Source of the DNA: Blastomonas fulva
GTDB lineage: Bacteria > Pseudomonadota > Alphaproteobacteria > Sphingomonadales > Sphingomonadaceae
Reading direction: 5' to 3'
DNA length: 64,000 bases
Assembly (NCBI RefSeq): GCF_003431825.1
Contig: NZ_CP020083.1
Location: 2,642,501-2,706,500, forward strand
Position numbers and translations under genes: made by a program. The notes beneath the pieces were generated by a model. That model made no database searches and had not been told where the DNA came from. It saw nothing but the letters and a program-made list of their open reading frames with translations. Position 1 is the first letter of the stretch, and every line of letters begins with the position of its first letter. Below, piece by piece: positions 1 to 64,000 of this stretch.

Positions 1-1607
1 ACCGGATCGGCGGCGGCAACGACAGCGAATATTATACGGGCCGCGTCCAGCTGCGCTTCACTCCGATCGACGATCTCACCTGGGATTTCATGTACAATTA
101 TTCGGATGAAGAGGTGGGCATGCGCAACGGCGTGCCGACCGGCTTCGTCACCCGCACCTGGGCCTCGGTCTATTATGGCAGGACCGCCGGGCTGATCGGC
201 GATCCCGATGGCGTCGGCTTCTTCCCGCAGAACAACAGCCGCGTGAACTTCAACCGCCCGCAAAGCGTCGGCACCAAGTTCGAATATTTCAGCACCCGCG
301 CGGTGTGGGATTTCGGCATTGCAGAGCTGACGGCGGTCGGTGGGCATCTTGTCGCTGATTCGTTCAACTTCGGCGATGTCGATGGCGGCAGCCGCGACTT
401 CTTCTATGAAGACCTGGTGCTCACCCGCAAGTCGACCAGCGGCGAACTGCGGCTGCAATCGACGGGCACACAGGTGTTCGACTGGAGTATCGGCACGTCG
501 CTCGGCAAGGACACCGGCGTCAGCGACCAGTCCACCTTCCACGGCGCGGCCAGCCCGTTGTGTCCTGCTGCACGGGCGGGCAATTGCAGCGGGCTCGAGG
601 TGACAGGCGCCGACGGCAACAGCTCCAGCCGCTATTTCGCGATCTTCGCGCAGGGCACGGTCAACTTCTCCGAACAGTTCTCCGCCACCGCGGGCCTGCG
701 CTATTCGTGGGAAAAGGTCACCAACGTCTCGCAGACCCGGTCGAACACGATCGTCACCGGCAACAACGACCGCGCTGCCGATTTCGAGGATCTGTCGCCC
801 AAGTTCACGCTGACCTACAAGCCCAACACCGATCTCATGTTCTTCGCCACCGCCTCGCGCGGGTTCAAGTCGGGCGGCACGCAAACCACCAACAGCGCAG
901 CGCTGACCAACGAGTTCACGCCCGAAACGCTGTGGAACTATGAATTCGGCTCGAAGTTCAATCTGTTCGACAACCGTCTGCGGGTCGACATCACCGCCTT
1001 CTACATGGACTGGAAGGATGTGCAGCAGACCATCCGCTTCCAGTTCATCGATCCGGCCACGGGGCTGCTGCGCGGGGTGAGCGGCATCGCCAACGCGGCC
1101 TCGGCGGAAAGCTATGGTATCGAAGCAAGCTTCGACGCGCGGCTGACCGACAACTGGAATCTCAGCGGCAATGTCGGATACAACAAGACCAAATATGTCG
1201 ATTATCCCAATGCGCTGATCGACGGCGTGATCATCGACATTTCGGGCGAGGACCTCACCAACGCGCCGCAGTGGACGCTGGGTGCGCAGACCCAGTATAC
1301 CGTGCCGATCGGCGAGCGGTTCGAGGCCTTTGCGCGCGCGGAATGGAATTTCCGCTCGTCGATGATCTCCAACCCCTTCTATTATCTCTACCAGAACGTC
1401 GCGGGCGAACCGTTCGAAAGCCCCAGCTATCACAACGTCAACCTGCGCCTCGGCATCGAGGACGAAAACATCCGCGCGGTGATCTTCGTCGAGAACCTGT
1501 TCAAGGCGGATTTCTATGCCAATGCCTATGAAAAGGCGTTCTACAGCGGCGTACAGGTCGAGCCTTCGTTCCGCGTCTTCGGCGCGAGCCTGGGCTACAA
1601 GTTCTGA
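1..1607 (+). CDS. TonB-dependent outer-membrane receptor (5' end missing)
   Basis: The reading frame is already open at position 3, so this is the C-terminal part of a larger protein of which about 534 residues are visible. It shows alternating amphipathic strands rich in Tyr, Phe and Asn, typical of a TonB-dependent receptor barrel, and ends in a terminal Phe (GYKF), the usual outer-membrane insertion signal. Motifs such as TASRGFKSGG and LWNYEFGSKF are characteristic of sphingomonad receptors. It should import a large substrate across the outer membrane with TonB energy. The plug domain and TonB box lie upstream of the window, so the substrate cannot be judged. A strong hairpin follows the stop codon. 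Confidence 0.92.
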   Translation, partial: RIGGGNDSEYYTGRVQLRFTPIDDLTWDFMYNYSDEEVGMRNGVPTGFVTRTWASVYYGRTAGLIGDPDGVGFFPQNNSRVNFNRPQSVGTKFEYFSTRAVWDFGIAELTAVGGHLVADSFNFGDVDGGSRDFFYEDLVLTRKSTSGELRLQSTGTQVFDWSIGTSLGKDTGVSDQSTFHGAASPLCPAARAGNCSGLEVTGADGNSSSRYFAIFAQGTVNFSEQFSATAGLRYSWEKVTNVSQTRSNTIVTGNNDRAADFEDLSPKFTLTYKPNTDLMFFATASRGFKSGGTQTTNSAALTNEFTPETLWNYEFGSKFNLFDNRLRVDITAFYMDWKDVQQTIRFQFIDPATGLLRGVSGIANAASAESYGIEASFDARLTDNWNLSGNVGYNKTKYVDYPNALIDGVIIDISGEDLTNAPQWTLGAQTQYTVPIGERFEAFARAEWNFRSSMISNPFYYLYQNVAGEPFESPSYHNVNLRLGIEDENIRAVIFVENLFKADFYANAYEKAFYSGVQVEPSFRVFGASLGYKF

Positions 1608-1616
1608 CATCGCCCG

Positions 1617-1646
1617 AGGGGACGGCTCTGGTCGCGGCCGTCCCCT
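1617..1646 (+). terminator. Hairpin terminator after the TonB receptor gene
   Basis: A perfect 10-bp stem (AGGGGACGGC at 1617-1626 with its complement at 1637-1646) encloses a 10-nt loop, ten bases after the receptor stop codon. Only a weak T-rich stretch follows, so Rho-independent termination is probable but may be incomplete. Confidence 0.6.
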
Positions 1647-1691
1647 TGGCTTATTCCAGGACAGGACCGAACAGCATTTTGGAGCAGGACA

Positions 1692-3506
1692 ATGATCGAT
1701 CGCCGGGGCTTCATGGGAATGGCCGCGGCGAGCGGTCTTGCGGGCATCGTGCCCGAAGCCCTGTTGGCGCAGGGCCTGAGCGCGGATAGCGCGCTTGCCG
1801 CGCTGTTGCAGAGACACAGCGAGGCCTTTCTGCGGCGATCGCCCGAGGAGGCGACCGGCAGCAATTTCGATGTCGGGGCCAATGCGGCGCTGCGCGGCCG
1901 GCTCGACGATCGCTCGATGGCGGCGCGGGCAACCGATCGTGCGGCGATCAAGGTGGCGCTTGCCAATCTGGACAGCATCAATGTGAGCGCGCTGTCGCCC
2001 CGCGCCAGGCTCGACCATGCCGTCGCGCGCTATGTCTATGAGACGCTGGCCGATCTTCTTGGCCGTTATGGCTATGTCGACGGCAATCTGCGGCCCAGCC
2101 CCTATGTCGTCAGCCAGATGAACGGCGCCTATTACTGGTTGCCGGACTTCATCGGCAGCCGTCACCCCATTGAGACCGCAGGTGATGTGGACGCGTGGCT
2201 CAGCCGGCTGTCGGCCTTTGCGCATGCGATCAATCAGGAAAGCGAGCGCATCCGCCATGATGCCGGGATCGGCGTCATCCCGCCCGATTTCGTTCTCGTG
2301 CGCACCATCGCGCAGATCAAGGGATTGCGTGATGGCGCGCCGGGCGATTCCGCGCTGATTGGGCCTGCGCTCAAGCGGATCCGCGCGCAGCAGCTTGGCG
2401 ATGTGAGCGCACGCGCCTTCGCCGTCTTTCGCGACGAGATCCAGCCCGCGCTCAGCCGCCAGATCGCCGCGCTCGAGGCGCTGGCACCGCAGGGGGACGA
2501 CCGCGCGGGCGTGTGGAAGCTGCCTGACGGCGAGGCCTATTATGCCGCAGCGGTGCGAGCAAATACCACGGTGGATACATCGCCCGGCGAACTGCACCGC
2601 ATCGGTCTGGAGCAATGCCGCGCGATCACCGCCGAGATCGACGGGCTGTTGCGCAAGCAGGGGCTGATACAGGGCAGCGTGATCGCGCGGATCGCCGCGC
2701 TCAATACCGACGCGCGCTTCCGGGTCAGCGCCGATGATGCCGGGCGCGACGCGCTGGTTGCGCTCGCCACGCAGCAGCTCGACACGATCAAGGCGCTGCT
2801 ACCAGGCGCGTTCAACAGTCAGACTATCAATCCGATCGTCGTGCGTCGCATTCCCCCGGCGATCGAGGCGGGCGCTCCGGGTGCGTTCTATTCCGAAGGC
2901 GCGCCTGGCCAGCCCGGGGTCTATTCGCTCAACCTCAAGAATCCCGGCGAGCATGTCACCTGGCGGTTGCCGACATTGACCCATCACGAGGGCATTCCGG
3001 GGCATCACTATCAGGCGAGCGCGCTAGCGCATGCGCCCGCGCTGCCGCTGTTCCGCCGCATCGTGCGCTTTTCGGCCTATACCGAGGGCTGGGCGCTCTA
3101 TGCGCAGCAGGTCGCCGACGAACTGGGAGTGTATGAGAACGATCCCTTCGGGCGGATCGGCTATCTGCAGTCCAACCTGTTCCGCGCGGCGCGGATCGTT
3201 GTCGATACCGGGCTGCACCACCACCGCTGGACCAAGGCCCAGGCGGTCGCATGGATGGTCGAGAATGCAGGCGAGCAGCCCGAGGCGACCGACCGCGAGG
3301 TCACCCGCTACGCGGTCTATCCCGGCCAGGCGTGCAGCTTCAAGGTTGGCGCCAATGCCATCGTTGCCGCGCGCGAAACCGCCCGCAAGGCGCAAGGCTC
3401 AGCTTTCGACGTGCGCGGCTTTCATGATCTGGTGCTGGCATCCGGGCCGATGCCGATGACCGTGCTGGATGCCGCAGTACGCGACTGGAGCGGACGTACC
3501 GCCTAG
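1692..3506 (+). CDS. TAT-exported DUF885 family protein (putative metallopeptidase-like hydrolase)
   Basis: 604 residues. The N-terminus carries a twin-arginine signal (DRRGFMG, then a hydrophobic AAASGLAGI stretch ending in ALLAQG), so the protein is probably exported folded to the periplasm. The body matches DUF885, and the HHEGIPGHH motif at residues 431-439 resembles a zinc-binding HExxxxH centre. Members are thought to be peptidases or other hydrolases, but the substrate is not known. It lies 85 nt after a TonB receptor, which suggests the pair may import and then process one compound. The ATG at 1692 is preceded by the purine-rich stretch GGAGCAGGAC. Confidence 0.88.
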   Translation: MIDRRGFMGMAAASGLAGIVPEALLAQGLSADSALAALLQRHSEAFLRRSPEEATGSNFDVGANAALRGRLDDRSMAARATDRAAIKVALANLDSINVSALSPRARLDHAVARYVYETLADLLGRYGYVDGNLRPSPYVVSQMNGAYYWLPDFIGSRHPIETAGDVDAWLSRLSAFAHAINQESERIRHDAGIGVIPPDFVLVRTIAQIKGLRDGAPGDSALIGPALKRIRAQQLGDVSARAFAVFRDEIQPALSRQIAALEALAPQGDDRAGVWKLPDGEAYYAAAVRANTTVDTSPGELHRIGLEQCRAITAEIDGLLRKQGLIQGSVIARIAALNTDARFRVSADDAGRDALVALATQQLDTIKALLPGAFNSQTINPIVVRRIPPAIEAGAPGAFYSEGAPGQPGVYSLNLKNPGEHVTWRLPTLTHHEGIPGHHYQASALAHAPALPLFRRIVRFSAYTEGWALYAQQVADELGVYENDPFGRIGYLQSNLFRAARIVVDTGLHHHRWTKAQAVAWMVENAGEQPEATDREVTRYAVYPGQACSFKVGANAIVAARETARKAQGSAFDVRGFHDLVLASGPMPMTVLDAAVRDWSGRTA

Positions 3507-3696
3507 GCGTTTCAGCGCATCATTTTCTTGGCCGAATTTTGACCGGGATCAAATCCCGATCGCAAAGTTGTCCGTACAATTATCGTGTCAGATCGCTTCC
3601 TCCGGCACCCGGCGCAGGGAAGGGGCGTGACGATATTGGTGAGCCCGAAGTCCGGAGTGCGCTGCCGCTTCCGGCCCGATGGAAAGGCCCGACACG

Positions 3697-4914
3697 ATGA
3701 CCAGCGATCTTCCACCCGCATATACTGCGCTGATGCGCCACCCGATGATGCCGCGCACCAGCCACGACGAGGCTGCTCGGTTCAATTTCCTGACCCACTT
3801 CAACCGCTATGTGTCCGGCACGCTGGGGCGGGGCAACCAGCTGGCCTATGATGCCCGCGTGCTGCCCGCCTTTCGCGCGGAGCACGGTCGCGATCCGCAG
3901 CACCGCGACGAGATACGTGAGGGGATGAACCGCGATCCGTTTCACCGCACATGGTCGGCGCTCAAGCGCAATTCGATGGAGATGCGGCAGATGAACGGCC
4001 GCCAGGCGGTGCTGCGCCAGCTCGACGCGCTCGACGCGCAGGCGCGCCAGTACAACGAGCATTCGGGCCAGCTCGAGCTCGATTCCGGAATCGTCCAGCC
4101 CGAATATCAGACCTGCGTCGACATCCACTGCCAGCCCGGCGGCTATCATGGCGAGGAACGGCCCGGGGATGTCACGGTCGGGGCGAACTATGATGTCGGG
4201 CTGTTCGCCACCACCGGCGGCGCGCTGGGCGCTCTCAACGATGGCGGCGGGCAGGCGGTGGTCGCCTGGGCCAAGGCCAACCGGCCCGGCTGGTCACCCG
4301 GGCGGATCCTCGATATCGGGTGCACCATTGGCCACAATGCGGTGCCGATCGCGCAGGGCTATCCCGATGCGGAGGTCACCGCGATCGACACCGCCGCGCC
4401 CAGCCTGCGCTATGGAGCAGCGCGCGCGGCGGGGCTGGGAGTGCGCAACATCCGCTTCGTTCAGGCCAATGGCGAGGACCTGTCGCGCTTTGCCGACGAT
4501 CATTTCGACTGGGTGCAGACCACGATGTTCCTGCACGAGCTTTCCGCCGCATCGTTGCCGCGTATCCTTCGCGAGGCGTACCGCGTGCTCAAGCCCGGCG
4601 GGCTGATGCTGCATGTCGAGCAGCCGCAATATGGCCCGGATATGCCGCTGTTCGAACAGTTCATGCGCGACTGGGACGCCTTCAACAACAATGAGCCATT
4701 CTGGTCGGCGATGCATGGCGTGAACATGGAGCAGGCGATGGAAGAGGCGGGCTTTGATCAGGCGGAGCAGTTTTCCGTCGGCGTGCGCGCGGTGGTCGAT
4801 CCGTCGATCTTCCCGCCGTCGCCCGATGGCGCGTCGGAGGATTATGGCCGCGCGGCTATCTGGAACGCCTATGGTGCGTGGAAGCCTGCTCGGGCGCAGG
4901 AGATGGCGGCATGA
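3697..4914 (+). CDS. Class I SAM-dependent methyltransferase
   Basis: 405 residues from ATG 3697. This start is preferred over ATG 3679 because GGAAAGG at 3681-3687 sits nine bases upstream. The C-terminal half is a Methyltransf_11-type Rossmann fold: motif I LDIGCTIGHNA near residue 204, an acidic residue after the next strand (VTAIDTA), and a YRVLKPGG post-motif near residue 310. The first 190 residues (HPMMPRTSHDEAARFNF, then a helical stretch) are not a domain I recognise and may provide substrate binding. The acceptor is unknown. The stop overlaps the next start as ATGA, so it is translationally coupled to the 119-aa protein. Confidence 0.8.
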   Translation: MTSDLPPAYTALMRHPMMPRTSHDEAARFNFLTHFNRYVSGTLGRGNQLAYDARVLPAFRAEHGRDPQHRDEIREGMNRDPFHRTWSALKRNSMEMRQMNGRQAVLRQLDALDAQARQYNEHSGQLELDSGIVQPEYQTCVDIHCQPGGYHGEERPGDVTVGANYDVGLFATTGGALGALNDGGGQAVVAWAKANRPGWSPGRILDIGCTIGHNAVPIAQGYPDAEVTAIDTAAPSLRYGAARAAGLGVRNIRFVQANGEDLSRFADDHFDWVQTTMFLHELSAASLPRILREAYRVLKPGGLMLHVEQPQYGPDMPLFEQFMRDWDAFNNNEPFWSAMHGVNMEQAMEEAGFDQAEQFSVGVRAVVDPSIFPPSPDGASEDYGRAAIWNAYGAWKPARAQEMAA

Positions 4915-5270
4915 CCGAGGGACGGGACTGGATCGAGCGCTCGGGCGCGCGCGCCAAGGGCCGCCGCCCCGCATTTTTCGACGAGCCTGCGGTCGACCGG
5001 CTCTATTCGCTGACGCTGGCGCTGGCATCAGAACTGTCCGCGACGCGCGAACGGCTGGATACGGTCGAGCGGCTGCTCGAGGCCGGCGGCAGTCTCAGAC
5101 GCGAGGATGTGGAGGCGTATGCCCCCGACCGCGCCACCGGGCACGAACGCGGCGAGGCGACGCGCGCCTATATCGCGCGGATCATGCGCGGCTTTCAGCA
5201 GGAGGTCGAAGCGATGGAGCATCCCGATCCGCCGATCATGGATGTGGTCGAGGCACTGACCCGGCCCTGA
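4911..5270 (+). CDS. Hypothetical protein, 119 aa, coupled to the methyltransferase
   Basis: The start ATG overlaps the methyltransferase stop codon. The sequence is soluble and mostly helical, with a heptad-like stretch (LASELSATRERLDTVERLLEAGG) that could form a short coiled coil and a charged N-terminus (IERSGARAKGRRPAFFDE). There is no signal peptide or membrane segment, and I do not recognise the family. Tight coupling suggests a partner or accessory subunit of the methyltransferase, which is inference from position only. Confidence 0.7.
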   Translation: MTEGRDWIERSGARAKGRRPAFFDEPAVDRLYSLTLALASELSATRERLDTVERLLEAGGSLRREDVEAYAPDRATGHERGEATRAYIARIMRGFQQEVEAMEHPDPPIMDVVEALTRP

Positions 5271-5310
5271 TGGCGGGCTGGAGGCAAATCAAACAAATCG
5301 GGGGGATAGG

Positions 5311-5988
5311 GTGATAGAAGAAGTTCTCGTGCTGCGCTGGGTGCATATCCTGGCCATGGTGTACTGGCTGGGGGGCGAATGGGGCGTCTTTCAGTCGAGC
5401 TACAATGTCACCAACCCCGCCCTGTCGCTCGACGAGCGCAGGAGGCACATGGAAACCGCCTATCGCATCGACATCCTGGCGCGCACGGGGATCATCCTGC
5501 TGTTGCCGCTGGGTCTGCACATGGGGAATATCTATGGCCTGCAGCCCTTTGGCGGTGGCTATCTCACCGCGATGTGGCTGTTCGTCGCGGGCTGGCTGGG
5601 GCTGTGCTGGGGGGCGTTCTTCGCGCGCGAAACCGACACAGGCATCAGGCTGACCAAGGCCGACGAGGCGATCCGCTATCTGCTGATCCCCGCGATCTTC
5701 ATCTCCGGAATTTCCTCGCTGCTGGGACATGGTCCTTTCGAGGCGAGCGAGGGGATGCGCTGGTATGCCGCCAAGCTGACGCTCTACGGCTTCACCTTGT
5801 GCATCGGGCTGGGGCTGCGCTGGATCATGCGGCGCTGGACCACGCGTTTCCGGGCGCTGGCGCTGGGCCCCGATCCCGCGCAGGAGGCCGCGCTGGCGCG
5901 GGAGATCGGCTATGGCCGCCTGATGGCCTATGTCTACTGGATCACCATTGCCGGGATATGCTTCCTGGGCACGGTGAAGCCGTTCTGA
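5311..5988 (+). CDS. Integral membrane protein of unknown function (CopD/DUF2269-like topology)
   Basis: 225 residues with about five hydrophobic helices, starting at GTG 5311 after a strong GGGGGATAGG ribosome binding sequence. Conserved-looking features are HILAMVYWLGGEWG in the first helix, LPLGLHMG in the second and SLLGHGPF in the fourth. Histidines within membrane helices recall CopD-type or haem-containing inner-membrane proteins, but no motif is decisive. It follows the methyltransferase and 119-aa genes by 40 nt and probably belongs to the same transcript. Confidence 0.7.
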   Translation: MIEEVLVLRWVHILAMVYWLGGEWGVFQSSYNVTNPALSLDERRRHMETAYRIDILARTGIILLLPLGLHMGNIYGLQPFGGGYLTAMWLFVAGWLGLCWGAFFARETDTGIRLTKADEAIRYLLIPAIFISGISSLLGHGPFEASEGMRWYAAKLTLYGFTLCIGLGLRWIMRRWTTRFRALALGPDPAQEAALAREIGYGRLMAYVYWITIAGICFLGTVKPF

Positions 5989-6007
5989 TCGTCGGGCGCC
6001 GGGCGGG

Positions 6008-7750
6008 TTACTCCGCTGCTACCCGCTGCTCGACATTCTGCGGGCCACGGATCAGCCCGCCCGGGCGCGCGGCGGTCACCTCACCGTTGCGGAAGGTGAC
6101 CTCGCCCGACTTGATCGTCGCGACATAGCCGTCCGCCTTCTGCAGCAGCCGCTTGCCGCCAGCCGGCAGATCGAACGCCAGCCACGGGCGGCTGAGGCGC
6201 AGCGCCGCGAAATCGATGATGTTGAGGTCGGCGAGATAGCCGGGCCGCAGCACTCCGCGATCGTTGAGGCCATAGAGCCGTGCCGTGTCATGGCACTGGC
6301 GCTTGACCGCCAGCTCCACCGGGATCGTCCCAGCCTTGCGGTCGCGCGCCCAGTAGCTCAGCAGGAAGGTGGGGGCAGCAGCATCGCAGATGGTGCCGCA
6401 ATGCGCGCCGCCATCGGACAACGACACGACGGTGTCGTCGCGCTCGAGCAGGCCCTTGATGAAATCGAGATTGCCGTCCTGGTAGTTGAGGATGGGCAGA
6501 TAGATGAAGCCGTTGCCGTCATCCGCCATCAGCGCATCATAGGCAAATTCCGCTGCGTCCTTGCCTGCAGCGTCCGCCTGCAGCGCGATGCTGTCATCAC
6601 GGGTTGGCTCGTAGGTGAAATCATCGTGCATCGCGAACTGCAGCGCGAAGCCTGCGGTCACCAGCATGAACAGCGCCGCGATATCGAGCGAGGGCGGGGG
6701 CAGATTGTCTTCGGCGAGCAACTGCGCCTTGAACGCGGGATCCTTGAGCTTTGCGAGCTGCTGATCCCAGGGAAGTTCTGCGATCGCGCGCCAGCTGGGG
6801 CGCTGGACGAACGGGTGCACCGTGCCGCGCCAGTTCATCACCACGCCGGTGCCGCGCAGTGAAATCTGCGCCACGACATTCCCGCCAGTGCGGTTGGCTT
6901 GCTCGCACGCCGCCATCTGCTCGGTCCATGTCATCTGCTTCATCGGCGATTGCAGCATGGCGAAGGTCACCGGCAGCCCGGTCTCCTTGGACAAAGCGGT
7001 CATCCAGTCGAACTCGTTCCATTCGGGTACCAGGTCGGACGCCATTTCGAACACGCCATAGCCGACATTGCCCATTGCGCGGCCGATGCCGATCAGTTCC
7101 TTCGCAGTCGCCGTGGTACCGGGGACCAGCTCGCCGTCGATCGACTTGTGCAAGACGGTACGCGAAGACGAAAAGCCGAGTGCCCCTGCGCGCAGACCGT
7201 CCTCGACGATCCGCGACATCGCGGCGATATCGGCGTCGGTCGGCTCTTCGTTGCGCGCGCCACGCTCGCCCATCACATAGGCGCGCACCGCGCCATGCGG
7301 CACATGGGTGCCGATATCGATGGTGCGCGGGAGCTTCTCGAGCGAATCGAGATATTCGGGGAAGCTTTCCCAATCCCAGGTCATGCCTTCGGCAAGCGCT
7401 GTGCCCGGAATGTCCTCGACGCCTTCCATCAGGCCGATCAGCCACTGGTGTTTGTCGGGCGCAGCGGGCGCAAAGCCGACGCCGCAATTGCCCATGACCA
7501 CGGTGGTGACGCCGTGCCAGGACGAAGGCGCCATGACGTCATCCCAAGTCGCCTGGCCGTCATAATGGGTGTGGATATCGACAAAGCCTGGGGTGACGAT
7601 GTGGCCGCTTGCGTCGATTTCCTCGCGCGCGGGGCCGCTGACCGATCCCACTGCGGCAATGGTATCGCCGCTGATCGCGATATCGCCGACAAAAGGCGCG
7701 CCGCCCAGGCCATCATAGATAGTGCCGCCGCGAATGATCAGATCGTACAT
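6008..7750 (-). CDS. N-acyl-D-amino-acid deacylase-like amidohydrolase
   Basis: 580 residues from ATG 7750. GAGGAG sits about eight bases upstream, so this start is preferred over the in-frame ATG at 7765. The N-terminal [12 protein letters not shown] and DIHTHYDGQ (HxH metal ligands) and the C-terminal LADLNIIDF are typical of the metal-dependent amidohydrolase superfamily, D-aminoacylase/dihydroorotase branch. These enzymes hydrolyse N-acyl or cyclic amide bonds. Sphingomonad members are often annotated as amidohydrolase family protein without a proven substrate. The gene is convergent with the membrane protein gene and appears monocistronic. Confidence 0.85.
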
Positions 7751-7891
7751 CTCAAAGCTCCTCATCCGTTCCGCCGCGCCCAGGTCTGATGCCGGGCTGC
7801 GCGGGTTTGGAGGGAATGCTAGCTTACCTGCACGGAAAGGGAAGGGGGTTGCATCGATTTGCGGCGCTGGGCGTCGTGCAGCCGAAGCGTC

Positions 7892-8727
7892 CTAACCCGC
7901 GTCCATCGCCTTGGTCACCTGGACGAAATCCTCCACGCTCAAGGTCTCGGCCCTGCGCGAGGCGTCGATGCCCTCGCTTTCGAGTGCCGCCAATGCGCCG
8001 GGCAGACCCTTCAGGCTCTGGCGCAGCATCTTGCGGCGCTGGCCGAATGCGGCGGCAGTGAGTGCCTCGAGCCGCGACGGTGCGACGCCGTCGGGCATCG
8101 GCGCCGGGGTGAGGTGGACGATCGCCGACATCACTTTGGGCGGCGGGGTGAAGGCGCTGCGGTGGACCTTCATCGCCAGCCGCGCATGGCAGCGCCACTG
8201 GCTGAGGATGGCGAGGCGGCCATAGGCATCGTCGTTGGTGGCAGCGACGATGCGGTCGGCAACTTCGCGCTGGAACATCAGCGTCAAAGAGAGCCATTGC
8301 GGTGGCCAGGCCTTGCCCCCCAGCCAGCCGACAAACAGCGCGGTGCCGACATTATAGGGCAGGTTGGAGACGATATGGCAGGGCCCGGGCATCACCTGGC
8401 CCAGCGGCAGTTCGAGCGCGTCGCCCTCGATCACCGTCAACTGGCCGGGGAAAGCGTCTGCCAGTTCGGCAAGCGCGGGAAGGCAGCGGCGATCGCGTTC
8501 GATCGCGGTGACCCTGGCGCCGGCGCGCAGCAGCGCGCGGGTCAGGCCACCGGGACCGGGGCCGATTTCGAGCACATCCTGGCCATCGAGATCGCCCGGA
8601 ACTGCGGCTATCCGGTCGAGCAATTGCTCGTCGAGCAGGAAATTCTGGCCCAGCGCCTTGCTGGCGGCAAGGCCATGGCGCGAGATGACATCGCGCAAGG
8701 GGGGCAGGGCCGTCACGGGATTGCGCA

Positions 8728-8728
<1 letters not shown>
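7892..8728 (-). CDS. rsmA: 16S rRNA adenine-1518/1519 N6-dimethyltransferase RsmA (KsgA)
   Basis: 278 residues, the usual length. The N-terminal [14 protein letters not shown]-binding [14 protein letters not shown] and catalytic NLPYN motifs identify KsgA/RsmA. The enzyme dimethylates two adjacent adenosines in the 3' hairpin of 16S rRNA during late 30S assembly. It is the last gene of the lptD-surA-pdxA-rsmA cluster, the same order as in Escherichia coli. The start codon overlaps the pdxA stop by one base (TGATG), so the two are probably translationally coupled. Confidence 0.97.
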
Positions 8729-9723
<995 letters not shown>

Positions 9724-9748
9724 GCCCGGACAAGGTCCGCAGGCAGCA

Positions 9749-11128
9749 TCAATTGTACTCGATCACCGCGTCCCGGCGAAGATCGCGCAGATAAATCTGC
9801 GCGCGGCGGTTGACCTTTTCTTCTTCCATATTGGCCATCAGCTGTTCGGCGCTGGGGCCGCCCTCGGTCTGCGGGTCGTCACGGCCGCACAGCACCAGCA
9901 CGCGCACGCCATCCTTGACCGATCCGAAAGGCTGGGTCGCCTCGCCGATCGACAGCGCGATCAGCGTATCCTGCAGCGGCGCGGGCAGATCACGCACCGG
10001 AACCTGATCGTTGTTAGTCACCGTCGCGCCAAGCTTCGCGGCGATCTCGTCGGCAGAGCCGCAGCCCTTGATCGCACGCGTTGCCGAGGCGAACTCGGAC
10101 GCACGCCGCGTCGCTTCACCCTCGGTGGTGCCGGGCGCAAAGGCGATCGAAAGCTGCTTGAGCCCCAGCAGCGCATCGCGCGGGTTGGCGGTGAGGATCT
10201 GGCGCTTGTCGATAAGATACATCAGCGAAAAGCCGCCGGGGATCTCGATCGGTCCGGCGAGCTGACCGACCTGCATGTCGCGCGCGACCACGGCGAGCGC
10301 CGGGGGAAGCTGGCCAAGCTGCAGCCAGCCCAGATCGCCACCGACCGCAGCGGTCGAGGCTTCGGAGAACTGGCGGGCATAAGCGACGAACGATCCGCCC
10401 TGCTGGAGCTGTTCGACGATGCGCGTGGCATTCTGGGCGACTTCGGTACGGTTCTGCGAATTGGCCGACAGATAGATTTCACCGATGCGGAATTCTTCGG
10501 TGCCCTTGGACGCCTTCAGCCGCTCGATGACCTCTTTCACTTCCTCTTCGGACACGTTGATGAACGGCGTGACGTTGCGCCCCAGCAGCCGCTGCCAGGC
10601 AAGCTCGCCGCGGATCTGCCGCTTAAGCGAGCGCGACGACGAGCCGATGCTGTCGAGATACTTGTCCAGCGCGGTGGTGTCGCGGCGGAAGTTCTGCGAA
10701 GCGACCTGCGCATAAGTGCGCTCGACCTGCGCCTCTTCCACGGTGATGTCGTTGGCCGCGGCTTCCTGGATCTGCAGCGTCTCGTCGATCAGGTTGCGCA
10801 GCACCTGCAGCCGCAGCCGCGCGCGCTCCTCTTCGGAAACGGGGGCATCATTGGCGGCGAGGATTAGCGCGACACGCTGGTCGATATCGGTCCCGGTGAT
10901 GATCTCGCTGTTGACGATGGCGGTGGCGCGGCGGACATTGGGGTCCTGCTTGCCGAAGATCGTCAGACCTTCGGGCACGTCGAGCGTGGTCTCGGGCGGG
11001 GCCGCGTCGTCTCTGACGGTCTGGGCGATTGCGGGCAAGGAGATCCCCGCAATCAGCGACAGCAACAGCGTCTTTTTCGCCAGCTGACGGGTACGGATCG
11101 CGATGGTGTTCAATGCGTGCAAGCTCAT
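9749..11128 (-). CDS. surA: Periplasmic peptidyl-prolyl isomerase/chaperone, SurA type
   Basis: 459 residues from ATG 11128. An AGGAAG sequence lies just upstream, which is better than the in-frame start at 11164. A signal peptide (KKTLLLSLIAGISLPAIAQ) precedes a SurA N-terminal helical chaperone domain (IVNSEIITGTDIDQRV) and a parvulin-type region near the middle (GDLGWLQLGQLPPAL, then the FSLMYLIDKR strand). SurA escorts outer-membrane proteins, including LptD, through the periplasm. It lies directly downstream of lptD, as in E. coli. Confidence 0.93.
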   Translation of the reverse strand: MSLHALNTIAIRTRQLAKKTLLLSLIAGISLPAIAQTVRDDAAPPETTLDVPEGLTIFGKQDPNVRRATAIVNSEIITGTDIDQRVALILAANDAPVSEEERARLRLQVLRNLIDETLQIQEAAANDITVEEAQVERTYAQVASQNFRRDTTALDKYLDSIGSSSRSLKRQIRGELAWQRLLGRNVTPFINVSEEEVKEVIERLKASKGTEEFRIGEIYLSANSQNRTEVAQNATRIVEQLQQGGSFVAYARQFSEASTAAVGGDLGWLQLGQLPPALAVVARDMQVGQLAGPIEIPGGFSLMYLIDKRQILTANPRDALLGLKQLSIAFAPGTTEGEATRRASEFASATRAIKGCGSADEIAAKLGATVTNNDQVPVRDLPAPLQDTLIALSIGEATQPFGSVKDGVRVLVLCGRDDPQTEGGPSAEQLMANMEEEKVNRRAQIYLRDLRRDAVIEYN

Positions 11129-11212
11129 ATCTTCCTGAATGGAGAAAAGCGACCCTGTGCCCATCTTTCCGTTAACCGTGGATGAGCGGGGCGGTGAATA
11201 TCGCCTTTGGGC

Positions 11213-13531
11213 TTAAAAGCCAAGGTTGCGCAAGGCAACCCGCAGCAGAAAGGTATCGCCGCGCTGCGCATCGCCAACCGGGATGTAGTCGCGCCGCCAG
11301 GTGACGCCCAGTTCCAGGCAGTCATTCTCATACGCGACGCCCAGCCGCGTACGGATCGGTTCGAATCCGTCGGACTGCAACCGGGGGTCTTCCTCGGCAT
11401 TGCTGAGATCGACCACCGCCGCGCCGAACACCGACCAGTAGCGCGCCAAGCGGACGCGGCCTGCCACGCGCAGTTCCTCGCGGTCGGCAAGATCCTCGAC
11501 CTCGGGGCCGATGTCGCGGTTGAGGCGCAGATAGCCGATCTGGGCATAGGTCTGCCGACCACCCACGGTGATGTCGACCTCGTTGCGGCGCACAGCCAGA
11601 TTGTCCTTGTCCAGCCGGAAACGGTGGGTGTAGCGGATGAAGTTGCGCAGCTTGAGGTCGAACCGTCCGACGACATCGGAGGTGCGGTTGCCCAGCCCGG
11701 TGCCTTCGGGGAGGAAATCGCGCTCGTCATCGAAGCGATAGCTTTGCCCGACCACGGCGTTCAGCTGCATGCCGGGGCGCTGCAGCGACCACTCGACGCC
11801 ATAGACGACCCGCACGCCCTCTTCCAACCGGTCATAGCCGGGCAGGCGGTTGAGCGCGAACAGGTTGCTATCTTCGAGTTCGACGGCGCGCGAATCCTCG
11901 TTGGGGAGCTCGAGGTTGCCGGTCGTTGGCGTCGCGACGACCTGGACACGCGGGCTGAGCACCTGGGTGCCGCCAAAAGCCTCGCCGACGAAAGGCCAGC
12001 GCATGTCAGCTGCCACCGATCCGCTGGCGCGCGCCTGCAGCCCGGATTCGCCGCGATAGATCAGCGTGTTGGTCAACGCGTTGTCGCTGCTGTTATAGAC
12101 GTCGCCGCGCGCCAGCGCGGTCAGCGTGAATTCCTGTCCAAGCCCGGTCAGCCGGCGCAGGTCCCAGCGCGCCTGAGCGAAGGCGCGCTGCGTGTCCTGC
12201 CCGGCGGTGCGGGTGATGGCGAGCGTGTTGATCTGGAACTCGACCTTGCCGCCGGCAACCTGCTCGGGCAAGCGCAGCCGCCAGTCCACCACCGGCAGCG
12301 CGATGGGCACCTGGCCCTGCGGATCGTTGACTCGCAGCGTCTGCGTCGCCCAGCCGGCGAGCGAGAAATAGCTGTTGGGGCCGATCCGCTCGGCCTCGAC
12401 GGTCGAGCGCAGCCGGTCGTCGCGGCTGACATCATAACGCCGCAGGAACGTGCGGTCGGTGACTGCCCGGATCGACCCGCTGACGCTCCACGCCTCGCTG
12501 AGCTGGAACCGCCCCGTCGCGTCGAAATAGCCGCGGAAGTCATCCTGGCTGTCCGCTGCGATTCCGCCTGCACCCACTGGAATGCGCGATCCTGCGGTCG
12601 CATAGCCGGTGATCTGATACGCGCCGCGATCGGTCAGCGCGCGATAGGTCGCGTTGACCATCGGCAGCGCCTCGGTGAAGACCGATCCGGTCACCGTAAG
12701 ATCGCGATTGGGCGCAAGGTTGAAGTAATAGGGCACGCTCAACTGCACGCCATTGGCCTGGCTGAAGCGGATGTCGGGAACCAGCAGGCCGCCGCCGCTG
12801 CCTTCGCCAACCGGGTGGCTGAGGCCGGGCATCGGGATCACCGGTAGCCCGAACAGCTCCAGGCGCGCGCCCTGATAGCGCACGCGCTTGTCGACGGGGT
12901 TGTAGACGACCTTGATCGCGCGCAGCTGCCAGCTCGGGTTCTTGGGCTTGCCGGTGGGGGTTTCGACCAGACAGGCGGAATAGGCGGCATTCTCAAGCGT
13001 GATGACGCCATCGTCGCGCACGCCGCGGGTGGCGACCATCCGGCCACCGGCTTCGAGCACCACCAGGATGTTCTCGATCACGCCGTCGCGGATGGTCTCG
13101 GTAAGCTCGATGGAATCGCCGTAGAGCTTGTTGCCTTCCGGGTCGGTGATCTGGACCTCGCCGTTGGCGCGGACCTCGCCCGACTTGCGATCCCAGGTGA
13201 CGCTGTCGGCGACCAGTGACTGGTCGGCGCGGACCAGCAGGACGTTGCCGGTCGCGGTGACGACGTCGGCGTTGCTGTCATAATCCAGCCGGTCGGCGGT
13301 GAACTCGATCACCTGCTCGGCCTCGGGCTGCGCGCCGCTGACGCCGGGGGCATCATCCTGCGCATCGGCATATTGCACGATGTCCTTGCGGTTGAAGGTC
13401 AGGTTCTCGCCCAGCAGATAGCTGGTGCGCGTGCACACCTGCTGATCCGCTGCCATGGCAGGCACCGCATTGGCTGTCAGCAAAGCTGATCCCAGCAGAA
13501 GATATGCCCGTTTAACCTGCAAGCCGTCCAT
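11213..13531 (-). CDS. lptD: LPS-assembly protein LptD
   Basis: 772 residues from ATG 13531, giving an N-terminal signal (KRAYLLLGSALLTANAVPAMAAD). The in-frame ATG at 13672 would add 47 residues with no signal character. An OstA/LptA-like jellyroll follows (FTADRLDYDSNADVVTATGNVLL), then a large barrel with the LptD marker regions YFNLAPNRDLTVTG and SVPYYF. LptD with LptE inserts lipopolysaccharide into the outer leaflet. It heads the operon lptD-surA-pdxA-rsmA and is divergent from pepA. Confidence 0.95.
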   Translation of the reverse strand: MDGLQVKRAYLLLGSALLTANAVPAMAADQQVCTRTSYLLGENLTFNRKDIVQYADAQDDAPGVSGAQPEAEQVIEFTADRLDYDSNADVVTATGNVLLVRADQSLVADSVTWDRKSGEVRANGEVQITDPEGNKLYGDSIELTETIRDGVIENILVVLEAGGRMVATRGVRDDGVITLENAAYSACLVETPTGKPKNPSWQLRAIKVVYNPVDKRVRYQGARLELFGLPVIPMPGLSHPVGEGSGGGLLVPDIRFSQANGVQLSVPYYFNLAPNRDLTVTGSVFTEALPMVNATYRALTDRGAYQITGYATAGSRIPVGAGGIAADSQDDFRGYFDATGRFQLSEAWSVSGSIRAVTDRTFLRRYDVSRDDRLRSTVEAERIGPNSYFSLAGWATQTLRVNDPQGQVPIALPVVDWRLRLPEQVAGGKVEFQINTLAITRTAGQDTQRAFAQARWDLRRLTGLGQEFTLTALARGDVYNSSDNALTNTLIYRGESGLQARASGSVAADMRWPFVGEAFGGTQVLSPRVQVVATPTTGNLELPNEDSRAVELEDSNLFALNRLPGYDRLEEGVRVVYGVEWSLQRPGMQLNAVVGQSYRFDDERDFLPEGTGLGNRTSDVVGRFDLKLRNFIRYTHRFRLDKDNLAVRRNEVDITVGGRQTYAQIGYLRLNRDIGPEVEDLADREELRVAGRVRLARYWSVFGAAVVDLSNAEEDPRLQSDGFEPIRTRLGVAYENDCLELGVTWRRDYIPVGDAQRGDTFLLRVALRNLGF

Positions 13532-13819
13532 CCATCGCTCTATCCGGTGGGGCTCGCGGTCAAGAATCGTCGACCGGCCTCTCGCCAGAATCGGCCCTAT
13601 CGCACTGCGATGACGCAACTGCAAACCGCTTTCGACAGCCCGTGTAACGCTGCGGCAAATGCTGGCAAACACGATGAACCTGTCCTATCGCTTGCAAGTC
13701 TGGCTGCAGCACCGATATGTCGGGCGCAGCCATCTGCCGCCTCAAAGCCATGGCATAGAGGCGATATGGTGCATAATCGATTAACCAGGCAGCGCCGCCT
13801 GCCGCTCGGGGATCCCTTG
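13532..13819. other. Divergent intergenic region lptD / pepA
   Basis: The 288 bases between two divergent essential-type genes must hold both promoters. I see no unambiguous -35/-10 pair and no gene. The open frame continuing upstream of pepA has no supporting ribosome binding site. Confidence 0.5.
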
Positions 13820-15286
13820 ATGAAGATAGTTTTTGACGCGTCTGCCGATAGTTATGCCGTGGTTGCCTTTCCGGTTGCCAAGGATGAGCTTGCCAGTCTG
13901 AACCTGCCGCTCGATGCTGGCCAGGTGGTGCGCGATGGCGCAAGGGCGGCACGGTTCGAGGCAGGCGCGGGCGAAGTGTTCGACGTGTTCGTCAGCCAGG
14001 GCGGCAAGACGCTGCGGGTCGCGCTTGTGGGCACCGGCGCCGGCGCGCGCGCCGACATGGAGCGAGCCGGCGGCCAGCTGGTCGCCAAATACCAGCGTTC
14101 GGGCGTCGAATCGCTGGCGGTGGACATGACCCATGGCGCGATCGCCACCAACCGCGATGCTGCCGCACAGTTCCTGTTCGGCGCGGACCTGCGCAGCTGG
14201 TCGCATGACCAGTACCGCACCAAGCTTCCTGCCAAGTCGAAGGTGACGCTGGGCGAGATCGCCGTGATCGGTGGTCCCAAGGGGCTGCAGGCCGGCTGGA
14301 CCGACCACGCAGCGATTGCCGCAGGTGTCGCGCTGACCCGCGAACTGGTCACCGAGCCTGCCAACATCATCTATCCCGAAAGCTTCGTCGAACGCTGCAA
14401 GCCGCTCGAGGCGCTGGGCGTCGAGATCACCGTGCTGGGCCAGGACGAGATGGAAAAGCTCGGCATGGGCGCGCTGCTCGGCGTGTCGCAGGGTTCGGTG
14501 CGGCCGCCCCGGATGATCGCGATGCGCTGGAATGGCACCGGCGATGCGCAGTCCAAGCCCGTCGTTCTGGTCGGCAAGGGCGTGACTTTCGATACCGGCG
14601 GCATATCGATCAAGCCTGCTGCCGGCATGGAAGACATGAAGTGGGATATGGGCGGCGCAGGCGCGGTCGCTGGCACGATGAAGGCGCTGGCCGGGCGCAA
14701 GGCCAAGGCGCACGTGATTGGCATCTGCGGCTTGGTCGAGAACATGCCCGATGGCAACGCGCAGCGCCCCGGCGACGTGGTTACCAGCATGTCCGGCCAG
14801 ACCATCGAGGTGATCAACACCGATGCAGAGGGCCGTCTGGTGCTGTGCGACGCGCTGCACTGGGCGCAGGAGCAGTATGATCCGGAATACATCGTCGATC
14901 TGGCGACGCTGACCGGCGCGATCATCATCTCGCTGGGCGACCAGCATGGCGGGTTGTTCAGCAACGACGACGGCCTGGCTGACAGGCTGACCGCGGCGGG
15001 CAAGGCGGCGGGCGATCCGCTGTGGCGCTTCCCGTTGAGCAAGGCCTATGACAAGCTGATCGACAGCCCGATCGCCGACATCAAGAATGTCGGCCCGCGC
15101 GGCGGCGGATCGATCACCGCGGCGCAGTTCCTGCAGCGGTTCATCAAGCCCGGCGTCAAATGGGCGCATCTGGATATCGCAGGCATGGTCTGGGCCGACA
15201 AGCCCGGCCCGGTGTGGGACAAGGGTGCAACCGGCTATGGCGTTCGCCTTTTGAATCAGTGGATTGCGGATAACTTTGAAGGTTGA
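13820..15286 (+). CDS. pepA: Leucyl aminopeptidase (M17 family)
   Basis: 488 residues from ATG 13820 (MKIVFDASAD). The longer frame from 13547 runs through the lptD promoter region and looks artefactual. The C-terminal catalytic domain carries VGKGVTFDTGGISIKP with the catalytic lysine and metal ligands, and the M17 signature NTDAEGRLVL. PepA is a hexameric cytosolic dimetal aminopeptidase that releases N-terminal residues from peptides. The gene is followed by a palindromic repeat and then holC, a pepA-holC order seen in many proteobacteria. Confidence 0.96.
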   Translation: MKIVFDASADSYAVVAFPVAKDELASLNLPLDAGQVVRDGARAARFEAGAGEVFDVFVSQGGKTLRVALVGTGAGARADMERAGGQLVAKYQRSGVESLAVDMTHGAIATNRDAAAQFLFGADLRSWSHDQYRTKLPAKSKVTLGEIAVIGGPKGLQAGWTDHAAIAAGVALTRELVTEPANIIYPESFVERCKPLEALGVEITVLGQDEMEKLGMGALLGVSQGSVRPPRMIAMRWNGTGDAQSKPVVLVGKGVTFDTGGISIKPAAGMEDMKWDMGGAGAVAGTMKALAGRKAKAHVIGICGLVENMPDGNAQRPGDVVTSMSGQTIEVINTDAEGRLVLCDALHWAQEQYDPEYIVDLATLTGAIIISLGDQHGGLFSNDDGLADRLTAAGKAAGDPLWRFPLSKAYDKLIDSPIADIKNVGPRGGGSITAAQFLQRFIKPGVKWAHLDIAGMVWADKPGPVWDKGATGYGVRLLNQWIADNFEG

Positions 15287-15326
15287 GTCTTAGCTGGCCT
15301 ATGTCTGCAGGTTTGGAAGGATCGCT

Positions 15327-15409
15327 CGTCATCCCCGCGCAAGCGGGGGTCCCGCTTATGCGCAGCCGTTGAGCAAAGGCGGGATTCCCGCGTTCGCGGG
15401 AATGACGGA
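15327..15409. repeat. Palindromic intergenic repeat (CGTCATCCCCGCG family)
   Basis: Two hairpins lie within an outer inverted repeat. CGTCATCCCCGCG near 15327 is mirrored by CGCGGGAATGACG ending near 15407, CCCCGC-GCAA-GCGGGG forms the left hairpin and ATTCCCGCG-TT-CGCGGGAAT the right one. Elements of this type are dispersed between genes in many GC-rich proteobacteria. Only one copy of this family is in the window. Its place after the pepA stop suggests it may also act as a terminator or mRNA stabiliser. Confidence 0.75.
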
Positions 15410-15430
15410 ACAAGCTTAGGGGGGTATCAG

Positions 15431-15895
15431 ATGCAGGTCGATTTCTATCACCTCACCCGCGATCCCGCCGAGCGGGTGCTACCGGTGCTGGCGACGCGGA
15501 CGCTGGCGCTGGGGGAGCGGATGCTGATCGTGTCGGCCGATGCAGGTCACCGCGCCTCGCTCAGCCAGGCGCTGTGGACGCACAAGCCCGAGAGCTTTCT
15601 GGCGCATGGCGACATTGATGCACCCAATCCGCAGGTCCAGCCGCTGCTGCTCGCCGATCGCGTCGAAGCTGCCAATGGCGCGTGTTTCGTCGTGCTGGCC
15701 GATGGCCAGTGGCGCGACGAAGCGCTGGCCTTTGCGCGCACATTCCTGCTGTTCAACGATGCAACGATCGCCGATGCGCGCAAGGCGTGGGTGACGCTGG
15801 GCACACATGACGGGCTCGAGAGGCATTACTGGAAGCAGGATGGAGGCAAATGGGTTGAACAGACGTCCGGCAGGCGTCAGGATCAATCCGACTGA
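15431..15895 (+). CDS. holC: DNA polymerase III subunit chi
   Basis: 154 residues. The opening QVDFYHLTRDPAERVLPVL and the ERMLIVSADAGHRASLSQALW region fit the HolC family: a short beta-alpha fold with the LWTHKPESFLAHG segment. Chi links the clamp loader to single-strand binding protein. Sphingomonad HolC is divergent and about this length. A GGGGGTATCAG sequence precedes the ATG. It is followed 17 nt later by a lipoprotein gene, possibly co-transcribed. Confidence 0.9.
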   Translation: MQVDFYHLTRDPAERVLPVLATRTLALGERMLIVSADAGHRASLSQALWTHKPESFLAHGDIDAPNPQVQPLLLADRVEAANGACFVVLADGQWRDEALAFARTFLLFNDATIADARKAWVTLGTHDGLERHYWKQDGGKWVEQTSGRRQDQSD

Positions 15896-15912
15896 CAAAG
15901 GACACGAGCACG

Positions 15913-16401
15913 ATGCGCAACTTCCTGATGATGGCGACGGCAACGCTGGCGCTCACCGCCTGTGGCGGCGAAAAGACGGTCTACAGCGATGCCGAGGGCA
16001 ATGAGGTCAAGGTCACCCGCGAAGGCGATGGCGATGCGTCCGAGATCAAGATCACCAGCGCAGATGGATCGGCGACGGTCAACATCGACAGCGGCGGCAC
16101 CGACGCGAAGCTGCCGCTAGGGCTTGCAGTCTACCCCGGCGCCAAGGTCGTCTCGACCATGACCTCCAACGCGGATGGCAAGTCGGGCGGCATGGTGGTG
16201 ATGGAAAGCAGTGCCGACCGCGACACCGTGGTCGCCTGGTATCGCAAGGCTGTCGAGGCCAAGGGCTTCAAGATCGAAAGCGAGATCACCACGCAGGACA
16301 TGCGTGCCATTTCGGGCACCAAGGATGGCGGCTCGTTCAGCCTTCAGGTGGCGCCTGCCGAGAGCGGATCGTCGATCACGCTGATCGCCGGAGAGGGCTG
16401 A
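15913..16401 (+). CDS. Putative lipoprotein of unknown function
   Basis: 162 residues with a lipoprotein signal peptide: a hydrophobic core and the lipobox LTAC with Cys17. The mature part begins with a Gly/Glu-rich region and then a beta-rich body (LPLGLAVYPGAKVVSTM, VVAWYRKAVEAKGF). The YPGA and DTVVAWYRKA motifs recall small envelope proteins whose C-terminal domain is found in several sphingomonad lipoproteins. No catalytic motif is visible. It should be anchored to the inner or outer membrane facing the periplasm. Confidence 0.8.
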   Translation: MRNFLMMATATLALTACGGEKTVYSDAEGNEVKVTREGDGDASEIKITSADGSATVNIDSGGTDAKLPLGLAVYPGAKVVSTMTSNADGKSGGMVVMESSADRDTVVAWYRKAVEAKGFKIESEITTQDMRAISGTKDGGSFSLQVAPAESGSSITLIAGEG

Positions 16402-16412
16402 CGCTCCCTCAG

Positions 16413-16446
16413 AACCCTGCGAGCAGGGCGGAAAAGCGGGTTTTTC
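16413..16446 (+). terminator. Possible Rho-independent terminator before ndk
   Basis: Between the lipoprotein gene and ndk, AACCC-T-GC pairs with GCGGGTT and runs into TTTTTC. An alternative smaller stem CCCTG-CGAG-CAGGG occupies the left half. The two mutually exclusive folds and the T run make a terminator plausible. I could not compute stabilities. Confidence 0.45.
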
Positions 16447-16535
16447 TTGCAGCGCACAATCGGTCCGTCTAGGGGCGGCGACGAATCGCGCCATGCGTGC
16501 GCGTGCCCATCGTCAAACTTCAGGAGCACTTCATC

Positions 16536-16958
16536 ATGGCCGTCACCCGGACCTTTTCGATCATCAAGCCCGACGCCACCCGTCGCAACCTGACCGGCGC
16601 GGTCACCAAGATGCTGGAAGACGCCGGCCTGCGCGTCGTCGCCTCCAAGCGCATCCACATGACCCGCGAACAGGCCGAAGGCTTCTACGCCGTGCACCGC
16701 GAGCGTCCCTTCTTCGCTGAACTGGTCGACTTCATGATCTCCGGCCCTGTCGTCGTGCAGGTTCTGGAAGGCGAAGACGCCATGCAGCGCAACCGCGACA
16801 TCATGGGCGCCACCAACCCCGCGAATGCCGAACCCGGCACCATCCGCAAGGAACTGGCCGAGAGCATCGAAGCCAACACCGTGCACGGTTCGGACAGCGA
16901 CGAGAACGCAGCGATCGAGATCGCGTATTTCTTCAAGCCCGAAGAAATCGTCGGCTGA
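16536..16958 (+). CDS. ndk: Nucleoside diphosphate kinase
   Basis: 140 residues from ATG 16536 ([17 protein letters not shown]), with AGGAG about nine bases upstream. The in-frame start at 16497 adds a non-homologous stretch. The active-site signature NTVHGSD places the phosphorylated histidine at residue 117, as expected. Ndk transfers the gamma phosphate between nucleoside triphosphates and diphosphates. The gene appears monocistronic. Confidence 0.98.
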
Positions 16959-16988
16959 TCGGCGAAGGAACGTCGCGGAGGCTGAGCC

Positions 16989-17801
16989 GTGCTGCTGAAC
17001 GCACGGCTCAGGATCGCGCTGACCTATCTGTGGCGGCATCACCGGCTGCCACGGATTGCCCGGCCCGCGACGTTCACCGAGTTCGTCCAGCACCGCAAGC
17101 TGTTCGACCGAGATCCGCGGCTTGCGGCGTTTTCCGACAAGGTTGCCGTAAAGCAGTTCGTCGCCGACCGGATCGGCGCGCACTGGATCACCCCGACATT
17201 GTGGCACGGCACAACGCTGCCCGCCAATCCGCCATGGCCGCGCCCGTTCGTGGTCAAGTCCCGCCACGGCTGCAACCAGCGCGCCTTCGTGCGATCGGGC
17301 GACGATGATTGGGACGCAATCTGCCGCCGCAGCGCAAGGTGGATGCGCCAATCATACGGGCGGTGGCTCGATGAGTGGCTGTATACCCGCATCCCGCGCG
17401 GCCTGCTGGTCGAGCCGTTCATCGGCAGCGACGGCCAGCTTCCGGTCGATTACAAGCTCTACGTCTTCGGCGGCAAGGTCGCCTGCGTCCAGGTGCATCT
17501 GGAGCGCGAAACCCGGCACCGCTGGCTTGTGTTGACCCGCGACTGGCAACGGATATCGTCCCCCACCGCCGATGCGAACCCTGCCGCGCCCGTTTCGCTG
17601 GACCGGATGATCGAGGCCGCCGAAACGCTGGGGCAGGGCTTCGACTTTGTCCGCGTGGATTTCTACGAGATCGCAGGCGAACCGCGGTTCGGCGAGATGA
17701 CCTTCTATCCGGGTTCAGGGCTTGACCCGTTCGATCCGCCGGAGTTGGACCTTATGCTGGGGCGTTTGTGGGCCGGGGTACGCGCAACGCCTGCCGCCTA
17801 A
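16989..17801 (+). CDS. TupA-like ATP-grasp protein
   Basis: 270 residues. The N-terminal helical region (RPATFTEFVQHRKLFDRDPR, then DKVAVKQFV) and ATP-grasp elements VVKSRHGCNQRAFV, YKLYVFGGKVACVQVH and RVDFYEIAGEPRFGEMTF match the TupA/teichuronopeptide-type ATP-grasp family. The Asp and Glu of the last motif are the usual Mg-ATP ligands. Family members are linked to cell-surface polysaccharide or peptide modification, but no surface-polysaccharide genes lie near here, so the substrate is open. It is convergent with purN. Confidence 0.8.
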   Translation: MLLNARLRIALTYLWRHHRLPRIARPATFTEFVQHRKLFDRDPRLAAFSDKVAVKQFVADRIGAHWITPTLWHGTTLPANPPWPRPFVVKSRHGCNQRAFVRSGDDDWDAICRRSARWMRQSYGRWLDEWLYTRIPRGLLVEPFIGSDGQLPVDYKLYVFGGKVACVQVHLERETRHRWLVLTRDWQRISSPTADANPAAPVSLDRMIEAAETLGQGFDFVRVDFYEIAGEPRFGEMTFYPGSGLDPFDPPELDLMLGRLWAGVRATPAA

Positions 17802-17834
17802 CCGGGTCTCCTGCGAGTTCGCATGGCCCGCTCG

Positions 17835-18794
17835 TCAAAACTCTGCCGCGATATCCATCATCTTCGTCAGCCGTTTCGGCGCGACGCTGCGCCAGCTGCG
17901 GGCGAGCCAGTCGGCGATGTGCTCCCAGTCGGTGCGGCCGGTATCGAGGCGGATCGCGATCCAGCCCGAGGGCGCGTAGAATTTGGGCAGGTAGTACAGC
18001 TCCGGATCCTGATCGACGAGTGCTGCCTGTTCGTCGGCACCGCTGGTCTTGACCAACAGCGCGATCGCTTCCTCGCCATGATGATGGACCGAGACATAGG
18101 CGAAATACTTTCCGGTCTTGTCGCCACCGACGCGCCAGCCGGGTGCGCCGTGCGAAGGGCGGGCGTCGGTCTCGGGCAATGCGAGCGCCAGTTCCCCGAC
18201 CTTGGCGACGATCCAGTCGGGATCGGCCTCGCGGCTGACATAATCGCTCAGCGTGCGGGCATAAAGCTGGTGCTCGGCGATCAGCACCCGCGCCGCCAGC
18301 GTGTCTGCAGTGTCGCCGGGCTGGATCGCGACTGCGCACTGGCCCAGCACAGGGCCATCGTCGAGCTCTGCGGTCACCAGATGCACGCTGCACCCAGCTT
18401 GCACATCGCCCGCATCGAGCGCGCGCTGGTGGGTGTGCAGGCCCTTGTACTTGGGCAGCAGAGAAGGATGGATGTTGAGCATCCGCCCCTCCCACCCGCG
18501 CACGAAGCCGGGGGTGAGAATGCGCATATAGCCGGCGAGCGCGACATGATCGGTGCCCGATGCGCGGATCGCTGCATCCATCGCAGCGTCATGGCTCTCG
18601 CGGTCCATGCCCTTGTGCGAAAGCGCGAAGGTCGGCACGCCTTCGGCTGCGGCAAGCTTCAAGCCGCCTGCATCGGGATTGTTGGATGCGACCAGAACGA
18701 CCTCATAAGGGCACGAGGCCGCGCGCGAGGCATAGAGCAAAGCGGCCATATTGGTTCCGCTGCCCGAGATCAGGATGGCAACCTTGGCCTTCAC
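17835..18794 (-). CDS. purN: Phosphoribosylglycinamide formyltransferase fused to an MmcQ/YjbR-type domain
   Basis: 319 residues, against about 190-215 for ordinary PurN. Residues 1-190 are a complete GART enzyme: ISGSGTNMAALL, then NIHPSLLPKYKG with Asn107 and His109, and Asp145 in LDDGPVLG, matching the E. coli catalytic Asn106/His108/Asp144. Residues about 195-319 resemble MmcQ/YjbR (GELALALPETD, GGDKTGKYFAYVS, APSGWIAIRLD, DWEHIADWLARSW). The first domain formylates GAR with 10-formyl-THF in purine synthesis. The role of the second is unknown. The GTG start at 18794 is preceded by GGGGAGAA, which comes from a palindromic repeat. Confidence 0.93.
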   Translation of the reverse strand: MKAKVAILISGSGTNMAALLYASRAASCPYEVVLVASNNPDAGGLKLAAAEGVPTFALSHKGMDRESHDAAMDAAIRASGTDHVALAGYMRILTPGFVRGWEGRMLNIHPSLLPKYKGLHTHQRALDAGDVQAGCSVHLVTAELDDGPVLGQCAVAIQPGDTADTLAARVLIAEHQLYARTLSDYVSREADPDWIVAKVGELALALPETDARPSHGAPGWRVGGDKTGKYFAYVSVHHHGEEAIALLVKTSGADEQAALVDQDPELYYLPKFYAPSGWIAIRLDTGRTDWEHIADWLARSWRSVAPKRLTKMMDIAAEF

Positions 18795-18926
18795 TTCTCC
18801 CCTCCCGCCTGCGGGAGGGGTGGACGAGCCGCAGGCGAGGCCGGGGTGGGCCTGTCTTGCGCAAATTTCAGGCCCACCCCGCGCGGCGAGCCGCGCTGCC
18901 CCTCCCGCTTGCGGGAGGGGAGAGGG
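18795..18926. repeat. Palindromic repeat element, copy 1 (between purM and purN)
   Basis: The left hairpin CCCCTCCCGC-CT-GCGGGAGGGG spans 18799-18820. An internal inverted pair follows (CCGGGGTGGGCC near 18841, complement near 18871-18881), then a right hairpin CCCCTCCCGC-TT-GCGGGAGGGG near 18899-18920. It has the same architecture as the copy at 28966-29100. It fills the whole purM-purN spacer, and its left hairpin abuts the purN start codon on the minus strand. Confidence 0.85.
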
Positions 18927-18932
18927 GTTGCT

Positions 18933-20048
18933 TCACCCCGCATGGGTGGCGCTCCACGCCGCCTTGGCGCTCCAGGTCTCGACCGAACCGCTGACCGTGG
19001 AGCCCTTGTCGCCAGCGGCGATCCGACCGATGCGGTAGACGGTTTCGCCCGCTGCCTCGAGATCTGCGATGACCGTGGCGACGTCGCTCTCGTCAACCAC
19101 CAGCACCATGCCGATGCCGCAGTTGAAGGTGCGCGCCATTTCCTCGGGCTCGATATGCCCTTGTGCCTGCAGGAACGCCATCAGCCGGGGCTGGGCCCAG
19201 GCGTCGGCATCGACATGCGCATGCGCGCCTTCGGGCAGCACGCGCGGAATGTTCTCGAGCAGTCCGCCGCCGGTGATGTGTGCCATCGCGGCGATGCGGC
19301 CCGATTTGACCACCGGCAGCAGCGAAGAGACGTAAATTCGTGTCGGCGCGATCAGCGCGTCGATCAGCAAGACCTCCTGATCGAACAGGGCAGGGCGGTT
19401 CATCTTCCAGCCCTTGTCCGCCGCCAGACGACGCACCAGTGAATAGCCGTTGGAATGGACGCCCGACGAGGCAAGGCCGAGCAGCACGTCGCCGGGCTTC
19501 ACCTTGTCGCCGGTGAGCACCTCGTCGCGCTCGACCGCGCCCACGCAGAAGCCCGCCAGATCGTAATCGCCCGGAGCATACATGCCGGGCATTTCCGCGG
19601 TCTCGCCGCCGATCAGCGCGCACCCCGCCAGCTTGCAGCCATCGGCGATCCCGGCGACGACGCGTTCGGCAATCCCCGTGTCGAGCTTGCCGGTTGCGAA
19701 ATAATCGAGAAAGAACAAGGGTTCAGCGCCCTGGACGATCAGATCGTTGACGCACATCGCCACCAGATCGATGCCGATCGCATCATGCCGGTCGTGGTCG
19801 ATGGCGAGCTTGACCTTGGTGCCCACGCCATCATTGGCCGCGACCAGCAGCGGATCGCGAAAGCCTGCAGCCTTGAGGTCGAAGAACCCGCCAAATCCGC
19901 CAAGTTCGGCATTGGCGCCGGGCCGCGCGGTCGCCTTGGCGAGTGGGCCGATCGCCTTGACCAGTGCGTTGCCCGCCGCGATCGAAACCCCGGCCTGGGC
20001 ATAGCTGTAGGAGTCGTGAGGTGGCGTCGCGCCGGTCTTGTCAGTCAT
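18933..20048 (-). CDS. purM: Phosphoribosylformylglycinamidine cyclo-ligase (AIR synthase)
   Basis: 371 residues, slightly longer than the usual 345 through an N-terminal lead and a C-terminal tail. [16 protein letters not shown] opens the AIRS domain. [10 protein letters not shown] and [11 protein letters not shown] are the nucleotide-binding loops. PurM closes FGAM to aminoimidazole ribotide with ATP. It is upstream of purN on the same strand, but a 138-nt spacer with a palindromic repeat separates them, unlike the tight purMN of enterobacteria. Confidence 0.97.
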
Positions 20049-20179
20049 GGGCTGAGCGGTTAGCGACTTCTCGCTTGGATTTCCACGCCATTGTCGCCAA
20101 AAGGGGCCGCCAAACCACCGCCAGCGATCAATGCGCCGGGGATCATCATTTTATACGGTTGATTGAAGCTAAGGATATC

Positions 20180-21448
20180 TTGACCAACAGCCTGACCCTG
20201 AGCCGCCCAGCGCCGAGACTATCGCGCGCGTGGATCGCCGCAATCCTGCTCCCGCTGCTGCTGGTGCTGGCGGGGATCGTGTACGCCCAGATCGAGGGAG
20301 ACCGCGGAATTCCGCCGGTTGCCAGCGGCGGCGATTTCGAGGTCAGCGGCGTAAAGGTCGACGCATCGGGCAAGAATGCGCAAGAGGCTCGCTCGAACGC
20401 GTGGCGCGAGGCGCAGCGCAAGGGCTGGCAGAAATTGTGGATGCAGACCAACCGCTCTGGCGCGGCGCCCAAGCTCAGCGACTCGGTGCTCGACGGAATC
20501 GTCTCGGCCATCGTGGTGGAATATGAACAGATCGGCCCGCGCCGCTATATCGCGACACTGGGCGTGCTGTTTGATCGCGCGCGCGCAGGGGAACTGCTCG
20601 GCGTCAGCGGATCGGTTCTGCGCTCGGCACCGATGCTGGTAATTCCGATCTACGTCTCGGGAGGATCGGCGCAGACGTTCGAGAACCGCACGCCATGGCA
20701 GGCGGCCTGGGCCCGCTATCGCACCTCAGAAAGCATCGTCGATTACATCCGTCCGCATGGATCGGGCGCGGATTCGCTGCTGGTCAACGCCGCGCAGTCG
20801 GGTCGCCGCAGCCGCACCTGGTGGCGGCTGATCCTCGACCAGTTCGGCGGGGCGGACGTCGTGGTGCCTGTTGCACATGTCGAGCGGCAATATCCCGGCG
20901 GACCGATCACCGGACGCTTTGCCGCGCGCTTCGGCCCCGACAGCCGGTTGCTGGGATCGTTCACGCTGCGCGCGCGCAACAGCGACGGCCTCAACGCGAT
21001 GCTCGACGAGGCGATCCAGCGGCTCGACCGGATATATGCCGGCGCAGTGCGCTCGGGCGAACTGCGCCCCGATTCGTCGCTGATCATCGAAAAGCCGGTC
21101 GAGATCGTCGAGGAACTGCTCGACGAAAGCCTGGCCGAGGACGTGCCGCTCGAAGCCGGTGGACTGACCAGCGGGCCGCAGATCATCTCGATCCAGTTCG
21201 ACACCCCCGATGTCGCCGCAGTGCAGGCGGGTGAGCGGCTGGTGCGTGGTATCCCCGGCGTTCAGTCGGCCAATACCGCCAGCCTGGCGCTGGGCGGTAC
21301 CTCGGTGATGCAGGTCAACGCCAACATCGATATCGACGCCTTGCGCGGCGCGCTCGAAGCCCGTGGCTGGCGGGTGCAGCAGGGCGCGGGCGTGCTGCGC
21401 ATCTCGCGCGCTCAGGCACCGGCTGCGGCCCCCGGCGGCGGGGGATAA
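20180..21448 (+). CDS. DUF2066 domain-containing membrane-anchored protein
   Basis: 422 residues if translation begins at TTG 20180, preceded by AAGGA at 20171. No in-frame ATG exists near the start of similarity. An N-terminal signal anchor (SRAWIAAILLPLLLVLAGIVYAQ) is followed by a DUF2066 region (VDASGKNAQEARSNAWREAQ, DGIVSAIVVEYEQIGPRRY, PMLVIPIYVSGG). The protein probably sits on the periplasmic face. Function is unknown, but DUF2066 genes lie beside purMN and hda in many proteobacteria, as here. It is divergent from purM. Confidence 0.85.
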   Translation: MTNSLTLSRPAPRLSRAWIAAILLPLLLVLAGIVYAQIEGDRGIPPVASGGDFEVSGVKVDASGKNAQEARSNAWREAQRKGWQKLWMQTNRSGAAPKLSDSVLDGIVSAIVVEYEQIGPRRYIATLGVLFDRARAGELLGVSGSVLRSAPMLVIPIYVSGGSAQTFENRTPWQAAWARYRTSESIVDYIRPHGSGADSLLVNAAQSGRRSRTWWRLILDQFGGADVVVPVAHVERQYPGGPITGRFAARFGPDSRLLGSFTLRARNSDGLNAMLDEAIQRLDRIYAGAVRSGELRPDSSLIIEKPVEIVEELLDESLAEDVPLEAGGLTSGPQIISIQFDTPDVAAVQAGERLVRGIPGVQSANTASLALGGTSVMQVNANIDIDALRGALEARGWRVQQGAGVLRISRAQAPAAAPGGGG

Positions 21449-21454
21449 CACGCG

Positions 21455-22081
21455 ATGACGGGCCAGTTCGTACTGCCCTTTGCGGCAGCCGGACCGGATG
21501 GCGACAGCGATTTTCTGGTCACCGAATCGAATCGTGAGGCGATCGACCGGCTGTTCGACTGGACGCGGCTACCCTTTGGTGCGGCGGTGCTGATCGGCCC
21601 GCCCGGATCGGGCAAGACCACCATCGGCCGCGCGTTCGTCACAGGATCGGGTGGCTGCTTCATCGACAATGCCGATGGCGAAAGCGACGAGACGCTGTTC
21701 CACGCCTGGAACCGGGCGCAGACCCAGGGCGCGCCGGTGCTGTTCGCCGCGTCCCTCCCGCCCGCGCAGTGGGGCATCCGGCTGCCCGACCTGCTGTCGC
21801 GGCTGGGCGCATCGCTGCTGGTCGAAATTCCGCCACCCGACGAGGAAATGACCGCACTGCTGCTGCAGAAGCTGCTGGCGCGGGCAGGGCTTGCGCTGCC
21901 CGATGCGCTGGCCGCTTATGCCGCGCTCAGGGTCGAGCGATCCTATCCGGCCATCTGCCGGCTGGCGCACATGATCGACGAGATGGCGCTGGCAATGCAG
22001 CGCCCAATCGGCCAAAGACTGGTGCGCGACGCACTGGCAAACTTGGCAGGAACCGATGGCGGCTCATCCGACACAGACTGA
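21455..22081 (+). CDS. hdaA: DnaA-related regulatory protein HdaA
   Basis: 208 residues. The N-terminal QFVLPF resembles the beta-clamp-binding peptide of Hda proteins. The AAA+ part has a Walker A loop (IGPPGSGKTT), a FIDNADG Walker B-like region and a C-terminal lid (RVERSYPAICRLAHMIDEM). HdaA with the sliding clamp stimulates ATP hydrolysis by DnaA and so limits re-initiation of replication. It starts six bases after the DUF2066 gene and overlaps ppk by 26 nt, so all three are likely co-transcribed. Confidence 0.92.
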   Translation: MTGQFVLPFAAAGPDGDSDFLVTESNREAIDRLFDWTRLPFGAAVLIGPPGSGKTTIGRAFVTGSGGCFIDNADGESDETLFHAWNRAQTQGAPVLFAASLPPAQWGIRLPDLLSRLGASLLVEIPPPDEEMTALLLQKLLARAGLALPDALAAYAALRVERSYPAICRLAHMIDEMALAMQRPIGQRLVRDALANLAGTDGGSSDTD

Positions 22082-24224
22082 ACAATCTGGCCCGGCAGAT
22101 CCTGCCGAATCGGCCCGCCGCTATTTCAACCGCGAACTCAGCTGGCTGGCGTTCAACGACCGGGTGCTGGAAGAGGCGTGCAATCCGCGCCACCCCCTAC
22201 TCGAGCGGCTGCGCTTCCTGTCGATCTCGGGAAACAATCTCGACGAGTTCTTCATGGTGCGCGTGGCTGGGCTCGTGGGGCAGGTGGCAGAGCATGTCGA
22301 GGAGCGCTCCGCCGACGGCCGCACGCCTGCGCAGCAGCTGGTCGAAATCGAGCGCGCGGTCGACAGGCTCAATGCCGCGCAGCAACAGGTTTGGAGCGAT
22401 CTGCGGGCCGAACTGGCGACCAATGGCGTGGTCGAGGCCGATGTCGATGATCTCGACGACGTCAACAAGGCATGGCTGCGCGAGCATTTCGTCACCCAGA
22501 TCTTCCCGGTGCTCACCCCACAGGCGCTCGATCCGGCGCATCCGTTTCCGTTCATCCCCAACAAGGGACTGAGCCTGATATTCGACCTCAAGCGCCGGTC
22601 GGACGGCAAGACGGTGCGCGAACTCGTGATGCTGCCCGCCACCATGCCGCGCTTCGTGCGGATCGCGGGCGACAAGGGCTGGCATGTCGCGCTCGAAAAG
22701 ATCGTCGTCGCCTTCGCCGACAAGCTTTTCCCCGGCTATGATGTGCGCGGATCGGGCCTGTTCCGCATCATCCGCGACAGCGATATCGAGGTCGAGGAAG
22801 AGGCCGAGGATCTGGTGCTGTACTTCCGCAATGCGCTGAAACGGCGCAAGCGCGGGCAGGTGATCCGGCTGGAAACATCGCGGCTGATGGACAAGGGGCT
22901 GGCCGAGCTGCTGGACGACAATCTGCTGCAGGAGGGCGGCAACAAGTCGTCCGACGATGGCTTCCTGGGGATCGGCGATCTCGCCGCATTGGTCGAAGAG
23001 GACCGGCCCGATCTCAAGTTCCCCGCCTTCACGCCGCGATTTCCTGAACGAATCCGAGAACATAACGGCGATTGCTTTGCAGCGATCAGAAGCAAGGACA
23101 TCGTCGTCCACCACCCGTACGAGAGCTTCGAGGTGGTCATCGCGTTCCTCAAACAGGCAGCGCAAGACCCAGATGTCGTGGCGATCAAGCAGACGCTGTA
23201 CCGCGCCGGCAAGCAGTCCGCGATCATCAACGCGCTGATCGCGGCGGCAGAGGCCGGCAAGTCGGTCACCGCGGTGGTCGAGCTCAAAGCGCGCTTCGAC
23301 GAGGAGCAGAACCTGCTCTGGGCGAGCGCGCTCGAGCGGGCCGGGGTGCAGGTGGTCTATGGCTTTATCGAGTGGAAGACCCACGCCAAGATCTCGATGG
23401 TGGTGCGCCGCGAGCCCGACGGCTTCCGCACCTATTGCCACTTCGGCACCGGCAACTACCATCCGGTCACCGCGCGGATCTACACGGATCTCAGCTTCTT
23501 CACCGCCGATCCCCGCGCCAGCCGCGATGCGGCGCAATTGTTCAACTACATCACCGGCTATGTCGAGCCCGAGCAGCTCGAACTGCTCTCGATGTCGCCG
23601 CGCGACATGCGCCGCGACCTGATCGCGCTGATCGATCATGAAATGGAAGAGGCACGCGCCGGGCGTAAAGGCGCGATCTGGGCCAAGATGAACTCGCTGG
23701 TCGATCCGGCGATGATCGAGAAGCTCTATGCCGCGAGCAGCGCGGGCGTGCAGATCGAATTGGTCATCCGCGGTATCTGCTGCCTGCGCCCGGGCGTTGC
23801 GGGCCTCTCCGACAACATCCGCGTCAAGTCGGTGGTCGGGCGCTTCCTTGAGCACAGTCGCATCTGGGCGTTCGGCAACGGCGATGCGCTGCCCAACGAC
23901 CGGGCCAAGGTGTTCATCAGTTCGGCCGACTGGATGCCGCGCAATTTCGACCGGCGGGTGGAATACATGCTGCCGATCCAGAACCCGACGGTGCACGATC
24001 AGGTGCTCGAACAGGTGATGGTCGCCAATCTGCTGGACAACGAACAAAGCTGGGAGCTGGATGGCGATGGCCGCTACATCCGCATCCGTCCCGACGACAA
24101 GCCGTTCAACCTGCACCGCTATTTTATGACAAACCCGTCGCTGTCCGGACGCGGCACTGCGCTCAAGAACAGCGATGCGGTGCCCAAGCTCAGCCTCCAT
24201 CGCCGCGCCCCACGCGAGGATTGA
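22056..24224 (+). CDS. ppk: Polyphosphate kinase 1
   Basis: 722 residues. The opening YFNRELSWLAFNDRVLEEA is diagnostic for PPK1. The active-site histidines correspond to His462 in HFGTGNYHPVTARIYTD and His600 in FLEHSRIWAFG, equivalent to E. coli His435 and His592. PPK1 reversibly polymerises the ATP gamma phosphate into polyphosphate. Its start lies inside the end of hdaA, and ppx follows ten bases after the stop, a common ppk-ppx operon. Confidence 0.97.
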   Translation: MAAHPTQTEQSGPADPAESARRYFNRELSWLAFNDRVLEEACNPRHPLLERLRFLSISGNNLDEFFMVRVAGLVGQVAEHVEERSADGRTPAQQLVEIERAVDRLNAAQQQVWSDLRAELATNGVVEADVDDLDDVNKAWLREHFVTQIFPVLTPQALDPAHPFPFIPNKGLSLIFDLKRRSDGKTVRELVMLPATMPRFVRIAGDKGWHVALEKIVVAFADKLFPGYDVRGSGLFRIIRDSDIEVEEEAEDLVLYFRNALKRRKRGQVIRLETSRLMDKGLAELLDDNLLQEGGNKSSDDGFLGIGDLAALVEEDRPDLKFPAFTPRFPERIREHNGDCFAAIRSKDIVVHHPYESFEVVIAFLKQAAQDPDVVAIKQTLYRAGKQSAIINALIAAAEAGKSVTAVVELKARFDEEQNLLWASALERAGVQVVYGFIEWKTHAKISMVVRREPDGFRTYCHFGTGNYHPVTARIYTDLSFFTADPRASRDAAQLFNYITGYVEPEQLELLSMSPRDMRRDLIALIDHEMEEARAGRKGAIWAKMNSLVDPAMIEKLYAASSAGVQIELVIRGICCLRPGVAGLSDNIRVKSVVGRFLEHSRIWAFGNGDALPNDRAKVFISSADWMPRNFDRRVEYMLPIQNPTVHDQVLEQVMVANLLDNEQSWELDGDGRYIRIRPDDKPFNLHRYFMTNPSLSGRGTALKNSDAVPKLSLHRRAPRED

Positions 24225-24234
24225 CCGGACCCTT

Positions 24235-25728
24235 ATGGATTTTTTCATCCGCAAACAGAACCAGCCGGCGCATCTCTATCGCACGGCGATCATCGATATC
24301 GGTTCGAACTCGGTGCGTCTGGTCGTCTATTCGGGGCCGCGCCGCAACCCGGCGCTCATCTTCAACGAGAAGGTGATGGCGGGGCTGGGTCGGTCGCTGG
24401 CGGACACCGGCACGATCGATGCCGCCGCGATGAAGCGCGCGATCGAGGCGCTCGAGCGCTTCCGCATCGTCGCGCGCGAAATGGATGTCGACGAGACCGT
24501 ATGCGTCGCGACCGCGGCGGTGCGCGATGCCAGCAACGGCGACGAGTTCACGCGAAAGGCGCGGGCATTGGGGCTGGATATCATCATCCTGTCGGGCGAT
24601 GACGAGGCTCGGATCTCCGGGTTCGGCGTGCTCTCGGCGATCCCGCACGCCGACGGCATCGTGGGGGATCTGGGGGGCGGCAGCCTCGACCTTGCACGGG
24701 TCAGCAGCGGCACGGTGGTGGAAACCGCGACGCTGCCGCTGGGCGTGCTGCGCGCCGCGGCGGTGCGGCAGGGCGATGGCATGACGCTGGCCTCGGCCTT
24801 CCGCAAGATGGTCGCGCCCTATGCGTGGCTGCGCGAGCATCCGGGCAAGCCCTTCTATCTGGTGGGCGGGTCATGGCGTGCCTTTGCCCGGTTGGACATG
24901 CACCTTACCGCCTATCCGCTGCGGGTGCTCAACGAGTATCGGATCGATATCGCGCGGCCCGAAGCGGTGCTCACCGGGTTTCGTGCCATGGATCGCGACG
25001 CGGTGCGCCAGGCGACGGGCCTCGCGCCCTCGCGCATCGAGACATTGCCCGATGCGATCGCGCTGCTGCGGCTGATGCGCGATCATATCAGCCCCAGCGA
25101 GTTGATCGTGTCGTCCTATGGCCTGCGCGAAGGATTGCTCTACGCACGGATGGACGACGACGTGCGCCAGCGCGATCCGCTGCTGGTGGCGGCGGACCGC
25201 TACGGCCAGCTCCAGTCGCGCTTCGGCGAGGATTCGCAGCCGCTGTTCGACTGGATTTCGCGGATATTCCCCGAGGACCCGCCGCACTGGCAGCGCTGGC
25301 TCAAGGCGGCGTGTCATCTGTCTGATGTTGCGTGGCAGGCAAGCCCCGATTTCCGCGCCGAACGTGGGCTCGAGATCGCGCTGCACGGCAACTGGGTGGG
25401 GATCGATGTGGTCGGACGCTCAATGATCGGCCAGGCACTTTATACCAATTTTGGCGGAGGTCCGCGCCCGTTCCCGCTCGATTTCCACGTCGCCACACCC
25501 GAGATGCTGGAACGTGCGATCGGTTGGGGACTGGCGATGCGCCTGGCGCAGCGGCTGGGTGCGGGCACGCACGATGTCCTCAAGCGCAGCCATCTGCAGC
25601 GGGTTGGTGACGCGTTGCACCTTGTGCTCGATCCCGCGGACCGGGCGTTGTACGGCGAGGTCGTCGAGCGGCGGCTACGGCGCCTGGCGCAGTTCATGGG
25701 CCGTCGGGCAGGACTTAGCCTGAGTTGA
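24235..25728 (+). CDS. ppx: Exopolyphosphatase / Ppx-GppA phosphatase
   Basis: 497 residues from ATG 24235. The sugar-kinase/actin-like ATPase fold is visible in AIIDIGSNSVRLVVYSG, VATAAVRDASNG, ILSGDDEARISGFG and GDLGGGSLDLARV. A C-terminal HD-type helical extension follows (HWQRWLKAACHLSDVAW). Enzymes of this family remove terminal phosphates from polyphosphate and may also act on pppGpp. It follows ppk directly, so synthesis and degradation of polyphosphate are co-expressed. Confidence 0.94.
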   Translation: MDFFIRKQNQPAHLYRTAIIDIGSNSVRLVVYSGPRRNPALIFNEKVMAGLGRSLADTGTIDAAAMKRAIEALERFRIVAREMDVDETVCVATAAVRDASNGDEFTRKARALGLDIIILSGDDEARISGFGVLSAIPHADGIVGDLGGGSLDLARVSSGTVVETATLPLGVLRAAAVRQGDGMTLASAFRKMVAPYAWLREHPGKPFYLVGGSWRAFARLDMHLTAYPLRVLNEYRIDIARPEAVLTGFRAMDRDAVRQATGLAPSRIETLPDAIALLRLMRDHISPSELIVSSYGLREGLLYARMDDDVRQRDPLLVAADRYGQLQSRFGEDSQPLFDWISRIFPEDPPHWQRWLKAACHLSDVAWQASPDFRAERGLEIALHGNWVGIDVVGRSMIGQALYTNFGGGPRPFPLDFHVATPEMLERAIGWGLAMRLAQRLGAGTHDVLKRSHLQRVGDALHLVLDPADRALYGEVVERRLRRLAQFMGRRAGLSLS

Positions 25729-25799
25729 TTGGGCCGGGGTCTGGTAAATTGACCCACCATCCTCTATTTAGGCAGCTACCACAGGCGAAGGAACGGCGC

Positions 25800-26528
25800 A
25801 TGTTCAGCGCATTGAGCGAATATCTGGATTCCATCCGCGCGCGCGATCCCGCCCCCCGATCCCGGTGGGAGATTCTGCTGTACCCCGGCGTGCTGGCGCT
25901 GGGCCTGCACCGGGTCGCGCACTGGCTGTTCACCGGCGAGCTCTATTTCCTCGCGCGGCTGGTCAACCACATCTCGCGCTTTCTCACCGCGATCGATATC
26001 CATCCCGGCGCGCAGATCGGTCGCTTCCTGTTTGTCGACCACGGCTTTGTCGTGATCGGCGAGACCGCGGTGATCGGCGACAATGTGACCATCTATCAGG
26101 GCGCGACGCTGGGCGGGCGCAACCCCACCGATGGCGTGGGCGGCAAGCGCCACCCGACCATCGAGGATGACGTGATCGTCAGCCTGGGCGCGGCGATCCT
26201 TGGCCCGCTCACCGTCGGCAAGGGTGCGCGCATCGGTGCGAACGCCGTCGTCACGCGTGATGTCGCCCCCGGGTCGGTAATGGTCGGCATTCCGGCGCGC
26301 CCCACGCCTGTCGATGCGGCGGAAAAGCAGCGCGGCTTCGTGCAGTACGGCACGCCGTGCAGCCAGACCTTCGACCCGTCCACGCAGAAGCTGGAATTGC
26401 TGCAGTGCGAGATCCTGCAGATGCAGGAGCGGATCCGCCAGCTGATGGAAGAACGCGACGAGGCCCGCAAGGCCGTCCGCGGCGCCGAGCTCAAGGGGCC
26501 CGATCGCGATAGCGGGACCGCAGCCTGA
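25800..26528 (+). CDS. cysE: Serine O-acetyltransferase
   Basis: 242 residues from ATG 25800, with GAAGGAA nine bases upstream. The in-frame start at 25725 is rejected. The C-terminal half is a left-handed beta-helix of hexapeptide repeats: FVDHGFVVIGETAVIGDN with the catalytic histidine, GGKRHPTIEDDV and GARIGANAVVTRDV. The short N-terminal helical region resembles the plant-symbiont/EpsC type rather than the long enterobacterial CysE. It makes O-acetylserine for cysteine synthesis. The C-terminal helix (LQMQERIRQLMEERDE) may be a coiled coil. Confidence 0.93.
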   Translation: MFSALSEYLDSIRARDPAPRSRWEILLYPGVLALGLHRVAHWLFTGELYFLARLVNHISRFLTAIDIHPGAQIGRFLFVDHGFVVIGETAVIGDNVTIYQGATLGGRNPTDGVGGKRHPTIEDDVIVSLGAAILGPLTVGKGARIGANAVVTRDVAPGSVMVGIPARPTPVDAAEKQRGFVQYGTPCSQTFDPSTQKLELLQCEILQMQERIRQLMEERDEARKAVRGAELKGPDRDSGTAA

Positions 26529-26555
26529 CATGAGCCGTAACACCGAGGTCGCGGC

Positions 26556-26906
26556 TTGAACCCGGGCGGCAACGTCTCCCTGTTTCCGCTGACCGGCGGA
26601 ACGGCTAACCAGACCGGCTTTGACCGGCAGGAACTCAACCGCATTCTCGATCTGTACGGACGCATGGTCGCGGCCGGCATGTGGCGCGATTACGCGATCG
26701 AGCTGGGCCGCGATGCGGCGATCTTCTCATGCTTTCGCAGGGCCACCGAGCGGCCTGAATTCCGCATCGAAAAGCGTCCTGCGCTGCGCCGCAAGCAGGG
26801 CATGTGGGCGCTGGTCGGCGAAGGTGGTGCGGTGCTCAAGCGCGGGCACGAGCTGTCGGGCGTGCTTGCCCCGCTCGAGCGCAAGCTGGTGCGCGTCGTC
26901 GAATAG
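26556..26906 (+). CDS. DUF2794 domain-containing protein
   Basis: 116 residues. The only in-frame start candidate is TTG 26556, because a stop codon lies 16 bases upstream. GAGG at 26545-26548 can serve as the ribosome binding site. The conserved DUF2794 signature is visible in FDRQELNRILDLYGRMV, WRDYAIELGRDAAIFS and RRATERPEFRIEKRP. The function is not known. The family is largely alphaproteobacterial, which supports the proposed lineage. It follows cysE by 27 nt. Confidence 0.88.
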   Translation: MNPGGNVSLFPLTGGTANQTGFDRQELNRILDLYGRMVAAGMWRDYAIELGRDAAIFSCFRRATERPEFRIEKRPALRRKQGMWALVGEGGAVLKRGHELSGVLAPLERKLVRVVE

Positions 26907-26920
26907 CGCGCGCCTCGCGC

Positions 26921-28246
26921 TCAACCGTCCAGTTCGTGGTCGCCATGCGGCTCGAGGCTCGCCTTGTGCAGCAGATGCCCCAGCCAGGCCGCGACCACGC
27001 ACATCGCCGCGCTGAGCAGCAGCTGATAAATCACCTGCAACCCGGCCAGGCTGAGCCCGATGGCGATCAGCGAGCCGATCACCATCGCGCCCGAATTGAC
27101 GATGTTGTTGGCCGCGATGGTGCGTGCAGCCTCGCTCTTGTGCACGGTGGTGGTCAGGAACGCGTACAGCGGGACGACGAACATGCCGCCTGCCACAGCG
27201 ATCCCCAGGAGCGAGAGCAGCAGCGGAATGGCCATGGAGTGCCGGATGAACTCGCCCACGGTGAACAGCGATCCGGCGGTGTCGGGCACCCACTGGCGGC
27301 AGACGAAGAAGAAGGCGACCACGAACAGCCCCATCACGATCACCGACACGGGCGAATAGCGCGCCGAGACGGTGCCCTTGAGCAGCGCGTTGATCGCAAC
27401 CGATCCGATCGCCACACCGATCGAGAACACCACCAGGAACAGGCTGGCGACCTCCTTGCTCGCGGTCAGCACGTTCTTGGCCAGCGGCGGGAACTGGATG
27501 AACAGCACCGCGCCGATGGTCCAGAAAAAGCTGATCGCGACAATGGCCAGGAACACCCGGCGCACCTTCATCGTCGCCTTGATCAGCGAGATCGAGGCCC
27601 GGATGAAGTTGTAGTCGAGCTTGGTGCGTTCGATCATGGCCGGGGCAGGGGGCACCTGCCGCCCGGTCATGTAGCCGATCATCGCGGTTATCACGACCGC
27701 GATGCCGGCGACCTCCACCGGGATCCAGCCCGCCAGGATGGTGCCCAGCAGGATGGCGATATAGGTTCCCGCTTCCACCAGCCCGGTGCCGCCCAGAACC
27801 TCGTCATCGTTGAGATGCTGCGGCAGGATGGCGTATTTGATCGGGCCGAAAAAGGTCGAGTGGATCCCCATCGCGAAAAGCGCCAGCATCATCAGCGGGA
27901 TGGCGATGCTGTGCACGGCCATGCCGGCCCAGGCCATGTACAGCCCCGTGCCGCCGACCAGCATGATGATGATTTCGCAGAATTTGACGATGCGGATGAT
28001 GGCGGCCTTGTCCCGCGTATCGGCCAGCTGCCCGGCGAGCGCCGAGAGCAGGAAGAACGGCAGGATGAACACCGCCGTCGCAATCGCGCTGAACCAGGTT
28101 TCGGCGGTTTCGTCGTTGTACACGCTGTAGACGACGAACAGCACCATCGCGTTCTTGTACAGATTGTCGTTGAATGCCCCGAGCAGCTGGGTCACGAACA
28201 GGGGGAGAAAGCGCCTCTTGTTCAAAAGCGCACCAGCGGATGCCAT
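26921..28246 (-). CDS. MFS transporter, LplT-like
   Basis: 441 residues from ATG 28246 (MASAGALLNKRRFLPLF). The longer frame from 28363 adds a Pro/Arg-rich leader without membrane character. About twelve hydrophobic helices are present. LFVTQLLGAFNDNLYKNA at the start is typical of the lysophospholipid transporter LplT and the MFS half of acyl-ACP synthetase fusions. LplT flips lysophospholipid inward for re-acylation, but no acyltransferase domain follows here. The divergent neighbour pgsA also belongs to phospholipid metabolism. Confidence 0.85.
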   Translation of the reverse strand: MASAGALLNKRRFLPLFVTQLLGAFNDNLYKNAMVLFVVYSVYNDETAETWFSAIATAVFILPFFLLSALAGQLADTRDKAAIIRIVKFCEIIIMLVGGTGLYMAWAGMAVHSIAIPLMMLALFAMGIHSTFFGPIKYAILPQHLNDDEVLGGTGLVEAGTYIAILLGTILAGWIPVEVAGIAVVITAMIGYMTGRQVPPAPAMIERTKLDYNFIRASISLIKATMKVRRVFLAIVAISFFWTIGAVLFIQFPPLAKNVLTASKEVASLFLVVFSIGVAIGSVAINALLKGTVSARYSPVSVIVMGLFVVAFFFVCRQWVPDTAGSLFTVGEFIRHSMAIPLLLSLLGIAVAGGMFVVPLYAFLTTTVHKSEAARTIAANNIVNSGAMVIGSLIAIGLSLAGLQVIYQLLLSAAMCVVAAWLGHLLHKASLEPHGDHELDG

Positions 28247-28407
28247 GCCGTCAATTCCTCTGCGATTAACCCGCCGACCTTGCGCTGCGCTCCATCCCGA
28301 TGCGGGTGGCCGGGCAGCGGCAGGTCGTGGCCGGGGTATCGGGATGGATGCCGGGCCGGTCAAGCCATTTCCATCCTGCGCAAATGCCGTTAAGAGGCTC
28401 GCACCCT

Positions 28408-28959
28408 ATGCTGACACTGCCCAACATATTGACCCTCTCGCGCATCGTGACCGTGCCTCTGCTGGCCGCCCTGTTGTGGTGGCCTGAATGGGCGACCGGC
28501 TATCTGCTGGGCTTTGTCGTCTATTGCCTGATGGGCATCACCGATTATTTCGACGGTTATCTGGCACGTGCCCAGGGGGCGGTGTCGCGGCTGGGCATTT
28601 TCCTCGATCCGATTGCCGACAAGATCATGGTGGCGGCGGTCATCCTGATCCTGTGCGCCAACAACGATATCGACGGGCTGCACGTCATCGCCGCGCTGAT
28701 CATCCTGCTGCGCGAGATCACCGTATCGGGCCTGCGCGAGTTTCTGGCGGGGCTTCAGGTCTCGATGCCGGTGTCGCAGCTGGCCAAATGGAAGACCACG
28801 CTGCAGCTGCTCGCGCTGGGCACCCTGATCTTTGCCGGCGGCTTTCCCGAGCATCTGTGGATGCAGCAGCTGGGAATCGCCGCATTGTGGACCGCCGCGA
28901 TCCTGACATTGGTCACCGGCTGGGATTATCTGCGGGTCGGCCTGAAGCACATGGATTAG
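28408..28959 (+). CDS. pgsA: CDP-diacylglycerol--glycerol-3-phosphate 3-phosphatidyltransferase
   Basis: 183 residues from ATG 28408 (MLTLPNILTLSRIV). The CDP-alcohol phosphotransferase signature is complete: DYFDGYLAR followed by LGIFLDPIADK, giving D-x2-DG-x2-AR-x8-G-x3-D-x3-D. About five membrane helices are present. The enzyme makes phosphatidylglycerophosphate in the inner membrane. It is followed by a palindromic repeat that separates it from convergent oxyR. Confidence 0.97.
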   Translation: MLTLPNILTLSRIVTVPLLAALLWWPEWATGYLLGFVVYCLMGITDYFDGYLARAQGAVSRLGIFLDPIADKIMVAAVILILCANNDIDGLHVIAALIILLREITVSGLREFLAGLQVSMPVSQLAKWKTTLQLLALGTLIFAGGFPEHLWMQQLGIAALWTAAILTLVTGWDYLRVGLKHMD

Positions 28960-28965
28960 CCCAAA

Positions 28966-29100
28966 TTCTCCCCTACCGCTTGCGGGAGGGGTGGCTGAGC
29001 CAAAGGCGAAGCCGGGGTGGGCCTGAAAAGCGTGCTCGTGTCTGGCCCACCCCGGTTCAGCGAGCTGAACCTGCCCCCTCCCGCAAGCGGTAGGGGAGAA
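28966..29100. repeat. Palindromic repeat element, copy 2 (between pgsA and oxyR)
   Basis: Positions 28966-28991 and 29075-29100 form a perfect 26-bp inverted repeat (TTCTCCCCTACCGC... mirrored by ...GCGGTAGGGGAGAA). Inside, CCGGGGTGGGCC at 29012-29023 mirrors GGCCCACCCCGG at 29044-29055. The element fills the space between two convergent genes and could act as a bidirectional terminator. It is clearly related to the copy at 18795-18926. Confidence 0.9.
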
Positions 29101-29108
29101 AATGGTGC

Positions 29109-30029
29109 CTACCCCGCGCACTTCCCTTCGGCATGGCCACGGCGCAGGATGTCCGCCAGCATCCGGAACTCCTCGGCGCGGGGGCTGTTGCGGCGCCAGA
29201 TGATCGCAATGTCGCGCGAGGCGTGATCCGCCAGCAACGGCCGCGCCACGATATCGGTGTTGTTCAATATCCCCGCATCGATCGCGATCTGCGGCAGCAA
29301 TGTGAGGCCCAGCTTGTTGTCGACCATCTGCACCAGCGTGTGCAGCGATGTGCCGAACATCATCGCACTGGCGCGCAGTTCGGGGCGGTTGCACGCGGCA
29401 AGCGCGTGGTCCTTCAGGCAGTGGCCATCCTCGAGCAGCAGCAGCCGCGATTCGTCGATGAGCTCGGGGCGCACGAATTCGGGCGGGTCGCGCGGGTCAT
29501 CCTTGGGGAAGGCTACGTAGAGCGGATCGACGAACAGGGTTTCGTGCTCGACATCGCCCGCCGGAAAGGGGAGCGCAAGCAGAACGCAATCGACCTGGCC
29601 GTGATGAAGAGACTCGACCGCGGCGCTGCTGACTTCCTCGCGCAGGAACAGCTTGAGCTCGGGCTGCTCGCGGCGCAGGCCGGGAAGCAGCCGGGGCAGC
29701 AGGAACGGGGCAATAGTGGGGATGACGCTCATCCGCAGATCGCCCGACAGCGGCTTGCCCGATGAGCGCACGAGGTCGGAGAGCTCTTCCGCCTCGCGCA
29801 GGATACGGTGCGCCTTGGCCACGACCTTGTTGCCCAGCGGCGTGAATCGCACCACCCGCCGGGTCCGTTCGACCAGCACCACGCCCAGCAGCGTTTCCAG
29901 CTCGCGCAGCCCCGCCGACAGCGTCGACTGCGTCACGTAACAGGCATCTGCCGCCTTGCCGAAATGACCATGCTCTTCCAGCGCGACGAGATATTGCAGC
30001 TGTTTGAGAGTGGGCAGATATGACGTCAT
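29109..30029 (-). CDS. oxyR: OxyR-type LysR family peroxide sensor
   Basis: 306 residues. The N-terminal winged helix (LKQLQYLVALEEHGHFGKAA, TQSTLSAGLRELE) and substrate-binding domain are of LysR type. LLLEDGHCLKDHALAAC places Cys204 and Cys213 nine residues apart, exactly as the redox pair Cys199/Cys208 of E. coli OxyR, so peroxide sensing is likely. No catalase or ahpC gene is adjacent. The ATG overlaps the end of rnd by four bases (ATGA), so oxyR is translated from the rnd-oxyR transcript. Confidence 0.92.
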   Translation of the reverse strand: MTSYLPTLKQLQYLVALEEHGHFGKAADACYVTQSTLSAGLRELETLLGVVLVERTRRVVRFTPLGNKVVAKAHRILREAEELSDLVRSSGKPLSGDLRMSVIPTIAPFLLPRLLPGLRREQPELKLFLREEVSSAAVESLHHGQVDCVLLALPFPAGDVEHETLFVDPLYVAFPKDDPRDPPEFVRPELIDESRLLLLEDGHCLKDHALAACNRPELRASAMMFGTSLHTLVQMVDNKLGLTLLPQIAIDAGILNNTDIVARPLLADHASRDIAIIWRRNSPRAEEFRMLADILRRGHAEGKCAG

Positions 30030-31255
30030 GGCTGCTCCGCAAGCGCAGCGGCGACAGCGGCATCGGCATCCGGCTCGGCTTCTGCCGCAAGTTCGGTGCG
30101 CGTCATCTTGATCCGGCCATCGGCGATGGCAAACGCCATCCGACCCTCGACCAGCGCCAGCGCATCGCGGCCGAACTGTTCGAACCGCCAGCCTTCCAGG
30201 ATCGGCAGGTTCTTGCGCACACCCGCCGCCAGCGCTTCCAGATCGTCGCTGCGCGCGAGCAGCCGCGCGGCGACATCGATCTCGCGCGATCGGATCTTGA
30301 GCAGCAGCTTGAGCAGGTCAGCGACGAGCGCGCCTTCCTTTCCCAGTGCAGGGCCACGCGGGCTCTTGGGCGGCATTTCCGCCGGGCTGAGCGGACGCGC
30401 GGCGATCAGCGCATCCATCATCCGCGCGCCAATATCGTTTTCGCGCCATGCCGCGGACAGGCCGCGCACCTTGCCCAGATCGGACTGGTGCGAGGGCGGA
30501 TGCGCCGCGATGTCGGCAAGCGTCTCGTCCTTCATGATGCGCCCGCGCGGCAGGTTCTTGTCCTGGGCCTCAGTCTCGCGCCACCAGGCGAGCGCGCGCA
30601 TGCGGCCGAGGATCTGCGCGCTGCGGCCCGGCGGACGGATGCGCTGCCATAAAGTGTCGGGATCGGGCTTGTACTGGCGCGGATCGCCCAGCTTTTCCAT
30701 CTCGATATCCAGCCACGCACCGCGCCCGGTGCGGCGCAATTTGTCGAGCATCTTGGGGAAGATCTTGGCCAGATGGGTGACATCTCCAATGGCATAATCA
30801 ATCTGGCGGGCCTCCAGCGGCCTGCGGGACCAGTCGGTGAAGCGCGCACCCTTGTCGACCGTCAGTCCCAGCCAGCTTTCGACAAGGTTGGCATAGCCTA
30901 TCTGCTCGGCCTGGCCGAGCGCCATTGCGGCAACCTGGGTGTCGAACAGCGGGGTGGGTGTCTTGCCGGTCAGGTTGAAGATGATCTCGATGTCCTGGGG
31001 TCCTGCATGGAAGACCTTGAGGACCTCGGGATTCTCGGTGAGCAGGTCTAGCAGCGGGCTCAGATCGATTCCCGGTGCCTTGGGATCGATGGCCGCAGCC
31101 TCTTCCAGATTGCCGATCTGTACCAGGCACAGCTCGGGCCAATAGGTGTTCTCGCGCATGAACTCGGTATCAACCGCGACAAAGTCGGATTGGGCCAGAC
31201 GCGTGCATAGCCGCGCGAGGGAATCGGTGTCGGTAATCAGTGGGTGAATCTGCAT
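30026..31255 (-). CDS. rnd: Ribonuclease D
   Basis: 409 residues from ATG 31255 (MQIHPLITDTD). The DEDD 3'-5' exonuclease is visible: Asp and Glu in VAVDTEFMRE, Asp in HAGPQDIEII, and the Tyr/Asp pair in IDYAIGDVTHL. HRDC-type helical regions follow (ALAWWRETEAQDKNLPRGRIM). RNase D trims tRNA and other stable RNA 3' ends. It is immediately upstream of oxyR with a 4-nt overlap. Confidence 0.94.
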   Translation of the reverse strand: MQIHPLITDTDSLARLCTRLAQSDFVAVDTEFMRENTYWPELCLVQIGNLEEAAAIDPKAPGIDLSPLLDLLTENPEVLKVFHAGPQDIEIIFNLTGKTPTPLFDTQVAAMALGQAEQIGYANLVESWLGLTVDKGARFTDWSRRPLEARQIDYAIGDVTHLAKIFPKMLDKLRRTGRGAWLDIEMEKLGDPRQYKPDPDTLWQRIRPPGRSAQILGRMRALAWWRETEAQDKNLPRGRIMKDETLADIAAHPPSHQSDLGKVRGLSAAWRENDIGARMMDALIAARPLSPAEMPPKSPRGPALGKEGALVADLLKLLLKIRSREIDVAARLLARSDDLEALAAGVRKNLPILEGWRFEQFGRDALALVEGRMAFAIADGRIKMTRTELAAEAEPDADAAVAAALAEQP

Positions 31256-31406
31256 GTTGAACCTATACAGCGTGCGAAGAATGTCGCAAACTGCGAGCGG
31301 GTCCATAATGAATCAGCGCAAGGATAGTTGTCCCTGACGCCGATCGGAACAAACATCCATCCATCCATCATGTAATGCGTGCCTCGTTGGGCGCGGGGGA
31401 CAAGTC

Positions 31407-31736
31407 ATGTGGGTCTATCATGTGGTCATAATTATTCTCATTTTGACGCTAATTGGGCAGATGCTGGCTGCAGGTGGCGATGCCTTTCTGGTTCTTGATA
31501 ATTCAAGGCCGGTGGGAGGTGATCGCGAAGTGTTGACAATACTGGCCTGGGGGCTCGCGACCCGCGCCGGGCGCAGCGCCTGCATCAGCGATCCGGCCGG
31601 GCGCGGGATTAACGACATGCGCTTCTCGATGAACTTCGGCCAGATCCTGCTTTCGGTGGTGACCTTGGGCATCGTCCGCCGGGTGAACATCGATTACCGC
31701 ATGTTTGCCGGCAACAGCCCGGTGGAGGAGGCCTGA
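31407..31736 (+). CDS. Hypothetical small membrane-associated protein
   Basis: 109 residues with a GGGGGAC ribosome binding site before ATG 31407. There is a hydrophobic N-terminal helix (VVIIILILTLIGQML) and a second hydrophobic patch near the C-terminus (ILLSVVTLGIVRRVNIDYRM). I do not recognise the family. The ending superficially resembles small Bor/YceK-like proteins, which is weak. Its stop overlaps the next start (TGATG), so it is coupled to the FAD oxidase. Confidence 0.6.
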   Translation: MWVYHVVIIILILTLIGQMLAAGGDAFLVLDNSRPVGGDREVLTILAWGLATRAGRSACISDPAGRGINDMRFSMNFGQILLSVVTLGIVRRVNIDYRMFAGNSPVEEA

Positions 31737-33244
31737 TGCCCGCGCCGCACCGCCATGGCGCGCTGCGCTGGACCAATTATCACGGCACCGAATCCGCCGA
31801 CCTTGCCGATCTGGTCGAACTCACCAACAGCACCGCCGAATCCGGGCGCGACGCCTTGCGCGAGGTGGCGCGCGATGTGCTGGCACTGCTGCAGCAGGCG
31901 CGTGCAGCCGGCATCCATGTCCGCCCGCTCGGATCGGGCTGGTCGCCTTCGCCGATCTGCATTGTCGATGGCGGCTGGCTGGTCGAGACTCGCCGGATCA
32001 ACCGTTGTTTTCGCCTGGACAGCGACGATGTCGCGTCGGGCGTGGATGCATCGCGGCTGATGCTGGTGCAGGCCGGTGCCACGGTCGACGAAGTCAACGA
32101 CAGCGCCGAGGAAATGGGTCTGTCGCTGGTCACCGGCGGCGCCAGCAACGGCCAGACGCTGGCGGGTGCGGCGGCCACCGGCACGCATGGCAGCGTGCTG
32201 AGCGCAGGTGGTATCCAGGACCATATCCGCGCGCTGCAGGTGGTCACGCCCTCGGGCATATTCTGGGTGGAGCCGCAGCAACCGCTGATGACTCCGGGCT
32301 TCGTCGCCCACGCCGGCAGCACCATCCTGCGCGACGATGATGTGTTTGCCGCGTGCCTCGTCGCGGTCGGCGCGATGGGCTTCGTCACCGCGATGGTGAT
32401 CGCATGCGAGCCTATCTACATGGTGCGCAACATCCAGAAGCGCGCCCGGCTGACGCGTGAACACGTCACCCGGCTCGCCGACGGCGATTTTCGCGTGTTT
32501 TCGCGCGAGCTGGGGCTGGATGAGGACCCGTATTTTGCACAGGTGATTCTCAATCCGTTTGACCCCTTCGACAAGGACGCGTTGCTGCGACTGCTCTACC
32601 GCCGCGCCTACGACCCTGCGATTCCGCCACCGCCACGGCCGCTGGCAGGGGCAGGCTATGATGCGCTGACGCTGATCGGCAAGGCGATGGCGGGGTTCGA
32701 TCTGTTCCGCGCCGATGTCCTGCAGCTGGCGATGCGCGCAGGCTATGCCGTCCAGCGCGATGTCGACGATCCCGAAGCGGTGGCGACCTGGGGTAACACC
32801 ACCGAGCCGCACAACCCGATCGCCAATCTGTTCAACGGCTCGGTGACCATGGCGCGCGCAGATCTCGAACGGGCATTCGATCCGCTGATCGAGGCGTTTC
32901 TGAGCGGGGGTGGGGGCACCGTGGTGACGCTGCGTTTCATGAAGCGCGCGGCGGGCCTGCTCGCGCCCGCACGTTTCGACGACAATGTCGTCATCGATTT
33001 CGACGGGCCCCGCAGCGATGTCAGCCATCGCAGCTATCGCGCGGTCGTCGCCAGGCTCGATGCGCTGGGCATCCGCTTCACGCGGCACTGGGGTAAGACG
33101 AATGACCTGGATGCGGCGCGGGTGGCGCATGATTATGGCGTGGATTACCACCGGTTCAGGGCCGCGCAACGCCGGATGATGCCCGATCCCGGCGATCTTG
33201 CCGTGTTCGGCAGCGATTGCCTGACGCATCTGGGGCTGATCTGA
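31736..33244 (+). CDS. FAD-binding oxidase of the sugar-lactone oxidase type
   Basis: 502 residues. The N-terminal half is a PCMH/FAD-binding domain: VRPLGSGWSPSPICIVDGG, VQAGATVDEVN and GGASNGQTLAGAAATGTHG, the dinucleotide-binding loop of aldonolactone oxidases. The C-terminal region (LGIRFTRHWGKTNDLDA, DYGVDYHRFRAAQRRMMPD) matches the D-arabinono-1,4-lactone oxidase C-terminal domain. It probably oxidises a sugar lactone or alditol using FAD. The substrate is not evident. There is no signal peptide. Confidence 0.82.
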   Translation: MPAPHRHGALRWTNYHGTESADLADLVELTNSTAESGRDALREVARDVLALLQQARAAGIHVRPLGSGWSPSPICIVDGGWLVETRRINRCFRLDSDDVASGVDASRLMLVQAGATVDEVNDSAEEMGLSLVTGGASNGQTLAGAAATGTHGSVLSAGGIQDHIRALQVVTPSGIFWVEPQQPLMTPGFVAHAGSTILRDDDVFAACLVAVGAMGFVTAMVIACEPIYMVRNIQKRARLTREHVTRLADGDFRVFSRELGLDEDPYFAQVILNPFDPFDKDALLRLLYRRAYDPAIPPPPRPLAGAGYDALTLIGKAMAGFDLFRADVLQLAMRAGYAVQRDVDDPEAVATWGNTTEPHNPIANLFNGSVTMARADLERAFDPLIEAFLSGGGGTVVTLRFMKRAAGLLAPARFDDNVVIDFDGPRSDVSHRSYRAVVARLDALGIRFTRHWGKTNDLDAARVAHDYGVDYHRFRAAQRRMMPDPGDLAVFGSDCLTHLGLI

Positions 33245-33290
33245 AACGGGGCAGCGCGCGGCAAAGGGGTGTGGGGCGGGCGCACAAAGC

Positions 33291-33319
33291 TTGACAAAAT
33301 GGCGGTGGCGCGGTGTTAG
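33291..33319 (+). promoter_or_regulatory. Sigma-70-like promoter upstream of aspS
   Basis: TTGACA at 33291-33296, a 17-bp spacer, then TGTTAG at 33314-33319. The -35 box is a perfect consensus and the -10 is weak. Transcription would begin near 33326, leaving a leader of about 65 nt before aspS. Confidence 0.6.
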
Positions 33320-33392
33320 CCGCACCATCGGCCTGCCTTGCACCGTGCAGGGCCCTGGCACCTCTTGTCTCGATCAGGATTGACGGTTTTCC

Positions 33393-35171
33393 ATGCACGC
33401 ATATCGCACCCACAGTTGCACCGCGCTTCGCGCATCCGATGTTGGCCAGCAGGTCCGCCTTTCGGGCTGGGTCCATCGCAAGCGCGACCATGGCAATCTG
33501 CTCTTCATCGACCTGCGCGACCATTACGGCCTGACCCAGATCGTCACCGATTCCGACAGCCCCGCGTTCGCCGCGCTTGAGCGGCTGCGCGTGGAGAGCG
33601 TCGTCACGGTGACCGGTACGGTTGTCGCGCGCTCGGCCGAGACGGTGAACGCGGGCCTGCCGACCGGCGAGATCGAGGTGCGCGCAGGCGAGGTGATCGT
33701 CCAGTCGGCTGCCGAAGAGCTGCCGATGCCGGTCGCGGGTGAGCAGGAATATCCCGAGGATATTCGCCTGCGCTATCGCTTCCTCGATCTGCGCCGCGAA
33801 CGCCTGCACCGCAACATCATGCTGCGCTCGCAGGTCATCGCCAGCTTGCGCAAGCGGATGGTCGACCAGGGCTTTACCGAATTCCAGACCCCGATTCTCA
33901 CCGCGTCTTCGCCCGAAGGCGCGCGCGATTATCTGGTTCCCAGCCGCGTCCACCCAGGCAAGTTCTACGCGCTGCCCCAGGCACCGCAGATGTTCAAGCA
34001 GCTGCTGATGGTCGCGGGCTTCGACCGCTATTTCCAGATTGCGCCGTGCTTCCGTGATGAGGACGCGCGTGCCGACCGCAGCCCGGGCGAATTCTACCAG
34101 CTCGACCTCGAGATGAGCTTCGTGACGCAGGACGATGTGTTCGCGGCGCTGGAGCCCGTGCTCGGAGGCGTGTTCCGCGAGTTCGCCAACGGCAAGGCCG
34201 TCACCGAAGGCGCATTCCCGCGCATCCCCTATCGCGAATCCATGCTCAAATACGGATCGGACAAGCCCGACTTGCGCAACCCGCTGGTGATCAGCGACGT
34301 GACCGACCACTTCAAGGGATCGGGCTTTGGCCTGTTCGACAAGATCGTGGGCTCGGGCGGCAAGGTGCGCGCAATCCCCGCTCCCGGCGCCGGCGCGATG
34401 AGCCGCAAGTTCTTCGACGACATGAATGACTGGGCCCGCGGCGAAGGCCATGCGGGTCTCGGCTACATCAACATCCGCGACGGTGTCCCCGGCGGCCCGA
34501 TCGCCAAGAACCATGGCGAGGAAGGCACCGCCAAGCTGATCGCAGAGCTCGGCCTCGGCCCCAATGATGGCGTGTTCTTCGCGGCGGGCAAGGAGCTTCA
34601 GGCGGCGAAGCTCGCAGGCGCGGCGCGCACGCGGGTGGGGGAGCAGCTGAACCTGATTGAGCAGGGCGTGTTCAAGTTCTGCTGGATCGTCGACTTCCCG
34701 ATGTTCGAATATGACGAGGACGCCAAGAAGATCGACTTCAGCCACAACCCGTTCTCGATGCCGCAGGGCGAGATGGAAGCGCTGGAGACGATGGACCCGC
34801 TCGATATACTCGCCTGGCAGTACGACATCGTCTGCAACGGCGTCGAACTGTCTTCGGGCGCGATCCGGAACCACCGTCCCGACATCATGTACAAGGCGTT
34901 CGAGATCGCCGGCTACAGCAAGGAAGATGTCGAGAAGAACTTCTCGGGAATGATCAACGCGTTCAAGTTCGGCGCGCCGCCGCATGGTGGCTCGGCACCG
35001 GGTGTCGATCGCATGGTGATGCTGCTCGCCGACGAGCCCAACATCCGTGAGGTCGTGCTGTTCCCGATGAACCAGAAGGCCGAGGACCTGATGATGGGCG
35101 CACCGTCGCCGGTCAGCCTCAAGCAGTTGCGCGAGCTCAACATCCGGGTGGCAGAGACGCCCAAGGGCTGA
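33393..35171 (+). CDS. aspS: Aspartyl-tRNA synthetase
   Basis: 592 residues of the bacterial type. An N-terminal OB-fold anticodon-binding domain ([24 protein letters not shown] cut short here) is followed by the class II core: [51 protein letters not shown] (motif 2), the GAD insertion around residues 290-410, and motif 3 [13 protein letters not shown]. It charges tRNA-Asp. Whether it also charges tRNA-Asn was not determined. Confidence 0.98.
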
Positions 35172-35202
35172 TGACATTCTGTCCCACGGGCGCAGGTTGA
35201 GA

Positions 35203-35226
35203 AAACTGTGAAACTGTGATACTGCG
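35203..35226. promoter_or_regulatory. Tandem AAACTGTG repeat, candidate antitoxin operator
   Basis: AAACTGTG occurs twice head to tail at 35203-35210 and 35211-35218, followed by a related ATACTG. It lies 15 bases before the antitoxin start. Short direct repeats of this kind are typical ribbon-helix-helix operators, so autoregulation of the toxin-antitoxin pair is plausible but untested. Confidence 0.4.
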
Positions 35227-35232
35227 CTGGTC

Positions 35233-35583
35233 ATGAAGAATGTGACCATCGCTCTGGATGACGAGACCCATCGGCTGGCGCGAATCCGCGCCGCCGAACT
35301 GGGCACGTCGCTGTCGGCCATGGTCAAGGCGTATCTGCAGGGCGTCGCTTCGGGCAATGCTCCTGCCGGGGCGCCGCCAGCCGGAGTGCGTGAAATGCCG
35401 CAGACCTTCGTTGCCGCGCCCTCGCTGCCCCCGGTGAGCGAATTCGTGCCGCTGAAAAAGCCCCGTCAGCCGGGCGCGCTGCGGGGGCAGATCCGGATGA
35501 CGGATGATTTCTGTGAAACCCCGCAATGGCTGATCGATGCCATGGAGGGCAAGGACGACGACGAGTTCTGGCCTGCCGACTAG
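35233..35583 (+). CDS. Ribbon-helix-helix-type antitoxin
   Basis: 116 residues. The first 35 (VTIALDDETHRLARIRAAE, then LGTSLSAMVKAYLQG) form a ribbon-helix-helix DNA-binding unit. A Gly/Ala/Pro-rich linker (SGNAPAGAPPAG) and an acidic C-terminal region (MTDDFCETPQWLIDAMEGKD) follow, the likely toxin-binding tail. It lies 15 nt upstream of the PIN toxin, the usual antitoxin-first order. It is longer than most VapB proteins. Confidence 0.78.
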   Translation: MKNVTIALDDETHRLARIRAAELGTSLSAMVKAYLQGVASGNAPAGAPPAGVREMPQTFVAAPSLPPVSEFVPLKKPRQPGALRGQIRMTDDFCETPQWLIDAMEGKDDDEFWPAD

Positions 35584-35598
35584 ACAAGGCTTGCGACG

Positions 35599-35979
35599 AT
35601 GCGTCTGATGCTCGACACCCATATTCTGCTGTGGTGGCTGCAGGACAATCCCAGACTGGGTGCACCCGCGCGCGCGTTAATCGCCGATTCGGCCAACCAG
35701 GTGCTCGTCAGCCTGGCAACGCCGTGGGAGATCTCGGTCAAGCACCGGGTCGGCAAGATGGATGACAGCGGTGCTGCCATCATGGAGGCGCTGCTCGATC
35801 AGGGCATCGCGATGGTTGATCTGAAACCTGCGCATCTCCGCGTGCTCAAAGCCATGCCATTGCATCATCGCGACCCATTCGATCATCTGATCATCGCTCA
35901 GGCCCTTGCCGAGCGTGCGGTTGTCATCACCGACGATGCGAAATTTCCGGACTATGGCGTCCGCTGCATCCCTGCCTGA
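35599..35979 (+). CDS. PIN-domain ribonuclease toxin (VapC family)
   Basis: 126 residues. LMLDTHILLWWL at the start, ATPWEISVKHRVGK, HHRDPFDHLIIAQA and VITDDAKF give the PIN acidic residues Asp6, Glu44, Asp95 and Asp112/113. The LDTHxLLWWL subtype is commonly paired with Phd-type antitoxins, whereas here a ribbon-helix-helix protein precedes it. It should cleave RNA when free of antitoxin. Confidence 0.88.
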   Translation: MRLMLDTHILLWWLQDNPRLGAPARALIADSANQVLVSLATPWEISVKHRVGKMDDSGAAIMEALLDQGIAMVDLKPAHLRVLKAMPLHHRDPFDHLIIAQALAERAVVITDDAKFPDYGVRCIPA

Positions 35980-36055
35980 CACAGAAGGCGGTGATGAAGC
36001 GCACAGCATTGGGCCATGACTTGGCCCAGAAACATGTTACATTTCAGCGGAATCG

Positions 36056-37066
36056 ATGCACGAGTGGGAATGGCGAGCGATGGGGGGTGTCGTGAAACGG
36101 GGTAAGCATTCACGCGGGGTCACGGCGCGGGCATTGGCTGCAGCAATGGCGCTGGCGAGCGGATTTGCAGCCGTGCCCGCCTCGGCCGAAACGCTCACGG
36201 TGGAAGGGCTGTACCCTGCGCGCTCGCCCGCGGCGGCCGGGGTCGGATCGCTGGTGGTGGAACGCTTCGGTGGCAGGGACGGGCGTGAACTGTCGTTTGC
36301 GCTGGAAGGCATGCTGGCCGAGCTCGCGATCTACGGCCAACCCTATTTCCGCGTGGTGGCCGAGCGATCGAGTGCGCCTGCCGATGCTATCCTGTCGGGA
36401 ATCGCCAATGCCGCGGTGCAGAACCAGCCGGTAGAGGAGGACCGAAAGGTCTGCGTCGAGCGCGACGACAACGACAAATGCGTGCGCGAGGAAAACCAGA
36501 AGATCCGCTGCCAGCGCCGCATCGTCACATTCAACCCGTCGCTGCGCATGGCGCGGGTCGATGATGGCGCAATCGTCTATCAGCGTCAGTTGCAGGAGCG
36601 CGACCAGATCGTCTGGTGCCCCGATCGTGCTGCGGCGCGCAGCGTCGAGGACACCGTATCGGCGCTTATCGGCAACGCCGTGGCCGAGGTCCGGCTGGAC
36701 ATCGCGCCGGTTTATCGCAGCGATGTCATCCGCGTGCTCGAGGTGCGCAAGGGGCTCGACAAGGACCAGTCCAGCCGCTTCCGCGATGCGCTCAAGGCCA
36801 CCGCGCGCAACCCCCAGGGTGCATGCGATATCTGGCAGGCGCTGGATGGCGAAGTGCCGGGCCAAAGCTCGGTCGTGTTCAACCTGGCGCTGTGCGCCGA
36901 GCAGCGCGGAGATCTGGATGAAGCGCTGGTGCGCTACCGTCAGGCGCAGACATTGCTGCCGCGCGAGCGCGCGATTGTCGCCGCCTTCGACCGGATCGGC
37001 GCGCGCCGTGCCGCCGAAGCCGATTACGCCACGCGCGAAGACAGACTTTCAGGGAGCCGTCCATGA
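36056..37066 (+). CDS. Exported hypothetical protein with a TPR-like C-terminus
   Basis: 336 residues; ATG 36080 is an alternative start. A long signal peptide (ARALAAAMALASGFAAVPASA) is followed by a beta-rich domain with a cysteine cluster (VCVERDDNDKCVREEN, KIRCQRR). The end is a tetratricopeptide-like pair of helices (SSVVFNLALCAEQRGDLDEA, LVRYRQAQTLLP). It is probably periplasmic or outer-membrane associated, with no enzymatic motif. The last four bases overlap the PPK2 gene (ATGA). Confidence 0.78.
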   Translation: MHEWEWRAMGGVVKRGKHSRGVTARALAAAMALASGFAAVPASAETLTVEGLYPARSPAAAGVGSLVVERFGGRDGRELSFALEGMLAELAIYGQPYFRVVAERSSAPADAILSGIANAAVQNQPVEEDRKVCVERDDNDKCVREENQKIRCQRRIVTFNPSLRMARVDDGAIVYQRQLQERDQIVWCPDRAAARSVEDTVSALIGNAVAEVRLDIAPVYRSDVIRVLEVRKGLDKDQSSRFRDALKATARNPQGACDIWQALDGEVPGQSSVVFNLALCAEQRGDLDEALVRYRQAQTLLPRERAIVAAFDRIGARRAAEADYATREDRLSGSRP

Positions 37067-37842
37067 GCATCCAGCTTTCCGATTACGAAAAGGGCGCATC
37101 GTACGACGGTGATTATGCCGAAGTGCTCAAAGGGCTGCAGGAGCGGCTGTCGCACGCACACGCCCGGCACATCGTCCACGGCCGCCGCGCGATCATCGTT
37201 CTGGAAGGTTGGGATGCGGCGGGCAAGGGCGGCATCATCAAGCGGATGACCGCCGAATGGGATCCGCGTTACTTCCAGGTCTGGCCGATCAGCGCACCGA
37301 CACCCTATGAGCGTGACAGACACTTCCTGTGGCGATTCTGGCAGAAGCTGCCCGGCAGCCGCGAGGTGTGCGTGTTCGACCGGTCCTGGTACGGCCGTGT
37401 GCTGGTCGAACGGGTCGAGGGCTTCTGCAGCGAGCGCGACTGGAAGCGCGGCTATGACGAGATCAACGAGTTCGAGGCGCAGCAGGTCGATGGCGGCACC
37501 ACGGTCATCAAGATGTTTCTGCATGTCACCCAGGCGACCCAGGACAAACGGCTCGCCGACCGCCTGTCGGTTCCCGAAAAGCGCTGGAAGGTGACGCAGG
37601 AAGACTTTCGCAACCGCGCCAAGCGCGATGAGTATCTCGCGGCAATCCACGCCATGTTCAAGCAGACTGACACGCGCTGGGCACCCTGGGCGGTGTTCGA
37701 CGGAAACAACAAGAAAGCCGCGCGCATCGCCGCTTTGACCTATCTGGCCGACCGGCTGGATGCCAGCGTGCCGAAGGACCTGCCAGACGCCGATCCTGTG
37801 TTGGTCGCCATGGCGAGGGACGCGTTCGGCTATAAGGGCTGA
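37063..37842 (+). CDS. ppk2: Polyphosphate kinase 2 family protein
   Basis: 259 residues. The Walker A GWDAAGKGGIIKRM, the PTPYERDRHFLWRFW lid region and the Walker B VFDRSWYGRVLVERVEG are diagnostic of PPK2. These enzymes phosphorylate nucleoside mono- or diphosphates from polyphosphate. The sequence alone does not settle AMP versus ADP/GDP preference. It gives the window a second polyphosphate enzyme besides ppk-ppx. It is coupled to the upstream exported protein by an ATGA overlap. Confidence 0.93.
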   Translation: MSIQLSDYEKGASYDGDYAEVLKGLQERLSHAHARHIVHGRRAIIVLEGWDAAGKGGIIKRMTAEWDPRYFQVWPISAPTPYERDRHFLWRFWQKLPGSREVCVFDRSWYGRVLVERVEGFCSERDWKRGYDEINEFEAQQVDGGTTVIKMFLHVTQATQDKRLADRLSVPEKRWKVTQEDFRNRAKRDEYLAAIHAMFKQTDTRWAPWAVFDGNNKKAARIAALTYLADRLDASVPKDLPDADPVLVAMARDAFGYKG

Positions 37843-37866
37843 GCGCCCGCGGTATGCGGGTCAGCC
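37837..37866. terminator. Bidirectional hairpin between convergent genes
   Basis: GGCTGA at 37837-37842 pairs with TCAGCC at 37861-37866, and CCCGC at 37846-37850 with GCGGG at 37856-37860. Both convergent stop codons are part of the outer stem. No T run follows on either side, so terminator activity is uncertain. Confidence 0.4.
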
Positions 37867-38310
37867 GCCTGTCTTCGGTTTGCGGAACGGGACGAACTGG
37901 TTGAGCGTGCAACTGGCCAGCGGGATTCCGACCTGAACATCGGCCACTTGGATGATGTCGCCCGAGCACATCTGCGCGCTGGGCGAAACCGATATCAGCA
38001 CATTGTCCCGCGCGCGCGGACAGCCAAGATACGGCGTGTTGACATAAACGACCGCGCCGTCGTCGTACATCAGCACATCATCGCTGGCAGCCGCCGAGCG
38101 GCGGAGCCGCATGCGCGGAACGCAGCTGACCGGCTTGCCTGCGACGCGATCTTTGAGATAATTTCGCGCGATCTTCTGGCCACGCTCATCCAGCCCGGCG
38201 ATAGCAGCGAGCGTGTTCTCGCGCAGTTCGTCCTGGCGGCTGTCAGCAGCGAGCAGCGGCGCCGAGCCGATGATAGCCGCCAGAGCGAGTGCAACTGGAA
38301 GTGTACGCAC
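37861..38310 (-). CDS. Exported hypothetical protein, 149 aa
   Basis: A cleavable signal peptide (LPVALALAAIIGSAPLLAAD) is followed by a small beta-rich domain with four cysteines (VSCVPRMR, GCPRARD, MCSGDI, ASCTLNQF), which could form two disulfides in the periplasm. I do not recognise a named family, although similar small proteins occur in sphingomonads. It is convergent with ppk2. Confidence 0.7.
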   Translation of the reverse strand: MRTLPVALALAAIIGSAPLLAADSRQDELRENTLAAIAGLDERGQKIARNYLKDRVAGKPVSCVPRMRLRRSAAASDDVLMYDDGAVVYVNTPYLGCPRARDNVLISVSPSAQMCSGDIIQVADVQVGIPLASCTLNQFVPFRKPKTGG

Positions 38311-38383
38311 GTCCGTTATCCTTTCATTCGCCCCCTGACTCCGGGCGTCAGTTTACACTCGATCCAGCATCGTTGCCAGACCG

Positions 38384-38803
38384 TTACCACGCACCGGTGT
38401 TGGGCATCGAGGCCCAGGGTTCGGCAGGCGGCAGATGCCCTTCCTGCAGCAGTTCGACCGAAATGCCGTCGGGGCTGCGAACGAAGGCCATATGGCCATC
38501 GCGCGGAGGGCGGTTAATCGTCACACCTGCGTCCATCAGCCGCTGGCAGGTTTCGTAGATGTTCTCGACGCGATAGGCCAGATGCCCGAAATTGCGCCCG
38601 CCGGTGTACACCTCCGGGTCCCAGTTATGGGTCAGCTCGACCTCGGCCACGCCTTCCTGCCCGGGCGCCGCGAGAAAGATCAGCGTGAACCGGCCCTGCT
38701 CGCTGTCGAACCGCTTGGTTTCTTTCAGGCCGATCAGCTCGAAAAACCGGACGGTGGCCTCCGGATCAGTGACTCGGATCATGGTGTGCAGATATTTCGT
38801 CAT
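38384..38803 (-). CDS. gloA: Glyoxalase I (lactoylglutathione lyase)
   Basis: 139 residues with two VOC beta-alpha-beta-beta-beta modules. Metal ligands fall at His6 (YLHTMIRV), Glu56 ([11 protein letters not shown]), His74 (FGHLAYRV) and Glu117 (GISVELLQ), closely matching E. coli GlxI. The length fits the short Ni/Co-type enzyme. It converts the hemithioacetal of methylglyoxal and glutathione into S-lactoylglutathione. Confidence 0.93.
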
Positions 38804-38931
38804 TATACTCTACTCAATTCATCGCAGTTAAGACACGGTTCATCGCAGCAACGCTAATCGATGGGTCGTGCCGTGAGGTGGGTTACCTGCCGAATATAGG
38901 CGGTGCGTGTGGCATTGAAAGGACAATGGGA

Positions 38932-39681
38932 ATGGTTGAGGGCGGGGAATCGGACGGCGCGGGCAAACGCGGCTGGGTGGCGAACACCGTGCTGCTGGCA
39001 GGGGCCGGAATCCTGGCGTTGGGAATGGTCGCAGGCGGCTATCTGCTGGGCGATGGACTGCTCCGCGCCAAGCAGGCCGATCGCTCGGTCACGGTGCGCG
39101 GGCTTGCCGAGAAGGATGTGACCGCAGATCTTGCCACCTGGACCATCGCCTATTCGGCGCAGGCGGACAATCTGGCTGCAGCGCAGGACGATATCGATGC
39201 CGACACCAAGGCGCTGCGCGGCTTCTTCACCGATCTGGGCTTTGATGGCGATGCGCTGCAACCGACCGGCGCGAACGTCTCGCAGTTCCAGAACAACTAC
39301 GGCACCACCACCTACACCATCCGCCAGCGCCTTTCGCTGCGGACCAACGACATCAAGAAGGCACAGGCGGCGGTCAAGCGGCAGTTCGACCTGATCAAGC
39401 GTGGCGTGGTGCTCGAGGAAGGCTCAGGCATGGCCTACAGCTTCACCAAGCTCAACGACATCAAGCCCAAGATGGTGGCCGAAGCGACCAAGGATGCGCG
39501 GGCCTCTGCCGAACAGTTCGCTCAGGACAGCGGCACCGGCGTGGGCGGGATCAAGAGCGCGACCCAGGGCTATTTCTCGGTCGAATCGCGCGATGGCGAC
39601 ACCGGCGGCGGCTGGGGCGTGAGCGATACGCCCTACAAGAAGGTCCGCGTGGTCACCACGGTGGACTTCTACCTGGATTGA
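38932..39681 (+). CDS. SIMPL domain-containing protein
   Basis: 249 residues from ATG 38932, eight bases after AAAGGA. ATG 38926 is a poorer alternative. A single N-terminal transmembrane helix (TVLLAGAGILALGMVAGGYLL) anchors a DUF541/SIMPL domain (SVTVRGLAEKDVTADLATW, TYTIRQRLSLRTNDIKKAQ, KMVAEATKDARASAEQF). SIMPL proteins are periplasmic or exported and poorly characterised. A repeat hairpin follows the stop codon. Confidence 0.88.
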   Translation: MVEGGESDGAGKRGWVANTVLLAGAGILALGMVAGGYLLGDGLLRAKQADRSVTVRGLAEKDVTADLATWTIAYSAQADNLAAAQDDIDADTKALRGFFTDLGFDGDALQPTGANVSQFQNNYGTTTYTIRQRLSLRTNDIKKAQAAVKRQFDLIKRGVVLEEGSGMAYSFTKLNDIKPKMVAEATKDARASAEQFAQDSGTGVGGIKSATQGYFSVESRDGDTGGGWGVSDTPYKKVRVVTTVDFYLD

Positions 39682-39693
39682 TTGGGGCAATCT

Positions 39694-39719
39694 CTCCCCT
39701 CCCGCTTGCGGGAGGGGAG
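39694..39719. repeat. Palindromic repeat, copy 3 (single hairpin)
   Basis: A perfect 12-bp stem (CTCCCCTCCCGC at 39694-39705, GCGGGAGGGGAG at 39708-39719) has a TT loop. It is the terminal hairpin of the element seen in full at 18795 and 28966, and lies between convergent SIMPL and TPR genes. Confidence 0.8.
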
Positions 39720-39730
39720 GTGACTGGTCC

Positions 39731-40648
39731 TTACTGCGCCTTGGCTGGCTCGGCGCCCTTGGCCCCAGTTTCCGCGTCGTCGAGTTGGGTCAGATGGTTG
39801 CGCGCGGTCTTGGCGATCGGGCCGTCGGGGCGGATATCGATCGCCTGCGTCCAGTTGCGCCGGGCGATGTCGTATTTGCCCGCGCTCGCAGCGATGTTGC
39901 CCGCCTCCAGCGCCACTTCGGGATCGCGCGGGGCGAGGCGCGCGGCGATGTCGATATCGGCCTGCGCACGGTCGAGCTTGCCCTGTCTGCGCGCCAGCGT
40001 CGCCGACAGCAACCAGGCGAGCGGATCTTCGGGCACCAGCCGGTGCGCCTCGGCAAAAGCGGCTTCGGCTTCCTCGGCCTTGCCTGCCACCACCAGGGCG
40101 CGGGCGCGGTCGAGATGCAGTTCGCCGAGCAAAAGCCCCTCGCTTACCCCTCGCGCCATCGCTGCATCGAAATAAGTAAGCGCGAGCGCTGCGTCACCCG
40201 AGGCGAGCGCGGCGTTGCCCGCCTGGGTCCACAGGTTCGCAGCGCGGTTGTCGCGCGCGCGCTCCGCATCGCGTGCGGCGGCGACGAACGCGTCGGCAGC
40301 GGCCCCCCAGCGCCCGTCCTTGGCATAGGCAAAGCCCAGGCAGTGCCGCGCGAAATAGCCGCCCCCGCCGATCAGCCATTCATTCGCCGCGACGATTCCG
40401 CTCGCCGGATCGTCGGTGGCCATGTCCATGCACGCCTCGAACCGGGCCTCGTCGTTGAGCGGCGCCACGAACGCCGGAGCTGCGGGTCCCGCAGGCTGCG
40501 CGGGCGCCTCGCCGGATTGTCCTGCCACGACGGGCTGCGCCGGCTGCTCGGGCTGTGCCGGTTGCCCGCCTGGCGGGACGACGCCTTCGCCGGATGCGGT
40601 TTGCGCGGCTGCAAGCAGCATCAGTGCAGAAATGAGGGGCAGGGTCAT
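39731..40648 (-). CDS. Exported tetratricopeptide-repeat protein
   Basis: 305 residues. A signal peptide (LPLISALMLLAAAQTASG) precedes a Pro/Gln/Ala-rich linker (PAQPEQPAQPVVAG) and then about five TPR-like helical hairpins (WTQAGNAALASGDAALALTY, EAEAAFAEAHRLVPEDPLAW, LDRAQADIDIAARLAPRDPE, YDIARRNWTQAIDIRPDG). It is a likely periplasmic scaffold for protein interaction. The partner is unknown. Confidence 0.85.
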   Translation of the reverse strand: MTLPLISALMLLAAAQTASGEGVVPPGGQPAQPEQPAQPVVAGQSGEAPAQPAGPAAPAFVAPLNDEARFEACMDMATDDPASGIVAANEWLIGGGGYFARHCLGFAYAKDGRWGAAADAFVAAARDAERARDNRAANLWTQAGNAALASGDAALALTYFDAAMARGVSEGLLLGELHLDRARALVVAGKAEEAEAAFAEAHRLVPEDPLAWLLSATLARRQGKLDRAQADIDIAARLAPRDPEVALEAGNIAASAGKYDIARRNWTQAIDIRPDGPIAKTARNHLTQLDDAETGAKGAEPAKAQ

Positions 40649-40696
40649 GGAGCCGTATCCTGTTGGAGGTCGGAGCCGCGCATGGCGGTGCGGACC

Positions 40697-41563
40697 TTAA
40701 CCGTGGCTGGCCGGGGCGGCGCAGGCCGCCGCGATCGCTGCGGCAAAGGCCTCGCCGCCATCGGCGGTCCGATCGAGCGACAGCCAGGGTTCAATGAGCT
40801 CGATTTCCATCAGCACATAGCCTCCATGCCCATCGCCGACCATGTCGACGCGGGCGTAGAGCACATCGCCATCGACCGCCGCGATGGTCTGCGCGGCCAA
40901 GGTTTGAGCCGCCGCCGGGGGATCGATCGCGGTTGAAATCCCGCCGAACTGCCCCTGTACGCGAAAATCGCCGTTGGCGGGGCGCTTGACGATGGCATGC
41001 GCAAGGGTTCCCGCCAGGTAGAACAGCGACAGCTCGCCATCGCTGGTGATGCACGGCATCATTGGCTGCACCAGCATCGTGCGGCCCAGCGCCTCTGCAG
41101 GACAGGGCGCGCCGTCGCGCAGCAGCCAGGTATGGTCAGATCCTGCCGACACCGGCGGCTTGATGACGATCTCGCCGATCGCGAAATGGCTGCGCGCCTC
41201 GGCCAGCGCGGCTTCGTCCAGCGCCTCATGGAACCGGGTCGGAACGATGGCGACGCCCTTGCGAGCGAGTTCGAGCAGATAGCGCTTGTCGGTATTCCAG
41301 CGCAGTATCTCGAGCGGATTCAGAAAGCGTGTGCCGTGCCAGCTGTCGAGCTGCGCATGCCAGCGTGGCAGATCGCGATGATAGCCCCACGCCATCAGCG
41401 GGAGTACCAGATCATGCGCCAGCGGCCGCGTATCGGTCCATGCGCGCCATTCGACGGACTTGCCGTGGCGCGCCAGCAACGGCTCTATCTGCCGTGCCTG
41501 ATCACGCCAGTCGTCATACCGGCTGAGGTCGGCATCATCGGGGATCAGGATGCAGATGGACAT
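40697..41563 (-). CDS. ATP-grasp ligase of unknown substrate
   Basis: 288 residues. ATP-grasp elements are visible: NTDKRYLLELARKGVAIVPT, EIVIKPPVSAGSDHTWLL, GRTMLVQPMMP, ELSLFYLAGTLAHAIVKRP and LYARVDMVGDGHGGYVLMEIELIEP with the Glu/Asn-type Mg ligands. It is close to the glutathione-synthetase-like ATP-grasp group that includes the D-cycloserine ligase type. It would join a carboxylate to an amine using ATP. The divergent neighbour is a DUF350 membrane protein. Confidence 0.78.
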   Translation of the reverse strand: MSICILIPDDADLSRYDDWRDQARQIEPLLARHGKSVEWRAWTDTRPLAHDLVLPLMAWGYHRDLPRWHAQLDSWHGTRFLNPLEILRWNTDKRYLLELARKGVAIVPTRFHEALDEAALAEARSHFAIGEIVIKPPVSAGSDHTWLLRDGAPCPAEALGRTMLVQPMMPCITSDGELSLFYLAGTLAHAIVKRPANGDFRVQGQFGGISTAIDPPAAAQTLAAQTIAAVDGDVLYARVDMVGDGHGGYVLMEIELIEPWLSLDRTADGGEAFAAAIAAACAAPASHG

Positions 41564-41641
41564 GGAGGCACTCGGTCAGTTTGGCAGGGGCAAGGCGTTG
41601 AGGCTTGATCGCCCGGCGGTTTCGGGTCAACAGTTCGCGCC

Positions 41642-42064
41642 ATGACCGATCCTGCCCCCGTAATCCAGAGCCTGTTTGCCGGGCTGCCCATCTTCATGCT
41701 GCATCTGGGATCGGCGACGCTGGCCTGGGCCGCGGCGCTGGCGCTGTATGTCTGGATCACCCCGCATCGCGAATTCGCACTGATCCGCGAAGGCAATATG
41801 GCGGCGGCCGTGTCCTTTGGCGGCGCGGCGATCGGCCTCGCGCTGCCGCTGGCGTTCTGCCTGGCTGCCTCGGTGAACGTCTGGGACGTGCTGATCTGGG
41901 GCAGCGTCACGCTGATCCTCCAGCTCATCGCCTTTCGCGCGGTCGATCTGCTGATCGGAAACCTGTCGAAACGGATCGAGGAGAACGAAGTGGCTGCGGC
42001 GACCTTTCTGGCGATGACCAAGATCGCATTGGCCTGCCTCAACGCAGCAGCGGTCGCCGGATAA
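41642..42064 (+). CDS. DUF350 domain-containing membrane protein
   Basis: 140 residues with four hydrophobic helices in the DUF350 pattern, in two similar halves (TLAWAAALALYVWITPH, EGNMAAAVSFGGAAIGLALPLA, VLIWGSVTLILQLIAFRAVD). It is an inner-membrane protein of unknown role. DUF350 genes often neighbour ATP-grasp glutathionylspermidine-synthase-like genes. The stop codon TAA overlaps the A-tract of the opposite-strand terminator. Confidence 0.88.
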   Translation: MTDPAPVIQSLFAGLPIFMLHLGSATLAWAAALALYVWITPHREFALIREGNMAAAVSFGGAAIGLALPLAFCLAASVNVWDVLIWGSVTLILQLIAFRAVDLLIGNLSKRIEENEVAAATFLAMTKIALACLNAAAVAG

Positions 42065-42097
42065 AAAAATGGCGGAGCGCCGTTGGGCGCCCCGCCA
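42063..42097 (-). terminator. Rho-independent terminator of the outer-membrane barrel gene
   Basis: On the minus strand an 11-bp GC stem with one mismatch (42071-42081 with 42086-42096, loop GTTG) is followed by seven Ts (the A-run at 42063-42069). It lies 47 nt after the barrel gene stop. Confidence 0.85.
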
Positions 42098-42143
42098 GGT
42101 TTCGGATCATCGCAAATTCACATCCGCGAGGATCGTCCGCTGA

Positions 42144-42989
42144 TTAGAAACGGAATGCGGTGGTGACGCGGACCGAGTGGAAATCGAAGTTCGGATCGCT
42201 GCGTCGCATGTCGGTCTGGCCCGACACCAGCAGGAACGGGTTGGTCGCAGGCGCGGTGCCCGGACCGACGTTCACGACGTAATCGTCGTTGGTGTAGGTG
42301 TTGTAGAGATATTCCAGACCAATGCTCATGTTTGGAGCGATCTTGGCTTCGACGCCGCCACCGGCCTGCCAGCCCCATGCCCAATCCTTGCCGTTGCGCG
42401 GCGTGAAGGAGTTGGCGCCGTTCGAGGTCTGGAAGCTGTTTTCGATGCGACCATAGCTCGCGCCGCCGGTTGCATAGAACAGGATGCCGCCGCCGGGGGT
42501 GTAGCCTGCGCGGGCACGGGCAGACACGGCGTAATCGAGTTCACGCGTGAAGGTGTAGTTGGCAGGGGTGCTGCTGAATGCGGTGGTGAAATCCTTGGCT
42601 TCCGAACGGCTGCCTTCGACCAGTGCGCCGAGCACGAAGTTGCCAAAACGCTTGTCGGCGCCGATGCGAACGCCATACTCGATGCCGTTCTGGTCCTGAC
42701 GGCAGCCGCCAGCCGCGTTGTTGGCCTGAGCCGCGCCCTTGCAGAAGCCAGGTGCGAATGCGTTGGCGCCCGAGGTGGTAAACACTCCGTCACCGAAATC
42801 TCCATCGACGTTGGTGTCGAACACCACGCCCTCACGGCGATCGCTCGACTGCGCCGAATAACCGAAATGGCCGCCGACATAGACGCCGTCGAAATCGGTA
42901 TCTTCCTTGACGGTCTGGGCGAAGGCAGGGGTTGCCAGCATCGCAATGGCGATGGCAGAAACTGCGGAAAACTTGATGGGGGTAGTCAT
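42144..42989 (-). CDS. Outer-membrane beta-barrel protein (Opa/Omp25-31 type)
   Basis: 281 residues from ATG 42989, preceded by CAAGGAC. The longer frame from 43055 is rejected. A signal peptide (FSAVSAIAIAMLATPAFAQ) is followed by alternating strands: FDGVYVGGHFGYSAQ, YGVRIGADKRFGNFVLGALV, YAVSARARAGYTPGGGILFYATGGASYG, and a terminal VRVTTAFRF with C-terminal Phe. The pattern matches small 8-strand surface barrels of alphaproteobacteria. It is probably abundant, with its own terminator and an AT-rich promoter region. Confidence 0.88.
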   Translation of the reverse strand: MTTPIKFSAVSAIAIAMLATPAFAQTVKEDTDFDGVYVGGHFGYSAQSSDRREGVVFDTNVDGDFGDGVFTTSGANAFAPGFCKGAAQANNAAGGCRQDQNGIEYGVRIGADKRFGNFVLGALVEGSRSEAKDFTTAFSSTPANYTFTRELDYAVSARARAGYTPGGGILFYATGGASYGRIENSFQTSNGANSFTPRNGKDWAWGWQAGGGVEAKIAPNMSIGLEYLYNTYTNDDYVVNVGPGTAPATNPFLLVSGQTDMRRSDPNFDFHSVRVTTAFRF

Positions 42990-43303
42990 ATGTTCGCGTC
43001 CTTGCGTTTTTAATTCAGACGCTTGCCAAACCAACGGATGTGATCCCGGTTCCAAGTAATTTGATAATGTGGATAACGCGTTGCCGATTTGTCACAGTCT
43101 AATTTTGTCACAAGTGATGACATGAATGGCTGATTAATAACACCGTTATCATCTGTTCATTTAGGTCATCATCGAAGACATGAGAATCTCTGGACATGAC
43201 TTTGAGCCAGCAAGCGTCGCGTCGCACTTGATTCCGGTGGCCCAACCACTAGCCTTGGGAGTATGCGCGATGCCGCCATTGGTTCCCACAATCCGGAGTG
43301 TTC
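42990..43303. promoter_or_regulatory. AT-rich divergent regulatory region with TTTGTCACA direct repeats
   Basis: These 314 bases separate the barrel gene and the protease gene and contain no convincing gene. TTTGTCACA occurs at 43088-43096 and again at 43104-43112, 16 bp apart. The second copy is part of an imperfect inverted repeat, TGTCA-CAAGTGA-TGACA. The stretch is clearly more AT-rich than its surroundings. I could not assign a definite -35/-10 pair. Confidence 0.5.
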
Positions 43304-44140
43304 ATGAGCAGCAAGCGCACCAGCAATCGCCGCGGCTGCCTGCCCTGGGTGTTGGGGGGCGTGCTGCTGTGGATCTGGTTCAGCGGTGATGATCCGCAGT
43401 GGCAGGACGGCGAGCTGGTGGTCGAGCAATTTGATCCGCGCAACCCGCGCCGCCCAATGCCAGAGATCGGCGAGAGTTTCGTCATTGCCGATCCCGGCCC
43501 GCAGCAGGACAGCCAAGGCACGGCCTTTGCGGTGGATGGCGACGGGACCTGGCTGACCGCGCAGCATGTCACGCACGGGTGCGACCGGTTGGGGATGGTC
43601 TCCGATGGAGCGATCGATCCGCTGGTCGATGTCCTCGAAAGCGCCGAGGCCGATGTCTCGGTGATACGCCAGGGTCCGCAGGCGCGCTTCGCTCTGGCGC
43701 TGACCGAGGATCTGCCCGAAGAGGGTGCGCTGGGCTATCATATGGGATTTCCGGCAGGCGAACCTTCGGTCGTTGTGTCGCGCTATATCGGCCAGACCTT
43801 TGCGCAACGCGGTGGCCCTGGCGGAGTTGCCGAACCGATCCTCGCCTGGGCCGAAGGCGACCGCTTGCCTCCGACCGATGGTGCGCTGGGCGGGATCAGC
43901 GGCGGGCCGACCTTTGACGAACAGGGTAGGGTGGTCGGGGTCAACGCCGCATCCACGCCGCGCCGTGGCCGGGTGCTCACCACCGATCCTGTGGCGATCG
44001 GGCGGCTGGTGCAGGCGAGCGCCGCGGTGGACGACCGGGGCCAGATCACCAATCTTTCGACCCCCGCCAGCGCCGCATCGCTGTTCCGCGTCCTCCTCGA
44101 CCAGGGGATCATCCGGCAGGTCTATTGCGATGTGCGCTAG
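43304..44140 (+). CDS. Membrane-anchored trypsin-like serine protease
   Basis: 278 residues from ATG 43304, six bases after GGAG. One N-terminal transmembrane helix (CLPWVLGGVLLWIWF) is followed by a chymotrypsin-fold domain with the triad His88 (LTAQHVTHGC), Asp117 (EADVSV) and Ser199 (GGISGGPTF). No PDZ domain follows, unlike DegP. It probably acts in the periplasm tethered to the inner membrane. The target is unknown. Confidence 0.85.
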   Translation: MSSKRTSNRRGCLPWVLGGVLLWIWFSGDDPQWQDGELVVEQFDPRNPRRPMPEIGESFVIADPGPQQDSQGTAFAVDGDGTWLTAQHVTHGCDRLGMVSDGAIDPLVDVLESAEADVSVIRQGPQARFALALTEDLPEEGALGYHMGFPAGEPSVVVSRYIGQTFAQRGGPGGVAEPILAWAEGDRLPPTDGALGGISGGPTFDEQGRVVGVNAASTPRRGRVLTTDPVAIGRLVQASAAVDDRGQITNLSTPASAASLFRVLLDQGIIRQVYCDVR

Positions 44141-44185
44141 GGCTGGCTATGGGCGCGCAAAGCCCATGATGACTGGACACACGCG

Positions 44186-44506
44186 ATGACCGAGACGCCC
44201 GAAACCGCCGAACAGACCACCCCCGCAGCAGCGGCCAGCGGCGATGTGCCGCCCGATCGTCTGGCGATCAGCCCACGCAGCCCGCATTTCGACGGCGATC
44301 TGCTCGCGCGCGGCATCGGCATCCGCTTCAAGGGCGTCGAGAAGAACAATGTCGAGGAATACTCGATCTCCGAAGGCTGGATTCGCGTCCAGGCCGGCAA
44401 GACCATGGACCGCAAGGGACAGCCGCTGACGCTCAAACTGAGCGGCCCGGTGGAAGCCTGGTACAAGGATCTGGGCGACGACGCTCCGGTCGCCAAGGCA
44501 GGCTGA
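44186..44506 (+). CDS. DUF3297 family protein
   Basis: 106 residues. An N-terminal Thr/Pro/Ala-rich tail is followed by the compact DUF3297 domain: DRLAISPRSPHFDGDLLARG, IGIRFKGVEKNNVEEYSI, EGWIRVQAGKTMDRKG and LSGPVEAWYKDL. The protein is soluble and its role is unknown. It follows the protease gene by 45 nt and is convergent with the CHAP gene, with one base between the stop codons. Confidence 0.9.
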   Translation: MTETPETAEQTTPAAAASGDVPPDRLAISPRSPHFDGDLLARGIGIRFKGVEKNNVEEYSISEGWIRVQAGKTMDRKGQPLTLKLSGPVEAWYKDLGDDAPVAKAG

Positions 44507-44507
44507 G

Positions 44508-45266
44508 CTAGCCGCCAATCCTGCCGATCAGGTCGCCGATCGGATCGGCCTGCGGAGCGGGAAGCGGCGGCGGTGACATGCGCACGGTCTCGCGCCGAGC
44601 CTTGTCCTGCTGCTTGAGATAGCGCGCATAGTCTCGGCGCTGCTTTTCGATCTGCTTGAGCTTCTTGCGCGCTTCCTTTTCGGCGAGCCGCTCGGCCTTG
44701 CGTTGCGCCTTGCGCTCGTCGCGCGAAAGTTCGCGGGTTGCTTCAACGTTCGAGGCGATCTGCACCGGCGGCGTCTGCAGCTGCCGGGGCGCGCGGCCCT
44801 GCGGATAGATGAACCCATGCACCGGATATCGCGTCGTGCCCAGCCCGCCGATCGGCGTGTACCACACCCTCACTTCGCTCCAGTCGTTCGCGGCAGACAC
44901 GTCCTCGGCCAGAACGTCGCGTTCGATCTGGCCCTTGCGGCCGTTGATCGGCGACCAGTTGGCGTGATCGAGCAACACGCGGCGCGAATCGATGACCTTG
45001 CTCACCGCCGCGACATGGCCCAGCTGCATCGCGCGATGCGGCTTGAACGCCATCACCGCGCCGGGCGCGGGGCGCTGTCCCTTGGCATAGCGACCGTCGG
45101 CCTGCTGCCACCAGCTGTGCGCGTCGCCATAGATCTGGATTCCGCTCACCTGCCGCGCATAGGGCACGCATTGCAGCAGCGGCTCCTGCGCCTCCGATTG
45201 CGGGGAGGCGATGGTCAGGGCAGCAGCACAGGCCAGAACGGGCAAGAATCCGGGGCGCAGGAACAT
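44508..45266 (-). CDS. CHAP-domain amidase with a coiled-coil tail
   Basis: 252 residues. A signal peptide (LPVLACAAALTIASPQSEA) is followed by a CHAP domain with catalytic Cys33 (LQCVPYARQ) and His84 (LGHVAAVSKV). The C-terminal region is a long charged helix rich in Lys, Arg and Glu (RDERKAQRKAERLAEKEARK), probably a coiled coil, ending in a short Pro-rich tail. CHAP enzymes cleave peptidoglycan amide or peptide bonds. The helix may control activity or bind a partner. Confidence 0.87.
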   Translation of the reverse strand: MFLRPGFLPVLACAAALTIASPQSEAQEPLLQCVPYARQVSGIQIYGDAHSWWQQADGRYAKGQRPAPGAVMAFKPHRAMQLGHVAAVSKVIDSRRVLLDHANWSPINGRKGQIERDVLAEDVSAANDWSEVRVWYTPIGGLGTTRYPVHGFIYPQGRAPRQLQTPPVQIASNVEATRELSRDERKAQRKAERLAEKEARKKLKQIEKQRRDYARYLKQQDKARRETVRMSPPPLPAPQADPIGDLIGRIGG

Positions 45267-45397
45267 CGTGCCAAGTCTGGGGCAGAAAGGTTCAGAAAAA
45301 GTTTAGCATGATCTTCGCAGCGCTTCGCGCTTGCAGCCGAGGGGCAATCGCTCCAGCGTTGCCCCAATCGCGGGGCGACGATTCGAGGGGAGTGACC

Positions 45398-46057
45398 ATG
45401 GGGCGACAGGGGCGCAGGCTCATTGCAGAAGGGCTCGGGTCCGGGCTGTTGTTTGCTTGTGTCGTCGGATCCGGGATCATGGCCGAGGCGCTGTCCGGGG
45501 GCAATGTCGCCATCGCGCTGCTCGGCAACACGCTGGCCACCGGCGCGATTCTGTATGTGCTGATCACCATTTTCGGCCCGGTTTCAGGCGCGCACTTCAA
45601 CCCGGCGGTGACATTGGTGATGCGGCTGCGCGGAGAGATCGGCACGCGCGAGGCGCTGGCGTTCGTCGTCATGCAGTTGACCGGCGGGATCATCGGCATC
45701 TTCGTGACCCATCTGATGTTCGACCTGCCGATCCTGCAGATGTCTCTCAAAACGCGCGCCGGGATCGGCAACTGGACCGGCGAGTTCGTCGCGACCTTCG
45801 GCCTGTTGCTGACGATCCTGGGGAGTGTGCGATACCGGCCGGACAACGTGCCAGCCGCTGTCGCGCTGTATATCGTGGCAGGCTATTGGTTCACCAGCTC
45901 GACCAGCTTTGCCAACCCCGCGATTGCGGTGGCACGGTCGCTGTCGAACAGCTTTGCAGGCATTGCCCCTGCCGATGTGCCGATGTTCGTCGTCATGCAG
46001 TTTGCCGGCGCAATCGCGGCATGGGCGGTCGGGCGCGTGCTGTTCGTCGAGGACTGA
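45398..46057 (+). CDS. Aquaporin / MIP family channel
   Basis: 219 residues from ATG 45398, after GAGGGGAG. Six transmembrane helices carry the two half-helix NPA boxes: SGAHFNPAVTLVMRL and SFANPAIAVARSL. In the second box the usual NPAR context is NPAIAVAR, which keeps the arginine four residues later, so the selectivity filter may differ from classical aquaporins. No arsenic or glycerol genes are adjacent to suggest a solute. Confidence 0.9.
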   Translation: MGRQGRRLIAEGLGSGLLFACVVGSGIMAEALSGGNVAIALLGNTLATGAILYVLITIFGPVSGAHFNPAVTLVMRLRGEIGTREALAFVVMQLTGGIIGIFVTHLMFDLPILQMSLKTRAGIGNWTGEFVATFGLLLTILGSVRYRPDNVPAAVALYIVAGYWFTSSTSFANPAIAVARSLSNSFAGIAPADVPMFVVMQFAGAIAAWAVGRVLFVED

Positions 46058-46141
46058 AACCGCAGCTGTGCGGGTACCGGCGGCGGTGCTGCACTTCTCC
46101 GATGACAAATCGCCGCCAAACGCCTATCTGCCGCAGCCATC

Positions 46142-47524
46142 ATGACCACCCCCATCACTATTCCCGCCCCGCCGAAAGTCGGCATGGTCTCGCTTGGCTG
46201 CCCCAAGGCGCTGGTCGATTCCGAACGCATCCTAACCAAGCTGCGCGCCGAGGGCTATCAGATGTCCGCCGATTACGCGGGCGCCGATGTCGTGCTGGTC
46301 AACACCTGCGGCTTTCTCGACAGCGCCAAGGAGGAGAGCCTTGAGGCAATCGGCGAGGCGATGGCCGAGAACGGCCGCGTCATCGTCACCGGCTGCATGG
46401 GCAACGAGGCCGATGTCATCCGCGCGCGCTTCCCCGATGTGCTCGCGGTCACCGGCGCGCATCAGTATGAGGATGTCGTCCAGGCCGTCCACGATGCCGC
46501 TCCGCCTGCGCGCGGCGCTTTCATTGATCTGGTCCCGGAAGGCGGCATCAAGCTGACACCGCGCCACTATAGCTATCTGAAGATTTCCGAAGGCTGCAAC
46601 CACCGCTGCTCGTTCTGCATTATCCCGTCCTTGCGCGGCGACCTCGTCAGCCGCCGAATTGATGCGGTGCTGCGCGAGGCGGAAAAGCTGGTCGCGGCAG
46701 GAACCCGCGAGCTGCTGGTGATCAGCCAGGATACCTCGGCCTATGGCGTCGATACCCGGCACGAACCGCGCGACTGGAAGGGGCGTCCGGTGCGTGCGCA
46801 CATGACCGATCTTGCGCGCGAGCTCGGCGGCCTGCGGACCCCGGAGGGCAAGGCGCCCTGGGTGAGGCTGCATTATGTCTACCCGTACCCGCATGTCGAC
46901 CATGTCATCCCGCTGATGGCCGAAGGTCTGCTCACCCCCTATCTTGATATCCCGTTCCAGCACGCAGCCCCTGCGGTGCTCAAGCGGATGAAGCGCCCGG
47001 CGAACGAGGCCAAGGTGCTCGACCGGATCAAGGCGTGGCGCACCATCGCGCCCGATATCACCATCCGCTCGTCGTTCGTTGTCGGCTTTCCCGGCGAGAC
47101 CGAGGCAGACTTCCAGTATCTGCTCGACTGGCTGGACGAAGCGCAACTCGACCGCGTCGGCGGCTTCCGCTTCGAGCCGGTGGAGGGCGCTGCCGCCAAT
47201 GACCTGTCCGATCCGGTGCCCGAAGAGGTCAAGGAAGAGCGTTACCAGCGGCTGATGGAAAAGACCGCCGCGATCAGTGCCGCAAAGCTTGCCGCTAAGG
47301 TCGGCCGCACGCTGCCCGTGATCATCGACGAAGTCGGCGAGCCTGACGAGGAAGACGGCTCGGTCGGGGCCACTGGGCGTTCGCAGGCCGATGCGCCCGA
47401 GATCGACGGCCATGTCTATCTGCGCGACGTGCCAGAGGGCCTTGCGCCCGGGTCTTTCGTCGATGTGCTGGTCGAGGATGCCGACGAGCACGACCTCTAC
47501 GGGGTGATCGCACCAGGCGCCTGA
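46142..47524 (+). CDS. rimO: Ribosomal protein S12 methylthiotransferase RimO
   Basis: 460 residues in three domains. The N-terminal UPF0004 part has [30 protein letters not shown] and VTGCMGNEA. The radical-SAM centre is CNHRCSFC with Cys152, Cys156 and Cys159. The TRAM domain ends the protein ([27 protein letters not shown]). RimO adds a methylthio group to Asp88 of S12 using two Fe-S clusters and SAM. Confidence 0.97.
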
Positions 47525-47617
47525 GCACCGCGCCGGAACGCCACGGTCCATAGCCTAACCGCTTGGTTGACAGAGGTTTTGCAGGAACTTCTGCGGCTTG
47601 CCGCGCGTAAATGCGGC

Positions 47618-47848
47618 ATGAGCAAGAAAACCGAAAAAGCCCCGCCGGGCCAGTCCGAATTGTCGGAAAAGGCCCTCGACCTCAAGCAGCAAGCCGATTC
47701 CGCGGAAAACGCCGAATATCTGCAGCACCAGACCGACACCGCTGGAGAGGGGCGCATCGCCGAACTCGGCGCCCACAACCCGCCGATGGGCGCGCTGGAC
47801 GCCGAAGGGCATCGCCCCGTTCTCGAGCGTTCCAGGAAGGTAAGGTGA
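47618..47848 (+). CDS. Small charged hypothetical protein
   Basis: 76 residues from ATG 47618. The sequence is polar, Gln- and Glu-rich and probably helical or disordered (SELSEKALDLKQQADSAENA, then EYLQHQTDTAGEG). There is no signal peptide, membrane segment or recognised domain. It starts six codons before the hpf-like gene ends its spacer and is most likely co-transcribed with that gene. Confidence 0.55.
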   Translation: MSKKTEKAPPGQSELSEKALDLKQQADSAENAEYLQHQTDTAGEGRIAELGAHNPPMGALDAEGHRPVLERSRKVR

Positions 47849-47854
47849 GCCCAG

Positions 47855-48169
47855 ATGCTGATTCAGTTCAATACCGACAACCGTATCACCGGTGACGAGG
47901 ACCTGGCCGCGCAGGCGGAGGAGATCGTGACATCGCGGCTCAACCGGTTCGCCAGCAGGCTCAGCCGGGTCGAAATCCACCTTGCCGATGTCAACGGCCC
48001 GCGCGGCGGTAGCGATGATATCGTGTGCACCCTGGAAGCGCGCCCTGAGGGCGGCAAACCGGTGACAGTGAAGGGCAATGCAGGGCAGACTGAAACTGCG
48101 GTGCGTGATGCATCGGACAAGATGCAGGCGCTGCTCGAAACCCATTTCGGCAAGCTCAGGACCCACTGA
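47855..48169 (+). CDS. Short HPF/RaiA-type ribosome hibernation factor
   Basis: 104 residues, the short form. The beta-alpha-beta pattern of HPF is visible: MLIQFNTDNRITGDEDL, IVTSRLNRFASRLSRVEIHL, DIVCTLEARPEGGKPVTV and TAVRDASDKMQALLETHFGK. It lacks the long C-terminal dimerisation domain. Such proteins bind the ribosome in stationary phase. It is the last core gene before the terminator and the tRNA-like fragment. Confidence 0.85.
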   Translation: MLIQFNTDNRITGDEDLAAQAEEIVTSRLNRFASRLSRVEIHLADVNGPRGGSDDIVCTLEARPEGGKPVTVKGNAGQTETAVRDASDKMQALLETHFGKLRTH

Positions 48170-48219
48170 GGGCTCTTGGGCGGTCTGAAGTTGGACAAGA
48201 TCAAAAGATGATGGCGATG

Positions 48220-48255
48220 AAGGGTGCTGTCCCGGCAAGGGCAGCGCCCTTTTTG
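48220..48255 (+). terminator. Strong Rho-independent terminator after the hpf-like gene
   Basis: The 14-bp stem 48220-48233 pairs with 48238-48251 (two G-T wobbles, loop GGCA) and runs directly into TTTTT. It is 50 nt downstream of the hpf-like stop and marks the end of the core segment. Confidence 0.88.
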
Positions 48256-48304
48256 CTGGATCAAGCTACCGCGATTTCCGGCTCTATATCGATGCTGGAA
48301 TAAA

Positions 48305-48327
48305 TGGTCGGGGAGAGAGGATTCGAA
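48305..48327 (-). other. tRNA-Pro 3'-end fragment, candidate attachment site
   Basis: Read on the minus strand, this segment is TTCGAATCC...CTCCCCGACCA: T-loop, T-stem 3' arm, acceptor 3' arm, discriminator A and CCA. From memory it matches the 3' end of alphaproteobacterial tRNA-Pro, whose first base is C. Upstream (48328-48345) the similarity decays, and no 5' half with the complementary CGGGGAG is present. It is therefore not a functional tRNA, but fits a duplicated attachment site left by integration. Confidence 0.6.
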
Positions 48328-48402
48328 GGTCCTCGACCGATGCCTTGGACACCTAGGCTATCCAATCGCCAGACCAGCGAACCTGGCGATGTGAAAAAGC
48401 TT

Positions 48403-50496
48403 TCAAGGCGACACGATCACGCGCGCGCGGCTCAGATTGGGAATGCGAGCGTACGTGGAAGACGCATTACCATCTCGCTCGGATTCAACCTTCAATGTCA
48501 CGAAAAAGGTGCCCGGCGTATCATAATGCCATTGCTTCCTAATCTGCATCTTTGCGCTGGGCGTGTCTGTCAAATTAGCTGAAACAAAGCGGCCCGTGCC
48601 TTCAAATTCCCACGAAGCGTCTACGATTTTGCCGGCGCCTGGCGGAACCTCTATCTCTGCGACCAGTTCGAATGGCTCGCCGGTTTTGACATAAGCCTTG
48701 TCTGCACCTCCGATACGGAGCGTCACGATCGGTTGAATACCTTTGCGATCGCTGGCGTTCCCGGCCAAGATTACCTGCCCGTCATCGACGCGGTACCCGC
48801 TGTTGGCGGGTGGCGGAACGCCGCGCTCGACCCACGCGGCCACATCACGCAGAGCCTGCTGCAGCAGTGGCGTGTAATTGATGACTCTGGTTGGTGCACC
48901 TTCCCACTCGCTGGCACCATGCAGGGCATTCTCGGCGAACCACAACCGGTACCTGTTGCCTGCATCCGCACCGTAAATCTGTTCGAATCGCTGGCGGTAC
49001 CAGTCCGATTGCCAGGCGAACGCCTCCCGGTCCAGCGTCGCGCCAACCACGATGATTTTGCCATTGAACTTGCCGGTCGGAACCGTGCCGGCTGCCCCCA
49101 TCGCAAACAGGGGGCCAAGATTGACCGGTCGCTGGGGATAGACCGGCTGGCCGTCTGGACGCCGAAACTGATCCCAGACAGGGTATTCCGGACCAGGCAC
49201 TTGGTGCCGGTGGTAGGTCTGCGCGGCAAGAAAATTGCTGTTGTCGATCCGCACTGCATCGCCCGGCTTCAGCCTTGCCAATGTCTTGCTGTCGACGACG
49301 CCCAGGGTCACGATATTGCCTTTGATAGCGCGCAGCGCCAGCCGCTGGCCCGCGGCTTCGCCGGACAGAATCACGAGATCGCCGCCCAGGAAGTCGACGC
49401 CCGGCGGCGTGTCGCGCAAGGCAATGGCAACAGGGCGCGCAGATCCGTCCTTCACTGCCGATTGCCATGCCAGTTCCGCCGTTCCCCGCGACGTCCCGGG
49501 AATGCGGACATCGGGAACGCCGCGCGCGACGGCTGCTTCTTCCCCCAGCGGTTGCTCCACCGTGGTATCGAACTGCAGACGCGCATTCTTGAAGGCTTCG
49601 GGCCGATCGAATCCCAGATACCCCGGCTTGGTCCAGAAATCGCTGAAATAGCCTGGGTCCGCCATCACCATGCCTTGATACAGCGCAGTAAACGCATGCA
49701 CTCCCATGGTCTTGTGGCCGAACCAGCTTTTGAGCGGAAATCCCATTCTCGTGACCTCGCGCAGTGCACCCGCTTCCTCTGCGTTCAGCCCCGCATAGGG
49801 ATCACCGCTACCGCCCACGTCCATGGCATCGGCGATCTGCGCCAGCCGGTCTTCCAGGATACGCATCGCGTGCATGCGCACTGCAAAGACATTCGGCGCG
49901 GCCATTGGAGTTCCCAGCACGAATGGGACGGCACCGTCCCATACCCCGACTGTGTTTTCCATGCTGCCGAGGGTCCGGTATCCGCCGCCACTGCCGCCAT
50001 AAAGATAGCCATAGGTGCGATGCGGGCCATACATCTGCGCTGCAAGGGTGCGAGAGAATATCGCGGCGGCCGCGTTGGCGCGGAACGCCCCGATGGTAGG
50101 GTCAGGTCTGAATGCGGGGCCGGCGATCGTACTGGTGCCGCCGCCGTTAGTCTCGATGAAATAGGCGCCCGAACTGATCGAGAAGCCGATCTTGTCGTCG
50201 CCCGGTGCCTGGGCCAGGTTTTCGTTGTCCGGCACCGGCGTGACATATTGGAAAAACCGGTTCTGGTATTGTGCCTTGTCCGGAAAATAGAAGGAAAACC
50301 GCATGTCGGTTCCCTTGAAGCCGCCATGGACATAACGGTGCCGGACAGGCGCAGCGCGCCATTCGTCGACGTCGACATAAGGTTCGGCGAACATCGGGTC
50401 TTGTGCCGGGGCAGACGCAGGGTCCTGCTGCTGCTGCCCGCATAAAGGGGACGCCGTCATGGAGACTGCCACCGCAACCAGAAGCCCGTTCTTCAT
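48403..50496 (-). CDS. Tannase/feruloyl-esterase-like hydrolase with C-terminal beta-sandwich
   Basis: 697 residues from ATG 50496. A signal peptide (GLLVAVAVSMTASPLCG) precedes a large alpha/beta-hydrolase region. The nucleophile is Ser169 in LYGGSGGGYRTLGSME. Candidate Asp and His partners are in VGATLDREAF and ENALHGASEW. The last 110 residues (YVKTGEPFELVAEIEVPPGAG, WHYDTPGTFFVTLKVESERDG) look like a PKD-type beta-sandwich. It may cleave an ester outside the cytoplasm. The start overlaps the stop of the short acyl-CoA dehydrogenase, so it is the last gene of that operon. Confidence 0.8.
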   Translation of the reverse strand: MKNGLLVAVAVSMTASPLCGQQQQDPASAPAQDPMFAEPYVDVDEWRAAPVRHRYVHGGFKGTDMRFSFYFPDKAQYQNRFFQYVTPVPDNENLAQAPGDDKIGFSISSGAYFIETNGGGTSTIAGPAFRPDPTIGAFRANAAAAIFSRTLAAQMYGPHRTYGYLYGGSGGGYRTLGSMENTVGVWDGAVPFVLGTPMAAPNVFAVRMHAMRILEDRLAQIADAMDVGGSGDPYAGLNAEEAGALREVTRMGFPLKSWFGHKTMGVHAFTALYQGMVMADPGYFSDFWTKPGYLGFDRPEAFKNARLQFDTTVEQPLGEEAAVARGVPDVRIPGTSRGTAELAWQSAVKDGSARPVAIALRDTPPGVDFLGGDLVILSGEAAGQRLALRAIKGNIVTLGVVDSKTLARLKPGDAVRIDNSNFLAAQTYHRHQVPGPEYPVWDQFRRPDGQPVYPQRPVNLGPLFAMGAAGTVPTGKFNGKIIVVGATLDREAFAWQSDWYRQRFEQIYGADAGNRYRLWFAENALHGASEWEGAPTRVINYTPLLQQALRDVAAWVERGVPPPANSGYRVDDGQVILAGNASDRKGIQPIVTLRIGGADKAYVKTGEPFELVAEIEVPPGAGKIVDASWEFEGTGRFVSANLTDTPSAKMQIRKQWHYDTPGTFFVTLKVESERDGNASSTYARIPNLSRARVIVSP

Positions 50497-51461
50497 CCTG
50501 TCGTCTCCATCACTGCACGGCCTGCAATCTCTTCCCAGTGGAAGGCGTCGCCACCCAGTGCGCAGTTCAGCATCGCGCGCTTGAAAAACAGGTGGCAGGG
50601 GTGCTCCTGCGTCAGCCCGATGCCACCGTGCAGCTGGATGCAATCCTCGGCAATCAGCCGGAACGCTTCGGTGCAGTGCGTCTTCAGGCTACCCATCAGC
50701 GCCAGCGATGGCCTTCCAGCCGCGCGATCCCATAGCAGGGCTTCGGCGGCGCTGTGGGCAATCTTGAGGTCGGCAACGCGGTGCTTCAGCGCCTGGAACA
50801 TCGCCAGTGGCCGGTCGAACTGGCGGCGTGTCTTGAGATAGTCGACCGTCATCGCCAGCGCCGCTTCCGCCCCGCCCAGCGAATCCGCAGACAAGGCCAG
50901 CAGCATCTGCAGGAGCAGCGAAGTCCGAAGTTGCTCTGCGGCTTGCCCATGCGCGATGACCACACCATCGCTGGCGGATGGCGGCCGCACATCGAACAGC
51001 CGCCGCGTCTCGTCCCATGTTGGCTGGGCAGCGATCGTGCATCGGTCGAGCGGGACAACGCGGATTGCACCCTGCCGGGTCACCAGGACATGGCTGGCGA
51101 CATCCGCATCGGGGACCGCCTCGATCACATCGTCCTCGGTCGGCAGCGCCAGCGATGCGGTCATCTTCCCGCCTGCCATCGCACGGTCCAGCAGGTCTGA
51201 CTGTCCTGTCGCGGCCAGCGCCTCGACCAGCATCATCTGGGCGATCACCGGTCCCGGCACCAGTGCCCGGCCCAGCTCGTAATGGATAATGGCGTGCGCC
51301 TCGCTGCCCAGGCCGAGCCCGCCCTGCGCCTCGGGCACGGTCATCATGAACCAGCCCATTTCGCTGAGCTTCGCCCAGTTGCCTGCTGCATCGCCTGTCG
51401 CGCTGGATGCCCCAAACGCCTTGCGCGCGCTGTCGCGCAGTTCGGTGCGGTCCATGCTCAT
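50493..51461 (-). CDS. Acyl-CoA dehydrogenase, short subunit (pair 1)
   Basis: 322 residues from ATG 51461, which overlaps the preceding stop (ATGA); Met at 51455 is an alternative. The C-terminal domain is clear (TRRQFDRPLAMFQALKHRVAD, CIQLHGGIGLTQEHPCHLFF), while the middle FAD/substrate domain is shortened. About 320 residues beside a 390-residue partner is the pattern of heteromeric dehydrogenases such as FadE28-FadE29 of steroid degraders. It probably forms a mixed tetramer with the upstream gene product. Confidence 0.88.
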   Translation of the reverse strand: MSMDRTELRDSARKAFGASSATGDAAGNWAKLSEMGWFMMTVPEAQGGLGLGSEAHAIIHYELGRALVPGPVIAQMMLVEALAATGQSDLLDRAMAGGKMTASLALPTEDDVIEAVPDADVASHVLVTRQGAIRVVPLDRCTIAAQPTWDETRRLFDVRPPSASDGVVIAHGQAAEQLRTSLLLQMLLALSADSLGGAEAALAMTVDYLKTRRQFDRPLAMFQALKHRVADLKIAHSAAEALLWDRAAGRPSLALMGSLKTHCTEAFRLIAEDCIQLHGGIGLTQEHPCHLFFKRAMLNCALGGDAFHWEEIAGRAVMETTG

Positions 51462-52630
51462 GCCACCCAACTCTTGGGTTCGCGCGGCATTTCCAACATG
51501 CGCTCGGCGATGATGTTGCGTTGAACCTCTTCGCTGCCTCCTGCGATGGTCCAGGCATAGCTGTTCATGAAATCGGCCATCCAGTTGCCGGTGTTGAGAT
51601 CGCCGAACGTGATCGGCTTGCGATATTGTTCCAAAAGCCCGCCGACACGCACGCCCAGGTCGGCCCATGCGCGCAGGGTGCGCGAATAGCTGTTCTTCAC
51701 GATCGAGGCATCGCCGACCTGTTCGGCACCGGTGATCCGGTTGTGCAGGAACCGGTCGGCAAGCGCGCAGGTCGCATCGACCTGCGCCGACAGCCGGCCG
51801 AGTTCGCGCAGGACCCCCGCGTCGCCCGCCTTGCCGGATTTGCGGATAAGATCAGTGAGCAGGCCCATGCTGCCGCGCATGCGATATCCCAGTTCCATCA
51901 GCGTCAGGCCCCGTTCGGATGACAAGGTTGCCTGCGCGACCGCCCAGCCTGCGCCTTCCTCGCCAACCCGTTCTGCGAGCGGCACCTCGACATTGTCGAG
52001 GAAGATTTCGGCAAACTCCTCATCGCCCTGAATCTGGTGGATGGGCCGCACGGTGACACCCGGCGCCTTCATGTCCATCAGCAGATAGGTCAGCCCGGCC
52101 TGCTTTGCGCCTTCGGACGAGGTGCGCACCAGCAGCAGGCATTTGTCCGCATATTGCGCCATGGTCGACCACAGCTTCTGCCCGTTGACAACATATACGT
52201 CACCGCGCCGCTCCCCGCGGGTCTTGATCGCGGCAAGGTCCGATCCTGCCCCCGGTTCGGAGAAACCCTGGCACCAGGTCTCCCCCTCGAGAATGGCGGG
52301 AAGATAGCGTGCACGCTGAGCATCGTTGCCGCACTCCTGAAGGGTTGCAAACACATGATAGGTCGAGACGAAAGATAGAAGCAGCCGCGGGGCGTCCGCG
52401 CGGGCCAGTTCCTCATAGATCACTTTCTGCTCGGCCAGGCTGCGGCCACCGCCTTGCCAACCTGCAGGCCAGTGCGGGATGGCATAGCCTGCTGCCACCA
52501 GCTTGCCGAACCATTGCCGCTGGCCGGTCACGAAGGCCTCATGCGTGGCGGCCTCACGCCAGTCTTTCGGCGCATTGCCTGCCAGCCAGGTGCGCACGTT
52601 CTCCCGCAACGTCTCCAGCGCCGCGCTCAT
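51458..52630 (-). CDS. Acyl-CoA dehydrogenase, long subunit (pair 1)
   Basis: 390 residues from ATG 52630. The three-domain fold is evident: GYAIPHWPAGWQGGGRSLAE, the FAD-binding GFSEPGAGSDLAAIKTRGER, VVNGQKLWSTMAQYADKCL and the C-terminal GGSEEVQRNIIAERMLEMP. It introduces a 2,3-double bond into an acyl-CoA, with electrons to ETF. It overlaps the Rieske gene on one side and the short subunit on the other by four bases each. Confidence 0.93.
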   Translation of the reverse strand: MSAALETLRENVRTWLAGNAPKDWREAATHEAFVTGQRQWFGKLVAAGYAIPHWPAGWQGGGRSLAEQKVIYEELARADAPRLLLSFVSTYHVFATLQECGNDAQRARYLPAILEGETWCQGFSEPGAGSDLAAIKTRGERRGDVYVVNGQKLWSTMAQYADKCLLLVRTSSEGAKQAGLTYLLMDMKAPGVTVRPIHQIQGDEEFAEIFLDNVEVPLAERVGEEGAGWAVAQATLSSERGLTLMELGYRMRGSMGLLTDLIRKSGKAGDAGVLRELGRLSAQVDATCALADRFLHNRITGAEQVGDASIVKNSYSRTLRAWADLGVRVGGLLEQYRKPITFGDLNTGNWMADFMNSYAWTIAGGSEEVQRNIIAERMLEMPREPKSWVA

Positions 52631-52941
52631 GCCGCCACCTCGATCATGTCGCCGATCACGCGCACCGCAAATGTGCGGATCGGAAGCGTGGCAGGCTTGC
52701 TCAAGGCTTCGCCAGTGGCAAGATCGAAGCGTGCCCCATGCGCGGGGCAGGCGATGCGCCCCCATTTTACCTTGCCGCACGCCAGGGGCTCTTCAAGGTG
52801 CGAGCAGCGGCTTGCAATGGCGTATATCGCCCCTTCATCCCTGCACAGCAGCACGTCGGTGCCCTGCAGGGTGACGAGCCTGGTCTCGCCTTCGCCCAGG
52901 TCTGCCAGCGGCAGGGCGGCGCAGAATGTCGTATTTGCCAT
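52627..52941 (-). CDS. Rieske-type [2Fe-2S] ferredoxin
   Basis: 104 residues from ATG 52941; ATG 52953 would add four residues. The cluster ligands are Cys46-x-His48 (RCSHLEEPL) and Cys65-x2-His68 (ACPAHGARFD). It is a free-standing electron-transfer protein of the NirD/ferredoxin type. No oxygenase large subunit or reductase lies beside it in the window. It is the first gene of the minus-strand operon, divergent from the second acyl-CoA dehydrogenase pair. Confidence 0.92.
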   Translation of the reverse strand: MANTTFCAALPLADLGEGETRLVTLQGTDVLLCRDEGAIYAIASRCSHLEEPLACGKVKWGRIACPAHGARFDLATGEALSKPATLPIRTFAVRVIGDMIEVAA

Positions 52942-53071
52942 ACCGGTTGGCATAATCCACGCGGCTTCGGTCGCAAAGCCAGCCCCCTGCGACATCGCCC
53001 CGGCAATCTCTACGCCGGCACGGGGTTGCAAGCCTTGCTGGTGTGGCGATCTGCACGCTACCCCATGCGGC

Positions 53072-54217
53072 ATGAATTTCGAATGGACCCCGGAAGAAGA
53101 CGCTTTTCGCAAGCGCCTGCAGGCATTCCTCGCAACAACGCTTCCCGAGGATTGGGAGCGGTTCTCGCAACACGGTCCCGCATCGCCTGTTCTGACCCGG
53201 TATGCCGAGACGTTCTGCGGAAAACTGGCGCAGGAGCGGTTGCTGACTCCGCATTGGCCCAAGGAGATCGGCGGCGAAGGGCTTGATCCCTGGCACCAGA
53301 CGATCCTGGCCGAAGAAATGTGGGTCGCCGGCGAACCGCGCGGTGGCCAGTACATGAACATCAACTGGATCGGCCCCACGCTGATCAAGTACGGCAGCAA
53401 GGCGCAGCAGGAGCGTTACCTGCCGCCCATCGCCGAAGGGCGTGCGCTGTGGTGCCAGGGCTTTTCAGAGCCTGGTTCGGGTTCCGACCTTGCCTCGCTT
53501 CGCACCCGCGCGGTGCTGGAGGGTGAGCATTACCGTGTTACCGGGCAGAAGATTTGGACCAGCTATGCAGGGCTCGCCGACACGTGCTTTCTGCTGTGCC
53601 GGACATCGGAAGACCGCAAGCGGGGGATTTCCATCCTGCTGGTTCCTATGGACACGCCGGGCATCACCGTGCGGCAGATCCCTTCGCTAATCGGCGAGGG
53701 CGACATCCACGAGGTGTTCTTCGACGACATGCTGGTGCCTGCCGACTCGCTGTTCGGTGCCGAGGGACAGGCGTGGGAGATCATTGCATACAGCCTGGTC
53801 AACGAACGCCTGGGCATTCCGCGCTACAGCCTCGCGCGTGCCGCGCTGGATCGGGCAGTTAGCGTGCTGGTGCAGAACGGTGGCTGGAGCAGCGATGCCG
53901 TGAAGATCGAGGCGGCGCATTGTGCTGCCCTGTGCGAAGCGGCGCGCACGTCAAGCTATGCCATCGTCACGACCCGCGCACGCGGTCAGCAGGTCGGCCC
54001 GGAAAGTTCGGTGGCACGCTTTGCCACGGTGATGGCCGAGCGTCGCGTTGCGGAATTTGTTGTGGAATATCTGCCCGAGGCGCTTGCCGATGCGCACCCT
54101 TATCTCAAGATGCACCACCAGCGCGGCATCGTTGCCGGCATTGCCGCCGGAGCTGCAGAAATCCAGCTTAACATCATCGCCAACGATGTGCTGAAGCTGC
54201 CCCGGGAACCAAGATGA
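53072..54217 (+). CDS. Acyl-CoA dehydrogenase, long subunit (pair 2)
   Basis: 381 residues from ATG 53072 (MNFEWTPEEDAFRKRLQAF). The FAD and substrate regions are typical: GFSEPGSGSDLASLRTRAVL, RVTGQKIWTSYAGLADTCFL, VPADSLFGAEGQAWEIIAYS and the end AEIQLNIIANDVLKLPRE. Its layout is close to pair 1, so the two pairs may be paralogues acting on successive intermediates. It is followed by its short partner after 31 nt. Confidence 0.93.
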   Translation: MNFEWTPEEDAFRKRLQAFLATTLPEDWERFSQHGPASPVLTRYAETFCGKLAQERLLTPHWPKEIGGEGLDPWHQTILAEEMWVAGEPRGGQYMNINWIGPTLIKYGSKAQQERYLPPIAEGRALWCQGFSEPGSGSDLASLRTRAVLEGEHYRVTGQKIWTSYAGLADTCFLLCRTSEDRKRGISILLVPMDTPGITVRQIPSLIGEGDIHEVFFDDMLVPADSLFGAEGQAWEIIAYSLVNERLGIPRYSLARAALDRAVSVLVQNGGWSSDAVKIEAAHCAALCEAARTSSYAIVTTRARGQQVGPESSVARFATVMAERRVAEFVVEYLPEALADAHPYLKMHHQRGIVAGIAAGAAEIQLNIIANDVLKLPREPR

Positions 54218-54248
54218 CCCGAACCCCGATGACAGGCGAGACGCGCTG

Positions 54249-55160
54249 ATGGATCTTTCACTCAACGCCGATCAGGTGGCCATTCTCGATTCGCTGGAAT
54301 CGCTGACGCGGCCCTATGCCGGCGTGTCCCTGCACGAAACCGGCTTCTCCTTGACCGATGGCGCACTTGACCGCGAGCTCCAGCAGGGCGGGTTTCTGGA
54401 TGTCGCCTCAGACCCTGATCTGGGTATGGTGACGGCTGCAATCGTTGTCGAACGACTGGCACGATTGCCGCAGGCCACAAGGGCGGCGCTTGCGTCGATC
54501 ATCGCCCCGATCCTCAAGCTGAATACACAGACGCCTTTTTGCATCGTCGCTGGTGACCAATTGCAGCGCCCCTTGCGGTTCTTGGGCGCAGGAGCCACGG
54601 TGGTTGTTGTCACGGACACCGTCAGCAGCTTCACCGCAACAGCATCGCAAGTCCGCGCTGAACCTGATGCGCTATATGGCTACCCCGTCGGCACATTGGT
54701 GGAAATGCCTTCTGACCGGGAAGAGCATGATGTCGGCAGCGACGTATTCATGACCCACTGGCGTATCGCGCTGGCTGCGGAATCCGCAGGGCTTCTCGCT
54801 GCCGCGCTGGACAGCGTTTGCGCCTATACGGCGCAGCGGCACCAGTTCGGACGGCCATTGGCCAGCTTCCAGGGGATGAGGCACCGTCTGGCAGAGGCGA
54901 AGGTGCGGACCAACGGCGTCTATTGGCTTGCGATAAGAGCGGGTGCTACCCTTAATCCGGCAGATGCTGCGCTGGCCGCGTTCCACGCGCAGGAGTCGGC
55001 GCGCCAGGTGGTGTATGATCTGCACCAGTTCATGGGGGGCATGGGGATGACGCTCGAACATCCACTGCATTTGTGGACCTACAGGCTCAAGCTGCTGGCC
55101 AGCGAAATGGGCGGACGCGGCAACAATGCGCTGGCGGCCGCCCGCTCCATTTGGGGCTGA
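54249..55160 (+). CDS. Acyl-CoA dehydrogenase, short subunit (pair 2)
   Basis: 303 residues. The middle domain is reduced, and the clear match is the C-terminal half: QRHQFGRPLASFQGMRHRLAE and DLHQFMGGMGMTLEHPLHLW. It resembles the short subunit of pair 1 and should pair with the upstream 381-residue protein. It ends ten bases from the convergent desaturase-type gene. Confidence 0.88.
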   Translation: MDLSLNADQVAILDSLESLTRPYAGVSLHETGFSLTDGALDRELQQGGFLDVASDPDLGMVTAAIVVERLARLPQATRAALASIIAPILKLNTQTPFCIVAGDQLQRPLRFLGAGATVVVVTDTVSSFTATASQVRAEPDALYGYPVGTLVEMPSDREEHDVGSDVFMTHWRIALAAESAGLLAAALDSVCAYTAQRHQFGRPLASFQGMRHRLAEAKVRTNGVYWLAIRAGATLNPADAALAAFHAQESARQVVYDLHQFMGGMGMTLEHPLHLWTYRLKLLASEMGGRGNNALAAARSIWG

Positions 55161-55170
55161 GAGTCTACCT

Positions 55171-55941
55171 TTATTCCGCAGTGGCCGTTCTGTCAGGCGT
55201 GCCGGGTCGGTCCTTGATCTTCACGAAATCCGCCTCGAACTTGGGACGCATGGTGCCGCACAGCCGGTCCCATACGGTGGTATAGCCGCCGAAATTGGCG
55301 GTGAAGTATTTGTGGTGCTGGTCGTGGAAGGTTGCGGTGATGAACCACTTTGTTGCCCAGCTCTTGTTCCACCAGCGCGGGAAAAGTTCATAGCCTGAAT
55401 GGACATACAGCCCCATGATGATGTTGGTCGGGCCGATCAGCAGCATCGTTTCGGCATGCACTGTCAGCAGCGCGGTAAACAACGGCACGAATCCGCCGTT
55501 GATCAGCGATTCCAGCGGGTTGACCGACAGCGTCGTCAGCAAGTTGGGCGATGTGGACTTGTGGTGCAGCTTGTGGATCCAGCTGTAGAACGGCTCCTTG
55601 TGCATGCCCCGGTGCAGCCAGTAGAACCATGTGTCGAACAGGATAAAATACGCAGCGTATTCCAGCGCGATCACCCACCATTCCACCGGGCCACTTTTGA
55701 AGCTGATCCAGCCATTGGCGGTCAGCCACTGCGTCGATCCACCGATCAGCAGTGTGGAGACAACAAGATTGATCGTCCCGAACATCGCCTCGTTCCGGAA
55801 AACCGACCATTTGAAGCCCCTTGGCTGGATCTTGCGGGCCTTGAAGAATCCGGTGAAGATCCCGGCCAGCAGCCCGGTGACGACGAACAGGGCAAGCCAT
55901 ATCTGCAGGGCCTTCTCGCCCGTTATCATCGTCTCAAACAC
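55171..55941 (-). CDS. Fatty acid hydroxylase / sterol desaturase family membrane protein
   Basis: 256 residues, GTG start at 55941, six bases after GAGGAGG. About five hydrophobic helices are present. Three histidine clusters for a di-iron centre are visible: H110-x3-H114 (WLHRGMHKE), H123-x2-HH127 (IHKLHHKS) and H206-x2-HH210 (FHDQHHKY). Such enzymes hydroxylate or desaturate lipids or terpenoid-like molecules using O2. The natural electron donor is not obvious; the Rieske ferredoxin in this region is a candidate. The gene overlaps the MFS gene by eight bases. Confidence 0.9.
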   Translation of the reverse strand: MFETMITGEKALQIWLALFVVTGLLAGIFTGFFKARKIQPRGFKWSVFRNEAMFGTINLVVSTLLIGGSTQWLTANGWISFKSGPVEWWVIALEYAAYFILFDTWFYWLHRGMHKEPFYSWIHKLHHKSTSPNLLTTLSVNPLESLINGGFVPLFTALLTVHAETMLLIGPTNIIMGLYVHSGYELFPRWWNKSWATKWFITATFHDQHHKYFTANFGGYTTVWDRLCGTMRPKFEADFVKIKDRPGTPDRTATAE

Positions 55942-57184
55942 TGGTATCCTCCTCTATATCTGCTGGCTTGGGCAGGCTGAAAAGCGCGGCGCTGCTGAGC
56001 AGCAGGAGCGCGATCGCCAGCCAGAAAAAGCGGTCATATCGGCCCGTCGCGTCGAAAATGAGCGAGGCGGCCAGAGGGCCGATGGCAGTTCCGATCGACA
56101 GCGCGGCAAGAAGCCCGCCATATAGCGCGCCAAAGCTGTTCAGCCCGAAGAACCGGGTGGTGAGATAGACGATGACATCCACCTCCGCGCCCAGTGTCAG
56201 CCCCAACATGATCGCGACCAGCGCGGGGGCAGGAGCGTAATCCTCCCCAAACAGCAGCATCAGGACCGCGATAATGGGGAGCAGGAACACGATTGCGCCG
56301 ACATGCGAAGCGCGGAAGCGGTCGATGAGATATCCGGTCACCAGCCTGCCGACCACCGACGAAAGACCGATCAGCGATGCCAGCCACGCTGCTCTGGTCG
56401 GCTCTATCCCCCATCCAGCAAGGATCGGCATGAACTGGTAGTTCAGGGCAACGATGGTGAAGGTGAAAAAGAGGCTGGCCAACAACAATCGGACATAGAC
56501 CGGTGACCGCAGGCCATCGCGGAAGCCGACGCCGCTCGCCGCAGGTGGACGTGGCAAAGGTGATGCCTTGGCCGTGCGACCGGCATCGCGCGCGCCTCTG
56601 AAGAAGAGGAATACGACCGGCAGCACGACCGCCATCCAGATCAATCCATGCCAGACGAATGCGGTCCTCCAGCCATAGTCGCCGATCAGACGGGTCGCGA
56701 GCGGCGGGAACACGAATTGCGCGACCGATGCGCCGCACAAAGTGATGGCAAATGCCGTCCCGCGTGACGCGGTGAACCGCGTGGCGACCGCGCTGGTCCA
56801 CACCGTCGCCTGGACGGGAAGGGCAACCAGCGTCATGATCCCCCACATCAGATACCAGTTCGTCAGGCTGCCGGAGGATGTGCTGAACAGCGCAAAGCCC
56901 AGGCACACCAGAACCACACCGGCAAGCCCCAGCCTGCGCGAGCCGAACCGGTCGACCAGCATACCCACCGGGACGGCCAGCAGTGCCTGCACCAATATCG
57001 CAAAGGTGAACGCCCCGGTGAACTGCCCGCGCGTCCAGCCAAACTCCTTGGTGACCGGAAGGATATAGGGATAGATGCCATAGATGTGGATAACGCTGAC
57101 CGAATAGCCGAACATCGCCGCCACCGGCAGCATGAAATGGCGGCGCCATTCGGTTGTTGCGCCGGGCAAGACGGCCTGGTTCAC
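55934..57184 (-). CDS. MFS transporter (monocarboxylate/OFA-like)
   Basis: 416 residues with twelve hydrophobic helices. GMLVDRFGSRRLGLAG is the MFS A-motif between helices 2 and 3, and GYLIDRFRASHVGAIVFLLP repeats it in the second half. The EFGWTRGQFTGAF segment is common in the oxalate/formate and monocarboxylate branch. It probably imports an organic acid that the neighbouring CoA-transferase activates. The ATG overlaps the CoA-transferase stop (ATGA). Confidence 0.88.
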   Translation of the reverse strand: MNQAVLPGATTEWRRHFMLPVAAMFGYSVSVIHIYGIYPYILPVTKEFGWTRGQFTGAFTFAILVQALLAVPVGMLVDRFGSRRLGLAGVVLVCLGFALFSTSSGSLTNWYLMWGIMTLVALPVQATVWTSAVATRFTASRGTAFAITLCGASVAQFVFPPLATRLIGDYGWRTAFVWHGLIWMAVVLPVVFLFFRGARDAGRTAKASPLPRPPAASGVGFRDGLRSPVYVRLLLASLFFTFTIVALNYQFMPILAGWGIEPTRAAWLASLIGLSSVVGRLVTGYLIDRFRASHVGAIVFLLPIIAVLMLLFGEDYAPAPALVAIMLGLTLGAEVDVIVYLTTRFFGLNSFGALYGGLLAALSIGTAIGPLAASLIFDATGRYDRFFWLAIALLLLSSAALFSLPKPADIEEDTSV

Positions 57185-58347
57185 GACGCGCCCCGGGCCA
57201 TACCGATTTCCGCGAGGACTTCGTCAGTATGCGCGCCTGCCAGCGGCGTCTGGCCGGCGACCTTTCCGGGTGTTCTGGAAAACCAGGTCGGAACGCCCGG
57301 ATAGCGGACCGGCCCCTGGTCGGTCTCGATCGTCTCGAAGAAGTCGATGGCATTGAGGTGCGGATTGTCCATCAACTCATCGGTGGTGCGCAATGGCGCG
57401 GCCGGAATGTTGAGCGCGTTCAGCAGCTCAAGCCATTCCGCCGTCGTGCGCTGCAGAAACGTCTCACCCAGCAGGCTGTAGACCGTGTCGATCTGCTTTG
57501 CGCGCTGCTGCAGAGTTGCCATATCGGGCGTTGCCCAGGCAGGCTTCACCGCTTCGGTAAACAGCTTCCAGTGCTTGTCGTTGTAAATGAGCGCTGCAAC
57601 ATAACCGTCGGCCGTCCTGTAGGGCTTGCGGTTGCGTGATGCGGCGCGGTGATAATGCGCGGGGCCTAGCGGCGGCGTGAACATCGCGCCGTTGGCATGT
57701 TCGACCAGCATGAAGCTGGCCATCGTCTCGAACATGCCGATCTCCACTTCCTGCCCCTCGCCGGTGCGTTCCCGGTGGAACAGTGCAAGGATGGTTGCAT
57801 AGAGTGCGGTCAGCCCGGCGACCTTGTCGGCCATGATGGTGGCCACGAAGCCAGGCTCTCCGGTCATCAGCTGCTGGACATGCGGAATGCCGCATTCGGC
57901 CTGGATAGTGTCGTCATAAGCCGGCTTGTCGGCATCCGGTCCACGGCGGCTGTACCCGTAGCAATTTGTGTAGACGATGTCGGGTCTGATGGCCGCGACG
58001 GACGCATAATCGAAGCCGAGCCGGCCAATGGCCTTGGCGCGCATCGAGTGGATGAAGACGTCTGCCCCGGCGATAAGCCGGGTCAGCGCCTCCTTGCCTT
58101 CGTCGCTTTTCATGTCGAGCACGACGCTGCGCTTGCCGCGATTGACGTTGACGAACACGCCCGACATTCCTGGCACCGGGCCTTGCGAGATGTTGCGGGT
58201 GTCATCGCCCTGCGGCGGTTCGATCTTGATGACGTCGGCGCCCATGTCCGCCATGATTTGCGTGGCATAGGGGCCAAAGACCATGCTGGTCAGATCGATG
58301 ATGCGGATACCATCCAATGGTCCGCCATGCTTGGGTCTAACCGACAT
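57181..58347 (-). CDS. CaiB/BaiF family (class III) CoA-transferase
   Basis: 388 residues with GGAGG before the ATG. DGIRIIDLTSMVFGPYATQI, MADMGADVIKIEPPQGDD and NRGKRSVVLDMKSDEGKEAL are hallmark N-terminal motifs. The Asp in MADKVAGLTALYAT is in the position of the class III catalytic aspartate. It should move CoA from a donor thioester to an acid. It heads the operon CoA-transferase - MFS - desaturase. Confidence 0.93.
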   Translation of the reverse strand: MSVRPKHGGPLDGIRIIDLTSMVFGPYATQIMADMGADVIKIEPPQGDDTRNISQGPVPGMSGVFVNVNRGKRSVVLDMKSDEGKEALTRLIAGADVFIHSMRAKAIGRLGFDYASVAAIRPDIVYTNCYGYSRRGPDADKPAYDDTIQAECGIPHVQQLMTGEPGFVATIMADKVAGLTALYATILALFHRERTGEGQEVEIGMFETMASFMLVEHANGAMFTPPLGPAHYHRAASRNRKPYRTADGYVAALIYNDKHWKLFTEAVKPAWATPDMATLQQRAKQIDTVYSLLGETFLQRTTAEWLELLNALNIPAAPLRTTDELMDNPHLNAIDFFETIETDQGPVRYPGVPTWFSRTPGKVAGQTPLAGAHTDEVLAEIGMARGAS

Positions 58348-58511
58348 TCATGCCTCCATGTGCGGGGCAAGCGCTAACCGATCAATCCGGGCAAACCAAC
58401 GCCGTTGCAGCTTCGCCCCGCCGATATCGTCATGGCGGAGTGTTGAGGTGGCACCGGGCGGCTGCTAGCCCGCTGACGGCTGCATTTTTGGGCGCCGGTC
58501 GGAGCATCACC
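58348..58511. promoter_or_regulatory. Divergent promoter region, CaiB operon / CitE operon
   Basis: 164 bases separate two divergent operons and must contain both promoters. No clear consensus boxes or operator palindrome could be assigned by eye. No regulator gene lies nearby in the window. Confidence 0.4.
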
Positions 58512-59678
58512 TTGGACTTTTCATTGACAGACGATCAACAGACCATCCGCGACGCGGTGCTTGCCCTGTGCGCGCAGTTCTCTGATGACTACTGGTTGGA
58601 ACGCGACAATGACGGGGAGTTTCCGGTCGAATTTCATCAGGCAATGGCTCAGGCCGGATGGCTCGGCATCGCGATGCCCGAAGGCTGTGGCGGATCGGGG
58701 CTGGGCATTACCGAAGCGGCGATCATGATGCAGGCGGTAGCGGAATCGGGTGGCGGCATGACCGCAGCATCGTCCATCCATGGCCCGGTGTTCAGCATGG
58801 AGCCTATCATCGCATTCGGGACGCAGGAACAGCAGCAGCGGATGATCCCGCCAATCCTGTCCGGTGCGCAGAAGATGTGCTTTGCGGTGACCGAACCGAA
58901 CGTCGGACTGGACACCACCAAGCTGAAGACCCGGGCCGAACCGGGTGATGGCGGCTATCGTGTCAACGGCGAGAAGATCTGGATCACCAACGCGCATGTC
59001 GCCGACAAGATGATGCTGCTTGCGCGCACCACGCCGCTCGATCAGGTCAAACGCAAGACCGAGGGCCTGTCACTGTTTTACACGTCAATAGACCGCAGCA
59101 AGATCGAGCACCGGCTGATCCCGAAGATGGGGCGGCATGCAGTTGGGTCTAACATGCTGTTCATTAACGATCTTTTCATCCCGGAAGAGGACCGGATCGG
59201 CAACGAGGGCGATGGCTTTAAGATCATCCTGCAGGGCCTGAACCCTGAGCGCATCCTGCTGGGGGCAGAGGCGGTGGGGCTTGGCCGGGTGGCGATCAAG
59301 CGCGCGGCGCAATATGCCCGCGAACGCATTGTCTTCGACCGGCCCATCGGCATGAACCAGGGCATCCAGCATCCGCTTGCCAAGTGCTGGGCACAGCTGG
59401 AGGCTGCCAACCTGATGGTGCTCAAGGGCGCAACGATGTTCGACAAGGGCGAAGATTGCGGGGTCGAGGCCAACGCGGGCAAGTATCTGGCAGCAGAGGC
59501 AGGCTTCGAGGCATGCCACACAGCGATGCTGTCGATGGGCGGCATGGGCTATGCAAAGGAATATCATGTCGAGCGATACCTTCGCGAAGTGCTGATCCCG
59601 CGTACGGCTCCCGTCAGCCCGCACATGATCCTGAACTTCCTGGCCGAGAAGGTTCTCGAACTGCCGAAATCTTATTGA
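58512..59678 (+). CDS. Acyl-CoA dehydrogenase (fifth copy)
   Basis: 388 residues if translated from TTG 58512, which has GGAG seven bases upstream and matches the family N-terminus (LDFSLTDDQQTIRDAV). The upstream part of the frame from 58350 is not homologous. MPEGCGGSGLGITEAAIMM, FAVTEPNVGLDTTKLKTRAE, YRVNGEKIWITNAHVADKM and the end SMGGMGYAKEYHVERYL are typical. It first catalyses alpha-beta dehydrogenation, then CitE, CoA-transferase and hydratase genes follow in the same operon. Confidence 0.93.
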   Translation: MDFSLTDDQQTIRDAVLALCAQFSDDYWLERDNDGEFPVEFHQAMAQAGWLGIAMPEGCGGSGLGITEAAIMMQAVAESGGGMTAASSIHGPVFSMEPIIAFGTQEQQQRMIPPILSGAQKMCFAVTEPNVGLDTTKLKTRAEPGDGGYRVNGEKIWITNAHVADKMMLLARTTPLDQVKRKTEGLSLFYTSIDRSKIEHRLIPKMGRHAVGSNMLFINDLFIPEEDRIGNEGDGFKIILQGLNPERILLGAEAVGLGRVAIKRAAQYARERIVFDRPIGMNQGIQHPLAKCWAQLEAANLMVLKGATMFDKGEDCGVEANAGKYLAAEAGFEACHTAMLSMGGMGYAKEYHVERYLREVLIPRTAPVSPHMILNFLAEKVLELPKSY

Positions 59679-59694
59679 AAGGTCAGGGAGAAAG

Positions 59695-60588
59695 ATGACC
59701 ATGCCGACGCCACCAGCCCTCAAGATGCGCTCTTGGCTATTCGCACCGGGCGACAGCGCAAAGAAGATGGCCAAGGCCGCAGCCAGCAACGCCGACATTG
59801 CGCTATTCGATCTTGAGGATGCCGTCGCGACAGGCAACAAGCCGCTGGCGCGCCGGATGGTCCACGATTTCCTCGAAGCCAACGCTGGGGACCGCGCGCG
59901 TTTGTGGGTGCGGATCAACCCCTTCGACGGCCCGTACACACTGGCTGATCTGGCCGCCGTCATGCCCGCGCATCCCGGTGGCATCATGCTGCCCAAGGTC
60001 TATGGCCGCGCCGATGTCGACAGACTGCATCATTGCCTGTCAGCGCTTGAGGTGGCCAACGGCATCAAAGAAGGATCCACCCCGGTCATCGTGCTGATCA
60101 CCGAGACGGCAGAGGCGATGTTCCATACCGGCAGCTACAAAGGGGCTCCAAGGGTCGTGGCGCTGACCTGGGGCGCGGAGGATCTGGCCGACTCGATCGG
60201 CGCGAGCAGCAATCGCAATCCCGATGGCAGCTATGGCTTTACCTATGAACTGGCGCGCAGTCTGACCGTGCTGGGCGCAGCGACCGCCGGCGTTGCGGCA
60301 ATTGAGACGATTTCGGCGGATTTCAGTGATCTTGATGCCTTGCGTCTGCGTGCTGAGAAGGTGCGCCGTGATGGCTTTCGCGGGATGCTCGCGATTCATC
60401 CGGCGCAAGTCGATGTCATCAATGACGCATTCACGCCGAGCGCGGAGGAAATTGCGCAAGCCCGCGAGATCGTCGCGATCTTCGATGCCAACCCCGGGGT
60501 CGGGGCGATCGGCTACAAGGGCGGGATGCTCGACAGGCCGTATCTGTCGCGCGCGCAGCAATTGCTGGCGCAGGTGGCAGACGCGTGA
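59695..60588 (+). CDS. CitE-like acyl-CoA lyase (HpcH/HpaI family)
   Basis: 297 residues. RSWLFAPGDSAKKMAKA, IALFDLEDAVATGNK, LWVRINPFDGPYT and GIMLPKVYGRADVD match the CitE/malyl-CoA lyase/citramalyl-CoA lyase family. FRGMLAIHPAQVDVINDAF is the conserved C-terminal helix region. The stand-alone context without citrate lyase alpha or gamma subunits argues for CoA-ester cleavage, for example of a citramalyl- or malyl-type thioester. It overlaps the next gene by four bases (GTGA). Confidence 0.88.
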   Translation: MTMPTPPALKMRSWLFAPGDSAKKMAKAAASNADIALFDLEDAVATGNKPLARRMVHDFLEANAGDRARLWVRINPFDGPYTLADLAAVMPAHPGGIMLPKVYGRADVDRLHHCLSALEVANGIKEGSTPVIVLITETAEAMFHTGSYKGAPRVVALTWGAEDLADSIGASSNRNPDGSYGFTYELARSLTVLGAATAGVAAIETISADFSDLDALRLRAEKVRRDGFRGMLAIHPAQVDVINDAFTPSAEEIAQAREIVAIFDANPGVGAIGYKGGMLDRPYLSRAQQLLAQVADA

Positions 60589-61856
60589 CGATCAGCATCA
60601 GCGCTGCGGAGCTCGAACTTGCCCGGTTCGTCCAGCCGGGGGATGCCATCATGCTGGGCCAGGCGTGCGGCGAGCCGACCACGCTGATCGAGGCGCTGAT
60701 CGCGCAGGGGCAGGGCATTGGCGGTCTTGACGCCTTCATTGCTACAAGCTTTTCGGGCATTTTCACGCCTTCGACGGCAGATGCCTTCCGCCTGTCCAGC
60801 ATGGGGGCGATCGGCGCGTTGCGATCCATGAGCAAGGCGCATCGGCTCGGCGTTATCCCCTGCCATGTGGGGCAGGTCGCGCCGCTGATAGAGAGGGGGA
60901 TCATCGGCTGCGATGTCGCGATGGTGCAGGTCAGCCCCGCCGACGCACAGGGTAACCATAGCTTCGGTCTGATCAGCGACTACGTCCAAGCCGCGGTGGC
61001 GAAGGCGCGTGTCGTTATCGCAGAGGTCAACGCGCAGGTGCCGTACACGCTGGGCGAGACGCTGCCGGCATCGCGGATCGATGTAGCGGTGCATGTCGAT
61101 CGCCCGCCGGTCGAGGTGATGCCCGCCGCGATTTCTGCGACCGACGAGGCTATTGCCCGCCATTGTGCCGAGTTCATCGGGGATGGCGCAGTCATCCAGA
61201 CCGGTGTCGGCGCGGTGCCCGATGCGATCCTGCGGCTGCTGCATGACCGCAAGGATCTGGGCGTGCATTCGGGCATGCTGGGCGATGGCCTGGTCGATCT
61301 GGCCGATGCAGGCGTTCTGACCAACGCGCGCAAGGAAATCGATCGCGGCGTATCGATCAACGGCGCGCTGATCGGCACCCGGCGGCTTTACGATTTTGCG
61401 CATCGCAATCCATCCGTGCGCATGACGCGGACGGCCTACACGCATGACAGCACAGTGCTGGCACAGCTGTCACGGCTGGTGACGGTCAATTCCGCGATGG
61501 AGGTCGATCTGACCGGGCAGGTCAATGCCGAGCAGTCGGGCGACATGTATCTCGGCGGCACGGGCGGGCAGCTCGATTTCGTGCGGGCTGGGGTGCGCTC
61601 GCCCGGCGGGCATTCGATCATCGCCTTGCCCGCGACTGCCAGGGGGGGGACGATCAGCAAGATCGTTGCGGCACTGTCCGGGCCGGTGACAACCGCGCGC
61701 AGCGAGGTGGACATCATCGTGACCGAATTCGGCGCGGCGCAATTGCGTGGCCAGCCGCTCGCGGAGCGGGCACGCCGGATGGTGGCAATCGCGCATCCGG
61801 ATTTTCGCGAGGCGCTGGCGCGCGCTGCGCATGGCATCGAGCAGCGGGGATTCTAG
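60585..61856 (+). CDS. Acetyl-CoA hydrolase / 4-hydroxybutyrate CoA-transferase family
   Basis: 423 residues, GTG start overlapping the CitE-like stop. VQPGDAIMLGQACGEPTTLI, LGVHSGMLGDGLVDLAD, GQLDFVRAGVRSPGGHSI and the C-terminal VTEFGAAQLRGQPLAERARR with AIAHPDFRE are signatures of the Cat1-type family. Members transfer CoA between acids such as 4-hydroxybutyrate or itaconate. Adjacency to a CitE-like lyase recalls the itaconate ripA-ripC pair. Confidence 0.9.
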   Translation: MTISISAAELELARFVQPGDAIMLGQACGEPTTLIEALIAQGQGIGGLDAFIATSFSGIFTPSTADAFRLSSMGAIGALRSMSKAHRLGVIPCHVGQVAPLIERGIIGCDVAMVQVSPADAQGNHSFGLISDYVQAAVAKARVVIAEVNAQVPYTLGETLPASRIDVAVHVDRPPVEVMPAAISATDEAIARHCAEFIGDGAVIQTGVGAVPDAILRLLHDRKDLGVHSGMLGDGLVDLADAGVLTNARKEIDRGVSINGALIGTRRLYDFAHRNPSVRMTRTAYTHDSTVLAQLSRLVTVNSAMEVDLTGQVNAEQSGDMYLGGTGGQLDFVRAGVRSPGGHSIIALPATARGGTISKIVAALSGPVTTARSEVDIIVTEFGAAQLRGQPLAERARRMVAIAHPDFREALARAAHGIEQRGF

Positions 61857-61859
61857 GCT

Positions 61860-62627
61860 ATGTCTGATGCGGTTCTCTACACGGTCGATGGCGATGGCAT
61901 CGGGGTCATCACCATCAACCGGCCCGAACAGCGCAACTGCCTGTCCCGGGAGGTCCGTGAGGGGCTGCGCGCGGCATGGCAACAGTTCGAAGAAGATGAT
62001 GCAGCCAAGATCGCCATCCTGACGGGGACCGGGCAAAAGGCTTTCTGCGCGGGTGGTGATCTGAAGGAAATGGTGGAAACCGGAATGAAGGTTCCCCCAC
62101 GCGACATGTTTCCAGTGCCGTATGAGACGATCACGCTCTCTAAGCCGACAATCGCGGCGGTCAACGGCGTGGCATTTGCGGGCGGCTGGATGATCGCGCA
62201 GGGGTGCGACCTGTGCGTCGCCTCGACCACCGCACGCTTCGCGATTACCGAGGTGAAGGTGGGCAGGGGGTCGCCCTGGGCGGCGCCGCTCATCCACATG
62301 ATCCCGCAGCGGATCTTCATGGAGATCGTGCTCACCGGCAAGCCGATCACCGCCCAGCGCGCGTACGAGATCGGTCTGGTGAACCGCCTTGCGGAACCCG
62401 ATGCGCTGATCGACGCCGCACTCGACTTGGCGCGTGAGGTAATCGAAGGCGCGCCGCTTTCTGTGGCAGCAGCCCGGGCGAGCGTGATGCTGGCGACGGA
62501 AATGGGCCGCTCAGCCGCGCTCGATGCGGCGTGGGCGGCGCATGAGGAGGCGTACAACAGCAAGGACGCGCAGGAAGGACCACGCGCCTTTGCCGAGAAG
62601 CGCAAACCAGTGTGGAAAGGGCGCTAA
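61860..62627 (+). CDS. Enoyl-CoA hydratase/isomerase (crotonase) family
   Basis: 255 residues, four bases after the CoA-transferase. GVITINRPEQRNCLSREV, GTGQKAFCAGGDLKEM (oxyanion hole), NGVAFAGGWMIAQGCDLCVA and RFAITEVKVGRGSP form the crotonase core. The Glu in ITEVKVG is a candidate catalytic acid. It would hydrate the product of the acyl-CoA dehydrogenase in this operon. Its TAA stop overlaps the stop of the convergent SnoaL-like gene. Confidence 0.92.
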   Translation: MSDAVLYTVDGDGIGVITINRPEQRNCLSREVREGLRAAWQQFEEDDAAKIAILTGTGQKAFCAGGDLKEMVETGMKVPPRDMFPVPYETITLSKPTIAAVNGVAFAGGWMIAQGCDLCVASTTARFAITEVKVGRGSPWAAPLIHMIPQRIFMEIVLTGKPITAQRAYEIGLVNRLAEPDALIDAALDLAREVIEGAPLSVAAARASVMLATEMGRSAALDAAWAAHEEAYNSKDAQEGPRAFAEKRKPVWKGR

Positions 62628-63181
62628 GGCTTGCTCGGCGCGCGATGGTTGACCAGCGGGCGCTGGTAGGACGGATCGCTGCTGTCCCGCGCTGACCGGC
62701 CGTTGGCGGAAATATCCGGCACATCGCCAAAGGGTGGCGGCAGCGACGGCTGAATGCAGCTCCATTCGATGACGTTGGTGCGCAGCGCGATCCGCCAGCT
62801 GCCATCGCGTCTTTCCAACCGGTCGATATAGCGGCCGCCTGCCAGCATCACCGTTTCGCCGCCGCCCTCTTCCCAGGGGTGGTTGCGTCCGATGAACTGG
62901 TAATAGCATTCGCTGTGCGCGGTATCCCCGGCGATATCGATATAGTGGTTGAGCAGGACATGGTGTGTCAGCACCTGACCTGCCTCGTGCAGTGGCTTGG
63001 CCCATTCCCAGCAGCCAGCGACATCGCCGACATAAGGCCCGGCGGCAATCACCGCATCGGTGTGGAAGGCTGACAGGAACAGCGCGCGGTCGAACCGGTC
63101 CATGCCCCGGCAGAACCGGAACAGGCAGTCATGGATCTCCTGCCGGTCGACCAGCATAAGCAGTCGGGCGTCATCGGTCAT
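62624..63181 (-). CDS. SnoaL/NTF2-like protein
   Basis: 185 residues from ATG 63181, which overlaps the SDR stop (ATGA). LVDRQEIHDCLFRFCRGMDR, DRALFLSAFHTDAVI and YIDRLERRDGSWRIALR form the cone-shaped NTF2-like fold common in SnoaL_4 hydratases, isomerases and dehydratases of aromatic and steroid pathways. Polar His and Tyr residues are present but the reaction cannot be read from sequence. The region after residue 150 is a disordered tail. Confidence 0.85.
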   Translation of the reverse strand: MTDDARLLMLVDRQEIHDCLFRFCRGMDRFDRALFLSAFHTDAVIAAGPYVGDVAGCWEWAKPLHEAGQVLTHHVLLNHYIDIAGDTAHSECYYQFIGRNHPWEEGGGETVMLAGGRYIDRLERRDGSWRIALRTNVIEWSCIQPSLPPPFGDVPDISANGRSARDSSDPSYQRPLVNHRAPSKP

Positions 63182-64000
63182 GCCTTTGTCCGTTCGGCAT
63201 GGGCCCATTTGAAGGTTTCGCCCAGATGATCGGCCATGCCTGAGGGATAGGGCGGGAAGACCCATTGGTCCGCACTTTTGCGGATCGCATCGAGATTGCC
63301 AGCGACGGCCTCGGGCGACCAGTCGGACTGCCACACCCCCTTGCTCTCGACCGTCCAGGCGCGCGCCATCCGTCCTCCGCCCGCGACATAATGCTCGCCC
63401 GATACGCTGCAGCTTTCGTGCGCCAGCCAGGCCACCATCGGGGCAACAAGCTCTGGCTCAAGCGGAGGATATGCGGTGGTATCCAGGCCATCTGCCATGC
63501 GGGTTACGGCGGCTGGCGCAATTGTGTTCGACAGGATGCCGTGGTCGCCGCCTTCCAGCGCGATGACATTGTTGAGCCCCATCAGGCCGGCCTTCGACAT
63601 GCCGTAATTGACGGTGGTCTTGCTGCCATAGAGCCCGCTGCAGGACGTCGTCAGCACGACCCGGCCATAATTGGCCGTGATCATGTGTGGCATTGCGGCC
63701 TTGGCAAGATAGAAGCCACCCTTGAAATGCACGTCGGTCACCGCATCGAAATCCTCGATGCTGAGTTCGGCGATGGTGCCGTAGCGGACATTGCCCGCAT
63801 TGTGGATGAGGATGTCGATGCGGCCCCAGGTGTCGATCGCGCACTGGATGATCGCGGCGGCTCCGGCGGCCGATGCCACCGATTCAGCGCAGGCGACCGC
63901 CTCGCCACCTGACGAGAGGATTTCGCCAACAACCTCATCTGCCGGGTTGGAGATGATATCATCGCCCCGCGATGCGCTGCCATTGTCGTTAACCACGACC
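63178..64000 (-). CDS. Short-chain dehydrogenase/reductase (5' end beyond window)
   Basis: The frame is open to position 64000 (VVVNDNG is the second beta strand), so the Rossmann glycine motif is cut off. The visible NNAG-type region is IDILIHNAGNVRYG. The catalytic Ser and Tyr-x3-Lys are in VLTTSCSGLYGSK and NYGMSKAGLMG. A C-terminal extension (SDWSPEAVAGNLDAIRKSAD) is longer than in small SDRs and resembles multifunctional-type 3-hydroxyacyl-CoA dehydrogenases. It oxidises or reduces a hydroxy/keto group with NAD(P). Confidence 0.9.
   Translation of the reverse strand, partial: VVVNDNGSASRGDDIISNPADEVVGEILSSGGEAVACAESVASAAGAAAIIQCAIDTWGRIDILIHNAGNVRYGTIAELSIEDFDAVTDVHFKGGFYLAKAAMPHMITANYGRVVLTTSCSGLYGSKTTVNYGMSKAGLMGLNNVIALEGGDHGILSNTIAPAAVTRMADGLDTTAYPPLEPELVAPMVAWLAHESCSVSGEHYVAGGGRMARAWTVESKGVWQSDWSPEAVAGNLDAIRKSADQWVFPPYPSGMADHLGETFKWAHAERTKA

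Follow-up and report, generated by a model that had tools for sequence, protein, structure and literature searches.

In the definition used for the Islander database (PMC4383910), tDNA-borne islands consist of accessory DNA that separates an intact tRNA gene from a displaced, equally oriented fragment of that gene. Genes for bile-salt and steroid catabolism are described from Sphingobium sp. Chol11 in PMC12175502. Within the genus Blastomonas, two genomes carry different islands at tRNA-Pro genes, with an integrase: Blastomonas natatoria DSM 3183 (G002) has a 45.7-kb island at tRNA-Pro(CGG), with a 46-nt repeat and the integrase beside the tRNA, a site that is empty in genome G008, and the fragment in G007 is an exact 46-nt copy of the neighbouring tRNA-Pro(GGG). 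Judged by titles and the opening lines of abstracts, no paper listed by literature searches describes the island reported here or permuted integrase-less islands, and the terms “genomic island” and “integrase” are absent from the text of PMC9505733. The locus compared here lies on the chromosome of Blastomonas fulva T2 (complete genome), and the window is the whole 64,000-nucleotide stretch that was analysed. Its right-hand part enters an island that is real, bounded by a tRNA gene, permuted, integrase-less and of an otherwise known kind.

On the minus strand, window positions 48305-48327 hold the 3’ end of a tRNA-Pro gene, from the T-loop to CCA, with the 5’ half missing; ARAGORN called no tRNA in the window. 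This 23-mer occurs once in the window, and none of 100 shuffles gave a match at up to three mismatches. With the same tolerance, the whole genome (4,123,210 bp) contains four places: the scar itself (no mismatch), the intact tRNA-Pro(CGG) gene at C1:2810133-2810209 (minus strand, as for the scar, no mismatch), a tRNA-Pro(TGG) (one mismatch) and a tRNA-Pro(GGG) (two mismatches), while the reversed control pattern matched nowhere in the genome. The exact repeat comprises 27 bp, the last 23 nt of tRNA-Pro(CGG) and the next four bases, because the TTTA after CCA is also common to both copies, which diverge immediately 5’ of the T-loop. The copies lie in direct orientation, one at each end of the island. 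The original prediction, that a tRNA-Pro 3’ end lacking its 5’ half had been left here and that an intact gene with the same 23-nt end lay to the right on the same strand, was borne out by a gene 119.3 kb away; the opposite outcome, a genome with no matching tRNA-Pro, did not occur.

Between the scar and the intact tRNA-Pro lie 119,305 bp of accessory DNA with 112 called genes, whose content is catabolic and probably of steroid type. The features of its left end and of the adjoining flank, in window coordinates, are as follows.

47855..48169, plus strand: hpf/raiA-like ribosome hibernation factor, the shared gene nearest to the island on its left side (protein identity 84-89% in seven of the eight congener genomes searched)
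48222..48254, plus strand: terminator-like hairpin and T-run after hpf, read from the sequence
48301..48327, minus strand: displaced tRNA-Pro(CGG) 3’ end plus TTTA, the distal attachment-site repeat, an exact copy of C1:2810129-2810155
48328..64000, no strand: left 15.7 kb of the island, which continues to C1:2810132 outside the window
48403..50496, minus strand: g048, first island gene, with a weak PKD match only, below the Pfam cut-off
50493..52630, minus strand: g049-g050, short and long acyl-CoA dehydrogenase-like pair (g049 by Pfam, both by annotated RAC03 plasmid homologues)
52627..52995, minus strand: g051, Rieske ferredoxin
53072..55160, plus strand: g052-g053, acyl-CoA dehydrogenase-like pair (annotated RAC03 plasmid homologues)
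55171..57184, minus strand: g054, fatty-acid-hydroxylase family protein, and g055, MFS transporter
57181..58347, minus strand: g056, CoA transferase, with a homologue on the Sphingobium RAC03 plasmid
58512..62627, plus strand: g057-g060, acyl-CoA dehydrogenase, CoA ester lyase, acetyl-CoA hydrolase/transferase and enoyl-CoA hydratase
62624..64000, minus strand: g061, SnoaL-like (Pfam), and g062, SDR-like (N-terminal motif and pooled scan), cut by the window end

In the case of g057-g060, g059 was assigned by Pfam and all four by RAC03 annotation and tblastn, and their order is identical on two Sphingobium megaplasmids. The island also encodes a 3-ketosteroid-dehydrogenase-like flavoprotein, Rieske oxygenases, a BaiE-like SnoaL protein, and ChsH2-domain and lipid-transfer-thiolase-like proteins.

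Both flanks, hpf on the left and tRNA-Pro/thyA on the right, are common to the congeners, hpf being found in seven of the eight genomes and the thyA side in all eight. The identities of thyA, hpf and the M13 peptidase discussed below were confirmed against solved structures (for hpf, a ribosomal subunit interface protein, E 8.9e-16), and a similar GC-rich hairpin follows hpf in 7/7 congener loci inspected. Other DNA lies to the right of hpf at all seven congener hpf loci and after tRNA-Pro at all eight tRNA-Pro loci. Accessory status was tested in congeners for the left 15.7 kb and for 20 kb near the right end of the interval, and both parts are accessory. Among the eight congeners, matches of at least 2 kb to the left 15.7 kb occur only in G005, at another genome location, and in the family this stretch reaches E<=1e-250 in 10 of 199 genomes, its own genome counted. 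Moreover, GC content is 0.620 in the island against 0.650 in a 164-kb core sample, and the tetranucleotide distance of 12 of 13 island windows exceeds the largest among seven flanking windows, which themselves belong to the core sample. The sharp core/accessory boundary that had been claimed is thus right: the seven named congener loci keep hpf and differ to its right, and the hpf-to-hydrolase junction, whose wide conservation would have spoken against the claim, is absent from all of them.

Among the marks of an Islander-type island, the intact tRNA gene, the displaced 3’ fragment in the same orientation and the accessory interval were found, and an integrase between the ends and a relative with the flanks joined (an empty site) were not. 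The genome has 25 matches to PF00589 (tyrosine recombinase), none of them inside the island. For 90 of the 112 genes, scanned one by one, the Pfam tables contain no recombinase or transposase family, no relaxase, transfer or mobilisation family of the kind that marks an integrative and conjugative or mobilizable element, and no replication or partition family of the kind that marks an integrated plasmid; the remaining 22 genes were covered by a pooled scan with 25 of its 122 families listed. When 20 of the genome's own 25 integrases served as tblastn queries for a remnant, one stretch came up, with a best E of 0.046 and not credible, and the integrases of G002 and G007 gave nothing below E 1 in the island (best E 0.17, outside it). 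The early reading of integration at a tRNA end therefore stands as regards the intact tRNA-Pro and the accessory nature of the tested parts, but the integrase expected with that gene is missing and the rearrangement of the flanks had been overlooked. The island is probably fixed, as it yielded neither a recombinase nor a transfer gene.

The gene order of the island bears on how it arrived. Its two ends (g048-g052 and g151) are adjacent in all four relatives whose fetched stretch held both: g151 lies beside g048 in G028 (59 bp) and G173 (924 bp), beside g049/g050 in G005 and beside g052 in G032. This observation of joined ends is new here, and the island gene order is therefore circularly permuted. 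Circular chains score higher than linear ones in G005 (46 vs 33), G028 (47 vs 32) and G173 (34 vs 19), the circular value being reached by 24, 9 and 1 of 2000 block shuffles, respectively, and the rotation in G032 is within chance (333/2000 shuffles); the four clusters share common ancestry. In G005 the g048 homologue itself is 55 kb away from g151, and in the plasmid stretches of Sphingobium V4 and RAC03 the g151 side is absent near g048/g049. The permuted order points to a circle whose opening lay at an att site within tRNA-Pro. An ordinary excision-integration cycle leaves gene order unpermuted, which counts against this origin, and the circle must therefore have formed by another route. 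It also counts against it that no tRNA-Pro-like att core is present at the g151/g048 junction in five stretches from relatives, where the best match anywhere has five mismatches and is a tRNA-Gln, the next ones having at least six. As a tentative and rather doubtful extension, the sphingomonad steroid-type catabolic set could be a circle openable at various points without a recombinase of its own: at the tRNA-Pro att site in B. fulva, near g096/g097 in G005 and elsewhere in G028.

We consider it likely, with parts of the interval tested in congeners, that a circle with a steroid-type catabolic gene set, about 119 kb in size, integrated at the 3’ end of tRNA-Pro(CGG). Such a circle, presumably of horizontal origin, would have recombined with this site in an ancestor of B. 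fulva, through an attachment core of the 23 nt that span T-loop to CCA, possibly extended by TTTA. The core would regenerate an intact tRNA gene at one island end, and the original 3’ end would be displaced to the far end, giving the present scar beside hpf. Opening would have taken place between g151, the last conserved gene, followed by a 10-kb tail (g152-g159), and g048, the first gene, and the integrase may have been lost or supplied in trans. The same geometry, with no gene to be lost, would follow if a plasmid or circle with catabolic genes had entered by ordinary RecA (Campbell-type) recombination across the short 3’ end of tRNA-Pro, an integrase never having been present. The lack of a recombinase or credible remnant agrees with this, as do the homologous blocks that Sphingobium megaplasmids carry, in one case about 13.6 kb away from parB and repA genes, and a permuted order, which suits the opening of a circle at any sequence that happened to be shared. 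Nevertheless, 27 bp is close to the lower length limit for RecA recombination, the repeat resembles an integrase att site, islands of congeners occupy tRNA-Pro genes with an integrase, and the Pfam tables of the 90 genes show no replication or partition family, so that this route appears quite improbable.

Stepwise assembly, in which a small first element at tRNA-Pro left the scar, several insertions or block movements later brought in the catabolic genes, and g151 and g048 reached the island ends by chance, is unlikely. It fits the 10 kb beside the tRNA (g152-g159), for which none of the 12 compared stretches offers a counterpart at >=50% identity, and the middle of the island, where gene order is shuffled relative to all relatives, but it requires an independent block swap with endpoints matching both island ends, and the island has neither an extra 23-mer copy (up to three mismatches) nor a transposase in the Pfam tables of the 90 genes. 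The neighbourhood has also been rearranged. In congeners the neighbour of hpf is an M13 peptidase, and a different conserved block comes after tRNA-Pro; in B. fulva the peptidase is 1.07 Mb from hpf and that block lies at 3308.9 kb, which shows that this region underwent a chromosomal rearrangement as well. Since hpf beside tRNA-Pro without an island is seen at none of seven congener hpf loci and none of eight tRNA-Pro loci, it is needed in addition to integration. These altered neighbours are what one would expect had the scar been a by-product of joining hpf to the tRNA-Pro region. However, a simple inversion does not make a direct repeat of a tRNA 3’ end flanking DNA absent from both congener loci. 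A two-inversion model was rejected: in B. fulva two genes which we take, from their sequences, to be YihY and YkuD lie beside the conserved block found after tRNA-Pro in congeners and beside the M13 peptidase, respectively, and the model predicted them to adjoin in congeners (YkuD present in 4/8, YihY in 7/8), where no adjacency within 1.5 kb is seen. Rearrangement as the source of the scar is thus highly improbable.

Vertical inheritance from a Blastomonas ancestor was considered, given the similar cluster in G005, and two observations provide modest evidence against it: median identity to that cluster is 72.9% (77 genes) compared with 86.5% for three flanking proteins, and in a concatenated tree of 15 genes from 13 taxa, many of them partial, B. 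fulva and G005 do not fall together (support 0.977). A plasmid as the source of the whole island was likewise rejected, as six pieces covering 2690830-2806500 (all but the last 3.6 kb before the tRNA) gave partial plasmid matches only, with 73-79% identity in the long ones and higher values in some short ones, and with no near-identical donor among them.

These results define, in a complete genome, the exact endpoints of 119 kb of acquired catabolic DNA and suggest that large sphingomonad catabolic blocks can move between megaplasmids and chromosomes via tRNA sites. Searches requiring an integrase would miss such islands, and a permuted gene order, which may record a circular stage, can be looked for in other integrase-less ones.

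Compared with the type outlined in PMC4383910, the B. fulva island has the same tRNA gene and fragment geometry and accessory DNA, but no tyrosine integrase inside, and its cargo is circularly permuted relative to homologous clusters. The B. natatoria island occupies the same tRNA gene with the same geometry; it differs in its 46-nt repeat and tyrosine integrase next to the tRNA, and the two share no blastn match above 150 bp. Related blocks on two Sphingobium megaplasmids (sp. RAC03 pBSY17_1 and the sp. V4 plasmid) are largely colinear over g048/g049-g072, at 57-85% protein identity, but they reside on replicating megaplasmids with no tRNA gene in the stretches read, and the g136-g151 part does not adjoin them there. 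Finally, the 3-ketosteroid-dehydrogenase-like, Rieske, BaiE-like SnoaL, ChsH2-domain and thiolase-like proteins of the island resemble, by description, the bile-salt and steroid genes of Chol11 as given in PMC12175502, and point to a presumed steroid-type substrate.

The original prediction placed an intact tRNA-Pro, on the same strand and with the same 3' end, to the right of the truncated tRNA-Pro copy (the scar) beside hpf in Blastomonas fulva, and such a gene is present 119.3 kb away on chromosome C1 (3,977,381 bp, in a genome of 4,123,210 bp and two contigs):

Window 48305-48327, minus strand: 23-nt tRNA-Pro piece from T-loop to CCA, found by reading the sequence
C1:2810133-2810209, same strand as the scar: intact tRNA-Pro(CGG), found by genome search

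The window corresponds to C1:2642501-2706500, and tRNA calling over it called none, the scar included. At up to three mismatches, the 23-mer occurs at four places in the whole genome, namely the scar, tRNA-Pro(CGG), tRNA-Pro(TGG) and tRNA-Pro(GGG), and only the first two are exact copies. Because the four bases next to the 23-mer match as well, the exact repeat measures 27 bp; TTTA directly follows the tRNA-Pro CCA in six of eight congeners and may therefore be native sequence. The interval between the repeats spans 119,305 bp, is 94% coding with 112 genes (heuristic gene caller; g048 to g159, left to right), and has a GC content of 0.620 versus 0.650 in a 164-kb core sample.

The integrase that had been expected with this island did not materialize, since none of the 25 PF00589 matches in the whole genome falls inside the interval and searches of the island for integrase remnants returned nothing credible. 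Elsewhere in the genome, four other tRNA genes lie no more than 1 kb from an integrase match (near 328, 1870, 2923 and 3892 kb). Fifteen of the 25 PF00589 places, on C1 and C2, represent two tyrosine-recombinase genes with identical scores (seven copies of a 316-aa frame and eight of a 329-aa frame), and the stretch about one copy (locus L063) matches plasmid stretches annotated with an IS91 family transposase and an integrase.

Pfam tables were obtained gene by gene for 90 of the 112 island genes, the remaining 22 being covered by a pooled scan only, which lists 25 of 122 families and counts 15 short-chain dehydrogenases, 6 acyl-CoA dehydrogenases, 6 SnoaL-like proteins, 5 Rieske proteins, 4 CoA transferases and 4 AMP-binding ligases. 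From such gene content we infer that the substrate may be of steroid type: g148 is similar to 3-ketosteroid dehydrogenases, with an NCBIfam score under the cut-off and a PDB match to 3-oxosteroid 1-dehydrogenase (E 1.8e-84), g113 is similar to bile acid 7-alpha dehydratase BaiE (E 7.2e-14), g121 contains ChsH2 domains, and g122 is similar to lipid-transfer thiolases, again below cut-off. Two results count against a steroid: among the NCBIfam matches only that to a general thiolase passed its cut-off, and the closest solved structure to the Rieske protein g133 is carnitine monooxygenase. Genes of two further kinds suggest sulfated substrates or intermediates:

C1:2749735-2750904 and C1:2804897-2806060: two sulfotransferase-family proteins
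C1:2774446-2775690 and C1:2808415-2809671: two alkyl-sulfatase-dimerisation/metallo-beta-lactamase-fold proteins

Also inside the island, a PSCyt3/PSD2-PSD5 gene adjoins a DUF1552 (HXXSHH) gene (C1:2725734-2728780), with cytochrome c', HiPIP and cytochrome b561 genes close by; these two domain sets are known chiefly from Planctomycetes.

Within the genus, tRNA-Pro genes are integration sites, as seen from two elements:

G002:C6:90341-136039 (loci L120-L122): 45.7-kb island of a congener that is probably B. natatoria DSM 3183, at the same tRNA-Pro and different from that of B. fulva
G007:C13:25616-34215 (locus L124): 8.5-kb element of another congener, from tRNA-Pro(GGG) to its fragment

In the G002 island a tyrosine integrase adjoins the intact tRNA-Pro, and an exact 46-nt piece of this tRNA recurs 45.7 kb downstream; four further genes scanned gave no Pfam match. 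In congener G008, judged from coordinates probably strain KR-99, the DNA directly after tRNA-Pro matches G002 from 45,746 bp onward (93.5%), and, judged by this alignment, the two are a filled and empty site pair. In G007, 46 nt from the 3' end of tRNA-Pro(GGG) are repeated without mismatch 8.5 kb downstream of that gene; the integrase of this element lies on the side of the fragment, and its other genes include those for a DUF3987 protein and an AAA/SMC-like ATPase.

Rearrangement has affected the flanks of the B. fulva island. All eight congeners keep the thyA side of tRNA-Pro (thyA identified by PDB match), and all eight are unlike B. fulva downstream of the gene. Congeners carry a conserved block after tRNA-Pro, either immediately or no more than about 6 kb away; in B. 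fulva this block lies at 3308.9 kb, as matched from six of seven congeners tested, the seventh (G004) having only 6.5 kb before its contig end. Thirteen loci with hpf were found in named genomes, seven of them in Blastomonas or Sphingomonas-named kin, and in all seven an M13 peptidase (PDB match) follows hpf; its B. fulva copy is at 3759-3761 kb. As these neighbours differ, the hpf and tRNA-Pro neighbourhoods were joined in the B. fulva lineage, either before or after integration. A two-inversion model of the rearrangement failed its test.

The gene order of the island is circularly permuted. When island genes were mapped to 12 homologous stretches (at least 50% identity), four stretches held both the g147-g151 and g048-g053 parts, which lie at opposite island ends in B. 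fulva and are joined in all four: g048 is 59 bp from g151 in G028 and 924 bp in G173, g052 adjoins g151 in G032, and in G005, judged from coordinates probably strain 35-24ZXX, g050 is 1.2 kb from g151, with the g048 homologue 55 kb away.

Longest colinear chain in linear and then circular B. fulva order, and block shuffles (n=2000) reaching the circular value
G005: 33, 46 of 77 genes; 24 shuffles
G028: 32, 47 of 63 genes; 9 shuffles
G173: 19, 34 of 41 genes; 1 shuffle
G032: 5, 9 of 10 genes; 333 shuffles

These tests are not independent, because the clusters are related. When shorter stretches were counted earlier, circular versus linear order scored 46 vs 33, 46 vs 30 and 20 vs 16. The evidence for the join comes from stretches with both parts, which leaves aside G034, G177, G107, G016, G145, G078 and the Sphingobium megaplasmid stretches V4 and RAC03; in the latter two, a g151 homologue is absent from the DNA read past g048/g049.

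The left 15.7 kb of the island is matched in 10 of 199 family genomes at E<=1e-250, B. fulva included, and in 8 of 96 genera. For the two parts tested within the genus (the left 15.7 kb and 2786501-2806500), matches of at least 2 kb occur only in G005, at another site, and the other congeners have shorter ones, with one 0.85-kb gene present in all eight.

The single event that would most simply account for repeat, geometry and permuted order together is that a circle became integrated through an att site located between g151, with its tail g152-g159, and g048. Ordinary excision and integration reopens a circle at its closing point, so this circle probably arose in another way; it may, for instance, have been a plasmid or have come from one, a plausible source because related blocks sit on Sphingobium megaplasmids. 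The catabolic island at tRNA-Pro(CGG) is real and has precise boundaries; it is a variant of a well-known kind, unusual in its missing integrase, the size of its catabolic cargo and its circularly permuted order.
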